DNA from: Pyropia yezoensis
Taxonomy: Eukaryota > Rhodophyta > Bangiophyceae > Bangiales > Bangiaceae
Assembly (NCBI GenBank): GCA_009829735.1
Contig: CM020618.1
Coordinates: 31,596,894 to 31,660,893, forward strand
Reading direction: 5' to 3'
DNA length: 64,000 nt
Under the pieces are notes generated by a model that worked only from the letters and a program-made list of their open reading frames with translations, did not search any database and was not told the DNA's origin. The translations under genes were made by a program, and so were the position numbers. The number at the start of each line of letters is the position of its first letter. Within the stretch, counting starts at the first letter, position 1. Shown piece by piece: positions 1-64,000 of the stretch.

Positions 1-780
1 AGTGCCCCTTCCCGTGGGCACCAATCTTCTGGTGGCCTCACGCCCCGCACGCAGGTGTTTTCGGACCTGTCACGCCAGCGCCGGCGGCTGCGTCTGGATG
101 GCCGACACTGGGCACCTGGGCGGGAGAGGGAGAGGTGGGAGCACCATCTGCTGCATTGTTCGACCAGATCCAGGACATCATAAAAATAAAACATTGGCAT
201 GCCGCATCACTCGAGCATTGTCAGAATTAATTGCATCACGCGCAGATCATGCGGTGCGGCAGGGCACCAGCGTTCCACACATATCTAATGGCCCCCCACC
301 AATGATTCCCACCATGACGCACCTGTCTCACGGCTCATTGTTATGGCTGGAGCGCAGTCGGCGATCGGGTTGGGAGTGGGTGGGAAGTTGATCGGGGCTG
401 GAGGGGGGAGCATGCGCCGAAGTCGGCTGGTGGGGGTGCCCTCGTCACGGGGACGCCCGGCGGGAAGAAGACGGTGACGACAACGGTGGTGTCGACGACG
501 GTGGCCGACGTCCGACGTCCCTGTTCAGCCGTCAGCTGAAATGGCAACCAATTAGCGAAGAAACTAAACATCTCCCGCCATTGGTTTGGTTGGTTCTTGG
601 ATATGCAATAGTATTGAAGTAGATTCTAGTACGTAGTGTACCTCTTCATGTTCCAGATCTGTACATTCCTGATGCGAGTACAGCTTGTACATTTGGCATC
701 GTGCTGTAATGGTGTGCGAAACATGTTGCCATGCATGTTGCGCACCTCAACATGCATGAGCTACTTTTGGGGGGTTGCAC
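1..780. other. No supported gene
   Basis: Only short, unconserved reading frames are visible on either strand. The last 80 bases may include the decayed N-terminal part of the transposase that follows, but no frame there reads convincingly. Confidence 0.5.
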
Positions 781-792
781 AATTTCTTGCGT

Positions 793-1897
793 GACTATTT
801 CGGCGTCAATGGGCGGCCTTCCGTGTGAGGGGAGGCCGACTTCAAGCTCCGTCTCCGAGTGCCCTGGAAAGTTTTTGAGCTCATCTACAACGCTGTCAAG
901 GATCAGCCCTTCTGGGCGCGCACCATCAATGCCACAGGGCGCCCGCAAGCGCATGCATTGCAGAAGGTGGTCGCCGCCTTCAGAGTGCTCGCATACGGGG
1001 AGACCTACGACCGCGCAGACGAGTACGTGCGCCTCTCGCGCTCGACCATTGCTGCTGCGAGGACGAAGCTAGTGGACTTTATTGTGACGGAGTCTGAGCC
1101 GCAATACCTGCGGCCTCCCAGCGACAAGGAGCTGACCCGCATCCTCAAGCGCAATGAGGAGCGCGGGATGCCTGGATGTATGGGCAGTATTGACTGCTCC
1201 CATTGGCGATGGAGGCAGTGCCCACGCGGCGTGGCAGGACAATACCAGGACCGCAAGGGCCGGCGCTCCGTCGTCATGAAGACGGTCTGCGACGAGGACC
1301 TGTATATCTGGCATTTCTTCATTGGCAGTCCAGGCAGTCATAGCGATCTCAACGTGTGGTCGCAGTCGCCATTGTACACTGACATCATGAGTGGGAGTTG
1401 GCCGCCAGATCGCTTCCCCTTCATGCTGAACGGCCGCACACGACGGTTGCCGTATTCCTTGGCTGACGGCATCTATCCCGAGTACCCGATCTTTTGCGCG
1501 GCCCTTTGCCAAGCCCGTGGATGCGGGGCAGCGTACGTACAGCCGCCTGCAGGAGGCTCTTCGTAAGGACGCTGAGCGACTTTACGCTGTGCTGACAAAC
1601 CGATTCAACATCTCTCTCTATCCGGCGCGATTCTCCAACGTCAGCCGCCTCATCAATACTGGCAAGGCGATTGCCATACTGCACAACATGGTTGTCATCG
1701 AACGACGGCACGGCTTCCTTTCACGTACGCGCACGGCCGGCGTATCTGGCCCGTATGGCAGCATCGTGGGAGGGCTCTGGCCCCTTACCTGTAGAGCGTC
1801 ACAATTTTTTTTTTGCCTCCGAGGAGGCTTTTTTTTTTCTTTACCTGCCTGTGTGGTCTTTCATAGACGTAGGAGGATGCCCGGCCCTGGCGCTTAG
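793..1897 (+). pseudogene. PIF/Harbinger-type DDE transposase, broken
   Basis: The translation resembles the DDE nuclease domain of PIF/Harbinger transposases (plant_tran/DDE_Tnp_4 type), which excise and reinsert their own element in the nucleus. The first catalytic Asp lies in GSIDCSHW (codon 1192-1194) after the family-typical GMPGCMGSID context. The second lies in HSDLNVWSQSP (codon 1345-1347), followed by LADGIYPEYP. The Glu is in RKDAER (codon 1574-1576), and a C-terminal AIAILHNMVV block follows. Two breaks are visible. A TGA at 826-828 sits in an otherwise continuous frame (DYFGVNGRPSV before it, EADFKLRLRVPW after it). A one-base frameshift between about 1485 and 1505 moves the C-terminal part into another frame. 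No start ATG fits the N-terminus. No convincing TIRs were found. Family assignment rests on motif order; the copy is non-functional as assembled. Confidence 0.75.
1803..1841. other. GC hairpin between two T-tracts
   Basis: A run of ten T, a perfect 6-bp arm pair (GCCTCC / GGAGGC, 2-nt centre, 1815-1828) and a further T-run lie back to back, just after the transposase homology ends. It looks like an intrinsic-terminator shape, but in a eukaryote the role could be a 3'-end signal or a replication-slippage product. Function is unknown. Confidence 0.4.
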
Positions 1898-2829
1898 TGC
1901 AAACGACAGCCAAAGTCTCACTGAGGAGCACCCGCGGTCGGGCGGTGTGCCGTAGACTACACGCCGTGCCCATGGGTGGGCACCATATGGAGGTGACCAG
2001 GACTCGCAGCGGTTGGGAACTACAATCAGAAAGTATGGGCCATTGGCTGGCCAGCAACCTCCGTGGACACGTTACTTGATTGTGGGCACTGGAAATGGTG
2101 TGGTGCCGTACTGGGTGCAATGGCTGCCAAGTGCTGTGTGACGTTGTGGCAATGGTTAGGAGGCCACCACCCGAAGCAGTGGCCGCCACACTAACTGCGA
2201 TACTGCGGACGAGGTGAGGTGGCCGCCACACTAACTGCGATACTGCGGACGAGGTAAGGTGGCCGCCACACTAACTGCGATACTGCGGACGAGGTAAGGT
2301 GGGTGGAAGAGCACTCTACCTGCTGAGGGGTGCTCAGTTTTCACCTCAGGCAGCCTCTCTGCTGCACTGCCTCTGCGTACGGCGTGTACCAATGAACTGA
2401 GCCGGCAAGGCTCAGTGCCAGCCCTTAGTCGAGTCCACTCGACCGGTACGGCTGCGCTGGCACCATCATAGGACAATGAACAAGTACAATAACATAGAAG
2501 TGCATGAAGAAATAGAACCCTTGCACATAACCGAGGGGGAGAAGCGGCGGCCAGTACAATCAGACCAAGGAAACATCGGCGACAGGCGACCACACACAGC
2601 ACATGATCGCACGAGCAAAACGAGCCATCAAAAACACCGGCAAGGCGCAGCCGTATCACATGCATTACAAGAGAAGAAAACGAGCCCAGGGACACCCCGA
2701 GCGACGCACAAGCACCAAAGCACAGCGGCAAAGGCCGTAAACCAGACAAACGTTCCCAAACACAAAGGCCCTCACAAAGGCCAACTACTGCCCATCCCGA
2801 CTCTCCACGAAGCGATGGCGCTTCGTGCG
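1898..2829. other. No supported gene
   Basis: Apart from the triple 40-bp repeat, nothing is recognisable. Frames through 2476-2829 on the plus strand are antisense shadows or random. Confidence 0.4.
2181..2300. repeat. Tandem repeat, 3 x 40 bp
   Basis: Three contiguous 40-base units start at 2181, 2221 and 2261. Units two and three are identical, and unit one differs by a single base near its end (GAGGTGAGGT versus GAGGTAAGGT). No coding frame uses the repeat convincingly. Confidence 0.95.
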
Positions 2830-3739
2830 CTAGAAGCGCACCGCCGGGGGAGTGCAGGGCATCTCCTCGTCGTCCTCCATGTCCAGAAGGTCCACCACGT
2901 CCGTGACGTCCACAACACGGACTTTGTCCGCGTCAGGGATGGCTGCCAGAGACTGCTCCGCCGGCGTGGTGGGCGGCGTAGCGGGCGGCGTAGCAGGCGA
3001 CATGGGCGCTACCATCGTGCCCGCGCCGCTGTTCACCACCGAGCTGACTGGGGCCTCCGCTGCCACCGCTGTGGACGGCGCCGTCAAGAGGCCGTCAAGT
3101 CACTCGCCGTCTTCCGCACTCATGCCAGTAGGTGGCGTGGGCGCGATGGCCGCCGCGGCCATCGTGGCCGGCACACTCTCAACGTTGCCACGCCGTGCTG
3201 TGTCGCGCGTGGGCACCGCCGTGGCGGCGTCCGCCCCCCCAATGTCGACGGTGTCGTCGTCGACACCTGCCTCCAAAGCGGCACCTTCGAGAGCCTTGAT
3301 ACGGCAGCGCATTTCCAATCGCCGCCACTGCGCCGCTTCCTTCGTGCGCCGCACGTCCGGTCCCCCCCAAGACGCAAAGTCGGCACCATACTCAGCCACC
3401 CTGGCCATGCGGTTCAGCGCCGCGCTCGTGGCCTCCGCCTCGCGGGCGGCGGACAAGTCTGCGGCTTGCATAGCCTTGGCCGCCTTTGTGCCGGCCGGCC
3501 GCGAGTGGAAAGCGGCGGGCCCGTCCACCTCGTCGTCATCACCGTCGATCACAAAAGATAGTTCCAGCACGGATGGTTGAACCTCTCGCCCTCCGCGGTC
3601 ACGACCGCCACCACCACCTGAGGCGCCTCCACCACGGCCTCACGCACGTGCGCGACCCGCAGCACGGCCGGCGGAACGGCCACGACGACGGTTCGCTGCA
3701 GACCCGGCGTGTGAGGACACACCCACAACCGGGGAGCCC
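2830..3739 (-). pseudogene. C-terminal remnant of Myb/SANT, NAM-associated-type protein
   Basis: Read on the minus strand, a GERFNHPCWNYLL segment (about 3610-3575) is followed in a shifted frame by an acidic linker, the RPAGTKAAKA motif and a charged helical stretch (EAAQWRRLEMRCRIKALE). This resembles the C-terminal layout (W..L motif, then RP.G.K.AK) of Myb/SANT-like proteins encoded by PIF/Harbinger elements. There is a frameshift near 3570 and a TGA at 3100-3102, after which the same frame runs on to an acidic end at 2830. The upstream half is missing, and a solo LTR lies directly upstream at 3740. A different low-complexity protein cannot be excluded. Confidence 0.45.
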
Positions 3740-4315
3740 TGTGGTATAAAACTCGATCCTCTCAGACACGTGTCAATATCCCTCGGGGGAAAGGGACAGG
3801 TAACACAGAAAGGGGAACTACGGGAATGGTATGCCTGTTGCCTCACGTGCCTGCTCGCAGAGCAAACAGATACGCACGGTAGTGCACACGGGGAAGAGAA
3901 AAGCAAACGCGCAGTTGTCTTTTTCCTGAGGGCGCGGGCCAAGGGCGCCTCGCTGTCCCTCTGAGCGTGCATCTGGGGGAGCCTCGGCACGTTGGCCAGG
4001 TAGCCCCCCCATACCCCCGAGTGGCCCCGACCCGAGTCTAACCTCGTCAGGTCGGGGGCCACTATCACTACTAATTCTGTTCCCACTCACTAATCTCACA
4101 CTCAGATGCTCTCAAATCAAGTCCCTCACAAATATGCAAAAACCCATCAGAAATCCCTCTCTCACGTGTGGATAGCGTAGTCCACCGCATCCCAGTGCCG
4201 GGCACGGGCCACGGCCGCCAACCATCACCACACGGCGGGCGTGTTCTGGCACCTGGTGCCCTCTGGTCGCCATCCCGGGTCGACGCCAAGCAGGGGCCAG
4301 GGATGCTACAAGCCC
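3735..4315 (-). mobile_element. Solo LTR of the window's Ty3/gypsy family, with TSD
   Basis: A 571-bp LTR (3740-4310) is bounded by TG and CA and is closely similar to the LTRs of element A. It is flanked by the perfect 5-bp duplication AGCCC (3735-3739 and 4311-4315). No gag or pol lies beside it, so the rest was lost by LTR-LTR recombination. It carries the same TATAAAA near its TG edge and the same central GC-rich hairpin as the other LTRs. Confidence 0.92.
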
Positions 4316-5248
4316 TCAACGTACTCGTGGGGGTGTCAGCGGGCCCTGCCAGCCAATAGGGCGGCAGAGTACGGGGAAGAGGCCGGTGGTCTTGAGGGGG
4401 GTGGGTCTGGGGAGGAAGATGGTCGCGACGTCGGTCAGGATCGAGGTTACAATGCGTAAATGGGGTTCCTCGTCTGTGTCTGCGGTTGCCCCCCTTCTCT
4501 ACCCCGGTGGCGCCGACACCCACGCACTATATACTCGCGTCGGGGCACCCGAGATGCCCCAAAGCATTCGTTTCCCCGTCGCGCCGCCAGTAGGCACAGG
4601 ACGGCCCAAATACAAAGCATGTCTCTCAGAACAAAGCATGGGCGGGCGTGCGCACTAAAGGAGGGCAGTCCCAGTTTGCCCGAAACGAAGGGGGTCCCGT
4701 GGATGGCGCCCAGCGCGCCCCACCAGCCGGCTCCAAACGCCGGTCGGCCGGGAGGTCCGGCCTCCTGTAAGGGCCAGCAGGGCCACATTCAATCAATCCC
4801 TTGGCCGGCCAGCCGGTCACCAGCCAGCTGGCCGAATTCAGTCAATCCAAAAGCCGGCGAGTTTGTCAAATCACACTCAGCCGCCAGCGAGGATATGTGG
4901 CGTCCTCGGTGTCGGTTAATACTGTGACTCGTCCTTGATTTCCAGCTTTCGGCCAGCGCAGAGAATAAAGTTCTGGCAGTCACAGACATGTCCTCCCGTG
5001 GTTGGTCGACGATGTCACTCGCTCCTCGTTGTCGAGTTTCGACATCCACGACCAGGTTCCGACAGTGAGTTGACGACGGTCTTCGTGCGGCCAGCCGACG
5101 TTTGCAGAATGTCAGGAGTACAGCGTGGTGTCGCCCAGGGTAATAGGAAGATGATCTGTCTTGGGAGGAGTTAGCGGGGCAGGACATGTAAGGAGAAGTC
5201 CCAGTCCATATCCCCTGGGTTCCAGGCGTGGATTTAAGGGGCAAATCC
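4316..5248. other. No supported gene
   Basis: Nothing coding is recognisable. It may include intron or lost-exon sequence of the neighbouring Myb/SANT-like copies, but no exon could be anchored. Confidence 0.4.
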
Positions 5249-7254
5249 TTACACGGCGGCACTGCTGAACTTGTTCATATCCTTGAGCATCCGCCAGGAG
5301 TTCAGCCACGTGGCCGCAAGCTGGTCAACTTGCAGGTCCGCCGCCTCCGGCAGCTCGTTGGCATCACCGCGGATAGCGTAGTAGAGGTTTCGGCGCTGAA
5401 AGAGGGCGGCGGCGGCCAGCTCGGGCTTCTCGGCTGTGAATTTGCCCGTCAGTCGGGCCCGGGCCACAGCCGCAGACGAGGACGCCAGGCGCTGCACGAG
5501 TTTCGCAACATGGTCGCGCATCTCCTTCGTCACGGCACTCTTCATGCGGTACGGCCTCGCTGTGGCAGTATTGACCCTAGGTAGGGGGGCAACACCTGCC
5601 ATGCAAGGGGTGGCAGGTAGCTAGCCTTATCCGTTTCTCCCCATGCATTTGGTCCATATTCCCTAAGTTAGGGATAGTTAGCTTAGCAGTAAATCCAACG
5701 TGGATTTGAGGGTTTTCTGCATTTTATCGTCTTGAATTTTCGTGTGGCCCGGTGGGCAGGTGCTGGGGTGGGAGATTCCGAGTGGCGAGATTCTGAGGGG
5801 ACCCTGGGGGGATAAGGGGAGGGACAGCGGAGCTTGGCCTCGCTTCCCCGTTTCGACCAAGAAACTGTTGGTTCACACACTATCTTCTTGTTTTGTCGTG
5901 GGGGGTGCGCCCCACAACAGGGATAGAGTGTGTGCGACTTGCACTTCTTCCGGTTCCCCCGACATGGGAGGCAACCCTTGTGCACCACCCCAACTTGGGT
6001 GCTGGGTGTGCGAGTGGGTTTTGCCTCACTCGCGATAGGCACGCCCTGGCGCGTCGGCAGTGGCACCTCCGACATTCGCCAGCGAAAGGCCGCGGCAACG
6101 GCAGCCCAAAACGTGCGACCCGCCTGGTCGGTCCCCACAATGGGGTCTTGGGAAATGTCTTTGTACGCCTCGCACAGACGGCGACGCTCGACGTCCGTCC
6201 ACGCCATGCCACGGCCAGGCGAGCCTCCCACCGCGTCAACCTCCGCCCCTTCTCCCGCCACGTTGCCATCGCTGTCCGTCTCCGCCACTGCCGCGTTGGC
6301 GGCTGAGTCAGGGTCGCCGACAACGGCAGCAGGGGCCCCCGCCGCCGCAGCAGCAGGCAATATCTCCGCCTCCTCCTTCTTACGGCCAGTTTCCACCTCC
6401 GCAACAAACACAGGGCCACCCGAGATGGCCCACCCATCCTCATGCCCAGCAGCAGGCACGGTGTCATCCTCCTCCTCGCCCACGCTCACAGCAGTTGCGG
6501 GCACATCATTGCAGCCACCGCGCTCCGACGCAGCGCCTCCCCCGTCAACACCGCTCAGCTGCATCGCCTCGTCCACCTTGTTGCCAATGTCAGAGCCATC
6601 GTCAGGCAACTCGACTGCCACACCGCCCAACGGGCCGCCCGTTCACGCAGGGTCGGCCCGCGACGGCGTCCCAGGAGGACGCATACGCAGAACGCACGCC
6701 TCGCACGCCGCAATGCACGCAGCTATAGGACCATCAGCCACGTCCACAACGTCCATCGAAATGGCCGCTTGGTCAGCCGGCGACAGGTCTTTCAGCCGCC
6801 GCGCAATACGGGCGTCCACGCTTGCGGAGGCGGTCGCGCCCCCGTCGGGTTGGTCGCCGCCGCTGGGGCTGCCACTCGGCTCACTCGGTCCGCCTCCCCC
6901 GCCGGGGCCACCGTTGACGACGGCACCGCCGCCAGCGACATCAGTCGACGCGGCGAAGTCGCCGCCCTTGCCGCCGCGCTCGCGGTCACGGCGGACTCGA
7001 ACGGCCTCGTCATTGGCCAAGTCGGCGACATATGACGCAAGACCGTGGACTGGAAGGTAGTCGCTGGTCGGCCGCCGGCTGCGGCCCCCAATTCGGCCGC
7101 CGACGACGCCCCCGCCGCCACAAACTGAGCGCCTGGCCCCGCCGACGACGGCACCGCCTGCAAGACCGGAGTGGTCGTAGCCAGCGGCGGCGTCGTCTCG
7201 CGTCCGCCCATCGTGCTCACGACCAATGAGCTCTCGGAGCTCGACGCCAATCAT
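5249..7254 (-). pseudogene. Myb/SANT-like DNA-binding protein, probably decayed, likely one intron
   Basis: From an ATG at 7254 (context GCGGCCACCATG) a Gly/Ala-rich N-terminus runs to a TGA at 6643-6645. The same frame then continues through an acidic linker into a trihelix/SANT-like helix pair at about 6213-6060 (GMAWTDVERRRLCEAY, then ISQDPIVGTDQ and FWAAVAAAF). After a probable intron (about 6050-5570), 5602-5249 supplies a fitting second half (MKSAVTKEMRDHVAKL, LYYAIRGD, then WLNSWRMLKDMNKF) that ends near a GTAAGG donor-like site. These match the W..E..L, IS.DP..G..Q, FW and SW..L..KF landmarks of SANT-like partners of PIF/Harbinger transposases. The internal TGA suggests decay. Exon borders are inferred. 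Confidence 0.5.
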
Positions 7255-7307
7255 GGTGGCCGCCGCACTCACAACTGCTGCTTCGCCGGCGGCTGCTGGG
7301 CCTCCTC

Positions 7308-7982
7308 CTAGGCCTCGATGCGCCGCTTGCCGCCCTCCTCATCCTTAGCGTCCGCCTCGCAGATCTCCTCCTCCAGCTCCCGCACCCGCTTCAGCGCCGC
7401 CCACAGCGGCTGGTGCCGCTCCAGCCAGCGCACGTGCGCATCGTGACTCAACTTCTCCCGCTCCGCAATCGACACGGGCGGGCCCAGCGGCTCCGTACAC
7501 ACCTCGCCGGGCCGTAGCACTGCCGTCAAGGGCTGACACGGCACCGACACCACGGGCACCACGCGTTCCCCGGGTGACAGCCATGCCGCCGGCCGGATGC
7601 TTCGTCCGCCGTCGGCCACCAGCCGGTCCAGGTCGTCCTTTTCGTCACCCTGGCCGTCCACACGGCCACGCACGGTGTAGAGAGGGAGGGGGGTCCACGT
7701 ACACAGGGTACCCGCTGAGCAAGGGGGTCCGTCAAAGCCGCTCGTCTGCAGGCGGCGACACGCCGAACAAAGGCGTCGCATGCCCCGCCGCTTCTGAGCC
7801 CCCGTTAAGTAGCCGTCGTCGTCGTCCTCGGCGCCGCTCGGACCGTGACCCCCATCCCCCCCACCACCCCCCCGCCATGCTCCACCCGAGCGACACCCCC
7901 CGCCTGGGGCGTACGCCCACTCCGAAGGGCGCCGCCCTCCGCCAGACCCGCCTAGGCCCCCACTGATAAAGTCCGCCTGCAT
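7308..7982 (-). CDS. Hypothetical protein, Gly-rich with Cys cluster and C-terminal coiled coil
   Basis: I do not recognise this gene. The frame opens at an ATG at 7982 and encodes about 224 residues: a Gly-rich N-terminus (MQADFISGGLGGSGGG), an acidic patch, a Cys-containing segment (CSACRRL, then PCSAG and LC, spacing reminiscent of a small zinc-binding knuckle) and a charged helical C-terminus rich in Glu/Arg (LKRVRELEEEICEADAKDEE). The stop is TAG at 7308-7310. It lies 54 bp upstream of the Myb/SANT-like copy on the same strand, so it could be a second protein or an upstream exon of the same decayed element. Low complexity limits confidence that it is translated. Confidence 0.4.
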   Translation of the reverse strand: MQADFISGGLGGSGGGRRPSEWAYAPGGGCRSGGAWRGGGGGDGGHGPSGAEDDDDGYLTGAQKRRGMRRLCSACRRLQTSGFDGPPCSAGTLCTWTPLPLYTVRGRVDGQGDEKDDLDRLVADGGRSIRPAAWLSPGERVVPVVSVPCQPLTAVLRPGEVCTEPLGPPVSIAEREKLSHDAHVRWLERHQPLWAALKRVRELEEEICEADAKDEEGGKRRIEA

Positions 7983-9361
7983 TGTGGTGCGCGCCGAAAA
8001 CGGCAGCACGTGTGGCGAATGCGGGCAACATGGCGATGTTGGAAAGGAAAAAATGGGTCGCCGCCCCCGCCCCTCCAGTCTTGTTGCTGGGCGACTGCGT
8101 TGCCCGCCACGCCCGATGGTTCCCGACAAAGGCAGCTCCAACCCGCGATGGCGTGAGAGAGAGCCTCCTCCAAAACGCCTACACACCACCCCACTCCCTG
8201 CCGCGCACAAGCACACACTAGGTAGAAGATATAGTTGTCGTCGCTGACCGCCCGTTCCTGTTCGTCGTGCGAGCTTCCAGGGGGGACTCGGCGGGCGGCG
8301 ACAGGGTAGGATGGGAGAGCCAGAGGCAACGAGGTGAGGCCAGAATTGTCGTGTGCGGGGTCGGCCAGAAGGGCCAACATCGTTGCTGGACCGGTGTGCA
8401 CTGCCCGCAGTGGCAGCCGCGCCCAGGGTGGGCGCCAGCCCACATCACGATCAGGGGTGATGAAAGGGGTACGCCAGGAGACCATTCAGGCCCCGCCCAA
8501 GAGCTGGGCGGCCCAAACGCCCGCCATGCTTGCAGGAAGGGCGTGCACGGCCGGCCGTGGCGGCCGCGCCGAGGGTGGGCGGCGGCCAAGACGACCGCCA
8601 GCGCTGCTGGAAGCGTGATGTCGGGTGGTAGTTGGGGCCCCGGCCGTGGGAGAAGCCCTCCAGACGCCCGCCAGCGTTGCTGGACGGGCGCACGCAGCCG
8701 GCAGCGGCCGCTGCGCCCAGGGAGGGCGGCAACGCCCATGGCCTGCAGAACGGGAAGGGGCTGAGAAACCGAGGCCTCATCGACCGCCCGGCCCAACGGT
8801 AGAGGCACTTGCCCCACCCCCCCCCTTCCTGGTGGAGCAAACTGGTCAGTGTCGTGGGCTGCCCACCACACCGGCCCAGCGCAACAACGATGTTTTGGTG
8901 GCAAGCCAACCGGAGCTTCTGCTGCTCGGGATCCATGAGGGAGGTCGCGAGGCGGCCGCCAAAATTCCACCGCCCAGGGTGCACGCGTGTGCACGCGTGT
9001 GCACCAATGGAAAGCGAAGCCTCTTCGACGATGCTTCACGGTCGACAGACAGACGAGAGAGAGGGCCTGGCGCTGGGCTGCCTGCCTTCCTCAACTGTTC
9101 ACGCAGGTGACCTGCAAACCGAAAATGGAGCGGCCTCCAGGGCCTACGTCGCTTCGAATCGCCGACGCTTGGCACCCCAAGACCACGCTGCGCATCTTTT
9201 TGCACCACGGTGCGTTGTTCGACCTGTGGCGGGGGAGCACCGGCGATCGACGATAGCGCCTTCCTGACCACCCATCCGTGTCCTACTGTCTGCTGAGAAC
9301 CCTCTCGACCCTACCCCCTCCCGTCATGTCCTCGGATGCGAACCGGCTGCAACCGCAGATG
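7983..9361. other. No supported gene; repetitive
   Basis: The interval holds a degenerate 73/146-bp repeat (8373-8740) and a short tandem CACGCGTGTG pair near 8983-9002. Long frames on both strands follow the repeat and show no domain. Confidence 0.4.
8373..8740. repeat. Degenerate repeat, about 146-bp period with 73-bp sub-period
   Basis: Related blocks start near 8373, 8519 and 8665, each with a GCTTGC/GTTGCTGGA-like core followed by a GGCCGC..CAGGGTGGGC-like stretch. A weaker half-period copy lies near 8590. Confidence 0.6.
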
Positions 9362-9371
9362 TGCCCTGTGG

Positions 9372-9378
9372 TATAAAA
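9372..9378 (+). promoter_or_regulatory. TATAAAA box facing the antisense ORF
   Basis: A consensus TATA box lies 5 nt inside the LTR edge, in the orientation opposite to gag-pol. Transcription from it would cross the LTR and reach the antisense ORF ATG at 10122. The motif recurs in every complete LTR here (TATAAAT in the B 5' LTR). A promoter role is inferred. Confidence 0.45.
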
Positions 9379-9647
9379 CTCGATCCTCTCAGACACGTGT
9401 CAATATCCCTCGGGGGAAAGGGACAGGTAACACAGAAAGGGGAACTACGGGAATGGTATGCCTGTTGCCTCACGTGCCTGCTCGCAGAGCAAACAGATAC
9501 GCACGGTAGTGCACACGGGGAAGAGGAAAGCAAACGCGCAGTTGTCTTTTTCCTGAGGGCGCGGGCCAAGGGCGCCTCGCTGTCCCTCTTAACGTGCATC
9601 TGGGGGAGCCTCGGCACGTTGGCCAGGTAGCCCCCCCATACCCCCGA

Positions 9648-9689
9648 GTGGCCCCGACCCGAGTCTAACCTCGTCAGGTCGGGGGCCAC
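9648..9689. other. Conserved GC-rich hairpin in the LTR
   Basis: GTGGCCCCGACC pairs with GGTCGGGGGCCAC (one bulged base) around a short centre that can itself pair partly. The same inverted repeat is present in the other complete LTRs (for example inside 4020-4070, 16790-16835, 31743-31790 and 34258-34300). Confidence 0.7.
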
Positions 9690-9940
9690 TATCACTACTA
9701 ATTCTATTCCCACTCACTAATCTCACACTCAAATTCTCTCAAATCAAGTCCCTCACAAGTATGCAAAAACCCATCAGCAATCCCTCTCTCACGTGTGGAT
9801 AGCGTAGTCCACCGCATCCCAGTGCCGGGCACGGGCCACGGCCGCCAACCATCACCACACGGCGGGCGTGTTCTGGCACCTGGTGCCCTCTGGTTGTAGT
9901 CCCGGCTCGGCGCCAAGTCGGGGCCAGGGATGCTACATAG

Positions 9941-9950
9941 CTCCCTCCCT
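9941..9950 (-). other. Candidate polypurine tract of element A
   Basis: On the minus strand it reads AGGGAGGGAG, 3 nt before the 3' LTR. The same tract precedes the 3' LTR of B, as expected for the plus-strand DNA primer. Confidence 0.6.
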
Positions 9951-10121
9951 AGTCTGGCACGTCCTCGGGCCGAACCAGATGCCACCGTGCACAGCCTCGA
10001 GCACGTTCACACCGGTGCCGAGGTCGAGCGTCTTCACCCTGGTCACGATCACCTGTTCCGGTTCTCTGCCCCCCTTCTCTCCTTCACCTTGGCCCTCGCG
10101 TTCCCCCGGAGTCTGGACGTC

Positions 10122-12239
10122 ATGTCCAGTTCCGAGATCCAAGCTGGGCCCGTGGTTCCGGCGGCGAGTGTTGCGGAGGAGAACTCGGGTAGTCGCGCCC
10201 CTCTCCTGCCTCCGGTTCCTCGGGTGTCGATGTCGGCGCCGGTCGCCACGGCGGGGACGGATCGGGTTCCCCCGGCTTCTGTGATGCACCCGGTCGAGAC
10301 CCCCCCGGTGGGTCTCCCGGAGATGCTTCTTGGGCAGGACCCTCTGGCGGCCCGGCGTTACTCCACGGTGGTCGGCAACGCCGGCGCGGCCCAGTGCCAG
10401 CAGGATTGCTTGGACCTCTGGCGCAAGGAACTCCAGCGCGGGGTCTTGACAGAGATGGATAAGGCTCGTCTTCACACGGCGGACCAGATGCGCCTGGCAC
10501 AAGACCGCTCCCAGAGCTTCTCGGGTTCCTCCTGGGTTGCTCGTCTGGAGGATCTCCCCTTCGCGCTGGTGCTGGATCCGCCCTTGACCGAGCGTCGCGT
10601 GTCCGCGTCCGTTCTCCGGTGGCCGGAGGAGGAAGGGTACGTCCACCGGGCGCTCAAGGTCTGGGACGAGGCGCTCAAGGGGTCGGGGAGCCTGAACTGC
10701 GACCCCCGTCCGAGCATGGTCGCTCTGGAGCCGCCTTTCCTGACCCGGAAGTACTCCAAGTTGTCACCGGCACGGGAGCAAGGCGAGCGACGCGGCCGCC
10801 AGCGTGACTTCCTCGTGAGCTGCAACCATCAGGAGTGCTGGAAGCTGGATAAGGCTAACCGGGCGACGTACTACCCCAAGGTCATCCCGCAGCAGCAGGA
10901 AGTCGAGATCCCGGTCGGGTTTGCTCCTTCCAGCATCCCCTTCACCTGGTACTTCTTGGACGCCTTGACTCAGGCGTCGATCAAGGGCTTCTTCCACTCG
11001 ATCCCGTACATGATGTACACGTCCGAGATGACAGTCTTGGCGGCCAACCACTGGCTTCACGAGGTCTTGGTGTCCAACCGGCTTTGGTTTCTCCCGGACC
11101 TCCTGATGGTCTGGATTGTCGACAAGTTGACCGTCGACTTCCTGTGCAGCCAGGAAGAAGATTACAAGGGGCTCTTCCAGGCGATGATTGACTTCCGGCG
11201 TCTGGTGCCGGTGCATGACCGGAACTTCTTGAACGCGATTGCCGACCAGAACCGCCCGCGTCGGGATGGCTTCGGTTGGGCGCAGGTGGTCTACCAGTCT
11301 TCTCCAGCCAAGGTGCAGCTGGCGACGCCGCTTCCGGCGTGGCCGCAGCTAGGTAGCTTTCCTGCCCCGGCCGCCCTTGATCTTCTGCCAGTTGGGCCGC
11401 CGGTGCAGGAGTCGGGATGGGCCGCGGCGGTCGGTCAGGCGTCTGCGGCGGCTCCGCTTCCTCCTGTTGCACCTGTCGCCCCGGTTGCCTCGCCTGAACC
11501 GTCGCCGGCGCGTTCACGCCCTGTTCCGGCTGTGCCGGTACTTCAAGCTCCTCCGGCACCGCGCCTGTCTGCGGCGAGTCTGGGGGTGACCGTGCGGTCG
11601 CCTACCACTCCGGCCGCTCCGCCTCGGACGCCTTCTTCCAACGCCGGCGGCGCTGTGCCTCCGCTGGAGTTGGGTACTCCGGTCTCGGGGGCCGTTGTGG
11701 ACCGTCCGGTGGTGTCATCCTCGGGGCGGTTCGAGATTCCGGCGCCGACTCTGCGCCTTACCCGCTTCCGGGTGCCTGACTGGTACCTGATCCAAGGTGG
11801 TCCGACATGCGACCAGTACGACGTCGGTATGATTGAAGACCAGCTGGGTCGTCTTCCGGTGCAGGTTGAAGGCGTTGGGTCCTCCCTGGTGCTGGGTACT
11901 TACGCCAGCGTCTTGAACAACGTGGTCGACCGGGTGTTTGCTTGCGCGGACAGCGGCCAGATGTCGAACAGCCCGGTGGTTGGCGAACTTCTGGCGACCT
12001 TGACGCGGCATGGCTTGGCCCAGCAGTGGTCAGAGACCTTCACTGGCTTCCAGGGGCGCCGACGGGCATATCTGGATGAGCGGGAGCCCCCGGCAACTAC
12101 CGGTACTACTCCGATGGCGTCATACCGGGATGCACCGCGTCCACCGCACTACGTCATCCCGTCTTCTTCCGGTTCCCGTCGTGCCGCGGAGGCAGCGCTG
12201 GAGGACACTCCCGCGGCTCAGCGTCCGCGCCGGGAGTAG
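10122..12239 (+). CDS. Antisense ORF of element A, 705 aa, unknown function
   Basis: I do not recognise the product. The ATG at 10122 starts MSSSEIQAGPVVPAASV; the stop is TAG at 12237-12239. Residues 1-75 are Pro/Ala/Ser-rich. About 80-395 is an ordered-looking block (LAARRYSTVVGNAGAAQCQQ near its start; WFLPDLLMVWIVDKLTVDFL within it). About 400-540 is Pro/Ala-rich, and 555-660 is a second ordered block (FRVPDWYLIQGGPTCDQYDV). The tail is basic. There is no signal peptide, no clear membrane anchor and no zinc knuckle, so it does not look like Env or Gag. It runs against pol and is separated from it by 145 nt. The same 705-codon frame is intact at 29188-31305, with amino-acid differences mainly conservative or in the low-complexity parts. 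Expression from the LTR TATAAAA is inferred. Confidence 0.8.
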   Translation: MSSSEIQAGPVVPAASVAEENSGSRAPLLPPVPRVSMSAPVATAGTDRVPPASVMHPVETPPVGLPEMLLGQDPLAARRYSTVVGNAGAAQCQQDCLDLWRKELQRGVLTEMDKARLHTADQMRLAQDRSQSFSGSSWVARLEDLPFALVLDPPLTERRVSASVLRWPEEEGYVHRALKVWDEALKGSGSLNCDPRPSMVALEPPFLTRKYSKLSPAREQGERRGRQRDFLVSCNHQECWKLDKANRATYYPKVIPQQQEVEIPVGFAPSSIPFTWYFLDALTQASIKGFFHSIPYMMYTSEMTVLAANHWLHEVLVSNRLWFLPDLLMVWIVDKLTVDFLCSQEEDYKGLFQAMIDFRRLVPVHDRNFLNAIADQNRPRRDGFGWAQVVYQSSPAKVQLATPLPAWPQLGSFPAPAALDLLPVGPPVQESGWAAAVGQASAAAPLPPVAPVAPVASPEPSPARSRPVPAVPVLQAPPAPRLSAASLGVTVRSPTTPAAPPRTPSSNAGGAVPPLELGTPVSGAVVDRPVVSSSGRFEIPAPTLRLTRFRVPDWYLIQGGPTCDQYDVGMIEDQLGRLPVQVEGVGSSLVLGTYASVLNNVVDRVFACADSGQMSNSPVVGELLATLTRHGLAQQWSETFTGFQGRRRAYLDEREPPATTGTTPMASYRDAPRPPHYVIPSSSGSRRAAEAALEDTPAAQRPRRE

Positions 12240-12384
12240 TAGTTGGAGGCAAGGAGGGTGAGGGTCTTGGGAGAAGCGAGGAGGGAAGAGGCGGAGAGAA
12301 GGGTTGCCCGAGCGGGTGATTGTTTTCCTTGATTGTTCCATGCTTGTATTGCGTGTTCTCCTTGATATACCCGTTCCCTTCTTC

Positions 12385-15300
12385 TCAATCCTCTTGTTCC
12401 GCATCCGTTGCGGATGAACTCGGCTCGTCCCGAGGGTCTTGGTTGGCCCCATCCTCTTGGTCCTCCTCCGAGTCCGACTCCAGAATCTTGCCGGCTATGG
12501 CCACTGGAGTGCCCTCTATCCCGTTCCGTCGCGTGTAGGCACAGACGTCCGCGATGGGTAGCCGGTTTGAGGGTTCCCAGGTATCATCTGCCGGGTTAAA
12601 ACCGAACCAGCGTACTCGCAGGTACAGGCGTCCGTCTCTCCAGGCATGGTCCACAAACTTGACGTAGACATATTCCCGACCTTCTTCTTGGGATAGCCAG
12701 GGTACTGCGGCCCGCTTGCGCCGGGTCAAGTCCCGTTGGCTTGGCGGTGGAGCTCGGGTGACATGGTCGCTGCTCACGCGGTACGGGGAGCCATCCACGT
12801 CTAGAAGAAAGGTCCAACCGTCCGTATTCACGATCTCATAAGGTCCATCCGTCTTCGAGTCCAGCTTCCCCCGGGTCTTGCTATGGTTGTCCACAAAAAC
12901 CCAGTCGCCACAACCCAGTTCCTTGTTTTTTTCCCGAACGCCCTTGTCATAGCCCCGCTTGTATCGCTCCTGGGTCTTCGAGATTGACTCCTTGACTCTT
13001 GGGAGCAGGAGCTTCAGTTGTTCCAGGAACTCATCCTTTGCCTTGGGACCTGACTTCAGTGCAGGCTGGAGACCGTCTGGTATTCTTTCCAGGGAGAAGT
13101 TGGTCAGCCGCCTTGGGGTGACAAAGTCGAGTAGAGCGACCCCCGTTGTCCGGGGAACTCGGGAGTTGTAGGCTAGAGTGAGGACAGCCAGGAGCTCGTC
13201 CCAGTCTTCTTGGTGCTCCTCCACGTAGTGCCGTAGCATGTCTACTAGGGTCCGGTTGAATCGTTCCACCTGGCCGTTCGTTTGAGGGTGGTACGTCGTA
13301 GTGTACAAGTTCTTGATGCCCATCAGGTCACAGACTCCTTGGAAGAACAGGGATGCAAACTGGGGACCGTTGTCGGTTAAGACGGAGTCTGGAGGGCCGT
13401 AGGCAGCTATCCAGTACTCGCAGAAGGCTGACGTGACATCCAGAGCCGTGATGGTCCTCAGCGGGATTGCTCGAGTGAGCTTGGAGAACCGGTCACATAT
13501 GATGAGCAGGTATATGTTGCCACTGGATGTTTCAGGTAGGGGCCCCAGGATGTCCATGCTTAAGCTTGCAAAGGGCTCCGCCGCAGGGAATAGGCGTAGC
13601 TTAGAAGTCTTCTTCCTCTGGGACAACAGGTTCCTTGCACACGAAACACAAGCCTCCAGGTACTTATGGACGTCACTGGCCATGGTTTCCCAGTAGTAGT
13701 GTCGTCTCATGGAAGCATACATCCGATTGATACCAGGATGTCCGGCCTGGGGAGACGAGTGCTCCAGGCGTAGGATGTCAGCTCGTAGGCCCCGGGGTAC
13801 GTAGACTTGAGTGGCCCCATCGAAGGGTGACACCCTTACTAGGAGTCCGTCCGTAGACTCGGAGAAACGACTGTTCCGGTTCAGGTCCATTTGGTGGCGA
13901 AGCTCCAAGCATTGAGGATCCGTCAGTTGTGCCTCCAGCATCCGGTGAATGGTCACCGGTTGATGAGCTTCAGGTGTCTCATACAGGGGAGCGTGCCAGC
14001 CACGTCCGACATTCGGGAGGATGAAGCAAGGTATTTCCTCCGGGATAGGACCGGTATCGGCTGCAGGAGTCTCCAGCCGGGACATGGTGTCGGCGCAGTG
14101 GTGCTCCCTCCCTGCTCTGGTGCACACCTTGTACTTGAACTCAGAAAGGCGTAGGCGCCACCGGGCGACCCTTCCTTGACTGCTGTCCATACATAGCAGC
14201 CACCTTAGGCTGGCATGGTCCGTCCGGATGAGGAACTCTTGTCCTTCAAGATATGGCCGTAACAGGAAGCAAGCCCAGACGACTGCCAAGCACTCGCGCT
14301 CGGTCGTGGAATAGTTCTTCTCAGCTGGAGTCAAGACGCGACTGTAGTAGCCTATCGGGAGAAAGTGCCCATCAGGTTGCTGCTGGAGTAGTGAGCACCC
14401 CACCTGGACGCCACAGGCATCCGTCTCCAGAACAAACTGGCCCTCCCGCTTGGGTAACGCCAGTACTGGAGTGGTGGTCAGGCGCTTCTTGAGCTCTTCG
14501 AAGGCCGCGGTCTGCTTCTCGTCGAACACCGGGAGTTGTGCGGGAAGCTTCTTGCTGGTCAGCTTGGTCAGTGGCCGGGCAATCAGAGCATAGTCCCGTA
14601 CGAACCGGCGATAGACGTTGCACATACCCAGGAAGCTCTTGAGTTCCGTCTGGGTTTTGGGTTGCCGTGCATGGCGGAGGGCCTTGATGTTCTTCTCATT
14701 GACTCGGAGCTCCCCCGGACTCAGCACGTGCCCCAGGTACTCCACCTCAGTCTCAAACAGGTGGCACTTCTCGGCCTTGAGGGTAACTCCAGCCTTGGAC
14801 AGGAGGGCCAGGACCTCCCGAAGGTGCTCCAGGTGTTCCGCTGGGGTCTTGGAGAAAACGATAATGTCATCCAGGTAGACCAAACATGTTCTCCACCTTA
14901 GCCCGGACAGGATGATGTCGATGGCTCTTTGGAAGGTCGCCGGAGCATTGGTGAGACCAAAAGGAAGACGCTTGCACCGGAATAATCCCAGGTGGCACGT
15001 GAAGGTGGTCTTGTCCTTGTCCTCGTCAGCCAGAGGGATCTGCCAGTAACCGGCATTACAATCCAGCGTCGAGAAGAGGGTGGCATCACCAAGAAAGTCG
15101 AGGCAATCATCCATCCGGGGTATCGGGTATACGTCCTTGACTGTCATCTCGTTCAGGCGCCGGTAGTCAACGCAGAAACGGAAGTGACCGCCGGTTTTCG
15201 GGACGGCTACCACCGGGAAAGCCCACTCGCCATTAGACGGCTCGATAACATCCATCTTGAGCATCTTGTTAACCTGCTTCTGAACCTCATCCCGGCGATG

Positions 15301-16344
15301 AGGTCCGGCCCGATATGGTTGCATGTGCACTGGCTTAGCTTCCGGCTTGAGTTGAATCCGGTGTAGAGTGGCGTCCATCTTGCCCAGCTCTCCCGACCAC
15401 AGGTGCCGATATTCCTGGAGAAGCTTCTCCAGTGCCTCCTTCAAGTCGGGAGGGACATTTTCGTGCTTGACCTTCGGCATCCCGGGTGGTGCTTGTTCGG
15501 GTTTCGGAGTAGCGCTGCCAGCCTGCTCTTGCTTCGGAGGTACGTCTAAGGCCGTCAAGTTGGATGCCAGTTCTTGTTGCAGGTTCAGGAGGTCTTCCTT
15601 GCTCATAGCACGGGCGGATCCCCGGTAAGGCTCTGCTGTACCAACTCGGGTGCCCTTGGCGAAGGTTATTGGCTTCCGGCTCACGATGACGACTAGCACC
15701 GAGAACGGGGTGTGCCTTTCTACCTTCTTGTGATGTCCGTGGGCCAAGTAATACCGGTGTTTCGCCAGAAATTCCTTACGTCCGTAGATCAGGCATTGAC
15801 CTGTAATCCGGGTCGTTACTTGAACCTTGGTCTCCGAGCGAGGAGATAGGAGCACCGGTTTGAAGAGAGTCAAGGTAGAGGGTGGGATGCGTTCCCTCTT
15901 GCTCTTGGCTACACGAACCTTGGCGTCCAGATGTTCCAATACCGGTGACACAAACCCATGGTTGAACTGGACCTTCCCTTCTCCGGGTAGGATGCTCTTG
16001 ACATGCTGCTTCTGGAAGTCCCAGCCTAGGATGAGTGGGACTGGTAGGGTCTTGACTACTAGAAAGGGAAAAAGCATTGGTTCATTGTTGACATAGATGG
16101 CGACAGGAAGACGGCCAAGCGGTCGTAGGGTTTGACCCGAAGCGTCGACGATATGGGTCCGGGTAGGCGCCCTCCAGGCATGTCGACGCCAGCCCGGAGG
16201 TAACAGGTTCTCAGTGATGACGCTTGGTCCGGCTCCCGTGTCAACCACCGGCGTAACAGCTTGGGGGAGGCTATCCCCCACACGCATACGAGCATTAATC
16301 TTGAGGTTTTCCTTACGCAGGACGAGCAATGTCCCCTCGAACAC
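12385..16344 (-). CDS. Element A pol polyprotein: PR-RT-RNase H-integrase-chromodomain
   Basis: This uninterrupted 1319-codon frame encodes a Ty3/gypsy Pol. In order it has an aspartic protease with DTGA (about residue 35), reverse transcriptase with FCVDYRRLN and the YLDD catalytic box (about 490), RNase H beginning at ETDACG (about 640), an integrase HHCC zinc finger (HSSPQAGHPG to CVSCARN, about 862-903), the D,D35E core (SMDILGP, LTDNGPQFAS, GQVERFNRT), a GPY/F-like module (KTDGPYEIV) and a C-terminal chromodomain (about 1224-1275; LRVRWFGFNPADDTWEP). This order and the chromodomain place it in the chromovirus group. The frame begins without an ATG, as expected if Pol is made by frameshifting from gag. 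All catalytic motifs look intact. Its gag is split by element B, so this copy cannot move by itself as assembled. Confidence 0.95.
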   Translation of the reverse strand: MFEGTLLVLRKENLKINARMRVGDSLPQAVTPVVDTGAGPSVITENLLPPGWRRHAWRAPTRTHIVDASGQTLRPLGRLPVAIYVNNEPMLFPFLVVKTLPVPLILGWDFQKQHVKSILPGEGKVQFNHGFVSPVLEHLDAKVRVAKSKRERIPPSTLTLFKPVLLSPRSETKVQVTTRITGQCLIYGRKEFLAKHRYYLAHGHHKKVERHTPFSVLVVIVSRKPITFAKGTRVGTAEPYRGSARAMSKEDLLNLQQELASNLTALDVPPKQEQAGSATPKPEQAPPGMPKVKHENVPPDLKEALEKLLQEYRHLWSGELGKMDATLHRIQLKPEAKPVHMQPYRAGPHRRDEVQKQVNKMLKMDVIEPSNGEWAFPVVAVPKTGGHFRFCVDYRRLNEMTVKDVYPIPRMDDCLDFLGDATLFSTLDCNAGYWQIPLADEDKDKTTFTCHLGLFRCKRLPFGLTNAPATFQRAIDIILSGLRWRTCLVYLDDIIVFSKTPAEHLEHLREVLALLSKAGVTLKAEKCHLFETEVEYLGHVLSPGELRVNEKNIKALRHARQPKTQTELKSFLGMCNVYRRFVRDYALIARPLTKLTSKKLPAQLPVFDEKQTAAFEELKKRLTTTPVLALPKREGQFVLETDACGVQVGCSLLQQQPDGHFLPIGYYSRVLTPAEKNYSTTERECLAVVWACFLLRPYLEGQEFLIRTDHASLRWLLCMDSSQGRVARWRLRLSEFKYKVCTRAGREHHCADTMSRLETPAADTGPIPEEIPCFILPNVGRGWHAPLYETPEAHQPVTIHRMLEAQLTDPQCLELRHQMDLNRNSRFSESTDGLLVRVSPFDGATQVYVPRGLRADILRLEHSSPQAGHPGINRMYASMRRHYYWETMASDVHKYLEACVSCARNLLSQRKKTSKLRLFPAAEPFASLSMDILGPLPETSSGNIYLLIICDRFSKLTRAIPLRTITALDVTSAFCEYWIAAYGPPDSVLTDNGPQFASLFFQGVCDLMGIKNLYTTTYHPQTNGQVERFNRTLVDMLRHYVEEHQEDWDELLAVLTLAYNSRVPRTTGVALLDFVTPRRLTNFSLERIPDGLQPALKSGPKAKDEFLEQLKLLLPRVKESISKTQERYKRGYDKGVREKNKELGCGDWVFVDNHSKTRGKLDSKTDGPYEIVNTDGWTFLLDVDGSPYRVSSDHVTRAPPPSQRDLTRRKRAAVPWLSQEEGREYVYVKFVDHAWRDGRLYLRVRWFGFNPADDTWEPSNRLPIADVCAYTRRNGIEGTPVAIAGKILESDSEEDQEDGANQDPRDEPSSSATDAEQED

Positions 16345-16472
16345 ACAGGGTGTCCAGGCGGCTACCGGTTGAGCACGTAACCGCCGTCCTTTCTCCCGGC
16401 ACGCAAGGGAGGAACAGGTAGAAGTACCCTGCCGTTGGAGATTCGAGAAGACGCTTGGGGAGAGCGCCTGCC

Positions 16473-16542
16473 CTACTCGCTTCCCGGGTCCGAGGAGTCC
16501 TTAGAGGTTTCGGTCTCCAGGTCGAAGTCCGTAGGAGCTTCC
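16473..16542 (-). pseudogene. C-terminal fragment of element A gag
   Basis: The minus-strand translation matches the last residues of the intact-order gag in element B (EAPTDFDLETETSKDSS) and ends in TAG at 16473-16475. It was separated from the rest of gag (32068-33763) by insertion of element B; its first five bases are the duplicated CTTCC target. The position equivalent to the GGGAAAC heptamer in B reads GGGAAGC here. Confidence 0.9.
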
Positions 16543-17115
16543 TGTAGCATCCCTGGCCCCGACTTGGCGCCGACCCGGGACTGCAACCAGAGGGCACCAG
16601 GTGCCAGAACACGCCCGCCGTGTGGCGATGGTTGGCGGCCGTGGCCCGTGCCCGGCACTGGGATGCGGTGGACTACGCTATCCACACGCGAGAGAGGGAT
16701 TTCTGATGTGTTTTTGCATATTTGTGAGGGACTTGATTTGAGAGAATTTGAGTGTGAGATTAGTGAGTGGGAATAGAATTAGTAGTGATAGTGGCCCCCG
16801 ACCTGACGAGGTTAGACTCGGGTCGGGGCCACTCGGGGTTATGGGGGGGGCTACCGGGCCAACGTGCCGGGGTTCCCCCAGATGCACGTTAAGAGGGACA
16901 GCGAGGCGCCCTCGGCCCGCGCCCTCAGGGAAAAAGACAACTGCGCGTTTGCTTTCCTCTTCCCCGTGTGCACTACCGTGCGTATCTGTTTGCTCTGCGA
17001 GCAGGCACGTGAGGCAACAGGCATACCATTCTCGTAGTTCCCCTTTCTGCGTTACCTGTCCCTTTCCCCCGAGGGATATTGACACGTGTCTGAGAGGATC
17101 GAGATTTATACCACA
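16543..17115 (+). repeat. 5' LTR of element B
   Basis: This 573-bp LTR runs from TGTAGCATCC to TATACCACA and is nearly identical to 31495-32067. It is preceded by the CTTCC target duplication and followed by the PBS. Confidence 0.95.
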
Positions 17116-17119
17116 TATT

Positions 17120-17136
17120 TGGTGGAGCAGCAGGGG
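17120..17136 (+). other. Primer-binding site of element B
   Basis: TGGTGGAGCAGCAGGGG starts 4 nt after the LTR. The leading TGG complements the universal tRNA 3' CCA, and the rest would pair with an acceptor stem whose 5' strand begins GGAGCAG. The same PBS is in element A. I cannot name the tRNA. Confidence 0.75.
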
Positions 17137-17324
17137 ATTGGAGTGTTTGAGAAGAGACATTTGGGAGCAGCGGTTGCGTTGTTCCTATTCTGTCTTTTTC
17201 TGTGGTTTGGGAATTATTTGCACCCGTTCACGGGAACCCCATTCCTGGCTCTCCAACCCCTCTCTTGTGGTCTTGCGATCTTTGGACACGCAGGTAACTG
17301 GACTGTGGCTGTCAAGAGACCAAC

Positions 17325-19085
17325 ATGGCTACCCTCCCTGGCACGACGGTGCCCGAAGGGGTAGACCCCGCGTCCCTTGACGCATCCCTGGTCACCGCGG
17401 GGGACGGTGCCCAACCCGGCGTTCTCCCTACGGGTGAAGCAGACCTGGGCGTGACATCCGGTAGTGGACTGGAGTCTACAGGCGGCCAAGTACCGCCTGC
17501 TCCCGTTCCTCCGGCTGTTCCTCCTGTGGGAGCCACCCCGGGGTCAACGGCGTTTGAGTCCGCTCGCAGCAGACGTCTCCCTCCTGTCGGTTCTACTCTT
17601 CAACCTCCAGGGAAAGCCCCTGGTGTGTTTACTCCTGGACCCACACATGGCAGCTGGGTGTATACACCTCTTCCTGTGGGCACTAGCAGTGCCAGAGGCA
17701 CCGCTATGACTGGTTCTACGGGTCTTCCTGAGACTTCGACTCCTGGGACCGGCCAAGCTTTTCCTCCCCTTGCGTCCTATGGGGCGGGGAGCTCCAAGAC
17801 CGGTGACCGGAGCAGCCGTAGGCGTCGTCGTCGTCGCCGCCGCTCTAGCACCAGCGAGACCAGTTCCTCCAGCTCTGAGGAGGGATATGACTGGGATGCA
17901 TCTCCCGGTCCTACCCGGCGCAGGCTAGTCGAGTTCGACTTCCCTGCCCACCAAGTGGGAGATGCCACCCTGAACAAGGTCACGTATTGGGGTAACTACC
18001 GGCTGGAGAACCAAGACCAAGGTTACACCCGGAAGATGGCCAAGAAGATGGCATCCCTGAACCGGTGAATGCAGCCGAGCTTTGGGGGGCATCCTAAGTT
18101 TTCCGGGAAGAGACCGGCGCTTATCTTTGCCTTCCTGCGCCGGTTTGTCAAGGCATGCAATGACAACGATGTGTCCGAGGGCAAGGCTCTCTATCTCCTG
18201 GTTAACTTCATGACCGGAGAAGCGGAACAGCGGTTTGCACAGGTTCTACCAGACTCTGCCGGGCACATTGTTGGACGTACCGTCGCGAGTTATCCGGAGG
18301 CGGTCAACTGGCTCCTGTCCAACTACGCAGACGCGGACTCCCTGCGTAAGGCAGTCGGTAGGCTGAACCGGGCAACCATGGAGAGACAAGAGACTCCAGA
18401 GGCGTTCGCCCGTCGTGTCCGGGAGATGAGCGATGCTTGTGGCAACGTTTACCCTGAGGACAGGCTCAAGATGATCTTCTCGGAGGGGCTTCCTGAATAT
18501 CTTCAAGTGGATGCGGAGAACTACAACCAGGAACATCAAGAACATACCTTCCAGCAGTTGATGGCCTATACCCAGGGCAAGCACCGGCAAGCCAAGGCCA
18601 TCCAGGCTCCTATGGTATCAACCCCCAAGCCGTTGTCGCGAGTTCGTCCCGGACCCGACAAGTATAAGGGAGGTGATAACCCTGTACCGGTACTCGCAGT
18701 TGGCGAGGCCTCACCCATGGAGTCAAGGGACAAGTGGGGCGGCTTCGTTTCTAAGGAGCAACCTTCCCTGGTCGCCCCCAAGCAGATCAGGAACCAGCGG
18801 TTCCGGTCTTGCTGGCTGTGCCAGAAGGAGGATCATATGTCCTACCAGTGCCCGACCATTCCCGAGGATCTCCAGGAGAAACTCAAGCGTCAAGGACTGG
18901 TGTTTGCAAAGGCGGTCAACTGGGCTGACCGGCGGGCACCCTCCAAGATGGACAAGGCACAGGTACATGCCATCCGAGTGGCAACCTTACAGAGCATCAC
19001 GGAGGCTCTGGCAAGGGAAGCTCCTACGGACTTTGACCTGGAGACCGAAACCTCTAAGGACTCCTCGGAGCCGGGAAACGAGTAG
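17325..19085 (+). pseudogene. Element B gag with one in-frame TGA
   Basis: The ATG at 17325 (MATLPGTTVPEGVDPASL) opens a 586-codon gag with a Pro/Thr-rich N-terminus, an Arg/Ser-rich patch, a Retrotrans_gag-like capsid region (FSGKRPALIFAFLRRFV to the DRLKMIFSEGLPEYL segment) and one CX2CX4HX4C zinc knuckle at residues 496-509 (CWLCQKEDHMSYQC) for RNA binding. The frame is cut by TGA at 18066-18068, where element A has CGA (Arg), a single C-to-T change at a CpG. The same frame then continues to TAG at 19083-19085. With the stop suppressed or absent, Gag would assemble the cytoplasmic particle. Pol lies in the -1 frame and overlaps the end. Confidence 0.93.
19073..19079 (+). promoter_or_regulatory. 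Candidate -1 ribosomal frameshift heptamer GGGAAAC
   Basis: In gag frame the bases read G GGA AAC, a canonical X XXY YYZ slip site, four nucleotides before the TAG. The -1 frame is open from 19037 and leads straight into pol. I could not identify a convincing downstream structure. Confidence 0.5.
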
Positions 19086-19213
19086 GGCAGGCGCTCTCCC
19101 CAAGTGTCTTCCCGAATCTCCAACGGCAGGGTACTTCTACCTGTTCTCCCCTTGCGTGCCGGGAGAAAGGACGGCAGTTACCTGCTCAACCGGTAGCCGC
19201 CTGGACACCCTGT

Positions 19214-22200
19214 TTGTTCAAGGGGACCTTGCTCGTCCTGCGTAAGGAAAACCTCAAGATTAATGCTCGTATGCGTGTGGGGGATAGCCTCCCCCAAGCT
19301 GTTACGCCGGTGGTCGACACGGGAGCCGGACCAAGCGTCATCACTGAGAACCTGTTACCTCCGGGCTGGCGTCGACATGCCTGGAGAGCGCCTACCAAGA
19401 CCCGGATTGTAGACGCATCAGGTCAAACCCTACGACCGCTTGGCCGTCTTCCCGTCGCCATCTATGTCAACAATGAACCAATGCTTTTTCCCTTTCTAGT
19501 AGTCAAGACCTTATCAGTCCCCCTCATCCTAGGCTGGGACTTCCAGAAGCAGCATGTCAAGAGCATCCTACCCGGAGAAGGAAAGGTGCAGTTCAACCAT
19601 GGGTTTGTGTCACCAGTGCTGGAGCACCTGGACACCAAGGTTCGTGTGGCCAAGAACCAGAAGGAACGCATCCCACCCTCTACCTTGACCCTCATCAAAC
19701 CGGTGCTCCTACCTCCTCGCTCGGAGACCAAGGTTCAAGTCACGACCCGGACTGCAGGTCAATGCCTGATCTACGGACGCAAGGAATTTCTGGCGAAACA
19801 CCGATTATACCTAGCCCACGGACACCACAAGAAGGTGGAGAGGCACACCCCGTTCTCGGTGCTGATCGTCAACGTGAGCCGGAAGCCAATAACCCTCGCC
19901 AAGGGCACTCGAGTTGGTACAGCAGAGCCTTACCGGGGGTCCGCCCGCGCTATGAGCAAGGAAGACCTCTTCAACCTGCAACAAGAGCTGGCATCCAACT
20001 TGACGGCCTTAGACGTATCTCCGGAACAAGAGCAGGCTGGCCGTACTACTCCAAAGCCCGAACAAGCACCGCCCGGGATGCCGAAGGTCAAGCAAGAAAA
20101 TGTCCCTCCCGACTTGAAGGAGGCACTGGAGAAGCTTCTCCAGGAACATCGGCACCTGTGGTCCGGAGAGCTGGGCAAGATGGACGCCACCCTACACCGG
20201 ATTCAACTCAAGCCAGATGCCAAACCAGTGCACATGCACCCATACCGGGCTGGACCTCATCGCCGGGATGAGATTGAGAAGCAGGTTAACAAGATGCTCA
20301 AGATGGATGTTATCGAGCCGTCTGATGGCGAGTGGGCTTTCCCGGTGGTAGTCGTCCCGAAACCTGGCGGTCACTTCCGTTTCTGCGTTGACTACAGACG
20401 CCTGAACGAGATGACAGTCAAGGATGTATACCCGATACCCCGGATGGATGATTGCCTCGACTTTCTTGGTGATGCCACCCTCTTCTCGACGCTGGATTGT
20501 AATGCCGGTTACTGGCAGATCCCTCTGGCTGACGAGGACAAGGACAAGACTACCTTCACGTGCCACATGGGACTGTTCCGGTGCAAGCGTCTCCCTTTTG
20601 GTCTCACTAATGCTCCGGCAACCTTCCAGAGAGCCATCGACATCATCCTGTCGGGGCTAAGGTGGAGAACATGTTTGGTCTACCTGGACGACATCATTGT
20701 TTTCTCCAAGACCCCAGCGGAACACCTGGAGCACCTTCGGGAGGTCCTGGCCCTCCTGTCCAAGGCTGGAGTTACCCTCAAGGCCGAGAAGTGCCACCTG
20801 TTTGAGACTGAGGTGGAGTACCTGGGGCACGTGCTGAGTCCGGGGGAGCTCCGAGTCAATGAGAAGAACATCAAGGCCCTCCGGCATGCACGGCAACCTA
20901 AAACCCAGACGGAACTCAAGAGCTTCCTGGGTATGTGCAACGTCTACCGCCGGTTCGTACGAGACTACGCTCTGATTGCCCGGCCCTTGACCAAGCTTAC
21001 TAGCAAGAAGCTTCCAGCACAACTCCCGGTGTTCGACGAGAAGCAGACAGCAGCCTTCGAAGAGCTCAAGAAGCGCCTGACCACCACTCCAGTACTGGCG
21101 TTACCCAAGCGGGAGGGTCAGTTTGTTCTGGAGACTGACGCCTGTGGCGTCCAGGTGGGGTGCTCACTACTCCAGCAGCAACCTGATGGGCACTTTCTCC
21201 CGATAGGCTACTACAGTCGCGTCTTGACTCCAGCTGAGAAGAACTATTCCACGACCGAGCGCGAGTGCTTGGCAGTCGTCTGGGCTTGCTTCCTGTTACG
21301 TCCATATCTTGAAGGACAAGAGTTCCTCATCCGGACGGACCACGCCAGTCTAAGGTGGCTGCTATGCATGGACAGCAGTCAAGGAAGGGTCGCCCGGTGG
21401 CGCCTACGCCTTTCGGAGTTCAAGTACAAGGTGTGCACCAGAGCAGGGAGGGAGCACCACTGCGCCGACACCATGTCCCGGCTGGAGACTCCTGCAGCCG
21501 ATACCGGTCCTATCCCGGAGGAAATACCTTGCTTCATCCTCCCGAATGTCGGACGTGGCTGGCACGCTCCCCTGTACGAGACACCTGACGCTCATCAACC
21601 GGTAACCATTCACCGGATGCTGGAGGCACAATTGACGGACCCTCAATGCTTGGAGCTTCGCCACCAAATGGACCTGAACCGGAACAATCGCTTCTCCGAG
21701 TCTACAGACGGACTCCTGGTACGGGTGTCACCCTTCGATGGGGCAACTCAAGTCTACGTACCCCGGAGCCTACGGACTGACATCTTACGCCTGGAGCACT
21801 CGTCTCCCCAGGCCGGGCATCCTGGTATCAATCGGATGTATGCTTCCATGAGACGACATTATTACTGGGAAACCATGGCCAGTGACGTCCATAAGTGCCT
21901 GGAGGCTTGTGTTTCGTGTGCAAGGAACCGGTTGTCCCAGAGGAAGAAGACTTCTAAGCTACGCCTATTCCCTGCGGCGGAGCCCTTTGCAAGCTTAAGC
22001 ATGGACATCCTGGGGCCCCTACCTGAGACCTCCAGTGGCAACATATACCTGCTCATCATTTGTGACCGGTTCTCCAAGTTCACTCGAGCAATCCCGTTGA
22101 GAACCATCACGGCTCTGGATGTCACGTCGGCCTTCTGCGAGTACTGGATAGCTGCCTACGGCCCTCCAGACTCCGTCTTAACCGACAACGGTCCCCAGTT

Positions 22201-23173
22201 TGCATCCCTGTTCTTCCAAGGAGTCTGTGACCTGATGGGCATCAAGAACTTGTACACCACGACGTACCACCCTCAAACGAACGGCCAGGTGGAACGATTC
22301 AACCGGACCCTAGTGGACATGCTACGGCACTACGTGGAGGAGCACCAAGAAGACTGGGACGAGCTCCTGGCTGTCCTCACTCTAGCCTACAACTCCCGAG
22401 TTCACCGGACAACGGGAGTCGCTCCACTCGACTTTGTCACCCCGAGGCGGCTGACCAACTTCTCCCTGGAAAGAATACCGGATGGTCTCCAGCCTGCACT
22501 GAAGTCAGGTCCCAAGGCAAAGGATGAGTTCCTGGAACAACTAAAGCTCCTGCTCCCAAGAGTCAAGGAGTCAATTTCAAAGACCCAGGAGCGATACAAG
22601 CGGGACTATGACAAGGGTGTCCGGGAAAAGAACAAGGAACTGGGTGGTGGCGACTGGGTTTTTGTGGACAACCATAGCAAGACCCGGGGGAAGCTGGACT
22701 CTAAGACGGATGGACCTTATGAGATTCTCAATACGGACGGTTGGACCTTTCTTCTAGACGTGGATGGCTCTCCGTACCGGGTGAGCAGCGACCATGTCAC
22801 CCGAGCTCCACCGCCAAGCCAACGGGACTTGACCCGGCGTAAGCGGACTGCGATACCCTGGCTATCCCAAGAAGAAGGTCGGGAATTTGTCTACGTCAAG
22901 TTTGTCGACCATGCCTGGAGAGATGGACGCCTGTACCTGCGAGTACGCTGGTTCGGTTTCAACCCGGCAGATGATACCTGGGAACCCTCAAACCGGCTAC
23001 CCATCGCGGACGTCTGTGCCTACACGCGACGGAACGGGATTGAGGGCACTCCCGTGGCCAGAGCCGGCAAGATTCTGGAGTCGGACACGAAGGAGGACCA
23101 AGAGGACGGGGCCAACCAAGACCCTCGGGACGAGACGAGCTCACCCGCAACGGATGCGGAACAAGAGGATTGA
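19214..23173 (+). CDS. Element B pol polyprotein: PR-RT-RNase H-integrase-chromodomain
   Basis: This uninterrupted 1319-codon frame (open from 19037, in -1 relation to gag) has the same domain order as the pol of A: protease DTGA at 35-38, RT FCVDYRRLN at about 390 and YLDD at 490-493, RNase H Asp at about 642, integrase zinc finger from His862 to Cys899/Cys902, catalytic Asp931, Asp991 and Glu1027 (35 residues between the last two), the KTDGPYEIL module and a chromodomain from about 1224. The enzyme would copy particle RNA into DNA and integrate it; chromodomains of this class bind modified histones and bias insertion. All catalytic residues are present. The stop at 23171-23173 faces the antisense ORF stop 145 nt away. 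Confidence 0.96.
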   Translation: MFKGTLLVLRKENLKINARMRVGDSLPQAVTPVVDTGAGPSVITENLLPPGWRRHAWRAPTKTRIVDASGQTLRPLGRLPVAIYVNNEPMLFPFLVVKTLSVPLILGWDFQKQHVKSILPGEGKVQFNHGFVSPVLEHLDTKVRVAKNQKERIPPSTLTLIKPVLLPPRSETKVQVTTRTAGQCLIYGRKEFLAKHRLYLAHGHHKKVERHTPFSVLIVNVSRKPITLAKGTRVGTAEPYRGSARAMSKEDLFNLQQELASNLTALDVSPEQEQAGRTTPKPEQAPPGMPKVKQENVPPDLKEALEKLLQEHRHLWSGELGKMDATLHRIQLKPDAKPVHMHPYRAGPHRRDEIEKQVNKMLKMDVIEPSDGEWAFPVVVVPKPGGHFRFCVDYRRLNEMTVKDVYPIPRMDDCLDFLGDATLFSTLDCNAGYWQIPLADEDKDKTTFTCHMGLFRCKRLPFGLTNAPATFQRAIDIILSGLRWRTCLVYLDDIIVFSKTPAEHLEHLREVLALLSKAGVTLKAEKCHLFETEVEYLGHVLSPGELRVNEKNIKALRHARQPKTQTELKSFLGMCNVYRRFVRDYALIARPLTKLTSKKLPAQLPVFDEKQTAAFEELKKRLTTTPVLALPKREGQFVLETDACGVQVGCSLLQQQPDGHFLPIGYYSRVLTPAEKNYSTTERECLAVVWACFLLRPYLEGQEFLIRTDHASLRWLLCMDSSQGRVARWRLRLSEFKYKVCTRAGREHHCADTMSRLETPAADTGPIPEEIPCFILPNVGRGWHAPLYETPDAHQPVTIHRMLEAQLTDPQCLELRHQMDLNRNNRFSESTDGLLVRVSPFDGATQVYVPRSLRTDILRLEHSSPQAGHPGINRMYASMRRHYYWETMASDVHKCLEACVSCARNRLSQRKKTSKLRLFPAAEPFASLSMDILGPLPETSSGNIYLLIICDRFSKFTRAIPLRTITALDVTSAFCEYWIAAYGPPDSVLTDNGPQFASLFFQGVCDLMGIKNLYTTTYHPQTNGQVERFNRTLVDMLRHYVEEHQEDWDELLAVLTLAYNSRVHRTTGVAPLDFVTPRRLTNFSLERIPDGLQPALKSGPKAKDEFLEQLKLLLPRVKESISKTQERYKRDYDKGVREKNKELGGGDWVFVDNHSKTRGKLDSKTDGPYEILNTDGWTFLLDVDGSPYRVSSDHVTRAPPPSQRDLTRRKRTAIPWLSQEEGREFVYVKFVDHAWRDGRLYLRVRWFGFNPADDTWEPSNRLPIADVCAYTRRNGIEGTPVARAGKILESDTKEDQEDGANQDPRDETSSPATDAEQED

Positions 23174-23318
23174 GAAGAAGGGAACGGGTATATCAAGGAG
23201 AACACGCAATGCAAGCATGGAACAATCAAGGAAACCAAGCACCCGCTCGAGCAACCCTTCTCTCCGCCTCTTCCCTCCTCGCTTCTCCCAAGACCCTCAC
23301 CCTCCTTGCCTCCAACTA

Positions 23319-25436
23319 CTACTCTCGGCGCGGACGCTGAGCCGAGGGATTGTCCTCCGGCGCTGCCCCCGCGGTACGACGGGAACCGGAGGAAGACGGG
23401 ATGACGTAGTGCGGTGGACGCGGCGCATCCCGGTATGACGCCATCGGAGTAGTACCAGTAGTTGCCGGTGGCTCCCGCTCATCCAGATATGTCCGTCGGC
23501 GCCGCTGGAAGCCCGTGAAGGTCTCTGACCACTGCTGGGCCAAGCCATGCCGCGTCAAAGTCGTCAGAAGTTCGCCAACCACCGGGTTGTTCGACATCTG
23601 GCCGCTGTCCGCGCAAGCAAACACCCGGTCGACCACGTCGTTCAAGACACTGGCGTAAGTGCCCAGCACCAGGGAGGACCCGACGCCTTCAACCTGCACC
23701 GGAAGACGACCCAGCTGGTCTTCAATCATGCCGACGTCGTACTGGTCGCATGTTGGACCACCTTGGTTCAGGTACCAGTCAGGCACCCGGAAGCGGGTAA
23801 GGCGCAGAGTCGGCGCCGGAATCTCGAACCGGCCCGAGGATGACACTACCGGACGGTCCACAACGGCCCCCGAGACCGGAGTACCCAACTCCAGCGGAGG
23901 CACAGCGCCGCCGGCGTTGGAAGAAGGCGTCCGGGGTAGAGCGACCGGAGTAGTCGGCGACCGCACGGCCACTCCCAGACTCGCCGCAGACAAGCGCGGT
24001 GCCGGAGGAGCTTGAAGTACCGGCACAGCAGGAACAGGGCGCGGACGCGCCGGTGACGGTTCAGGCGAGGCAACCGGGGCGACAGGGGCAACAGGAGGAA
24101 GCGGAGCCGCCGCAGACGCCCGACCGACCGCCGCGGCCCATCCCGACTCCTGTACCGGCGGCCCAACTGGCAGAAGATCAAGGGCGGCCGGAGCAGGAAA
24201 GCTACCTAGCTGCGGCCACGCCGGAAGCGGCGTCGCCAGCTGCACCTTAGCCGGAGAAGACTGGTAGACCACCTGCGCCCAACCGTAGCCATCCCGACGC
24301 GGGCGGTTCTGGTCGGCAATCGCGTTCAAGAAGCTCCGGTCATGCACCGGTACCAGACGCCGGAAGTCGATCATCGCCTGGAAGAGCTCCTTGTACTCCT
24401 CGTCCTCGCTGCACAGGAAGTCGACGGTCAACTTGTCGACAATCCAGACCATCAGGAGGTCGGGGAGAAACCAAAGCCGGTTGGACACCAAGACCTCGTG
24501 AAGCCAGTGGTTGGCCGCCAAGACTGTCATCTCGGACGTGTACATCATGTACGGGATTGAATGGAAGAAGCCCTTGATCGACGCCTGAGTCAAGGCGTCC
24601 AAGAAGTACCAGGTGCAAGGGATGCTGGAAGGAGCAAACCCGACCGGGATCTCGACTTCCTGCTGCTGGCGTGATGACCTTGGGGTAGTATGCCGCCCGG
24701 TTGGCCTTGTCCAGCTTCCAGAACTCCTGATGATTGCAGCTCACGATGAAGTCACGCTGACGCCCGCGTCGCTCACCCTGCTCCCGTGCCGGCGACAACT
24801 TGGAGTATTTCCGGGTCAAGAAAGGCGGCTCCAGAGCGACCATGCTCGGACGGGGGTCGCAGTTCAAGCTTCCCGACCCCTTGAGCGCCTCGTCCCAGAC
24901 CTTGAGCGCCCGGTGGACGTACCCTTCCTCCTCCGGCCACCGGAGAACGGACGCGGACACGCGACGCTCGGTCAAGGGTAGATCCAGTACCAGTGCGAAG
25001 GGGAGATCCTCCAGACGAGCAACCCAAGAGGAACCCGAGAAGCTCTGAGAGCGGTCTTGTGCCAGGCGCATCTGGTCCGCCGTATGAAGACGTGCCTTGT
25101 CCATCTCGGTCAAGACCCCGCGCTGGAGTTCCTTGCGCCAGAGGTCCATGCAATCCTGCTGGCACTGGGCCGCGCCGGCGTTGCCAACCACCGTGGAGTA
25201 ACGCCGGGCCGCCAGAGGGTCCTGCCCAAGGAGCATTCCGGGAGACCCTCCGGGGGGGTCTCGACCGGGTGCATCGCGGAAGCCGGGGGAACTCGATCCG
25301 TCCCCGCCGTGGCGACCGGCGCCGGCACCGACATCCGAGGAACCGGAGGCAGGAGAGGGGCACGACTACCCGAGTTCTCCTCCGCAACACTCGCCGCCGG
25401 AACCACGGGCCCAGCTTGGATCTCGGAACTGGACAT
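23319..25436 (-). pseudogene. Antisense ORF of element B, copy before the gap, two compensating indels
   Basis: The same 705-codon frame as 29188-31305, from an ATG at 25436 to a stop at 23319. One extra G near 24669 and one missing base near 25236 shift the frame for about 565 nt and then restore it, so total length is unchanged. Because the near-identical copy after the gap lacks both changes, sequencing error is as likely as mutation. Unknown function; see the intact copies. Confidence 0.85.
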
Positions 25437-25623
25437 ACCGTCCAGACTCCGGGGAACGAGAGGGCCAAGGTGAAGGAGCGGGGGGGGGGGGGGGCAGAAT
25501 CGGGGCAGGTGATCGTGACCGGGGTGAAGACGCTCGACCTCGGCACCGGTGTGGACGTGCTCGAGGCTGTGCACGGTGGCACCTGGTTCGGCCCGAGGAC
25601 GTGCCGGACTAGGGAGGGAGCTA

Positions 25624-25736
25624 TGTAGCATCCCTGGCCCCGACTTGGCGCCGACCCGGGACTGCAACCAGAGGGCACCAGGTGCCAGAACACGCCCGCC
25701 GTGTGGCGATGGTTGGCGGCCGTGGCCCGTGCCCGG
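25624..25736 (+). repeat. LTR fragment cut by the assembly gap
   Basis: The first 113 bp of the LTR (TGTAGCATCC onward) match 31495-31607 and stop at the first N. It is preceded by the polypurine tract, so it is a 3' LTR position in element orientation. Confidence 0.95.
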
Positions 25737-26236
25737 NNNNNNNNNNNNNNNNNNNNNNNNNNNNNNNNNNNNNNNNNNNNNNNNNNNNNNNNNNNNNNNN
25801 NNNNNNNNNNNNNNNNNNNNNNNNNNNNNNNNNNNNNNNNNNNNNNNNNNNNNNNNNNNNNNNNNNNNNNNNNNNNNNNNNNNNNNNNNNNNNNNNNNNN
25901 NNNNNNNNNNNNNNNNNNNNNNNNNNNNNNNNNNNNNNNNNNNNNNNNNNNNNNNNNNNNNNNNNNNNNNNNNNNNNNNNNNNNNNNNNNNNNNNNNNNN
26001 NNNNNNNNNNNNNNNNNNNNNNNNNNNNNNNNNNNNNNNNNNNNNNNNNNNNNNNNNNNNNNNNNNNNNNNNNNNNNNNNNNNNNNNNNNNNNNNNNNNN
26101 NNNNNNNNNNNNNNNNNNNNNNNNNNNNNNNNNNNNNNNNNNNNNNNNNNNNNNNNNNNNNNNNNNNNNNNNNNNNNNNNNNNNNNNNNNNNNNNNNNNN
26201 NNNNNNNNNNNNNNNNNNNNNNNNNNNNNNNNNNNN
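25737..26236. other. Assembly gap, exactly 500 N
   Basis: The run of N has a round length, so its size is probably nominal. Reading frames that cross it are meaningless. Confidence 1.
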
Positions 26237-29042
26237 GGTCACTTCCGTTTCTGCGTTGACTACAGACGCCTGAACGAGATGACAGTCAAGGATGTATACC
26301 CGATACCCCGGATGGATGATTGCCTCGACTTTCTTGGTGATGCCACCCTCTTCTCGACGCTGGATTGTAATGCCGGTTACTGGCAGATCCCTCTGGCTGA
26401 CGAGGACAAGGACAAGACTACCTTCACGTGCCACATGGGACTGTTCCGGTGCAAGCGTCTCCCTTTTGGTCTCACTAATGCTCCGGCAACCTTCCAGAGA
26501 GCCATCGACATCATCCTGTCGGGGCTAAGGTGGAGAACATGTTTGGTCTACCTGGACGACATCATTGTTTTCTCCAAGACCCCAGCGGAACACCTGGAGC
26601 ACCTTCGGGAGGTCCTGGCCCTCCTGTCCAAGGCTGGAGTTACCCTCAAGGCCGAGAAGTGCCACCTGTTTGAGACTGAGGTGGAGTACCTGGGGCACGT
26701 GCTGAGTCCGGGGGAGCTCCGAGTCAATGAGAAGAACATCAAGGCCCTCCGGCATGCACGGCAACCTAAAACCCAGACGGAACTCAAGAGCTTCCTGGGT
26801 ATGTGCAACGTCTACCGCCGGTTCGTACGAGACTACGCTCTGATTGCCCGGCCCTTGACCAAGCTTACTAGCAAGAAGCTTCCAGCACAACTCCCGGTGT
26901 TCGACGAGAAGCAGACAGCAGCCTTCGAAGAGCTCAAGAAGCGCCTGACCACCACTCCAGTACTGGCGTTACCCAAGCGGGAGGGTCAGTTTGTTCTGGA
27001 GACTGACGCCTGTGGCGTCCAGGTGGGGTGCTCACTACTCCAGCAGCAACCTGATGGGCACTTTCTCCCGATAGGCTACTACAGTCGCGTCTTGACTCCA
27101 GCTGAGAAGAACTATTCCACGACCGAGCGCGAGTGCTTGGCAGTCGTCTGGGCTTGCTTCCTGTTACGTCCATATCTTGAAGGACAAGAGTTCCTCATCC
27201 GGACGGACCACGCCAGTCTAAGGTGGCTGCTATGCATGGACAGCAGTCAAGGAAGGGTCGCCCGGTGGCGCCTACGCCTTTCGGAGTTCAAGTACAAGGT
27301 GTGCACCAGAGCAGGGAGGGAGCACCACTGCGCCGACACCATGTCCCGGCTGGAGACTCCTGCAGCCGATACCGGTCCTATCCCGGAGGAAATACCTTGC
27401 TTCATCCTCCCGAATGTCGGACGTGGCTGGCACGCTCCCCTGTACGAGACACCTGACGCTCATCAACCGGTAACCATTCACCGGATGCTGGAGGCACAAT
27501 TGACGGACCCTCAATGCTTGGAGCTTCGCCACCAAATGGACCTGAACCGGAACAATCGCTTCTCCGAGTCTACAGACGGACTCCTGGTACGGGTGTCACC
27601 CTTCGATGGGGCAACTCAAGTCTACGTACCCCGGAGCCTACGGACTGACATCTTACGCCTGGAGCACTCGTCTCCCCAGGCCGGGCATCCTGGTATCAAT
27701 CGGATGTATGCTTCCATGAGACGACATTATTACTGGGAAACCATGGCCAGTGACGTCCATAAGTGCCTGGAGGCTTGTGTTTCGTGTGCAAGGAACCGGT
27801 TGTCCCAGAGGAAGAAGACTTCTAAGCTACGCCTATTCCCTGCGGCGGAGCCCTTTGCAAGCTTAAGCATGGACATCCTGGGGCCCCTACCTGAGACCTC
27901 CAGTGGCAACATATACCTGCTCATCATTTGTGACCGGTTCTCCAAGTTCACTCGAGCAATCCCGTTGAGAACCATCACGGCTCTGGATGTCACGTCGGCC
28001 TTCTGCGAGTACTGGATAGCTGCCTACGGCCCTCCAGACTCCGTCTTAACCGACAACGGTCCCCAGTTTGCATCCCTGTTCTTCCAAGGAGTCTGTGACC
28101 TGATGGGCATCAAGAACTTGTACACCACGACGTACCACCCTCAAACGAACGGCCAGGTGGAACGATTCAACCGGACCCTAGTGGACATGCTACGGCACTA
28201 CGTGGAGGAGCACCAAGAAGACTGGGACGAGCTCCTGGCTGTCCTCACTCTAGCCTACAACTCCCGAGTTCACCGGACAACGGGAGTCGCTCCACTCGAC
28301 TTTGTCACCCCGAGGCGGCTGACCAACTTCTCCCTGGAAAGAATACCGGATGGTCTCCAGCCTGCACTGAAGTCAGGTCCCAAGGCAAAGGATGAGTTCC
28401 TGGAACAACTAAAGCTCCTGCTCCCAAGAGTCAAGGAGTCAATTTCAAAGACCCAGGAGCGATACAAGCGGGGACTATGACAAGGGTGTCCGGGAAAAGA
28501 ACAAGGAACTGGGTGGTGGCGACTGGGTTTTTGTGGACAACCATAGCAAGACCCGGGGGAAGCTGGACTCTAAGACGGATGGACCTTATGAGATTCTCAA
28601 TACGGACGGTTGGACCTTTCTTCTAGACGTGGATGGCTCTCCGTACCGGGTGAGCAGCGACCATGTCACCCGAGCTCCACCGCCAAGCCAACGGGACTTG
28701 ACCCGGCGTAAGCGGACTGCGATACCCTGGCTATCCCAAGAAGAAGGTCGGGAATTTGTCTACGTCAAGTTTGTCGACCATGCCTGGAGAGATGGACGCC
28801 TGTACCTGCGAGTACGCTGGTTCGGTTTCAACCCGGCAGATGATACCTGGGAACCCTCAAACCGGCTACCCATCGCGGACGTCTGTGCCTACACGCGACG
28901 GAACGGGATTGAGGGCACTCCCGTGGCCAGAGCCGGCAAGATTCTGGAGTCGGACACGAAGGAGGACCAAGAGGACGGGGCCAACCAAGACCCTCGGGAC
29001 GAGACGAGCTCACCCGCAACGGATGCGGAACAAGAGGATTGA
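26237..29042 (+). pseudogene. Element B pol, partial copy after the gap, frameshifted
   Basis: The sequence begins inside RT at the position equivalent to 20369 and is otherwise nearly identical to 20369-23173, including the YLDD box, RNase H, integrase and chromodomain. An extra G in the run near 28471 shifts the frame and produces an early stop at 28478-28480; the original frame resumes and ends at 29042. Together with the gap, this most likely represents the same locus sequenced twice, with a homopolymer error, rather than a second element. Confidence 0.9.
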
Positions 29043-29187
29043 GAAGAAGGGAACGGGTATATCAAGGAGAACACGCAATGCAAGCATGGAACAATCAAGG
29101 AAACCAAGCACCCGCTCGAGCAACCCTTCTCTCCGCCTCTTCCCTCCTCGCTTCTCCCAAGACCCTCACCCTCCTTGCCTCCAACTA

Positions 29188-31305
29188 CTACTCTCGGCGC
29201 GGACGCTGAGCCGAGGGATTGTCCTCCGGCGCTGCCCCCGCGGTACGACGGGAACCGGAGGAAGACGGGATGACGTAGTGCGGTGGACGCGGCGCATCCC
29301 GGTATGACGCCATCGGAGTAGTACCAGTAGTTGCCGGTGGCTCCCGCTCATCCAGATATGTCCGTCGGCGCCGCTGGAAGCCCGTGAAGGTCTCTGACCA
29401 CTGCTGGGCCAAGCCATGCCGCGTCAAAGTCGTCAGAAGTTCGCCAACCACCGGGTTGTTCGACATCTGGCCGCTGTCCGCGCAAGCAAACACCCGGTCG
29501 ACCACGTCGTTCAAGACACTGGCGTAAGTGCCCAGCACCAGGGAGGACCCGACGCCTTCAACCTGCACCGGAAGACGACCCAGCTGGTCTTCAATCATGC
29601 CGACGTCGTACTGGTCGCATGTTGGACCACCTTGGTTCAGGTACCAGTCAGGCACCCGGAAGCGGGTAAGGCGCAGAGTCGGCGCCGGAATCTCGAACCG
29701 GCCCGAGGATGACACTACCGGACGGTCCACAACGGCCCCCGAGACCGGAGTACCCAACTCCAGCGGAGGCACAGCGCCGCCGGCGTTGGAAGAAGGCGTC
29801 CGGGGTAGAGCGACCGGAGTAGTCGGCGACCGCACGGCCACTCCCAGACTCGCCGCAGACAAGCGCGGTGCCGGAGGAGCTTGAAGTACCGGCACAGCAG
29901 GAACAGGGCGCGGACGCGCCGGTGACGGTTCAGGCGAGGCAACCGGGGCGACAGGGGCAACAGGAGGAAGCGGAGCCGCCGCAGACGCCCGACCGACCGC
30001 CGCGGCCCATCCCGACTCCTGTACCGGCGGCCCAACTGGCAGAAGATCAAGGGCGGCCGGAGCAGGAAAGCTACCTAGCTGCGGCCACGCCGGAAGCGGC
30101 GTCGCCAGCTGCACCTTAGCCGGAGAAGACTGGTAGACCACCTGCGCCCAACCGTAGCCATCCCGACGCGGGCGGTTCTGGTCGGCAATCGCGTTCAAGA
30201 AGCTCCGGTCATGCACCGGTACCAGACGCCGGAAGTCGATCATCGCCTGGAAGAGCTCCTTGTACTCCTCGTCCTCGCTGCACAGGAAGTCGACGGTCAA
30301 CTTGTCGACAATCCAGACCATCAGGAGGTCGGGGAGAAACCAAAGCCGGTTGGACACCAAGACCTCGTGAAGCCAGTGGTTGGCCGCCAAGACTGTCATC
30401 TCGGACGTGTACATCATGTACGGGATTGAATGGAAGAAGCCCTTGATCGACGCCTGAGTCAAGGCGTCCAAGAAGTACCAGGTGCAAGGGATGCTGGAAG
30501 GAGCAAACCCGACCGGGATCTCGACTTCCTGCTGCTGCGTGATGACCTTGGGGTAGTATGCCGCCCGGTTGGCCTTGTCCAGCTTCCAGAACTCCTGATG
30601 ATTGCAGCTCACGATGAAGTCACGCTGACGCCCGCGTCGCTCACCCTGCTCCCGTGCCGGCGACAACTTGGAGTATTTCCGGGTCAAGAAAGGCGGCTCC
30701 AGAGCGACCATGCTCGGACGGGGGTCGCAGTTCAAGCTTCCCGACCCCTTGAGCGCCTCGTCCCAGACCTTGAGCGCCCGGTGGACGTACCCTTCCTCCT
30801 CCGGCCACCGGAGAACGGACGCGGACACGCGACGCTCGGTCAAGGGTAGATCCAGTACCAGTGCGAAGGGGAGATCCTCCAGACGAGCAACCCAAGAGGA
30901 ACCCGAGAAGCTCTGAGAGCGGTCTTGTGCCAGGCGCATCTGGTCCGCCGTATGAAGACGTGCCTTGTCCATCTCGGTCAAGACCCCGCGCTGGAGTTCC
31001 TTGCGCCAGAGGTCCATGCAATCCTGCTGGCACTGGGCCGCGCCGGCGTTGCCAACCACCGTGGAGTAACGCCGGGCCGCCAGAGGGTCCTGCCCAAGGA
31101 GCATCTCCGGGAGACCCTCCGGGGGGGTCTCGACCGGGTGCATCGCGGAAGCCGGGGGAACTCGATCCGTCCCCGCCGTGGCGACCGGCGCCGGCACCGA
31201 CATCCGAGGAACCGGAGGCAGGAGAGGGGCACGACTACCCGAGTTCTCCTCCGCAACACTCGCCGCCGGAACCACGGGCCCAGCTTGGATCTCGGAACTG
31301 GACAT
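29188..31305 (-). CDS. Antisense ORF of element B, intact copy, 705 aa
   Basis: An ATG at 31305 opens an uninterrupted 705-codon frame on the strand opposite gag-pol, between pol and the 3' LTR, with a stop 145 nt from the pol stop. Two ordered blocks (about residues 80-395 and 555-660) are joined by a Pro/Ala-rich linker, as in element A. Comparison with A shows a small number of mostly conservative changes (for example FLVSCN versus FIVSCN) and no frame damage. There is no Env-like signal or anchor, no zinc knuckle and no nuclease motif that I can see. Function is unknown; it could be an RNA-binding, packaging, silencing-suppressor or regulatory protein, none of which the sequence decides. 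Confidence 0.8.
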   Translation of the reverse strand: MSSSEIQAGPVVPAASVAEENSGSRAPLLPPVPRMSVPAPVATAGTDRVPPASAMHPVETPPEGLPEMLLGQDPLAARRYSTVVGNAGAAQCQQDCMDLWRKELQRGVLTEMDKARLHTADQMRLAQDRSQSFSGSSWVARLEDLPFALVLDLPLTERRVSASVLRWPEEEGYVHRALKVWDEALKGSGSLNCDPRPSMVALEPPFLTRKYSKLSPAREQGERRGRQRDFIVSCNHQEFWKLDKANRAAYYPKVITQQQEVEIPVGFAPSSIPCTWYFLDALTQASIKGFFHSIPYMMYTSEMTVLAANHWLHEVLVSNRLWFLPDLLMVWIVDKLTVDFLCSEDEEYKELFQAMIDFRRLVPVHDRSFLNAIADQNRPRRDGYGWAQVVYQSSPAKVQLATPLPAWPQLGSFPAPAALDLLPVGPPVQESGWAAAVGRASAAAPLPPVAPVAPVASPEPSPARPRPVPAVPVLQAPPAPRLSAASLGVAVRSPTTPVALPRTPSSNAGGAVPPLELGTPVSGAVVDRPVVSSSGRFEIPAPTLRLTRFRVPDWYLNQGGPTCDQYDVGMIEDQLGRLPVQVEGVGSSLVLGTYASVLNDVVDRVFACADSGQMSNNPVVGELLTTLTRHGLAQQWSETFTGFQRRRRTYLDEREPPATTGTTPMASYRDAPRPPHYVIPSSSGSRRTAGAAPEDNPSAQRPRRE

Positions 31306-31481
31306 CCCGTCCAGACTTCGGGGAACGAGAGGGCCAAGGTGAAGGAGCGGGGGGGGGGGGGGGGGCAGAATCGGGGCAGGTGATCGTGACCGGGGTGAAG
31401 ACGCTCGACCTCGGCAGCGGTGTGGACGTGCTCGAGGCTGTGCACGGTGGCACCTGGTTCGGCCCGAGGACGTGCCGGACT

Positions 31482-31491
31482 AGGGAGGGAG
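31482..31491 (+). other. Candidate polypurine tract of element B
   Basis: AGGGAGGGAG lies 3 nt before the 3' LTR, matching the tract of element A on the other strand. Confidence 0.6.
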
Positions 31492-31494
31492 CTA

Positions 31495-32067
31495 TGTAGC
31501 ATCCCTGGCCCCGACTTGGCGCCGACCCGGGACTGCAACCAGAGGGCACCAGGTGCCAGAACACGCCCGCCGTGTGGCGATGGTTGGCGGCCGTGGCCCG
31601 TGCCCGGCACTGGGATGCGGTGGACTACGCTATCCACACGCGAGAGAGGGATTTCTGATGTGTTTTTGCATATTTGTGAGGGACTTGATTTGAGAGAATT
31701 TGAGTGTGAGATTAGTGAGTGGGAATAGAATTAGTAGTGATAGTGGCCCCCGACCTGACGAGGTTAGACTCGGGTCGGGGCCACTCGGGGTTATGGGGGG
31801 GGCTACCGGGCCAACGTGCCGGGGTTCCCCCAGATGCACGTTAAGAAGGACAGCGAGGCGCCCTCGGCCCGCGCCCTCAGGGAAAAAGACAACTGCGCGT
31901 TTGCTTTCCTCTTCCCCGTGTGCACTACCGTGCGTATCTGTTTGCTCTGCGAGCAGGCACGTGAGGCAACAGGCATACCATTCTCGTAGTTCCCCTTTCT
32001 GCGTTACCTGTCCCTTTCCCCCGAGGGATATTGACACGTGTCTGAGAGGATCGAGTTTTATACCACA
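31495..32067 (+). repeat. 3' LTR of element B
   Basis: This 573-bp LTR differs from 16543-17115 at two positions by eye (one in the GTTAAG run, one beside the TATA box). It is followed by the CTTCC duplication and then by element A gag. Confidence 0.95.
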
Positions 32068-33763
32068 CTTCCCTTGCCAGAGCCTCCGTGATGCTCTGTA
32101 AGGTTGCCACTCGGATTGCATGTACCTGTGCCTTGTCCATCTTGGAGGGTGCCCGCCGGTCAGCCCAGTTGACCGCCTTTGCAAACACCAGTCCTTGACG
32201 CTTGAGTTTCTCCTGGAGGTCCTTGGGAATGGTCGGGCACTGGTAGGACATGTGATCCTCCTTCTGGCACAGCCAACAAGACCGGAACCGCTGGTTCTTG
32301 ACTTGCTCGGGGGCGACCAGGGATGGTTGCTCCTTAGAAACGAAGCCGCCCCACTTGTCCCCTGACCCCATGGGTGAGGCCTCGCCAACTGCGAGTACTG
32401 GCACAGGGCTATCACCTCCCTTATACTTGTCGGGTCCGGGTCGAACTCGCGACAACGGCTTGGGAGTTGATACCATGGGAGCTTGGAGGGCCCTGGCTTG
32501 CCGGTACTTGCCCTGGGTGTAGGCCATCAACTGCTGGAAGGTATGTTCTTGATGTTCCTGGTTGTAGTTCTCCGCATCCACTTGAAGATATTCAGGAAGC
32601 CCCTCCGAGAAGATCATCTTGAGCCTGTCCTCAGGGTAAACGTTGCCACAAGCATCGCTCATCTCCCGGACACGACGGGCGAACGCCTCTGGAGTCTCTT
32701 GTCTTTCCATGGTTGCCCGGTTCAGCCTGCCGACTGCTTTACGCAGAGAGTCCGCGTCAGCGTAGTTGGACAGGAGCCAGTTGACCGCCTCCGGATAACT
32801 CGCGACGGTACGTCCGACAATGTGTCCGGCAGAGTCTGGTAGAACCTGTGCAAACCGCTGTTCCGCTTCTCCGGTCATGAAGTTAACCAGGAGGTAGAGA
32901 GCCTTGCCCTCGGACACATCGTTGTCATTGCATGCCTTGACAAACCGGCGCAGGAAGGCAAAGATAAGCGCCGGTCTCTTCCCGGAAAACTTAGGATGTC
33001 CCCCGAAGCTCGGCTGCATTCGCCGGTTCAGGGACGCCATCTTCTTAGCCATCTTCCGGGTGTAACCTTGGTCTTGGTTCTCCAGCCGGTAGTTACCCCA
33101 ATACGTGACCTTGTTCAGGGTGGCATCTCCCACTTGGTGGGCAGGGAAGTCAAACTCGACTAGCCTGCGCCGGGTGGGACCGGGAGATGCATCCCAATCA
33201 TATCCCTCCTCAGAGCTGGAGGAACTGGTCTCGCTGGTGCTAGAGCGACGGCGATGACGCCGACGCCTTCGGCTGCTCCGGTTACCGGTCTTGGAGCTCC
33301 CCGCCCCATAGGATGCAAGGGGAGGAAAAGCTTGGCCGGTCCCAGGAGTCGAGGTCTCAGGGAGACCCGTAGAACCAGTCACAACGGTGCCTCTGGCATC
33401 GCTAGTGCCCACAGGAAGAGGTGTATACACCCAGCTGCCATGTGTGGGTCCAGGAGTAAACACACCAGGGGCTATCCCTGGAGGTTGAGGAGTAGAACCG
33501 ACAGGAGGGAGACGTCTGCTGCGAGCGGACTCAAACGCCGTTGACCCCGGGGTGGCTCCCACAGGAGGAACAGCCGGAGGAACGGGAGCAGGTGGCGCTT
33601 GGCCGCCTGTGGACTCCAGTCCGCTACCGGATGTCACACCCAGGTCTGCTTCACCCGTAGGGAGAACGCCGGGTTGGGCACCGTCCCCCGCGGTGACCAG
33701 GGATGCGTGAAGGGACGCGGGGTCTACCCCTTCGGGCACCGTCGTGCCAGGGAGGGTAGCCAT
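32068..33763 (-). pseudogene. Element A gag, main part, disrupted by element B
   Basis: The ATG at 33763 starts MATLPGTTVPEGVDPASL and the frame is open through the capsid-like region and the zinc knuckle (CWLCQKEDHMSYQC). It runs to 32068, where element B begins; the frame then reads into the B LTR. The remaining C-terminal codons are at 16542-16473. Joined across the insertion minus one target copy, the length equals that of gag in B (587 codons with stop). The codon mutated to TGA in B is CGA here. Confidence 0.93.
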
Positions 33764-33954
33764 GTTGGTCTCTTGACAGCCACAGTCCAGTTGCCTGCGT
33801 GTCCAAAGATCGCCAGACCACAAGAGAGGGGTTGGAGAGCCAGGAACGGGATTCCCGTGAACGGGTGCAAATAATTCCCAAACCACAGAAAAAGACAGAA
33901 CAGGAACAACCCAACCGCTGCTCCCAAATGTCTCTTCTCAAACACTCCAATCAT

Positions 33955-33971
33955 CCCCTGCTGCTCCACCA
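33955..33971 (-). other. Primer-binding site of element A
   Basis: The minus strand reads TGGTGGAGCAGCAGGGG, 4 nt inside the 5' LTR and identical to the site in element B, so both elements use the same tRNA primer. Confidence 0.75.
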
Positions 33972-33975
33972 AATA

Positions 33976-34546
33976 TGTCGTATAAAACTCGATCCTCTCA
34001 GACACGTTTCAATATCCCTCGGGGGAAAGGGACAGGTAACACAGAAAGGGGAACTACGGGAATGGTATGCCTGTTGCCTCACGTGCCTGCTCGCAGAGCA
34101 AACAGATACGCACGGTAGTGCACACGGGGATGAGGAAAGCAAACGCGCAGTTGTCTTTTTCCTGAGGGCGCGGGCCAAGGGCGCCTCGCTGTCCCTCTTA
34201 ACGTGCATCTGGGGGAGCCTCGGCACGTTGGCCAGGTAGCCCCCCCATACCCCCGAGTGGCCCCGACCCGAGTCTAACCTCGTCAGGTCGGGGGCCACTA
34301 TCACCACTAATTCTGTTCCCACTCACTAATCTCACACTCAAATTCTCTCAAATCAAGTCCCTCACAAGTATGCAAAAACCCATCAGCAATCCCTCTCTTA
34401 TGTGTGGATAGCGTAGTCCACCGCATCCCAGTGCCGGGCACGGGCCACGGCCGCCAACCATCACCACACGGCGGGCGTGTTCTGGCACCTGGTGCCCTCT
34501 GGTTGTAGTCCCGGGTCGGCGCCAAGTCGGGGCCAGGGATGCTACA
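33976..34546 (-). repeat. 5' LTR of element A
   Basis: This 571-bp LTR pairs with 9367-9937 (about eight differences by eye) and is followed by the TGCCC duplication at 34547-34551. Its inner edge reads TGTCGTATAAAAC, one base different from the other LTRs. Confidence 0.95.
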
Positions 34547-34551
34547 TGCCC

Positions 34552-36527
34552 GTCCGCGTGGACTTATTATTTAATATTAAGTCATCGCTAGCCATGGTAC
34601 GTGTCTCAGACAGCTCAGATGCGCTCCATTTCGACCTCCGTTTCGGAGTGAAACCAGCTCCTGGGGCTGTGCTGACAGCCTCTCATTATAGCCCCTGCCA
34701 GATTGACGCGACTGCTGTGCGTCAAAAAGTTCGCGTCGTTCGTTTCTCCGATGCACACTCTCGATGTCACCCCCGCTCACGCATAGTCAACGGTAGGGCG
34801 TCCTGCTTTTCTGGGTTTTCAAGATGACTGCGGTGTCTGGTTGGCTCCCCAGTTCAATTACGACCGTTCACTGGCCAGATGTACCTTTGTCATCCTGAGC
34901 TGCATGTCTTCCACTTGGCCGCCCGTATTTCGAGTAGGAAAAGAACGTGTCTGGGTTGAGCCCTCTTATGAGCCTCGGAAGAGGGGGGCGGGTGTCGACT
35001 TCCTCTCAAAGTATGGGCTACTTTGTGATCTCATGGGCGAGAAGTCGTCGTCTGCGCCTTCGTCGTCAACACGGTCTGCGACCGCGGGCGCATCCCTGTA
35101 TGAGGCGGGAGTCCGGACGCGACGAGCCGCCTCCGAGGCGTCCGTTCCGTCGCCCACGGCCGCGCACGGGGGGCACGGGTCCACCCCGCGTCACCTTACG
35201 TCCACGATTGCGCGGCCGGCCTCTGGGGCGTCGTCCCCCGCCGCTGCGACGGCAGTTGTCCCTGCATGGCCGGGTCGGCCTGCTCTCCTCTTCGCCTGTG
35301 CTGTTCTTTTGGCCGCTTTGCGGGCAGCGGCGGCCCCGGCGGGTGTCGGGGGCTGAACCCACCGCAGGAAGAAAGTGCAGTGACTGCACCAGCGACGCGG
35401 ATCCGCGGACTGCCTGGGCAGGCACATGTTGGCGACAAACGCCACAACGCCCGCGACAACGCCCGCTACATCGCGCGCGCGCGGGCAAGCTGTGATCCGG
35501 CGAATCAAAAGTTGTCCTCGACCCCTCTCAGAGAGGCCGTGGAGGCCGAAATTGGGACGCGCCAGCTTTCACAGCGGCCGGGACCTGGGAAGTTGGGACG
35601 CGTCCCAGCTTGGGTTTTTGCGGCCTCTGTGAGCGAAGGCCATCTCCGAGGACCACTCATATTCTAGCACGTTGCACCGGATTTTTCAAACGGGTGATGT
35701 AAAGCTCAGACCAGGCTCAAAACCAGAAGAGCAGGCTTGACTATGTGTGCGCTCTGCGGCCCGTATTACATAAGTCCAGGGGGTCTTGATGACGAAGATC
35801 GGAAAGTGAGTTCGGAAAGCTCCACCCTCCAACGAACGTCTCGCACGTTGATCTGTAAATTAAGCTCTCGGAACGTCGGAACGCCTGTTGTTGGCTGCGC
35901 TCTTATTGCGGTTCTCCCAGTTTTGTCCCATGTGTACAAGAGCAAGAGCAAACTGTGTTTGACCAATGATGTGACTAAAATGCTGACTCTCTGGCCAATG
36001 CCTGCTCTGCATGAGGGTCCGTTGTTGTACGAACAGTGTGATCGGGGGTTCTCTCGGGATTTTTAACCACTTCGATGGCAAAACAAGCACCGGCTGAGCG
36101 CTTCGGACTGTTCTTGACAGAGATGACCTGAGATGAAGGGCCAACCGGCGAGATCCGGTGAAAAAACAAGAGTGTTTTGACCAACCAGCGTTCGTTGCGA
36201 GAGCAATTGTGGCCATAGCCAATCATCAGGTTCTTCCGACAGACGTGTTTCAGCACGTCATTGGTAAGCCCTCTGCTGCGAGCATGCGATTGGCCCTTGT
36301 TCTTGTACACTTGCTCTTGCTCTTGTCCACATGGGACAAAATTCGGAAAACTGCAATACTTGTCCAATTTGACACGCCCGGTTCGACGTGTGACCAAATC
36401 GGAAAAACGATCTCTGCGGTGCCGATTTATGGTCATCTGTCGACTTCGTCGCTGAACGGCTGTGTGGCGCGCTACAGAAAAATGCTCACAGCTTTGCCGT
36501 TGGGGCGAGTAGAGTCCCACAGGCGCC
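34552..36527. other. No supported gene; contains a degenerate inverted repeat
   Basis: Reading frames over 34841-35670 on both strands lack domains and appear to be GC-driven. From about 35700 the DNA is less GC-rich and includes the inverted repeat annotated separately. Confidence 0.4.
35921..36341. repeat. Inverted repeat, about 31-bp core arms, 360-bp spacer
   Basis: TTTTGTCCCATGTGTACAAG (start of the left core, 35921-35951) matches the reverse complement of 36311-36341 with one mismatch in 31. A second matching block (ACCAATGATGTG versus ACCAATGACGTG) lies inside each arm at a different offset. This suggests a decayed foldback or MITE-like element. Confidence 0.6.
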
Positions 36528-36785
36528 ATGGGGAGAAAGCTCAGAACCCCTCTGAGCCCCCAGCAGGTGGGAGCCATGCACAAGATGGTCGCAACCGGAA
36601 AGTTCTATGGCGCCATCGCCTTCTTTTTGACCCAAAAGCAGAGAACGGTTGCCTACGTGACGGTACGGGCCGGGTGCCCCAATACTGTGCCTCACAAGGA
36701 CACCAGAGGCCTTCCGAAGGCTATTAGCCCTCAAGAGCTCCAAGGCCTCAACGGATGGAGAACGACAACCCTTTCGCGGCAATGA
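36528..36785 (+). pseudogene. Fragment resembling the HTH domain of a Tc1/mariner-like transposase
   Basis: An ATG-started 85-codon frame begins MGRKLRTPLSPQQVGAMHKM and continues FYGAIAFFLTQKQRTVAYV before a GLPKAISPQEL segment. The pattern (basic start, LS..E/Q, helix-turn-helix, then a linker of the RP..LSP type) resembles N-terminal DNA-binding domains of Tc1/mariner-like transposases. The frame stops where the second HTH would begin, and no DDE/D domain follows. It could instead be a chance frame. Confidence 0.35.
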
Positions 36786-37532
36786 CCGAGACAGCGGAAA
36801 AGCTCAATAGGGAGCGAACCAAGCCTCTGGCGGGGTCCTCCCTCCCTCCAGTGCTCCTTTACACCGTATGAAGGACCGTGAAGGTGTTGGCTGTGTCGTC
36901 CCATACCCCCGCCAGAACATGGCTCGCGGGGTGTGCGCGGTGGTGGCGGCCAGAGGGGCATGCACTAAATGTAGATTCCATATAGCTAGGCCGGTCAAGA
37001 ATAAGGCATAACCACGGCGTTAATGATCGCTTCAAGCTGAAACTGTTTCACATTGCTCTTTGATGTGCCTCGGTACTGTGCTCTCGAAGAAAGCACTCAA
37101 AAGCACTGTGAAGCGTCCGTATGGCAGTCATATTGCGCTTTGTGTCCTTTTATTCTTCTTGCAGCGGCTCGCGATGCGATGTTCCGGACTTTTGTCGCAT
37201 CACATACGAATGGTCAAGATCTCTTCAGGGGGGCTACTAAATAAATTGCTTGTGCGACTTGTGTCCTTCGATGGGGAGGGGATGGGCCGGGGTCGGATCT
37301 TGCGACGATTGCGGCTCCCGGCGGGGGCGCGGCCGGGCGGTGGCGGTGCACATGCATCAATCTGTGGCGCAGGGGGGGGGATTGCCTGCGGCTTCCTATG
37401 GCACGACAGAGGCAGGACGTCGCTACCTGCAACAGCGTGGCGGAGGGCGGGTGGCGGGAGGTGGTCTATCATGGACTTTCGGTCATTGTACGCAACAACA
37501 ACAGAGAAACAAACAAACGGCTGAGGGCTCCC
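36786..37532. other. No supported gene
   Basis: Mixed composition; no domain or repeat of note was recognised. Confidence 0.4.
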
Positions 37533-37979
37533 TCAGCCTTCCTCCTCATCGTCCATACCCTCTGAGCCCCCATCTGAACCGTCATCCTCTTCGCTCTCCG
37601 AACCCTCATCGTCGGCATTCACCCCATCCAAAGTAAGAATTGAGCGGTTTTCGTATTGAGCGTACACCGCCGCCCGCGCACGAGCGAGCTCCTCAGGAGG
37701 GATTCGTCGGGGTGAGGTCCGCGTGGGTGCCTCTCCACCGCCGGGCAGTCTATTTGCGTGCCCCTCCTCAGCCACGCGCCGCACGGTGCGCTCACTCACC
37801 CCCGTCGCGTCTATCGTCCGCTGGACAACACGATGCAGTCCAGATGCGCGCCCCTCCCTGCGCTCCCGCTCAAAGAATGCGCGCACATTAGCGATAATCA
37901 CCGCACACTCCTTGGTCAGGCGCCCCACCGCGGGGTCCCTCGTGCGCGCGGCCGCATTCACACGCCGAGGGGAAGGCAT
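37533..37979 (-). CDS. Small helix-turn-helix protein with acidic tail, probably transposon-derived
   Basis: An ATG at 37979 opens a 148-residue frame. Residues 20-72 (LTKECAVIIANVRAFFERER, then VQRTIDATGVSERTVRRVAE) form a clear helix-turn-helix of the kind found at the N-terminus of Tc1/mariner- and DDE_3-type transposases. It is followed by a basic Arg/Thr linker and a Glu/Asp/Ser-rich tail to the stop at 37533. No catalytic DDE domain follows within this frame. It may be a truncated transposase or a domesticated DNA-binding protein. Confidence 0.5.
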   Translation of the reverse strand: MPSPRRVNAAARTRDPAVGRLTKECAVIIANVRAFFERERREGRASGLHRVVQRTIDATGVSERTVRRVAEEGHANRLPGGGEAPTRTSPRRIPPEELARARAAVYAQYENRSILTLDGVNADDEGSESEEDDGSDGGSEGMDDEEEG

Positions 37980-38957
37980 AGTGCCGAGCCTCGCGTGCCC
38001 GCGGCAAGGGTGCGCAGTGCTCGGGAATCGGGTGCGGGGTGCGTGACGAGGCGCCTCTGGGACCCACTGTGGGGCACCTGGTCAGAGATGCTGAAGGATC
38101 AAGAAAGGCGGGCACTCTGCGGGTGGATCAAGGTGGGATCTCTGGACTGAGCGGGCAGGCTCAAGTTGGACTTGGACGTAAAGTAGCCCCCGTCATGTGT
38201 TGCATGGACCAGATTTGATGTTGCAATCGGGTCAGAAGCCTCTCGTCTGCCTGATCTAACGGCGCTTCTTCCTCGCCCTCTCCTGCAGCGCAGAACTGGG
38301 GAGACGACCCACTGGTGCCAAAAAATTGCGACCAGTCGCGTCCTAACACGTTTTGCAAAGATGCCACTCGTCGAGAGTTGCTTATACACTGTCACGGGCT
38401 CTTTCAGTGCAAAACATACCCCGATTTTGTGACGCACGTAGCGCAGAAATATTTCTCACACTTTCCTTACACAGCGAATGCCCCAGCTCGGCGCAGAATC
38501 GGAAAGCCTGTGAGTTGTGCTTCCCTTTGAAAGAAGAGCAGAGTAAGAAAAAGAAGTATCTTCGGAGCTATAGCGGGTCAAACATGGGACGTGCAAACCG
38601 GCCTAGCTATATGGAATACACCTTTAAGTCTTTCTGGGTTTACTGCACCGTGAAGGACGGTTCTAAGCAGGATCAAAAAGAGTCTCAGGATTGGCCGTCG
38701 TGGGTTGACAAAAAATATTGGGTAGGTACTGTACAAAAAGCTTTAATTTTGCGGGACGACGCCGCGGTGCCCCTCTCCCCCCGCGCGAGCGGCGGCGTCG
38801 TTGCCGGGTTGCCACATCCCTCCCGCCGAGGCGACCGCGCTGGTCACCGCCGCCGCATCGGAGGGCCTCCGCGGCGTCGCCGCCGGCTGAGCGATGCCGG
38901 CCCAGGCGGCAGAGCCGCTTGCGGCGGTCGTCGCCCGGCGGGGGAGCCCCCTCCTGA
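37980..38957. other. No supported gene
   Basis: Long plus-strand frames across 38353-39612 lack recognisable domains. The interval ends at the left TIR of the next transposon. Confidence 0.4.
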
Positions 38958-38990
38958 CCTAAGGGAACAAAACCGCGACAAAACCGCGAT
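38958..38990 (+). repeat. Left terminal inverted repeat
   Basis: It begins CCTAAGGGAACAAAACCGCG and contains two CCGCGA units. It is a perfect reverse complement of 44273-44305. Confidence 0.9.
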
Positions 38991-39230
38991 CCGTGATCCG
39001 CACCCACAGTCAGCCAGTCGGGGGCCAGAACCGCGACAAAACCGCGATCGATTGCAGTTTGATTGGCTCACAGCCGCCCTCGGAGGTGTGAGCAACGGGA
39101 GCAACGGGACCTCGGACGTTGCTTACAGAGGCGAGACGACGGCCGCACGACAGTCCGTGTGTGTTTTCGCGTCGTGCGCATTCTTGTTTTTTCTCGTCGA
39201 TACAACAGTGGCTGTTTATTTTCTCATCTC

Positions 39231-40433
39231 CTACTGCTCGACCTCGCTGACAAATGCCAGCTGCTGCTGTGCCAGCTGCTGCTCTCGCGTCCCCACGATG
39301 GCAGCGCCGCCGCCGTTGCCCTCCGCAGCAGCAGCAGGCGCAACCGACGCAGCGGCGGCGGCAGCCACGGCAGGATTGCCGTCCCTGGGGGCAGCAGCGG
39401 CAAGGCCAACCGGAGCAGCGGCAGGGCCATCCGCGGCGGCCACGGCCGCCGCCGATGCGCGGCGAGATGACCTGCGCCGCTGCTGCAGCTGGTGGTGGCG
39501 CAGGCCACGAAACAGCACCGCGCACGCCCCCCAGCTCGACTCACACAGAGCGAACCGCGGCAGACGGCCCTCTAGATACTCTACCGCCGCACGTAGCCGG
39601 TCCTCTGGGTGAGAGCAGAAGGGGACGGTGGACCGCATAATCTGGTGGGTGGCAAATGCCGCCCGGGTCCGCACCATCCGTCCGTCGGCGCGGGTGAGCT
39701 GCAGCTCCTGCCGCTTGAAAACGTTGATCTTCTGCAGGGGTCGGCCGGGGTGGTCCAGTAGCCGATCCCCCCCGAGGAAGATCCCCCCCCGCCCACTCGT
39801 GTGACGCCGGGCACTCGGCCCGGCGTCTCGCCCAGCAGCAGGCGGTGGACGAGGGGTACCGGGGGCGGCCAAAGGAGGGGTGGGTCCCTCCGGCGGAACG
39901 GGGGGGAGGGCATCTGGGGGGGGGGGGGGGGGGTGGGGGGGGGGGGGCATCGGCGGGTACCCCGGCGACCAGGGGTAAACCGACAGCACGCGGATCCACA
40001 AGAGCTGCAGCAATCTGCGCTGCCGCCATCAAGCCATCCAAGTCTGAAAAGCAGCGATCCACACAGAAACAAAACCACCAAAAAAAAGGTACAAACGCAT
40101 CAGCAACAGCACACCGAAAAGGCATACACGCTACGCCAGCCACGCACTAAAGGGAGAACAGGGGGGGGGGAGGGGGAAGGAGGGGTGAGATCCGCAGCCC
40201 AGGGTCAACATGAGACGCAGGCACGGTGCTTACCATTGCCAGATGGTTGACGGGGGGAGTTCCTCGTCGGTGCGCGTGCTCGTGACGGCATGGTACACGG
40301 CGGTGGTGGGGAGAATCGCGAACACAGCGCGTCCGGCAACGGCGCCAAAGACAAGCTGCGGCAGCAACGAGATGAAGACAACGTCGTGGGGTGACGCGTG
40401 CACGGTTGGGACGGACGTGAGTGGGCAAGCCAC
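39231..40433 (-). CDS. Probable spliced gene of unknown function inside the transposon
   Basis: I do not recognise the product. One exon-like block ends at about 40234 with a GTAAGC donor (coding LVFGAVAGRAVFAILPTTAV, then STIWQ), and a pyrimidine-rich acceptor (CTTTTCAG) lies near 40052. The following exon reads LDGLMAAAQIAAALVDPRAV, then a Pro run, then GRPLQKINVFKRQELQLTRA, PEDRLRAAVEYLEGRLPRFA and an Ala/Gln-rich tail, with the stop at 39231. The poly-C tract around 39921-39948 changes frame, so either its length is misread or the gene is broken. More exons may lie upstream (a GTGAGT donor-like site near 40594). It could be an accessory transposon gene or a captured host fragment. Confidence 0.4.
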
Positions 40434-40921
40434 GAAAGCGCGCGGGCGGCAGAGCCAAGGGAGGCCAGCAAGAAAACGTGGAGGCTTGACGATTTAATTT
40501 ATCTAATTTGGAAATTGTAATAATTATGCATTGTGCTTACAGAGTACAAAGTCCTGCAAACGAAGAGCACGACGCGCTTTTCTGTCGAGGCTACTCACAT
40601 CCGTCGCGCCCGCCGCCCGCGCCGCGTCGCGGGGCGCACCCAACCGATGAACAAAGACAGAGGCCCGGCCTGACGGGTGCACGGCGGGACGGCGTGCGGC
40701 GCGGTCTCCGCAGCATTCTGCAGGCGGCGTTTGGGAGCGGCCACGTCCCGCCCCCGCCGCGGCTGCGGGGAAGCACATCCCGCAAGGTCTGCTCCCACCG
40801 CCGCCCAACCACCCTCAGAAAAGAGACGTCAACTGTGTTCTCTTTGCGTCACGGCAATGCTAAGTCCTACTGAAAACGGTCCATGGAAAGAGGCGACTGA
40901 CGAGAACCAAAGGATAGTTTT

Positions 40922-43735
40922 CTACTCTGTACTAAATACCTCTCGGGTGTACAAGACTACGTGCCTCCCTCGCACAAAAAGAGTCCCCACAGCCGAGTCA
41001 ATGCACGACACAATGACGTACCGCATTGAGTCCCCCAGACTCGTGAAGCACTCCGTATCGCGCCGCTTCTCCGCCAGACCAAAAGAGCCTTGCCGGTCCG
41101 CCGCCGACTTGACACACTCTATGAACGAATACGCCCGTGGCGTTCCGTCGATGAGAACAACAGCAAAATGATGTACGGCACCGTACACATTCACAGGAAC
41201 ACGAACAGTCGCCCTTCCCCGCGCTGCGGCTCGCCGGACATACGAGCTAACCCGGACCAGGTGGTCCCGCCGGCGGTCGGCCACATCAACCGTTGTCGGC
41301 GCAGTGCCAATAACTTGGCCATTTGCCAAGCGTAGCCGGAAGTACTTCTTTGCAAGTACGACTTCCGGAATAGTTGATGCACCTTCCAATGCCAGCACGG
41401 CCTTCATTTTGGCCAACTCCGGGCCAACCGGCTCAGCCGACTTCTTGCACGGAGGAAGAAGATCTAAGATTGGATCTTTCGAAAGCGAAAACGTGCCAGC
41501 CGGGTCCACATTTTGGCGACGGACTGGTTTCCCGGTAGCCTCCGCCCACTTCTTCGCAGTGTGCGTCTCCGCAAAGCTCGTCACTAGCTCAGCTGAGTTC
41601 TTGGCCGACACCGCCGACGTCAGAGCCGCGTAGGGGAAGCGCCGAGTCTGGATCAGACGCGTGAGGGTGCCAATGAGGCGCTCAGCGGGAAACTGCCAAT
41701 ACGACCACGCCGGCCCGCAGGAGCGCAAGTTGGCGGTCACGTCCAGCAAAGCTACGATGGTACGCCGACACAGCCTGAGCCGTTCCACCTTCCCGGCAAA
41801 GACGTGTGTGTTGTACGCGTCGCAGAACTTTTCGATGTGCTTGTCCGCCGCCCGCAGCTCGTCCTCCGTCAACGCGCTCGGCTTGAAAAGTAGTCGGCCG
41901 GCGCGGCAAAGTTCCATGAACATTTTGAAAATTTGTTCAGGAATCCGATCAGCCAGGACGACTTCTCCGACTGACAGTAGGAAGTACATCCGATCAACTG
42001 CTTTGTACGAGCTCGTGTGAATCTCAATACCCCGCAATGCGCGAGCTTGACTCAAGGGGACGGTTGGGCGGCCATCCTCGATTTCTTGGCCGATGGCTTG
42101 CCGAAGCGGCTTGGGAATGACACAGGGCTGGTCGTCTCCCAGCTTGTCGTTCTCGCCAGCAAACAGTTCCCAGAGGCGGTTGACAACGTTGCTCAAAAAA
42201 AAGTGCATGGTGTCGTACGGAAGCAGGTCCGGACCAATATCCCACAGATGTTTCAGCGCTGGGTACCTGGCCTTGTCCCCGGGGCTAGGAGCGAAGAACA
42301 GAGAGAAGCCCTTGAAGCCTTCCTTCTGTGCCAAAGCGCGCACGGCTGTTTTGCTCTGCCCAGCTTGACAGGCGCCCTCTACCCTGGCAACGCTGGCAGC
42401 CACGCTGGCAGCCGTGCGCCGCGGGGTAGAGCTCCCATGGACATCAAACCGCCGACGCTTAGGAGGGGGGGGGTTAGCGACATCATATGGGGGATCTTAG
42501 GGAGGGAACCAGTACCGGTTATGAGAGCGGACTCCGCCAAAAACGCGAAACCTTCCGGGGTACTCCCCGTTGTTCCCGATGGCGTTCAGCAGCTTATCGC
42601 CGGCAGGCATGTAGGTAGTGAACTGGAGCACGAGGGCTTGCACATCCTGGGGCTGCTCGAAGCCGGCGACGGTCACGCCGCTGACCCCCGCAGCTAGGAC
42701 GTTCAGCTCCTCAGCGATAGGATGAAGAAAGGACTCCAAGTTGACCGGTTGTCGGGGTCCAGGTGTAACTCCCAAAACAAGTTGGAATACAACTTGGACT
42801 CTTGAGCTCGGGTCGAGGCTTAAAACAGTGGCAATAATTGGCCAACCTTCAAAGCCGCGCTGCTTCCAGGCTTGAAAACCGTCGGTTGAAATGCTCAGTG
42901 CGACGCACGTGTCGGAGATGAAGTAGCCTTCGGCGTACAATTTTCGGAAGACTCTCCCGTCGTACCAATCACGTAGATCCTTGGGAGGGCCTTCTTCCGC
43001 CGCTTGCCTGGCCTCCTTCATTGAGGCAACCATGGCCTGCCCGATGACAGGGTCTGCCAGCATCATTCGCAGCCATGGCAATAAAGGCCAGTACGTCGCC
43101 TGCTTGGCAGGTTTCCCATCTGCGCGGTACCGCGGTGCTTCGCAAACGTCGCAAGCGGTGAGAGCCATTCGGCCAGCGGTGAACGCGACACAGCCGTTTC
43201 GGCAGCACTCAACCTGCTGGGTATGTAGGTCGACGCTTGCCGCGACCATGGCGTTCAATGTATGAGGCGTCCGACAGGTACCCGAAAAGCGTCTCTGGAG
43301 CAGGTAGTCGTCCGTAGCTTCCCGAGACAAGCAGTGTTGTACCACAAAGCTGTACGCGACGTAGTCATCAATATTCTCCTCGAAAACTTTTTTAGAGACG
43401 AAGACGCCGTTCGGCCGCAGTGTAGGTGGGGCTGGAGGTGGCAGGGGTGGCACTGGTGCGGGGAAAGGTTCGTCGTCTTGCTCGTCCAGTCCGTCACTGG
43501 CATCTGCAGCCCCAGCTCCGCTCTCCGAGGCTGGGGCAGCGGGCACAGCCGGGCGCACTCGCGCGGCGGGCGCCGCCGCGGGGGCAGCACTTGTCGTCTC
43601 GTGCGTCCGCTGCCGGGGGAGGCGACCTCTGGCTCTCTGGCGGTGCTGAAACCAGGTCCTCTCAGGCACAGAGGAGAAGCCACCCTGTACCCCCCAGCTG
43701 CACAAGGCACAGTAGCAAGCCCTTAGGTTGGCCAT
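40922..43735 (-). pseudogene. Tnp2/CACTA-like transposase with a single in-frame stop
   Basis: From an ATG at 43735 one frame runs for 938 codons to 40922, broken only by TAA at 42497-42499. The N-terminus has a Cys-containing segment (CYCALC) and a RTWFQHRQRARGR motif. About residues 180-225 hold another CX2C pair (CDVCEAPRYR). The block from STDGFQAWK (Asp at residue 285) through WPIIATVLSLDPSSRVQVVF, GVTPGPRQPVNLESFLHPIA and later LPYDTMHFFLSNVV, FPAERLIGTL and VYGAVHHFAVV follows the motif order of Tnp2-type (transposase_21) proteins. It would cut and rejoin the TIRs. Whether the stop is real, a sequencing error or a retained short intron cannot be told. Confidence 0.75.
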
Positions 43736-44272
43736 TCGGGGGGGAGAATTGCCGTTCTCGCAGAAGAGGGAGGAGGGGGGTTGATGGGGAAAGAGAGGGA
43801 GGGGTGTCGAGGGGGAGAGAGAAGGGGGGGAGGCGGGCTAGGGGGGGGGGGCGGGTGCAAAGAAGCGGGCACCTGCGGCGCGAGGAGGTCACGACGAGCT
43901 GCCCACCGTGACCCGGTGTGCTGCGCTCAGACGCGGTGACAAGTGTGCCTCCGAAGAAACACATCATTGGCCGTCACCGGGTCGTTTTTTATACCCATGC
44001 GAGTGCAGTCGCTGCCCAGCTGGATGTCTCCCAAGCCGTCGTGCGCAGCGCCGCTGCAGAATACCACCGTCTTTTGATTCCACGAGTTTTGATTGGATGC
44101 TTCCAGAGTATTCTTGGGTGTTTCTGGAATCAGCTGGATGATTCTGACAGCGAAGCCTGGAACTCTCTGGAGGGCCAATCAGAATCTCTTGTACGTCTGC
44201 TCAGCTGTCAGGACCCTGTGATCCGCTGATGGGCGCTTGTGGATCGCGGTTCCGGGGTGCCACACGCCAGAC

Positions 44273-44305
44273 ATCGCGGTTTTGTCGCGGTTTTGTTCCC
44301 TTAGG
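44273..44305 (-). repeat. Right terminal inverted repeat
   Basis: Read on the minus strand it is identical to the left TIR over all 33 bases. Confidence 0.9.
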
Positions 44306-45172
44306 GCTGGTGCGTTCGCAGTTCAAGGCATGGGTTTCCTTCATGGTGACCTTTCGGGACACCTCTTGTGGTTTGCGGTCCGTATCTAGCAGACTCGCAT
44401 AGCCTGAGCGCCTCACAAAGCAGCAGCAAGATGTTGGCGGTGGCGATCGCCACGTCGTTTGCCATGCTCGATGAGCTCCCCGGTCTGGAGAGGGGAGAAG
44501 GCGCGCTCGAGGCGGAAGGTGTGAGGGTGTAGATGGCGACGGTGGTTAAGGCAGATGCGGTGGCAGATGTGATTCCGCACCACCGCCACCGCCACCGCCA
44601 CCGCCACTGTCCCCCCCGTCGCGAAGACTTGACGGCGGTGCCGGCGGCCGTGCCAAGACAAATTACTCCCACGCGCCTGCACCTCTGCCGGGTACCATAC
44701 ATACATACGTCAGTACTGTTCTGTAGAGTATCATGCGTCTGCTTCGCGCATCTGGCTGCAAGAGCGACAGGGACGACACATTGTCATTGGGACCGGCGAC
44801 TCGACACCGTCGTCGCGCCCAGCGAACTCTCTCCTCTGTAGGTTTCGCACTCTAGCGTTCCAGCCCTTGTGCAGCATGTAGCACCCCCGATTACGCCGTG
44901 ACTGCTCAACGGATTAGACACGTGAGAGGCACACCGGCTGAGACAATTCCCCATCTTGAGTGCGTGAGTGCGCTCTGCCGAGGGGCGCGCAGGCCAGCCA
45001 CGCGTCGCTCCGTGTCGGTCTGTCCGCCAGCTTCATCCTTGCCGGCGTCAGGTGCGTTTGCGCCGTATGTATGTACCCCTTCTTCGCCGCGCCTCTCCTC
45101 CTTTTGCCTACCAACCCCGCCCCCCCCCTCTCCACTCACCCCCGCCCCCCCCCCCCCCCCCCCCGACACGTC
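44306..45172. other. Intergenic, no supported gene
   Basis: Contains a (CCGCCA)n-like microsatellite at about 44580-44608 and a 20-base C run at 45145-45164, which lies 8 nt before the CBM48 start codon. Confidence 0.5.
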
Positions 45173-45733
45173 ATGATGGCGCCCCCCTCGGCTGCGCCTG
45201 CCCGCCGCGTGACCGACCTGGTCAGCGCCCTCGAAGCGACCGAGGCGGACGCGGCCGCGTCCGCCACCGCCGTGGCGACCGCCGCGGCCGCCACCCGCGC
45301 GGCGGCGGACGTGGCCCGCACGGCGAGGGAGGAGGCGGCGGCCGCCCACGCGGCCGCGGCCGAGGCCGCCGCCGCTGCCAAGGCGGCCGCGGCCGCCGAC
45401 AAGGCGGCGGCGGCCGCCGCGGTCGCGCCCCGCTCCGTCGCGTTTGGGCTGGTGCCCGCGCCGGAATTGGTGGCGGCGGCGGCCAAGGCGTCAGCGGCGG
45501 TGGTGCTGGTTGGCAACTGGCAGGGCTGGGACTTGAGCCGCGGGGTGGCACTGGCCCCCCCAGGCGCGGTGCCGTCGGGCGGTGGTGGTGGCGGCCGCTG
45601 GACGACAGAGGTGGCTTTGCCGCCGGGACTGTACCAATACAAGTACGTGGTGGGCGGCTCGTGGGTGGTTGACCGGGAGCAACCAACGGTGATGGACGGC
45701 TACCATGAGAACAATACGGCTGAGGTTTTGTGA
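45173..45733 (+). CDS. Single-domain CBM48 (AMPK-beta-type glycogen/starch-binding) protein
   Basis: The frame from an ATG at 45173 encodes 186 residues. About 10-95 is an Ala-rich, charged helical stretch likely to form a coiled coil (EATEADAAASATAVATAAAA and similar). From about 108 to the end lies a compact carbohydrate-binding module: VVLVGNWQGWDLS, a Gly-rich loop, GRWTTEVALPPGLYQYKYVV, GGSWVVDREQP and NNTAEVL. This is the AMPK1_CBM/CBM48 pattern that binds alpha-glucans, with aromatic residues in the expected WQGW, YQYKY and SWVVD places. No catalytic domain is attached, so it may be a scaffold or targeting protein for storage-glucan enzymes; chloroplast or cytosol location is not shown. 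An upstream in-frame start is possible. It is tail-to-tail with the helicase gene. Confidence 0.85.
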   Translation: MMAPPSAAPARRVTDLVSALEATEADAAASATAVATAAAATRAAADVARTAREEAAAAHAAAAEAAAAAKAAAAADKAAAAAAVAPRSVAFGLVPAPELVAAAAKASAAVVLVGNWQGWDLSRGVALAPPGAVPSGGGGGGRWTTEVALPPGLYQYKYVVGGSWVVDREQPTVMDGYHENNTAEVL

Positions 45734-46203
45734 GCAGCGTGACTGCCTTGGAGAGGGAGCTGGGGGGGGGGGTGATGGGTCGCACGGGCGGGGGGCGCGA
45801 ACCACACTTTGGACACGCACCCACCCCGTAATTGTACAGTAGACATGGGAGCATACTCTGAGGGCAGGAACGAGGCTGGAAGCACGGGGGGACGAAGGAG
45901 CCCTCAAACGTCAACCAGCTGGCGCGCAGCAAGACAGCGGTGTGTGCCGTGGACCGCAGGGTTGTTTGTCTCGCCGACGCCGCCATCGCCGCACCCACAG
46001 AGCTAGCCGTCCAAAAAAGCACACGGGCGGTACAAAAAAAAAGTGCGCGCATGCGCACGAGCACCCTCGCTCACACAAGCCCTCCCGTCAAAAACTGCAC
46101 ACAATGCTGTGGTGCGCTGCCTAAAATGGGGGCAGACGGCTCAAAAACCGACGGGTCATTCCCCACCCCCCTACCGCCGCCGCCACATGCAACTCCTAGA
46201 TGC
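45734..46203. other. Intergenic between convergent genes
   Basis: 470 bp between the CBM48 stop and the helicase stop should hold both 3' ends. No gene is seen. Confidence 0.5.
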
Positions 46204-48375
46204 TCAGCGGCGGCCATACCCGCCGCCGCCATACCCGCCCCCGCCGTACCCACCGCCGCCGCCACCGCCGCCGCCGCCGCCGCCGCCACCGCCACCGCCA
46301 CCACCACGACCACCGCCGCCACCTCCACGACGGCCGCCTCCGCGGCCACCGCCGCCGCTGCCGCCCGGCTCAACGCGCAGACCTGGCGTGCCGCGGAGGC
46401 CCATCTTGCCGACCGTCTGCGCTTGCAGCGCCGGGGGCTCGGCGCGGCCACAGACATTTGAGTACCAGCTGTTAGCCTGCGCCACAAGCTGCTCCTTTGA
46501 CCAGTTGAGCTTCCTCAGGTGGGAGTTGTAAAAGCCCAGCCACGCCTGGTAGGCCGAGGTCGTGGAGCTCCCCGGTAGCCGCGCGAGGTACCCGGCCACC
46601 CGCTCGGCCTCCTCAGATAGCTGAGCCGGTGGCGCCGGCGCCGGCATCTGTACCAACGGCAGGTCAGAAACCTGGCGGAGGAACGACGACTCAAAGTCTG
46701 ACAATATCAACACGCCCTGTCCTTCCTTGCCTGCCCGACCGGTGCGGCCGAGCCGGTGCACGTACTGCGCCTTGTCCGACGGAAGGCCCACCTGCACAAC
46801 GTGCGTAACGTCGTCATAATCAACGCCCCGAGCAGACACGTCCGACGTGAAGAGCACCAGACCGGTGCCGCTTGCAAACTTGGCCGCCACCGACGCCCGG
46901 TGCGGCTGCGACTTGCGGGAATGGATCTCGAGAACCGGCACTCCCATCGCAAGAAACAACTCCGCTGCCAGCTGCGTCATGCGCGCGGTCGCGAAGAAAG
47001 CAATGACCTTGAAGTTGTTGGGGTAGGCTTGGCGGGCCGACTCCAGGACGTGCAGCAGCGCCGGAAACTGGTGCGCGACGGGCGTCACAAAGTAGCCCTG
47101 CGACACATGCGTATTCGTGGCCTCCTCTTCTCCGACACAGTCCACAATCGAGTAGTCGGGCCGGAGGGAGAGGGTGACCATGGCGCGAACGTCCCGAGGC
47201 ATGGTCGCCGAGAAGAGAAAGGTCTGGCGAGTGGCCTTGGGCGGCAGTGCCGACAACAGCTGCTCAATCGCCGGACGGAAGCCCATGTCCAGAAGTTGGT
47301 CTGCCTCATCAAAAATGAGCACCTGCAGGCTGCGGAGCGCGTCGGCAAGCCCCGTTTCCCTCGTCTGCAGGTGGTCGTTGAGCCGTCCGGGCGTGCCCAC
47401 CAGGACGGTTGGGAAGCCACGGCGGAAGGACGCCACGTCACTCCGCACATTGGTGCCCCCCACGACGCACTGCACCTTGTTGGGCGCCCCGCCAAAGGTA
47501 GACAGCAGCAATACGGCCTCGTCGGCAATCTGCTGTGCCAGCTCGCGCGTCGGCGAGATAACCAGGATGGGCAGCGACCGCCCTGCCGTCGGCGGCGGCC
47601 CATTCCCGAGCACCCGGTGGAGGGCCGGAATGAGAAAGGCAAGCGTCTTGCCACTACCCGTCTTGGCCTTGCACAGCACGTCCCCGCCACGGAGGGACAC
47701 GGGAATGGACTCCTTTTGAACGAGCGTCATGGACTCGTAGCCCATCTTCTGCCTCACGGCTGTGAGCAGCGGCGCCACCACAGGTAGTGCCGCAAACGGC
47801 GCGTCCGTCATCTGAGAGAGGGTGGTCTTACTCGTCCGCGCACCCGCGTGCAGCCGCGCGGCAGCAGCAAGAGCACCGCCACCACCACCACCGCCGCCAC
47901 CACCCCCACCCGCATTGTTGAAAGAGGGGAGACCGGTGGGCGCCGCGCCCGTCGGGGCCACTACTCCCTCCATACCGCTGCCGCCCATTACGGGTGGGGG
48001 TCCCACCGCTGATGTCCCCAGGGGGGTGCCGCCCAGAACGGGGTAACCGCTGCCGTTGCCATTCAGGTCGCCTGCGGAGCGCTGGCGCGCTCGGCCGTCG
48101 CCACCGCCGCCGCCGCCGCCACCGCCGCCGCCATTGCCACCACCCTGGCTACCAGGAACCCCACCCCCACCTCCGCCTGTACCGCCATCGCCGCCAGTAC
48201 CGCCACCGCCACCGCCGCCACGGCGACGCCGGTTGCGGGGGCGCCGCGTCCGGCCAGTCCCAGGCGCACCGGGCACACCAGGTGCACCTGGCGCACCGCC
48301 GTCACCAACGACCGCAGGCGCACCACCGCCGCCGCCACCCCCACCACCCACATGCGCGGGCGTCACGCCCTCCAT
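46204..48375 (-). CDS. DEAD-box RNA helicase, Mss116/plant RH25-26-31-like, with Gly-rich tails
   Basis: The chosen ATG at 48375 (MEGVTPAHVGG) gives 723 residues; the frame extends upstream only to a GTG at 48501. After a Gly-rich N-terminal region of about 190 residues come the helicase motifs: Q-motif region (YESMTLVQKESIPV), motif I AKTGSGKT (237-244), PTRELAQQI, GTPGRLNDHL, DEAD (356-359), SAT, FFATARMTQLA, SARGVDYDDVTHVVQ and HRLGRTGR (540-547). The C-terminal tail is a GGGGYGGGGYGRR-type RNA-binding repeat. The IHSRKSQ and SARGVDY signatures fit the Mss116/RH31 branch, which unwinds or remodels structured RNA, often group II introns or rRNA in organelles. Organelle targeting is not evident from the chosen start. 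All ATPase residues are present. Confidence 0.93.
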   Translation of the reverse strand: MEGVTPAHVGGGGGGGGGAPAVVGDGGAPGAPGVPGAPGTGRTRRPRNRRRRGGGGGGGTGGDGGTGGGGGGVPGSQGGGNGGGGGGGGGGGDGRARQRSAGDLNGNGSGYPVLGGTPLGTSAVGPPPVMGGSGMEGVVAPTGAAPTGLPSFNNAGGGGGGGGGGGGALAAAARLHAGARTSKTTLSQMTDAPFAALPVVAPLLTAVRQKMGYESMTLVQKESIPVSLRGGDVLCKAKTGSGKTLAFLIPALHRVLGNGPPPTAGRSLPILVISPTRELAQQIADEAVLLLSTFGGAPNKVQCVVGGTNVRSDVASFRRGFPTVLVGTPGRLNDHLQTRETGLADALRSLQVLIFDEADQLLDMGFRPAIEQLLSALPPKATRQTFLFSATMPRDVRAMVTLSLRPDYSIVDCVGEEEATNTHVSQGYFVTPVAHQFPALLHVLESARQAYPNNFKVIAFFATARMTQLAAELFLAMGVPVLEIHSRKSQPHRASVAAKFASGTGLVLFTSDVSARGVDYDDVTHVVQVGLPSDKAQYVHRLGRTGRAGKEGQGVLILSDFESSFLRQVSDLPLVQMPAPAPPAQLSEEAERVAGYLARLPGSSTTSAYQAWLGFYNSHLRKLNWSKEQLVAQANSWYSNVCGRAEPPALQAQTVGKMGLRGTPGLRVEPGGSGGGGRGGGRRGGGGGGRGGGGGGGGGGGGGGGGGGGYGGGGYGGGGYGRR

Positions 48376-49404
48376 TCTTGTCTCCGTCAGACAGACCAAC
48401 CGCAAGCCGCGCCGCAAACCAGCAAGGCGTCGTCGTCTGGGCGCAGTCACGGACAAGGATACCGCGGGGGGGAGGGGTAAGGGACCAGAGACGCTAAACA
48501 CTCACAAACACACCCACAAGCAGGCAGCTGCTCAACACGCGCCCTGCTGGCCGCGAACACAAGCCACCGCGCTGGACCGAGGTTGACGCGGCGGCGGCCA
48601 GTCTCAGACGGCGGCCGCGCTGGCGCAGACGAGAGTCACAGTGGGTCAAAGCGCGCGCTACCGGCCACGGGCCCCCACTGCCAGCAACCGCGCGGGAGTG
48701 GGGCGAGCCAGGGCGGCGCCGCCGGCGACCAACCAGACGAAATTTGACTGAAATTGAGCCCGCCGTCGGTCCCCGTTGGCCACCAGTCCCGCCTGTACTG
48801 TCAGCTGATACCAAGGCGGGAGGATGCCTGCTGTCTGGCATCGTTCTCAGAATCCCACCAACGAGTAAATTGCGATATTGATTACAATATGGCAATTTCG
48901 ATCAAACTATGTGACAAAGTGGCAGGAAGTAATTATTACTGGTTTCATTGCGACAAGCAGCTCGAGCACGTGCAACGCGAGGAGTCCTGTATCCATCGAA
49001 TATCTCGAGGCTCGAAAGGTCACAGGTGGGTACTGTGCTAAATATTTGTGTTTTTACTCCATCTGTCGACCCCAAGTGAGGGGCGGCGTTTCCGCGGTCC
49101 AATCCGGTGCCGCCACGGCCACGACGAGCGCATTTTCCCGGCCGCTACCGGGACGGCCCTCGCCTCGCTGATCACATGTGGCCCGAGCCCGTGGCCCCGC
49201 TCTGTCTCTGTCGTCGTCGTTGGCGGCGGCCACCGAGGCTTGTCTCGCCGCCAGTGCTGAGCCTCATTCTGGCAACTGCCGCCACTGTTGCTGGTCGCAA
49301 CGTCATCCTTTTTTGCTCTGCAGACCAGCTGGCGGTGTCCCGTTGCTGTTGCTTGCCTCTTTCTGCTTTTTCCTTACTCATAGACCCTCTGTCTCACCGT
49401 CAAG
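48376..49404. promoter_or_regulatory. Shared upstream region of divergent helicase and transporter genes
   Basis: About 1 kb separates the two start codons. An A/T-rich island at 48860-48990 (GATATTGATTACAATATGG and neighbours) stands out from the GC-rich surroundings and is a plausible core promoter area for one or both genes. No TATA consensus could be assigned. Confidence 0.4.
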
Positions 49405-52400
49405 ATGCCTCGCCGCGGCAGCCCAGAAGACGAGGACGAGGTTGCGCCGTCGTCGGCCGCCGCCGCGGCGGGCCAGTCCATGCCAGGCGCCGCCCGCGAC
49501 GCCGTGTCTGGCACCACCCCCCGTCGGCGGTCGCACATGGCCCCGCGTGCGCGGCGCATTCCCCTAGGCACTTCCCCCGCCGCCGCCGAGACGGGCTCTC
49601 TCAGCCGCAGCGTCGGCCGCTACGGCGCCGCGGGCGGCGACGACGACTCGACCGACGACGAGCCGTCGTCTGGGGAGGAGGAGGATGGCGACGAGGATGG
49701 CGAGTCGGCCTCGGATTCGGACTTAACCGACGCCGACACCCTGCCGACTGCGTCCATGGCGTCGTCGGGCGGCTCGGGGCTGTCGTGGTTTGGCCTCCCC
49801 CCGCCGCAGCTGGCGTCTTCGCTCGACTGGCGAAACCGCACGCCGGTGGGGCGGCGGGAACCCCCGCCGCCTCCCCCCGCCGTGCGGGTAGCCCCCCCAG
49901 CCCCCCCCCGTCTTTACCGCGGCAAACGCAGCCGTGGCCGGCGCTCGGGCCCGCTGTCCACCCCGCCGGTGCCGTCACCGCTGGCCGATGCGGCGGGCAC
50001 CCTCCACGCCGCCGACGCGTCAGCACTGTCGCCGGCGCGGCGAATGGAGCGGGCGGCTCAGCACCACGTGTCGCCGCCCGCCGCGGCGTTGCTGCCGCGC
50101 CCGGTTTCGTCGACAAGGGCGTTGCGGCCGTCGAGGGGGGCGCGCAAGAGCGGCCGTAAGCCCCCGCTGGCGGGGGAGGACGACGACGTGAGCCGGGTGA
50201 CGCCGCTGCCGGCGGCAGCAGCAGGCGCCTACTCGACAGGCGGTTCAGACTATGATGGCGAGGCGGCGGCGTGGCAGTCGTCGATGCGCGGCGGTCGTAC
50301 CGGGGAGGGGGACTCGTCTGCCATGGCCGCAGCAGCGGCGGCCGCGTCTGCAGGGGACTTTGCGGTGGGTGGCCGGAGCAAGCACGGCGGCAGCCGCCGT
50401 GCCAAGGCGCGAGCGGCGGCGGCGGCGGCCAAGGCCGTCGCGGTCGCGGCATCCAAGAAGAAGCGGACGTTTTGGCAAAAGCTGGGCAAGACCACCCGGC
50501 AGTGGAAGACGCTGGGCAAGGCGCCGCGGGAGCTGTGGATTATCTTTGCGCTCAAGTTTGCGCAGAGCTACAGCTACTTTTCGTTTGCGCTCGTCCTCAC
50601 TCTCTTCCTCTCTCAGGAGCACGGCGTGTCGGACACGGCCGCGGGGTGGACGTACGGCGCGTACGGGGTAATGTCCACCTTCTTTGGCCTCATTGGCGGC
50701 TGGGCCATTGACTACCTGGGCGTCCGGCTGTCGCTGGTGCTTGGCGCCGTTCTCGGTTCGGTGGCGCGGTTCATCCTTGCCTTTTCGGGCTCCCGCCGGA
50801 CGGCCATGCTGGTTCTCTACACGCTTCTCCCCATGAGCGACGCGTGCGGTATCCCCATCATGACCATTGGGGTGAAGCGGTTTACCAACTCGGCCAACCG
50901 CACCTATGCGTTTTCCTTCTTCTACTCCATGATGAACTTGGCGGCACTGACGGCGGGGCCGCTCGTGGACGCTGCGCGCTCCCTCGCGGGCGACGGCGTG
51001 TCGTACTCGGGGAACATCCTGTGGTGGCACGACGTGGACATCCAGCTGTCGCCGCTGCGGCTGGTTGTCTTTTCCGGAGGGCTCGCCACTTTGCTGATGC
51101 TCACGGTCGTCTTTATGGGCATCCGGGAGGTGGAGGTGGGTGAAGACGGGGAGGTGCGGGAGTTTGTGCCCAACCGGGACACGCCGATGGAGCAGACGTT
51201 GGGGGTGCTGCAGTCCGAGGCGTTTTGGCGGCTGAGCCTCTTCACATTCCTCCTCGTCGGCGTGCGGCTGGTGTTTCGTCACATGGACGCGACGATGCCT
51301 AAGTACATGGTGCGCACGTTTGGGCCGTCGGCACCGTTTGGACTAGTCTACTCCATTAACCCCTTCCTCATCATCTTTTTGGTTCCCATTGTGGGGCTCC
51401 TCACCCGCCATGTGGACTCTTACACCATGATCCTGGTTGGGGCGTGTATCTCGGGGGTGTCCCCGTTTTGGATGGCGCTCGGTGCCTCCTACTGGTTTAT
51501 GATCCTCTTCATGTTCACCTTGTCGGTGGGCGAAGTACGTTGGGCCCCACTGCGTTCTCCTGCCTGTCCCGCCTGTTGTTGCTGCTAGTTTCCATTCTTA
51601 ACGGGCATCTTGCGCTCTGCCACGCGCTGCTGGGAGGGCGGGCGTCCGTGTGTTTGTTTTTGGACTGTGTCTAACCCGCTGTCTCGCTTCTTGCATTGGT
51701 GCTACCGCACTTGATATCATGTGGTGCTTGGTTGCACCCTTACTCCCCGTTCATTCTATGCCATAGGCTATCTATTCCCCTCGAGTCTACGAAGTAAGTG
51801 TTGGGCTTTACATGGCTGCCACAACCTGCCCTTTTTCTCTTCGAGCCTCACCTGCTGTCTCGAGCCCGTCATGCGTCGGTTAGTGGGTGCTGTGTGTGCG
51901 TCTATTTTTGTGTCGACACTAACCGCCTGCCTTGTTGCCCCCCACTCGCGATTCGCAAGGTACTCTCTCGTCTCACTCGCCGCGCGCTCGACGGTGCCCC
52001 ACTCTTACTGTGCTCCCTCCCACTGTGCCCTCCAGTACACGATGAACGTGTCGAGTCGTGGCTCCGAGGGCCTCTTTTCTTCTCTCGCGTCTGCCCCCCT
52101 CTTTTCGGTCAAGCTGGTTGTCGGCGCCATGTCGGGTGTCCTCCTCAGCGACTACTGCCCGTCGTACGGCAGCTGCGACGGGCGGCACCTGTGGTCGATT
52201 GTTGGCGCCACCTCCCTCCTCTCCCCCATCCTCATGATCTTCCTCCGCTCGTGCATCGAGTCGCGGGAGAGTGAGGACCGCGGGGACGTGGAGGACGCTC
52301 CCGCTCGGGTGGCGGCGGCCAAGGCCAAGGGCAAGGCCAAGGCCGCTGCCACCGCCGCCCCCGCCGGCAGTGGTAGCAGCAGGGCCCCCGCGGTGCCCGA

Positions 52401-52542
52401 GGCGTTGGCGCTGCTGCCCCGCTCCCGCGACTACCTGCCGCCGACCGCCGGCACGGGGCGGGTGGGGGGGGCGGCGGCGGCGCAGGGCAAGGCGGTGGTG
52501 GCCCAAAAGTCCCGGCCCATGGCCATCCCCGACGAACCGTAG
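49405..52542 (+). CDS. MFS transporter with long disordered N-terminus, three exons
   Basis: The gene model joins 49405-51534, 51767-51793 and 52036-52542 (887 residues), all introns in phase 0 with GT..AG ends (GTACGT and GTAAGT donors; CATAG and CTCCAG acceptors). Residues 1-365 are low-complexity, acidic then Arg/Pro/Ala-rich, and probably cytosolic. From about 374 a multi-spanning membrane region begins (RELWIIFALKFAQSYSYFSF, GWTYGAYGVMSTFFGLIGGW, DYLGVRLSLVLGAVLGSVAR). The joined sequence SVGE-AIYSPRVYE-YTMNV followed by ASAPLFSVKLVVGAMSG matches a block seen in MFS/POT-like transporters, which supports the splicing. The substrate is unknown. The C-terminus is an Ala/Lys-rich then basic tail. 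Confidence 0.85.
51767..51793 (+). other. 27-nt microexon of the MFS gene
   Basis: Encodes AIYSPRVYE between a CATAG acceptor and a GTAAGT donor. Skipping keeps the reading frame but removes a conserved intracellular loop motif. Confidence 0.75.
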
Positions 52543-53400
52543 CCCGCGGGGGCAGGAGGGTGCCTGTTTATGAACGTGCGCGCTCATTCTGATTCATGCC
52601 TCGTTGTCTGTTTTGTTGCGTGGGTGTGTTTTTTTTTTTCTCCCCCTCCCCCGCCCACGCTCTACCCTTTTTCCGCCGGGACCCGCTTTGAAGAGTGTTT
52701 TTTGTTCTTTTTTTATTCGACCGCTTTTCTTTGCCGAACGTCCCCACTCCTCGCCCACTGCTGTGCCCACGAGGCGCCGCCTTCTGTGCAGCTCGGTGGC
52801 GGCTGCGTCGACACCCCCGCCTCAAGCGCGAAAGAACAAATACGCGCTCCTCCCCCCCCCCTGTCCCCTCCCCCCACCCTCTCTCTCCCTCTTTCACCAA
52901 ACGCAGAGGGAGGGCCACCCGCAGCGGCACAGGCGCCGCGCAACGTGGGCCACCGCCCCCCTCCCCGTCTGCTCCCCCCCCCCCCCGCCGCCGCCGCCGC
53001 CCCATGGGCAGAGGCGCGCCTGGGTCAGCGCGGCAGCCGGGAAGGGGGCCGACCTGCTGCGGCCCACTGCCAGCGGGGAAGGAAGCCCCTCCTGCGGTGC
53101 ACCGGTGGCACCGACGGCGCGTCCAAACCGCTGCCAGCGCGCGGCCGCAGGCCGGCCAACGGCGCCCCCCTTTATCCACACCCTAGCCACCACACACTCC
53201 ACCACCGCACCAGAGCACACCGTGCTGTGGGCTGTGATGACGCACAACACCAAATCCATGTTCAGCGTATATTGGATATACTGTGTGTGTGCACATGCAT
53301 ATGTAGCCATAGGGATGCTAACGGCGTGGTGTGGGGGGGGGTGGTGGAGGTGGTGCGTCGGCCTGGATGGATGCACCACGCCACCCCAGCTCGCCCCCAC

Positions 53401-53442
53401 CCCGCCCGCCCGGCCGGCCATGGCCATGGCCGGGCGGGCGGG
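53401..53442. repeat. Perfect 15-bp inverted repeat with palindromic centre
   Basis: CCCGCCCGCCCGGCC (53401-53415) pairs exactly with 53428-53442 around GGCCATGGCCAT, which contains its own GGCCATGGCC palindrome. Confidence 0.85.
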
Positions 53443-54547
53443 TGGGGCGCCACCACCCGCGCACCGGGAGGAGAGCGGCGGGCACGCCGGACAGGCGTCA
53501 CCCCCGCCTCGTCATCCTCGAGGATGGCCTCCGACCCCGCCGCCGCACCGCCCCAGCTGTGTATATTTTACGTACACCACGTCGTGAAAGGGCCCCACCC
53601 GCCCCCTCCACGCAACCCCCCCCCCACCCCAAAGCCCCGCCCCAAACCCCCCCCCCCCCCAAAAGACGGGCTGGCGCCATCCCCCCATCCCCCCATCCCC
53701 CACCGCCGGCGACGGCGTCGGGAGGGGGGGGGGCCACGCGGTACCGGCCCGATTGCTGACCATGACCCACGTATCCGGCCGCCCTCCGCGGGCCGCGGCG
53801 GGGTTTTTTGGTCCCCCCCCCCCCGAGCCGCCACGGTTGGAGCGAGCACCCCCCGCAACCCCCCCCCCTCCCGCACCCCCCCCCACCGCACCCCACACGC
53901 GCTCACCCCGCTGTCGTGGCCACGGCGTGGGGCCAAGGGTGGCCAGCGCCGGCGCCGCCACCCTCCCCTCCTCCCCATCCGCGCGGCCGCGACCGACCTT
54001 GTCATCCCACCTTGGCCCCCCAACCCCCCCCCCCTCCCCCCCCCCCTTCCCTCCCCGCCGCCCTCCCCCCCCCCCCCCCTCCCAACGGTGCTCCCCTTTG
54101 TCCCCCCACCCCCAATCCCCCCCTTGCCCTTTTCTCCTCCCTTCCCCTCCCTTTCTCCCCCCCCCCTTCCCCTCTTTCCAGTGCTTTATCGAGTCGTGTG
54201 CCGTTTTTGTTCTTTTTCTTCGCCGCCGCGCCCCCCCCACTTCCCCCCCCCCCCCCGTTTCCCCCCCAACGACACGCCCACAGCCTCGCCCCCCATTTTC
54301 CTTTTGCCCGCCCCCCGCCGCCGGGGGAATCGGAGCTCCGTGCGTGTACCAGAGTGGGCGTGGAGGGGCGGGGGGGGTTGTAGGGGGGGTGGTGGGGGGA
54401 AGCAGGGCGGGGGGAGGGGGGTGGGGGGGGGGGCGGGCGTGGCATTGGTGGGTGCCCCCACCCCCTCACCGCGCCTGGCACCCGCCGCCGCCGGCGGTGG
54501 CTCGCGGTGCGCCGCCCGGTGCCCGGCGCGGCGGCTCACGGTGCGTC

Positions 54548-54561
54548 GCCGCCGCCGCCGC

Positions 54562-54612
<51 letters not shown>

Positions 54613-54635
54613 CGCCGCCGTCGCCGCCGCGGCCG
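54548..54635. repeat. GCC-type trinucleotide tract
   Basis: An almost uninterrupted run of GCC/CCG triplets. Similar tracts recur at about 54770-54920, 54985-55026 and 55320-55380 inside or beside the large plus-strand frame. Confidence 0.85.
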
Positions 54636-54683
54636 CCGCCCCCACCGCGGCCAACGGGCGTGGCGGCGGCGGGGGCGGCCGCC

Positions 54684-54868
54684 ATGGCGACGAGCGCCCC
54701 CGCCCCCACGGCGGCCGGCACGGTAGGGGGGGCGGTGGGGGTGAGGGGCGCCTCCCCGCCACCACCCTCACCGCCGCCGCCGCCGCCGCCACCGCCGTCG
54801 GTGCCGCCGCCGCCGCCGCCGCCACCGCCGTCGGTGCCGCCGCCGCCGCTACCGCCGGCGGCGGGTCC

Positions 54869-54901
<33 letters not shown>

Positions 54902-54985
54902 TGCCGCCGCCGCCACCGCGGGCCACCGCCATCGGTCGCGGTCGGCGTCTCCCCGCGGGCGCGTGTCCCACACGCCGCCGGGCGG

Positions 54986-55028
<43 letters not shown>

Positions 55029-55329
55029 GCAAAGCGGGAGCCGCCCCCCCCCAACCTTGTCGGCGGCCGGCCGCCCCCCCCTCCTGGCGCCTATGCGTGG
55101 CCGCTGCCGTTGCCGCCGCCGCCGGCGTCCGCCGCCGCCCCCATCCCCGACGCCGCCCCCATCCCCGCCGCCGCCCCCGCCGCCTCTGCGGCCGTTGCCG
55201 CGACCTGCGGCACAACGACGCCAGCCGCGACGCGCGGGTGGCCGTCCCCGGGGGACGCTGCCGTCGGCGTGGTGGGCGGCTGGGCGCCGCTGGTGCCCGT
55301 GTCGGCGGCCCGCCGGCCGCCACCGCTGC

Positions 55330-55374
<45 letters not shown>

Positions 55375-56831
55375 GCTGGGCGGCAGCCGTCGCGGCTGTT
55401 CCTCCCCCCCCCACGCCCGCCGCCGCCGCCACCGCCGCCGCCGCCAGCACGCCCGACGGGTGGGTCTCGCCGGGCAGGCGGGCCGTGGCGGGGGCGCCGC
55501 CGGGTGGCGCCGGGGTGCCGCCACCGTTGGACGCTCCCGGCGGCTGGTGGCCCGCTACCGCCTCCACCGCCGCGACGGGGGGCCTCCCCGCCCGCGCCCC
55601 GCCCACCGCGCCGAGGCCCGTCCCATCGACGGGCGGTGAGGACGGGGCGACGGCGCGGCTGCCGTCGTCGTCGGCCCCGCCGGGCCGCCGGCGTGGCCGC
55701 TCCCCCCGCACGCCGCCACCGACGGGGGTGACGCCACCGGCGGTGCGTCGGACGCCGCCGGCATTTCGGCTCCCCCGGCCACTGCCCCCACCGCTGTCAG
55801 CGGCGGCGGCAGCGACGGCGCCGCCGCCGCCGCCGCCGTCGGCAACGTCAGCACCGACGACAGCGGCGACGGCGGCGGTAGCGGTGGCACCGCGACCACC
55901 GGTCGGGTCGGTGGCGGCGGCTGCGGCGGCGGTGGCGCCGGCGGGTGGGGTGGTGCCCACCCGCGGCGGTGATGGCGTACCCGTTGGGTGGATGCCCGCC
56001 ACCGGCATCGCCCCTACCGCAGCCGGCGGTGGGGGTAGCGGCGGCGGCGGCGGCGGCGGCGGCGGATCGGAGCCCGACGGACCGCCGCGGGGGCTGTGGG
56101 GGTGGGCGCCGGCGGGGGACCCCCCACCGCGGGGGCTCCCGGCGGCCGCCGCCCCCGTCGGCGCGGCCGCCGGCCGCGGCGGCGACCCGTGGGGCGCCCC
56201 CGCCCCGGCGGGCCCGACGGGGTGGCTGCCGTCGCGGGCGGGGGGGGAGGGGTGGTCTTTTCGGGGCGTCGACGAGGCGCTCCGCGCGCCCGCCGAGCTG
56301 CGGCCACCCCCCGCGGCGCTGCCGCCGGCCACGTCCGCCGGCGGCGTGGTGCCCCTGCTGATGTCCGCCGCGGCGGTTGCCGACCGCGGCCCACTGTCGC
56401 GGCGGCTACCGTCGCCGGGGTCGGCCAATGGCGGTGGGGGTGGCGACGGCGGCGGCGGTGGTGGCGGGGGTGGTGGTGGTGGCGGCGGCGGCCGCGGTGG
56501 CAGTCGCGTCGGCGTCGGCGGCGACGGCGGCGCGGCGGTGGTGCCGCCGCTGCTTCCGCCACCGCCGCTGCCGCCTCCAGAACCGCTGTCATGTGTGTCG
56601 GGCGGCGGGCTCGCGCCGAGCAGCCGCCGCGAGCGCAACCGCGGGGCGTCGCAGCGGAAGCGCCTGCGGCAGCGGAGCCTCCGCCAGTCCCTTGTTGCGC
56701 AGGCGCGGTCCCTGCCTAACGGCGAGGCGGTGCTTGCCGGCGCTACCGCCGCTGCCGATGCGGCGGCCGCCGAAGCGGTGGCGGTGTGGAACGCGTCGCC
56801 GGCTGCGCCCGCCGAGGTGGCCGACCACTAT

Positions 56832-56863
<32 letters not shown>

Positions 56864-57686
56864 TGACGCGGGAGCGGGGGGGGCGGTGGAGACCAAGGGC
56901 GCCTGCCTCGCGCGCAAGGCCGCCGCGGCGGCCGCGTGGGTCCCGCGCGAGGGGGCCGCCGGCGGCGCCGGCGCCGGCGCCCGCCACCCGCTCCGGGAGG
57001 AGGTGAAGCTGCTGCGCAACCAGCGGAGCGCGCGCAAGGCCCTCGTCTTCGCTGCCACCATTGTGGCGGAGCTGCAGGCGGCGCTCGCGGCGGCTGCCGG
57101 GGGGGGTGCCGGTGGCGTCCCCGGTGGTGGTGGTGGTGGTGGTGGTGGTGTCGGTGGCATCGACGGCGGCGGTAGCGGCGGGGGCGGCGGACGCGGTGAT
57201 GGCGGCGGTGGTGGTGGCGGGGGCGGGGGTGGTGGTGGCGACCTGGCGGCGCCCGTCGTGGGGGTGCTGCGGCCCGTGGCGCCGGCGCCCTACCCGTCTG
57301 CGCCGCCCCGCCCGGCGGCCGTCCTGGCGCTTTCTCCGCCCGCCGCGGCCGATCTGTACCGCGGCAGCGGCAGGGACGATGGCGTCGGCGGTGGCGGCGG
57401 CCGCGGCGGGGACTGCGGCCGCCGCGGCGGCAGCATTGGTGGGAGCGGCAGCGGCGACGGCAGCGGTGACAGTGGCGGGGACGGGGGCGACAGCGGCAGC
57501 GGTGGTGGTGGTGACGGCCGCGGCGGTGACAGCGGCGGTGCGGCGGGCGACCGGCGGCCGGACAGCAGCGGCGGCGCGTCTCCCTCGCACCCGCCCCTGT
57601 CCGTGACCGAGGCGGACAAGGAGGTGTTTCTACACTTTGTGTTTCACGGGCGCGGACAGAGCGCGTGTGGGGGACGCTGCCCGTAG
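54684..57686 (+). CDS. Large low-complexity protein with bZIP-like segments
   Basis: An ATG at 54684 in a strong context (GCCGCCATGG) opens 1000 codons without a stop. Most of the protein is Pro/Ala/Gly homopolymer. Near residue 652, RRERNRGASQRKRLR fits the bZIP basic-region pattern (R-x-R-N-x2-[AS]2-x-R-x-R-x-R) with Leu at the expected R-x9-L place and two more Leu at heptad steps, though a Pro-Asn-Gly breaks the helix. Near 779, LLRNQRSARKAL followed by VAELQAAL has bZIP spacing (N-x17-L) but lacks the usual second Arg. It may be a divergent bZIP-like nuclear protein. GC bias makes chance long frames likely here, so translation is uncertain. Confidence 0.4.
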
Positions 57687-57834
57687 CGCTCGGCGCCAGG
57701 CGGAAGGCGACGGGAGAAGGCGGAGGGACGGAGGGGAGGAGCTTTTGGGAAAGGGTAGGGGAGGCGGGGGGGGTCGGTCAATAGCCACCCCCATATACCC
57801 CCCGTCCTGTGCGCTGATGTGGACAACAAGACGA

Positions 57835-58023
57835 CTAGAAATCAGGGGCGCGCGCCCACCCGTGGTGGCCGCGCTCACTTGCCTTCCTTTCCTCCCCAAT
57901 GAAATCCCCGCGATACGCAAACAGGAGCGCCCCGAGGAGGTACAAACAGACACCAGGAGAGACCATTGCCACAAAGAAATAAATGATCTCCGATCCACAG
58001 ACGCGCCTTGTACTCTTCTTCAT
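57835..58023 (-). CDS. Possible small single-pass membrane protein or first exon
   Basis: An ATG at 58023, downstream of an A/T-rich TATTAAATACA stretch, opens 62 codons. Residues 13-37 (IIYFFVAMVSPGVCLYLLGA and following) form one strong hydrophobic helix, followed by an acidic-basic GDFIGEERKASE tail. Base composition is less GC-extreme than the surroundings, which is unusual here and argues for a real exon. A GTGAGC donor-like site just after this tail (about 57871) could end the exon before the annotated stop. Family unknown. Confidence 0.35.
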   Translation of the reverse strand: MKKSTRRVCGSEIIYFFVAMVSPGVCLYLLGALLFAYRGDFIGEERKASERGHHGWARAPDF

Positions 58024-58462
58024 TGTGCTGTATTTAATATCTGCGCTTTTATTGCTTCAGCGTGCATCAGGCCTCTGAAGCCCCCCGTAGAGCCCGAGAT
58101 CTGTGCGTCGCGGCCGGGGGGCCCCCCGGGGGGGGGGAGGGCGAGAGGAGGGGGTGAGAGGATGCGGCAGCGCGCTCTCCGACGGCCGAGCCTGCATGAC
58201 TCACACGCGGCCGGGCCCACGGCGGCGGCGGCGTCAACATCTTATCCGGTCGCGGCACGGAATGAACGCACAATTGAGGCATGGTCACCCCGTGAGGGCA
58301 AGACCAGCGGTGCCCGACTTGGCGTCGCATCTCCACTTTTGGGTTTTTTTTAGGGCGAGTCACGGCCCAGCGGTTGGCTCTACCTATCTAAGTCGGCTCA
58401 CCTGTGTATTGATCGCCTCTTTTGGTGTCCTCTTGTCCGTGCGACGGCGGGAAGGCGGCGGC

Positions 58463-58489
58463 GGGGGGGGGGGGGGGGGGGGGGGGGGG
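58463..58489. repeat. G homopolymer, 27 bases
   Basis: An uninterrupted G run; a similar 26-base run is at 59054-59079. Both can form G-quadruplexes and are prone to length error. Confidence 0.95.
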
Positions 58490-59053
58490 TTGAATGGCGG
58501 GGGCGTGGGGCGGCCGCTGGCTGCCACCCCCAGCCACGCCCTCTCGTTTCCGCACCCATTGTCTGGGGGACCCTGCACCGTGGCGTGCAGCGCCCCTCCC
58601 CCTCTTCCCGTACGCACGCAAGTAGCTGGCCGTTGCGCCTCTCGGCGGCGGGGCTGGGCGTGTGGCCGGCGGGGCCGCCCTCCCCCCCCCCCATGTCTGC
58701 CGATGGACTCTGGGCGGCCCTGCTTGGAGTGGGTGGACCGTGCGCCGCTGCGCCGCCTCTGGCTCGTACGCGGCCGCGTCTGCCAGTACCAGCGACGGCG
58801 TCTGGCAGCGCGCCTTCCGTCCCCCCTCTCCTGGGCCACGCCGGCCGCTTGCGGATGGGGAGCGCGGGCGGCCCCGCCTGCCGCGGCGGTGTGTCGCCGC
58901 TGCACGCCGTCGGCGCCGTGCAGGGTGCCGTTTTGGCCCACGACGGTCATGGGGGAGGGGGTAGGGTGGGAGGAGTGCGCATCGCTGCTGACCCCGCGCC
59001 CGCAGAGTGGGGGAAGCCTTGGCGGCGGCGTCGGTGCCGAGCCGGTGGGGAGA

Positions 59054-59079
59054 GGGGGGGGGGGGGGGGGGGGGGGGGG
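59054..59079. repeat. G homopolymer, 26 bases
   Basis: An uninterrupted G run within otherwise mixed GC-rich sequence. Confidence 0.95.
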
Positions 59080-59429
59080 TGCAAGGGTCGTCCGTGGTAG
59101 GGCAAGGGCAGGGGCAGCGCTTTACTCGGCACACGCCGCGCCGCTCGCGCAGGCGGGCGGCACGGGCACCCAGCAGGGGCGCCTCCCCACTCTTCAGCCC
59201 GACGTAGGGTCGCACTCGTGCGCCCTATTAGACAGTCAATACCCTCCCGGCGCTACGCTCCACCGCCTGCGGCGCGAGGCGCTGCGCCACCGCCCAGCGG
59301 CGGGGGGGGCAGGGGCGGGCCGACGGGGCCAACTCTGCCACCCCGCCGTCCCCGTCCGCCCCCGACCCCGACCACCGCTGCTCCCCCCTCTCTCCATCCG
59401 GCCCCTCCCTCACGCTACGCGGAGGGTGC

Positions 59430-59819
59430 TCAGCAGTAGTGGCGCTTGCACACCCACACCCACCGCCAACGGCGCTTCTCGCACTCGTCGTCGCGGTGGT
59501 GGCGCTTGATGCAAACGGGTTTCTGGATCCAACGGCAGCACTTGCGGGGATGGTCGTCGTCCGAGTCCGAGTCCGAGTCCGAGTCCGAGTCCGAATCCGA
59601 GTCCGAATCCGAGTCCGAGTCGCGGGTGTGCACCACGGGATCCACAGCCGCCGCCGCGTCGTGCGCGCCGGCGGCCGCGCGGACGGCGGCCAGCGACGGG
59701 TTGGCGGGGAGGTCGGCGGCAGCGGGTGCCGCGGAGACCCCCGCCGTGTTGGTGGAGACCGTCAGCGTCAGGAGCAGCAGCGTCGCGAGGGCGGTCAGCA
59801 CCGCCTGCTTGAAGGCCAT
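59430..59819 (-). CDS. Small secreted protein with Asp-Ser repeat and Cys/Arg/Trp-rich tail
   Basis: An ATG at 59819 in good context (CCAACCATGG) encodes 129 residues. The N-terminus is a textbook signal peptide (MAFKQAVLTALATLLLLTLT, then STNTAGVSA before AP). A short Ala-rich linker leads to a run of alternating Ser and Asp, then a tail with six Cys and many basic and aromatic residues (CCRWIQKPVCIKRHH, later CEKRRWRWVWVCKRHYC). It should be exported. The Ser-Asp run is strongly acidic and could bind cations or be phosphorylated; the tail could form disulfides and bind polyanions such as sulfated polysaccharide. No family is recognised. It is probably extracellular-matrix related, by inference. 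The shape also recalls secreted antimicrobial peptides, with no further support. Confidence 0.7.
   Translation of the reverse strand: MAFKQAVLTALATLLLLTLTVSTNTAGVSAAPAAADLPANPSLAAVRAAAGAHDAAAAVDPVVHTRDSDSDSDSDSDSDSDSDSDSDDDHPRKCCRWIQKPVCIKRHHRDDECEKRRWRWVWVCKRHYC
59558..59619. repeat. Hexanucleotide repeat coding Ser-Asp
   Basis: About ten GTCCGA units (two variant units with GTCCGAATCC) encode the alternating acidic run of the secreted protein on the minus strand. Copy number is likely polymorphic. Confidence 0.9.
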
Positions 59820-61122
59820 GGTTGGCAAAACGAGGGGGGGGGCAGCGCAGGGGGGGCCGGGGTAAATGGGTGGAGCAGGCGAGAGGGGAGGTGGGGGGTC
59901 GGCTCGGGCGCGGGCGCCGGGGTGGGGGGTGGGCGGCTGGCCACAGAGAGCGCGGGGTGAGCTGCGAGGACGGAGCGTCCGAGTCTACGCGGGCACCTGG
60001 GGAACGGGTTAAATAGGGACGGGCGCGGCCGTGAGGCTGCGCTCCGAGGCCACCCCACTGAGGCGTCCAGGCACGTCCGCAGCGTGTGCACGGGTACGTT
60101 CAGAGGGGGCTACCCCCCCCCCTGGTGAGCTACTGTCGCGCCTTGCGCACCCCTACGTTGGGGGCGGCACACCCGGCGGTAAGCACAGGGGCACCACGCC
60201 CGCTAGCCCCCAGCGGCCACACCCAGCTATGGGCCCTCCATCACTACCAACCGCATGGCAGCACGACAGCCGAGGACGGCGGCCACGGCAGCCACGAGCC
60301 GCGGGTGTGCCCTTCCACTCGCCACGCCGGCAGATGCGCTGGCGGGCAGCCGCTCTCTACCATCCCTACCACCCCCTACATACCGTCCCCACCACCCCTG
60401 ACGCTTCTGGGGAAGCCAACACATGGGGCAGGGACGGGTCGTGGGCGCTGTCGCCGCCACCTGCCCCACGCTCTTCATTTTTCTCCGCCGTGGGCGATGC
60501 GCAGCCGCCGTCTGCGGGGTCCCTCCTCTCGAAGTGACCGGGACCGTCGGTCCACTCATATCACATCAGGACGGTGCGGGGGAACTCCACCCACCCGTTG
60601 GGTGCCGTTTGTTGGGTGAGGACCCACGACGCTCTCCGCCGACGGCGCATCATGCCATGTGCTCTGCGATAGCAAAGCTAGCTCATCTAGTTTACCATCA
60701 TGGACACAGCTGCTGAGGGCGGGGCGAGTCGGGCCAACCCCCGTTCGGGGCTCCTGTCCCGTCCTCCGTGGTCGAGATTTCTTTCGACGTCGCTAGGTAT
60801 GTATCCGTCCCCCTACCAGATTTTTCTTGCGGGCGAGGCTCGTGGTGTGATGACCCGCTGGAACCCGGCACGAGTACTTACCCATCAAGTGCGTACCCTG
60901 TGCATACGTCGGAGAGAAATGCAGTACTGGCATTCAAATCGTGTTGTGACTTCCAACTGTGCACTCCCCTCCCCCCCGCCCACAGCGCTCCATCTCGCTC
61001 CAAAGGGTCGGTGGCGATGGGCACATCGGCGACCGCGGCAGCGGAGTGTGCGCCCCTGTCCCCCCAGAGTCTTGCCCCCCCGGTCGGCGGCGCTCGTCCG
61101 CCAAGGTCCATGATGCGTGCCC

Positions 61123-61176
61123 GGTGACATTGGCATGCCTGGCGACGTTGGCTTGCCCGGCGACATTGACCTTGGC
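61123..61176 (+). repeat. Three 18-bp units coding GD[IV][GD][LM]x
   Basis: Consecutive units read GDIGMP, GDVGLP and GDIDLG in one plus frame, followed by SDKSAAEEGGG. It may be a remnant of a repetitive acidic protein exon. Confidence 0.5.
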
Positions 61177-62631
61177 AGCGACAAGTCTGCTGCAGAAGAA
61201 GGGGGGGGGTCCTCGTCCTCCTCCATACCAGTGGCGCCTGCTGCGCCTGCGCCAGGAAACGGAAAACGAAACACCTCCCCCGCGGACCGCAACGACGCGC
61301 CGCGCGGCCAACAGCGACCGCCGCGTCCACTTCCATCATGACGAGCCCGTCCGTACGGACGCGTGGGCGGCAAGGACAAACCACCCCCGGTAGGCCGGCG
61401 GACGTCTACTCGAGCGGCAGGTGGTAGGAGAGCGTGTGGGCGGCACGGGCGGGGGGATGAAGACGAGGTAGCCTGGCCACCTCGTCTGCAGGGCGTCGGC
61501 CGCGCAACGGCGGAAGGCACTACCATCCGCACGCGGCTGGCGGGGCGGGCGGTGGGCGGTGGCACCGCCGCTGCCCCACACGCCGCCACCGACCGCCGCC
61601 ACCGCCGCCGCCGTCGCCCCCTTTCGCAGCCACCGGTCACCGCCAGTCGCCGCCGTCACCGCCGTCGCCGCCGTCACCGCTACTGCGCCTGGTAGGGGCA
61701 GCCGGGCCACCGGGGGCGGCGGGGTGCACAGGCAGCTGCAGGGACGACGGCATTGACGGTGCCCTCCGCCCATCCCCACCGCTCTACATGGCAACATGTC
61801 TCAAGACAGCGGCGCTGCGGCACGTGCCGCCGCCGCCACACGCCGCCACCGGCCGCCGCTGCCCCTGGCCACCTGTCGCCGCCTATGGCTGCTTATGACT
61901 GCCTGCCGCTGTCACCGCTGCCACCGCCGCTGCCGCCGACGCTCTCCGCAGCCGCTCCCGCGCGTCCCGGCGGGCGAACGTGCCTGCTCCCCCAGCCGGC
62001 CTCTCCGCCCTCCCCCAAACCCCAGAGCAACAGGGCGCCCACCCCGCACGCCGGCAGCGTCGTCGGGTGCCGCCGCCCTCCCCCCCCTCGCCCGCCGCTA
62101 CCGCTACCGCTGCCGCCGCCGCCGTCGCCTTGCCGCCGCCGTCCGCGGCAGGGGCATGCCGGCAAACGGTCATGGACGGGCAGGTCTCGCGCGGGGGTGG
62201 GGGCAAGCGGCGCAAAGGTGCCGCGGTGGAAGACGGGGTAGGAGGGCGGGGTGGCCGCGTGGGTGGGTGGCGTGGGACTGCACACTGGCATAAGGGGAGG
62301 GTGGACGCGGGTGGGGCTGGACGCGGGGGGGCTGAGCCCAATGGGGAGGGGATGGCCGACTGGGGAGTGGGCCGGCCGCGCGTGGCCGCTCGATCCGCAC
62401 GGCCACTGGACCTTTGGTCTCGTGCGTCTGCGCCGAGGTAAGACACCAGGGACTGCCACGCCAAAAGTCTCTGGAGGGGAATCCACTGGCAAGCTGCCGA
62501 CAGCCTCGCGAGCGCGATCCGTTGAGCCGCGCGTCGTCTGCGCGCCCGCGCACCGTTTCAGATTGTGCAAGATGGAGAGATTTTGTGGGGAGGACAAGGT
62601 CGTGGGTGGGGTTGCTGGGAGGGGGGGGGGG

Positions 62632-62733
62632 GTGCCGGCGCCAGCCAATGGCGGGTTGCTGGGAGGGGCTGCTGGGAGGGGGTGTTGGGAGGGGGGTGCC
62701 GGCGCCAGTCAATGGCGGGGTTGCTCGGGAACT
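62632..62733. repeat. Two 36-bp copies, 64-bp period
   Basis: GTGCCGGCGCCAGCCAATGG starts the first copy at 62632, and a close variant starts at 62696. GGGAGGGG-type purine runs lie between. Confidence 0.7.
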
Positions 62734-63127
62734 GGTCTGTAGCGCGGCGGACCGCGCGTGCCCTCTCAGAAACATAGTTGGCGAGACGCCGCGGGGGGAA
62801 GGGGAGGGGAGGAGGGCGCCAGCCGCCGAGTTATGTGCTACTTGTCAACCCACCACCCCCACCCCCTCCCTCTCCCCTTGATGCAGCCGACTCGATCCCA
62901 TGCCCCCTCCACCAACTGGCTGGTCGAGAGCGTTCCCCCGATTGTCTTCCCCGCCGGGTCTCCCCTCCACGCCGCCTCAATTCGGGCGGTCGCGGGCGCC
63001 GTGCCCTCTGGACCGCTCAGTCCCTTTGCCGCCGCCGCCGCCGCCACCGACGCCGCTGCCGTCGCCTCCCGCCCCCACCTTCCAACCCCCCCCCCCCCTT
63101 TCCGTGCTCGCCGCCGTCCCCCATCCC

Positions 63128-63508
63128 TTAGATGGAAATGATAGAGCCGCCGTTCCCACCGTCGCCGCCGCTGGCACCATTCCCCGCATCGCCAACCCCA
63201 AGGACGAAGCCGCCAGCGCCGCCGGCGCCGCCGTCCCCCCCGTCGCCCGTAGTGAACGTCTGGGTGGGGGTGGCTGGCGCGGGAGGGAGCCCCGCCAGCC
63301 CCGGAATGTTAACAATGATGAACTGCTTGTCCGACGGCGCCGCCGCGTCGGTGCCCGCGTCGACAACCGCGGCCTGGCGGCCGGTGGCGGTGGCGGCGGT
63401 GGTAGCGGTGGCGTCCGTTGCCACTGGCGCCGCGCTCGCGGTAGTGGAGACCACCATCAGCATCCCGAGGACGGCTACGGCCACAGACACCATCGAGCGG
63501 ATGGCCAT
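63128..63508 (-). CDS. Small secreted Gly-rich protein
   Basis: An ATG at 63508 encodes 126 residues. A signal peptide (MAIRSMVSVAVAVLGMLMVV, then STTASA before AP) is followed by an Ala/Thr-rich linker, a DKQFIIVNIPGLAGLPPAP segment and a Gly/Asp-rich C-terminus (GDGGDGGAGGAGGFVLG, then GNGASGGDGGNGGSIISI). It has the same orientation and architecture class (signal, Ala-rich spacer, repetitive end) as the secreted gene at 59430, though without Cys. It is likely exported to the cell wall or matrix. No family is recognised. The clean signal peptide and single stop make translation plausible. Confidence 0.6.
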   Translation of the reverse strand: MAIRSMVSVAVAVLGMLMVVSTTASAAPVATDATATTAATATGRQAAVVDAGTDAAAPSDKQFIIVNIPGLAGLPPAPATPTQTFTTGDGGDGGAGGAGGFVLGVGDAGNGASGGDGGNGGSIISI

Positions 63509-64000
63509 GATGAACAGAGAGAGGGGGGGGGCGGAAGGGGGAGGGGGAGGGTGGAGTGCTTGACGGTGACGGTGAGGTGCGTGGTGGGCTGGTGGCTTTG
63601 TGGGAGGATGGGTGGGTGGTTGTGTGTGGGATGGTCGGAAGGAGCAACTGTTGCCCGTCTACCGCGGCGGGCGCTCATGTAGTGCCTCGCCGCTCCGCGG
63701 AGGCGCCGCATCACGTCTGACCAGCTGCTCCAGTGCCTCCCTGGCATTGCCGCCCATCCGGCACAGCCACTCACCCCCCCTCCCATTCCCCTCCTCCGCA
63801 CCGAGCCCCATTCTCCACGACCCACTTCCCAGCCAAGCGCCCTAACCGTCACAACCGCTGCGCGGGGGCGTGAGGGGGCATGTGCGCCAGCTACGCCCCG
63901 CACAGGGCTCGCGCAACGCCCGGCGTCGGCAGCCGACCGGTAGCCGCCCCCCGTAGACTGGCCAGCCGGCCATTCTGCCTCCGTAGGCCCGCCCGTCACT
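63509..64000. other. No supported gene
   Basis: Upstream flank of the secreted-protein gene; no recognisable element. Confidence 0.4.

Follow-up and report, generated by a model that had tools for sequence, protein, structure and literature searches.

A conserved antisense frame, probably an accessory gene, in two chromovirus-type retrotransposon families of the red alga Pyropia yezoensis

Two abundant families of chromovirus-type Ty3/gypsy elements in Pyropia yezoensis carry a long open frame on the strand opposite gag-pol. We conclude that this frame is probably a genuine gene of both families rather than a by-product, one whose mRNA would give rise to an accessory protein. In the first family the antisense codons are under purifying selection. 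The strongest new evidence is a homologous gene in the second family, which the initial annotation of this DNA had missed, as it had the nesting of one element in the other, the apparent repeat in the inner element and the premature stop in its gag.

Structure of the nested elements

In the window (the whole 64,000-nucleotide stretch of DNA analysed), element B is nested within element A, so that 9362-34551 is element A interrupted by the whole of B. The features are:

3740-4310, minus strand: solo LTR of the same family as A and B, with TSD AGCCC at 3735-3739 and 4311-4315
9362-9366, again 34547-34551, no strand: TSD of element A (TGCCC), read from the sequence
9367-9937, minus strand: 3' LTR of element A, from LTR comparison
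10122-12239, plus strand: element A's antisense gene, an open frame of 705 codons, from the frame itself and its substitution pattern
12385-16344, minus strand: pol of element A, a 1319-codon open frame with PR, RT, RNase H, integrase and a weak chromodomain
16543-17115, plus strand: 5' LTR of nested element B, with TSD CTTCC at 16538-16542 and 32068-32072
17325-18068, plus strand: N-terminal part of B gag, ending at a premature stop
18069-19085, plus strand: C-terminal part of B gag, with a weak CCHC knuckle below the Pfam cut-off
19214-23173, plus strand: pol of element B, a 1319-codon open frame
23319-25436, minus strand: second appearance of the B antisense gene, in a probable contig overlap
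25737-26236, no strand: 500-N gap within B
29188-31305, minus strand: element B's antisense gene, likewise an open frame of 705 codons
31495-32067, plus strand: 3' LTR of element B
32068-33886, minus strand: gag of element A, cut by the B insertion
33976-34546, minus strand: 5' LTR of element A

TG..CA LTRs and a 5-bp target duplication are shared by A, B and the solo LTR, and by 9 of 10 further copies. The separate insertion histories proposed earlier for A and B were upheld, as the TSDs differ (TGCCC vs CTTCC) and the LTR pairs are 98.6% identical in A and 99.65% in B. Likewise, the 705-codon frame proved to be intact in both elements, as had been claimed; it is open in each and lies between pol and the 3' LTR, on the plus strand against a minus-strand pol in A and on the minus strand against a plus-strand pol in B. 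The antisense gene and pol are convergent, with a stop-to-stop spacing of 145 bp in this family (family 1) and 111 bp in the second (family 2). In the 3' LTR of B the sole TATAAA, a pattern only, is on the antisense strand, close to the outer end. The open frame of A gag (31925-33886) continues into the LTR of B, and the premature stop of B gag was absent at that codon in all 12 other copies checked.

B appears to contain a duplication, the 500-N gap being flanked by two stretches, 20369-25736 and 26237-31607, that are 99.85% identical. Because a gap lies between such similar stretches, a tandem duplication as biology was rejected; the most plausible reading of the repeat is an overlap between contigs that was kept in the scaffold. 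Because the flanks are 99.85% identical, the third antisense copy, which differs from 29188-31305 by two single-base indels and no mismatches, is the same sequence as B's antisense gene.

Pfam placed RVP, RVT_1, RT_RNaseH, Integrase_H2C2 and rve along pol in the Ty3/gypsy order, RVP in B pol scoring below the cut-off. The initial annotation described a chromodomain LTR retrotransposon with a conserved antisense gene; the gene is supported, as are selection on it and a Ty3/gypsy assignment, and the chromodomain is a sub-threshold Pfam match (PF00385, 19.9-20.0 bits vs a cut-off of 25.1). PF00385 is among the precomputed domains of P0009, a pol relative at 62% identity, and a chromodomain model scores at least 150 places in the P. 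yezoensis genome. A passage of a 2012 survey reports no retrotransposon chromodomains in Porphyra yezoensis in the data of that time (PMC3350952).

Selection on the antisense frame and a second family

Between A and B the antisense frames show 96 changes in 2115 nt, distributed 19/16/61 over the codon positions, with 62 synonymous and 34 non-synonymous (dN/dS 0.18). In 2000 mononucleotide shuffles the frame contained about 17 stops on average and never fewer than 6, and the other five reading frames contain 6-19. Frame length was always 2115 nt plus the stop, without indels, in 22 copies, and pairwise dN/dS averaged 0.186 (210 pairs of the 21 non-A copies); for comparison, the values were 0.114 for pol (18 copies), 0.085 for the gag C-part (15) and 0.635 for the gag N-part (13). 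Segregating sites of the antisense frame fell 24/22/71 by codon position. Under a mutation model that takes its transition share from the data, applied to 20 copies after removal of one member of an identical pair, 45 of 117 changes were non-synonymous vs 77 expected (P = 1e-9), and 15 of 52 when shared variants alone were used (P = 5e-8); the sampled copies are the best-scoring, a choice biased towards intact frames, and the sites of related copies cannot be counted as independent. The gag N-part was near-neutral (16/24 non-synonymous, P 0.54), so not every open frame of the element is constrained. A possible in-frame upstream extension, to 769 codons in A, was rejected because a poly-C tract 50-70 nt upstream of the ATG varies in length; after the ATG the frame is kept.

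Two subfamilies were found, with at least 126 different full-length places scored, 108 of them stop-free among the matches listed. A dN/dS near 1 with frequent stops in other copies had been named as evidence against the gene. Young copies gave about 0.19, and it is the older, A-type copies that are decaying, with a stop in 16 of 63 among the matches listed. The antisense C-terminus lies 665-670 bp from the pol C-terminus in 103 of the 118 matches listed (at least 96% identical). In all 10 copies with both LTRs the pair differs by 0-1 substitutions, and 9 of these have matching TSDs; family 1 is recently active.

The second abundant family has a pol about 49% identical to the first, and its antisense frame, which follows pol, has 647 codons counted from the first ATG. 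The cores of the two families' antisense proteins are 23% identical over 166 residues (BLASTP E 2e-8), and their alignment score of 95 was reached by none of 2000 shuffles (maximum 58). By this sequence comparison the two genes are homologous in the core; their N- and C-terminal parts are no more alike than shuffles. A 142-aa piece of the second-family protein was found without internal stop at at least 150 places, and the frame has at least 700 codons in 118 of 150 places among the matches listed. Two second-family copies differ 5/3/31 by codon position, with 32 synonymous changes, 6 non-synonymous and 1 stop.

A tblastn search with the family-1 protein gave no match at five further chromodomain loci of this genome, each covered by a single copy and some 4 kb of its downstream sequence; two of these loci, L029 and L032, are 98.9% alike across 1.2 kb. 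This negative is too weak alone, since the same search at E up to 10 missed the second-family gene at L046. When both cores were scored against shuffles, L046 was recovered (63 vs a shuffle maximum of 48), and none of the antisense frames of the five loci exceeded its own shuffles. A sense frame of L032 did so by one point (49 vs 48) and was not counted because it was the best of many comparisons.

The antisense protein and its possible roles

The N-terminus of the protein is rich in Pro and Ala; it is followed by a conserved core at about residues 200-360 with the motif YYPK-x(7)-VE[IV]P-x-GF, and then by a Pro-rich linker. In family 2 the C-terminal end is basic, its last 150 residues counting 35 R+K against 18 D+E; an RS domain there was ruled out, RS/SR dipeptides not being enriched. 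The earlier description of a product with no Env features and no recognised motif agrees with our searches. No transmembrane stretch was strong (best 19-residue Kyte-Doolittle mean 1.54), Pfam gave no match at E up to 1 (family 1) or up to 5 (family 2), and the profile check that had been suggested for the 705-aa product found no credible relative in Pfam, NCBIfam or PDB. Among the candidates scored in a search of 5.77 billion protein sequences, only P0007, 97% identical, was found; the search needs exact shared 5-residue words, so that a protein as far diverged as that of the second family would escape it, and one run scored part of the candidates. Scans of viral contigs found no relative. 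Structure prediction gave no usable model, with a mean pLDDT of 28.3 at full length (9 rows) and 39.0 for the core (3 rows). An origin of the antisense gene from gag had no sequence support, the core scoring within shuffles against the gag C-part, the only part compared.

We propose that an mRNA of opposite sense to the genomic RNA of the element would start in or near the 3' LTR, either in the LTR itself or in the leader of 184-189 bp, and be translated into the accessory protein. The most likely role, though we hold it at somewhat less than even confidence, is that the protein acts in the nucleus, with the RNA or chromatin of its own element as the target, aiding expression or countering host silencing. 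Because the last 150 residues in family 1 have 15 R+K vs 17 D+E, a nuclear function is weakly grounded. After this role come a self-limiting regulator of copy number and a factor associated with the particle. More tentatively, a deep chromovirus-type clade may be ambisense by design, the orphan gene having been inherited with pol since before the families split and its protein being needed for element success, e.g., by counteracting silencing of the element's own chromatin or RNA. Such a clade would be represented here by the P. yezoensis families, and its range might extend to the organisms from which the pol relatives come.

That replication of the element is held back by its antisense protein, alone or together with the antisense RNA, is rather unlikely. 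Ty1 has a restriction factor of this effect, and complementarity between the antisense mRNA and the genomic RNA would extend over the 3' part of the latter. Passages of a review raise both dsRNA and protein routes for such genes (PMC7264820). But a self-limiting gene should be easily lost in a high-copy burst, and the frame was kept in the best-scoring 20 copies (1/20 with a stop, in a sample biased to intact frames); further, RNA interference alone would not conserve codons. We consider it improbable that the product is a structural or particle protein, with the opposite strand supplying another protein of Gag or Env type. Its size and position are reminiscent of env, and it has a Pro-rich linker of the kind common in Gag proteins, but no Gag, Env or zinc-knuckle match was found in Pfam, the core was within shuffle scores against its own family's gag C-part, a strong transmembrane stretch is lacking, and its antisense orientation means that it could not be spliced from genomic RNA.

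Still less probable is a passively carried host gene. Plant and animal LTR elements are described as capturing host genes (in passages of PMC7264820), but both subfamilies have the frame, as does a second family at 49% pol identity, with purifying selection, and no host paralogue was seen among those of the best 63 or 150 listed places that were read. The reading to which we give almost no weight, a chance frame in G+C-rich DNA kept open only by the youth of the copies, draws on a G+C of about 61-65% over the antisense genes, on further long spurious frames and on LTRs that indicate young copies. It is already contradicted by the codon phasing of the substitutions (P = 1e-9) and by the homologous core in another family.

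Known antisense genes of LTR elements

Antisense extra genes at this place are already known from plants and fungi, and Chlamydomonas REM1 has one of a different form. The initial annotation had named the gene as the best candidate for an undescribed system; with Boty and the chromovirus REM1 the kind of system is already described, and this variant in a red alga is new. Boty of Botrytis cinerea, which we take to be a chromodomain element, has the antisense gene brtn, set beside the P. yezoensis gene by description only. Published passages list Boty of Botrytis and Sclerotinia among elements with an antisense gene (PMC7264820) and give brtn as the extra ORF of BcGypsy1 (PMC8365987). Retand, Grande (gene23) and RIRE2, of the plant Tat branch, have antisense aORFs, whereas the host here is a red alga; as described in passages of the same source, Retand is of a non-chromovirus lineage, unlike the chromovirus-type elements here, and 97% of its clusters carry antisense ORFs with a TRP28 (PF04195) domain (PMC11963269). 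No TRP28 match was found in either P. yezoensis antisense protein in Pfam searches at E up to 1 (family 1) and up to 5 (family 2). REM1 of Chlamydomonas reinhardtii is likewise an algal Ty3/gypsy chromovirus with a reverse-frame coding sequence, reportedly a truncated integrase with GPY/F and a chromodomain (passages of PMC2774666), whereas in P. yezoensis the integrase and chromodomain-like end are in the sense pol and the antisense protein is without Pfam match. HBZ of HTLV-1, a nuclear, antisense-coded retroviral accessory protein in the account consulted (passages of PMC11963269), is a functional analogy only. An env-like gene differs in that the gene here is antisense and its product has no strong transmembrane stretch.

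Here an antisense accessory gene of LTR elements has been retained by two abundant families, of which at least one was active recently. The host is a crop alga whose genome measures 107 Mb, so that transcription, localisation and an effect on silencing are directly testable. The antisense-gene layout is extended to red algal chromovirus-type elements, and, if the deep-clade reading is true, these genes would define a new family of retroelement accessory proteins.

Elements A and B and a probable assembly join

The initial annotation had described intact open reading frames opposite gag-pol, between pol and the 3' LTR, in two separately inserted chromodomain LTR retrotransposons, A and B (family 1 in what follows). 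Both frames proved to be open, with 705 codons each, and the separate insertions were borne out by the different TSDs (TGCCC vs CTTCC). B lies within gag of A, close to the gag 3' end. The features are as follows.

3740-4310: solo LTR of the same family as A and B, TSD AGCCC
9367-9937 and 33976-34546, minus strand: LTRs of element A, TSD TGCCC
10122-12239, plus strand: antisense gene of A, 705 codons
16543-32067, plus strand: element B, TSD CTTCC
23319-25436: third antisense copy, within B, on the upstream side of an N gap
29188-31305, minus strand: antisense gene of B, 705 codons

Pfam matches in pol were to protease, RT, RNase H and integrase, with a sub-cut-off chromodomain match (19.9-20.0 vs 25.1 bits). 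The pol and antisense stop codons are convergent and 145 bp apart, and the antisense ATG lies 184 bp (A) or 189 bp (B) from the 3' LTR. Upstream of the ATG, at about 31306-31400, copies of the B-type subfamily have a long variable poly-C run; A has a C/T-rich stretch. Because the poly-C tract varies in length and breaks register between copies, we take the ATG that opens the 705 codons as the start.

B carries 500 N at 25737-26236. The flanks of this gap, 20369-25736 and 26237-31607, are 99.85% identical, and the antisense gene is present in both, the copies differing by two single-base indels only. We read the flanks as two overlapping contig ends that were probably left unmerged when the scaffold was joined, which would make B an ordinary element and the copy at 23319-25436 not independent. 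N was also present in 9 of the 20 best-scoring family-1 loci; it seems that the assembly breaks at family-1 elements, with false duplications as a possible result. At C1:41061732 and C1:41070823 (C1 being one contig of the genome searched, G000) the antisense genes are identical and 9091 bases apart; this looks like a tandem pair with a common LTR, and N stretches lie between the two.

Other observations were made in the window. The gag of B (17325-19085) has a premature stop, and none of 12 other copies checked has a stop at that codon. Between the solo LTR and A, 5560-6028 is a fragment, 90% identical, of the antisense region of the second family discussed below. The intervals 49405-51588 (plus), 46204-48501 (minus) and 42497-43735 (minus) include probable host genes for an MFS transporter and a DEAD-box helicase, and a below-threshold Transposase_21 match that suggests a DNA transposon remnant. 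At about 54000-58000, G+C reaches 83%, with repeats in 9-base steps.

Copy number, linkage to pol and selection

For the red alga Pyropia yezoensis (nori), PacBio, BioNano and Hi-C data have yielded scaffolds of 43.6, 34.3 and 29.4 Mb; repeats make up 48.0% of the genome, and LTR retrotransposons predominate among them (PMC7423979). We searched 107,475,971 bases in 11 contigs. The B protein found at least 63 full-length places, 61 of the 63 without a stop; the A protein found at least 63 over residues 1-705 (three ending one residue short), 47 without a stop. No place was common to the two sets; each is the top of a list of over 23,000 initial candidates and so a lower bound biased to intact copies. 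A 101-aa C-terminal antisense piece matched at least 150 places, in groups of 97-100% and 91-95% identity.

With the pol C-terminus as query, 119 of the best 150 matches had at least 96% identity. The antisense C-terminus lay 665-670 bp away in 103 of the 118 compared, and one such pol match outside the comparison also had a partner. Three of the other 15 matches were inspected: one had a complete A-type gene missed by the B-biased list, and two, at 500-N gaps, kept antisense fragments. Ten A-type loci were chosen by pol. Seven had the antisense gene over its full length; among these, an internal stop was present in three, an indel in one and loss of the start codon in one. Of the others, two lacked the first part of the gene and one was rearranged.

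Selection was assessed on 22 frames, from B, A and the 20 loci that scored best outside the window. All 22 were 2115 nt from ATG to stop, with an internal stop in one of the 21 non-A frames. The comparison of dN and dS across copies proposed in the initial annotation gave a ratio well below 1 in these copies: in 210 pairs of the non-A frames, mean dS was 0.0315, dN 0.0059 and the ratio 0.186, and dN/dS against A was 0.189. Segregating sites in these 21 frames fell 24/22/71 at codon positions 1/2/3. For pol, dN/dS was 0.114 (18 copies, after leaving out three loci in which pol is incomplete) and for the gag C-terminal part 0.085 (15 copies). The gag N-terminal part (17325-18068 in B), at 0.635 (13 copies), is almost unconstrained, unlike pol, the gag C-terminal part and the antisense gene.

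In 20 copies (L025 was dropped as identical to another locus, L024), 45 of 117 changes were non-synonymous, compared with 77 expected if mutations were random and transitions made up the same share as observed (P = 1e-9). The proportion was 15 of 52 for variants common to at least two copies (P = 5e-8) and 30 of 65 for singletons (P = 8e-4); these P values are guides, as sites of related copies are not independent. The phase was weaker in seven A-type copies (24/37/61 by codon position), as expected of older, decaying copies.

Family 1 has been recently active. The LTR pairs measured in ten of the 20 loci were 0 or 1 substitution apart, two also differing by 1-2 gap positions, and identical 5-bp TSDs flanked nine of the ten.

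A homologous core in a second family

L037, a family-1 copy, is adjoined by a pol fragment of a second family, stop-free over 349 aa and 48.7% identical to B pol. A 101-aa piece of second-family pol matched at least 150 places. In L046, one of the second-family copies, pol is followed by antisense pieces of 384, 142 and 196 codons that share one frame with two stops between them; the pol stop occupies 255-257 and the antisense frame terminates at position 372, a gap of about 111 bp. The 142-aa piece also matched at least 150 places. All of the best 150 matches were stop-free, and 118 of them had a frame of at least 700 codons, mostly 724. Among the best 150 pol matches, 16 were plus-strand on C1 with a 1380-codon frame, and in 11 of these the antisense match lay exactly 2970 bases on. 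This constant spacing, within the best 150 matches of each query, indicates that the antisense gene travels with second-family pol. An intact copy, L047, encodes 647 aa from the first ATG, and differs from L046 at 5/3/31 sites by codon position in 1527 nt (32 synonymous, 6 non-synonymous, 1 stop).

The antisense proteins of the two families aligned over 166 residues at 23% identity (E 2e-8, single comparison), with a score of 95 against a maximum of 58 in 2000 shuffles; their N- and C-terminal parts aligned no better than shuffles. This core is less conserved between the families than the compared part of pol (23% vs 49%). In a midpoint-rooted pol tree of the 30 of 55 sequences with at least 280 aligned residues, the families formed two supported groups, each with further relatives, within one larger supported group. 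Five other chromodomain loci had no antisense frame matching either core beyond shuffles; L046, the positive control, matched. From these alignments, the antisense gene would be either older than the family split or passed between the two families.

Identity and possible role of the antisense protein

In line with the initial annotation, which recognised no motif in the product, Pfam and NCBIfam searches found no relative, and a PDB sequence search found no credible one, its sole matches (E of at least 0.04) lying in a Pro-rich linker. The protein has no strong transmembrane stretch, and structure models were unusable. Derivation from gag had no sequence support in a comparison with the gag C-terminal part, which the core does not resemble. 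Antisense genes of Retand elements have been surveyed (PMC11963269), and REM1 is described as having a reverse-frame integrase/chromodomain segment (PMC2774666). Among the best matches in a mostly open-access literature, we found no report of such a gene in LTR elements of red algae.

The LTR has a single TATAAA, which reads in the antisense direction and lies 6 nt from the outer end. Of 20 loci, 19 keep it in the 3' LTR; in L025 the 3' LTR is partly N and the other LTR has the motif. We regard it as a candidate promoter only, since integrase also acts at the ends of LTRs and, in B, an RNA started there would include four upstream ATGs.

The antisense tail of the second family is Arg-rich (35 R+K and 18 D+E in 150 residues), and both the Grande protein and HBZ are nuclear (PMC11963269, PMC7264820). 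By analogy with these precedents and from the Arg-rich tail, our best guess is that the antisense protein may serve as a nuclear accessory factor.
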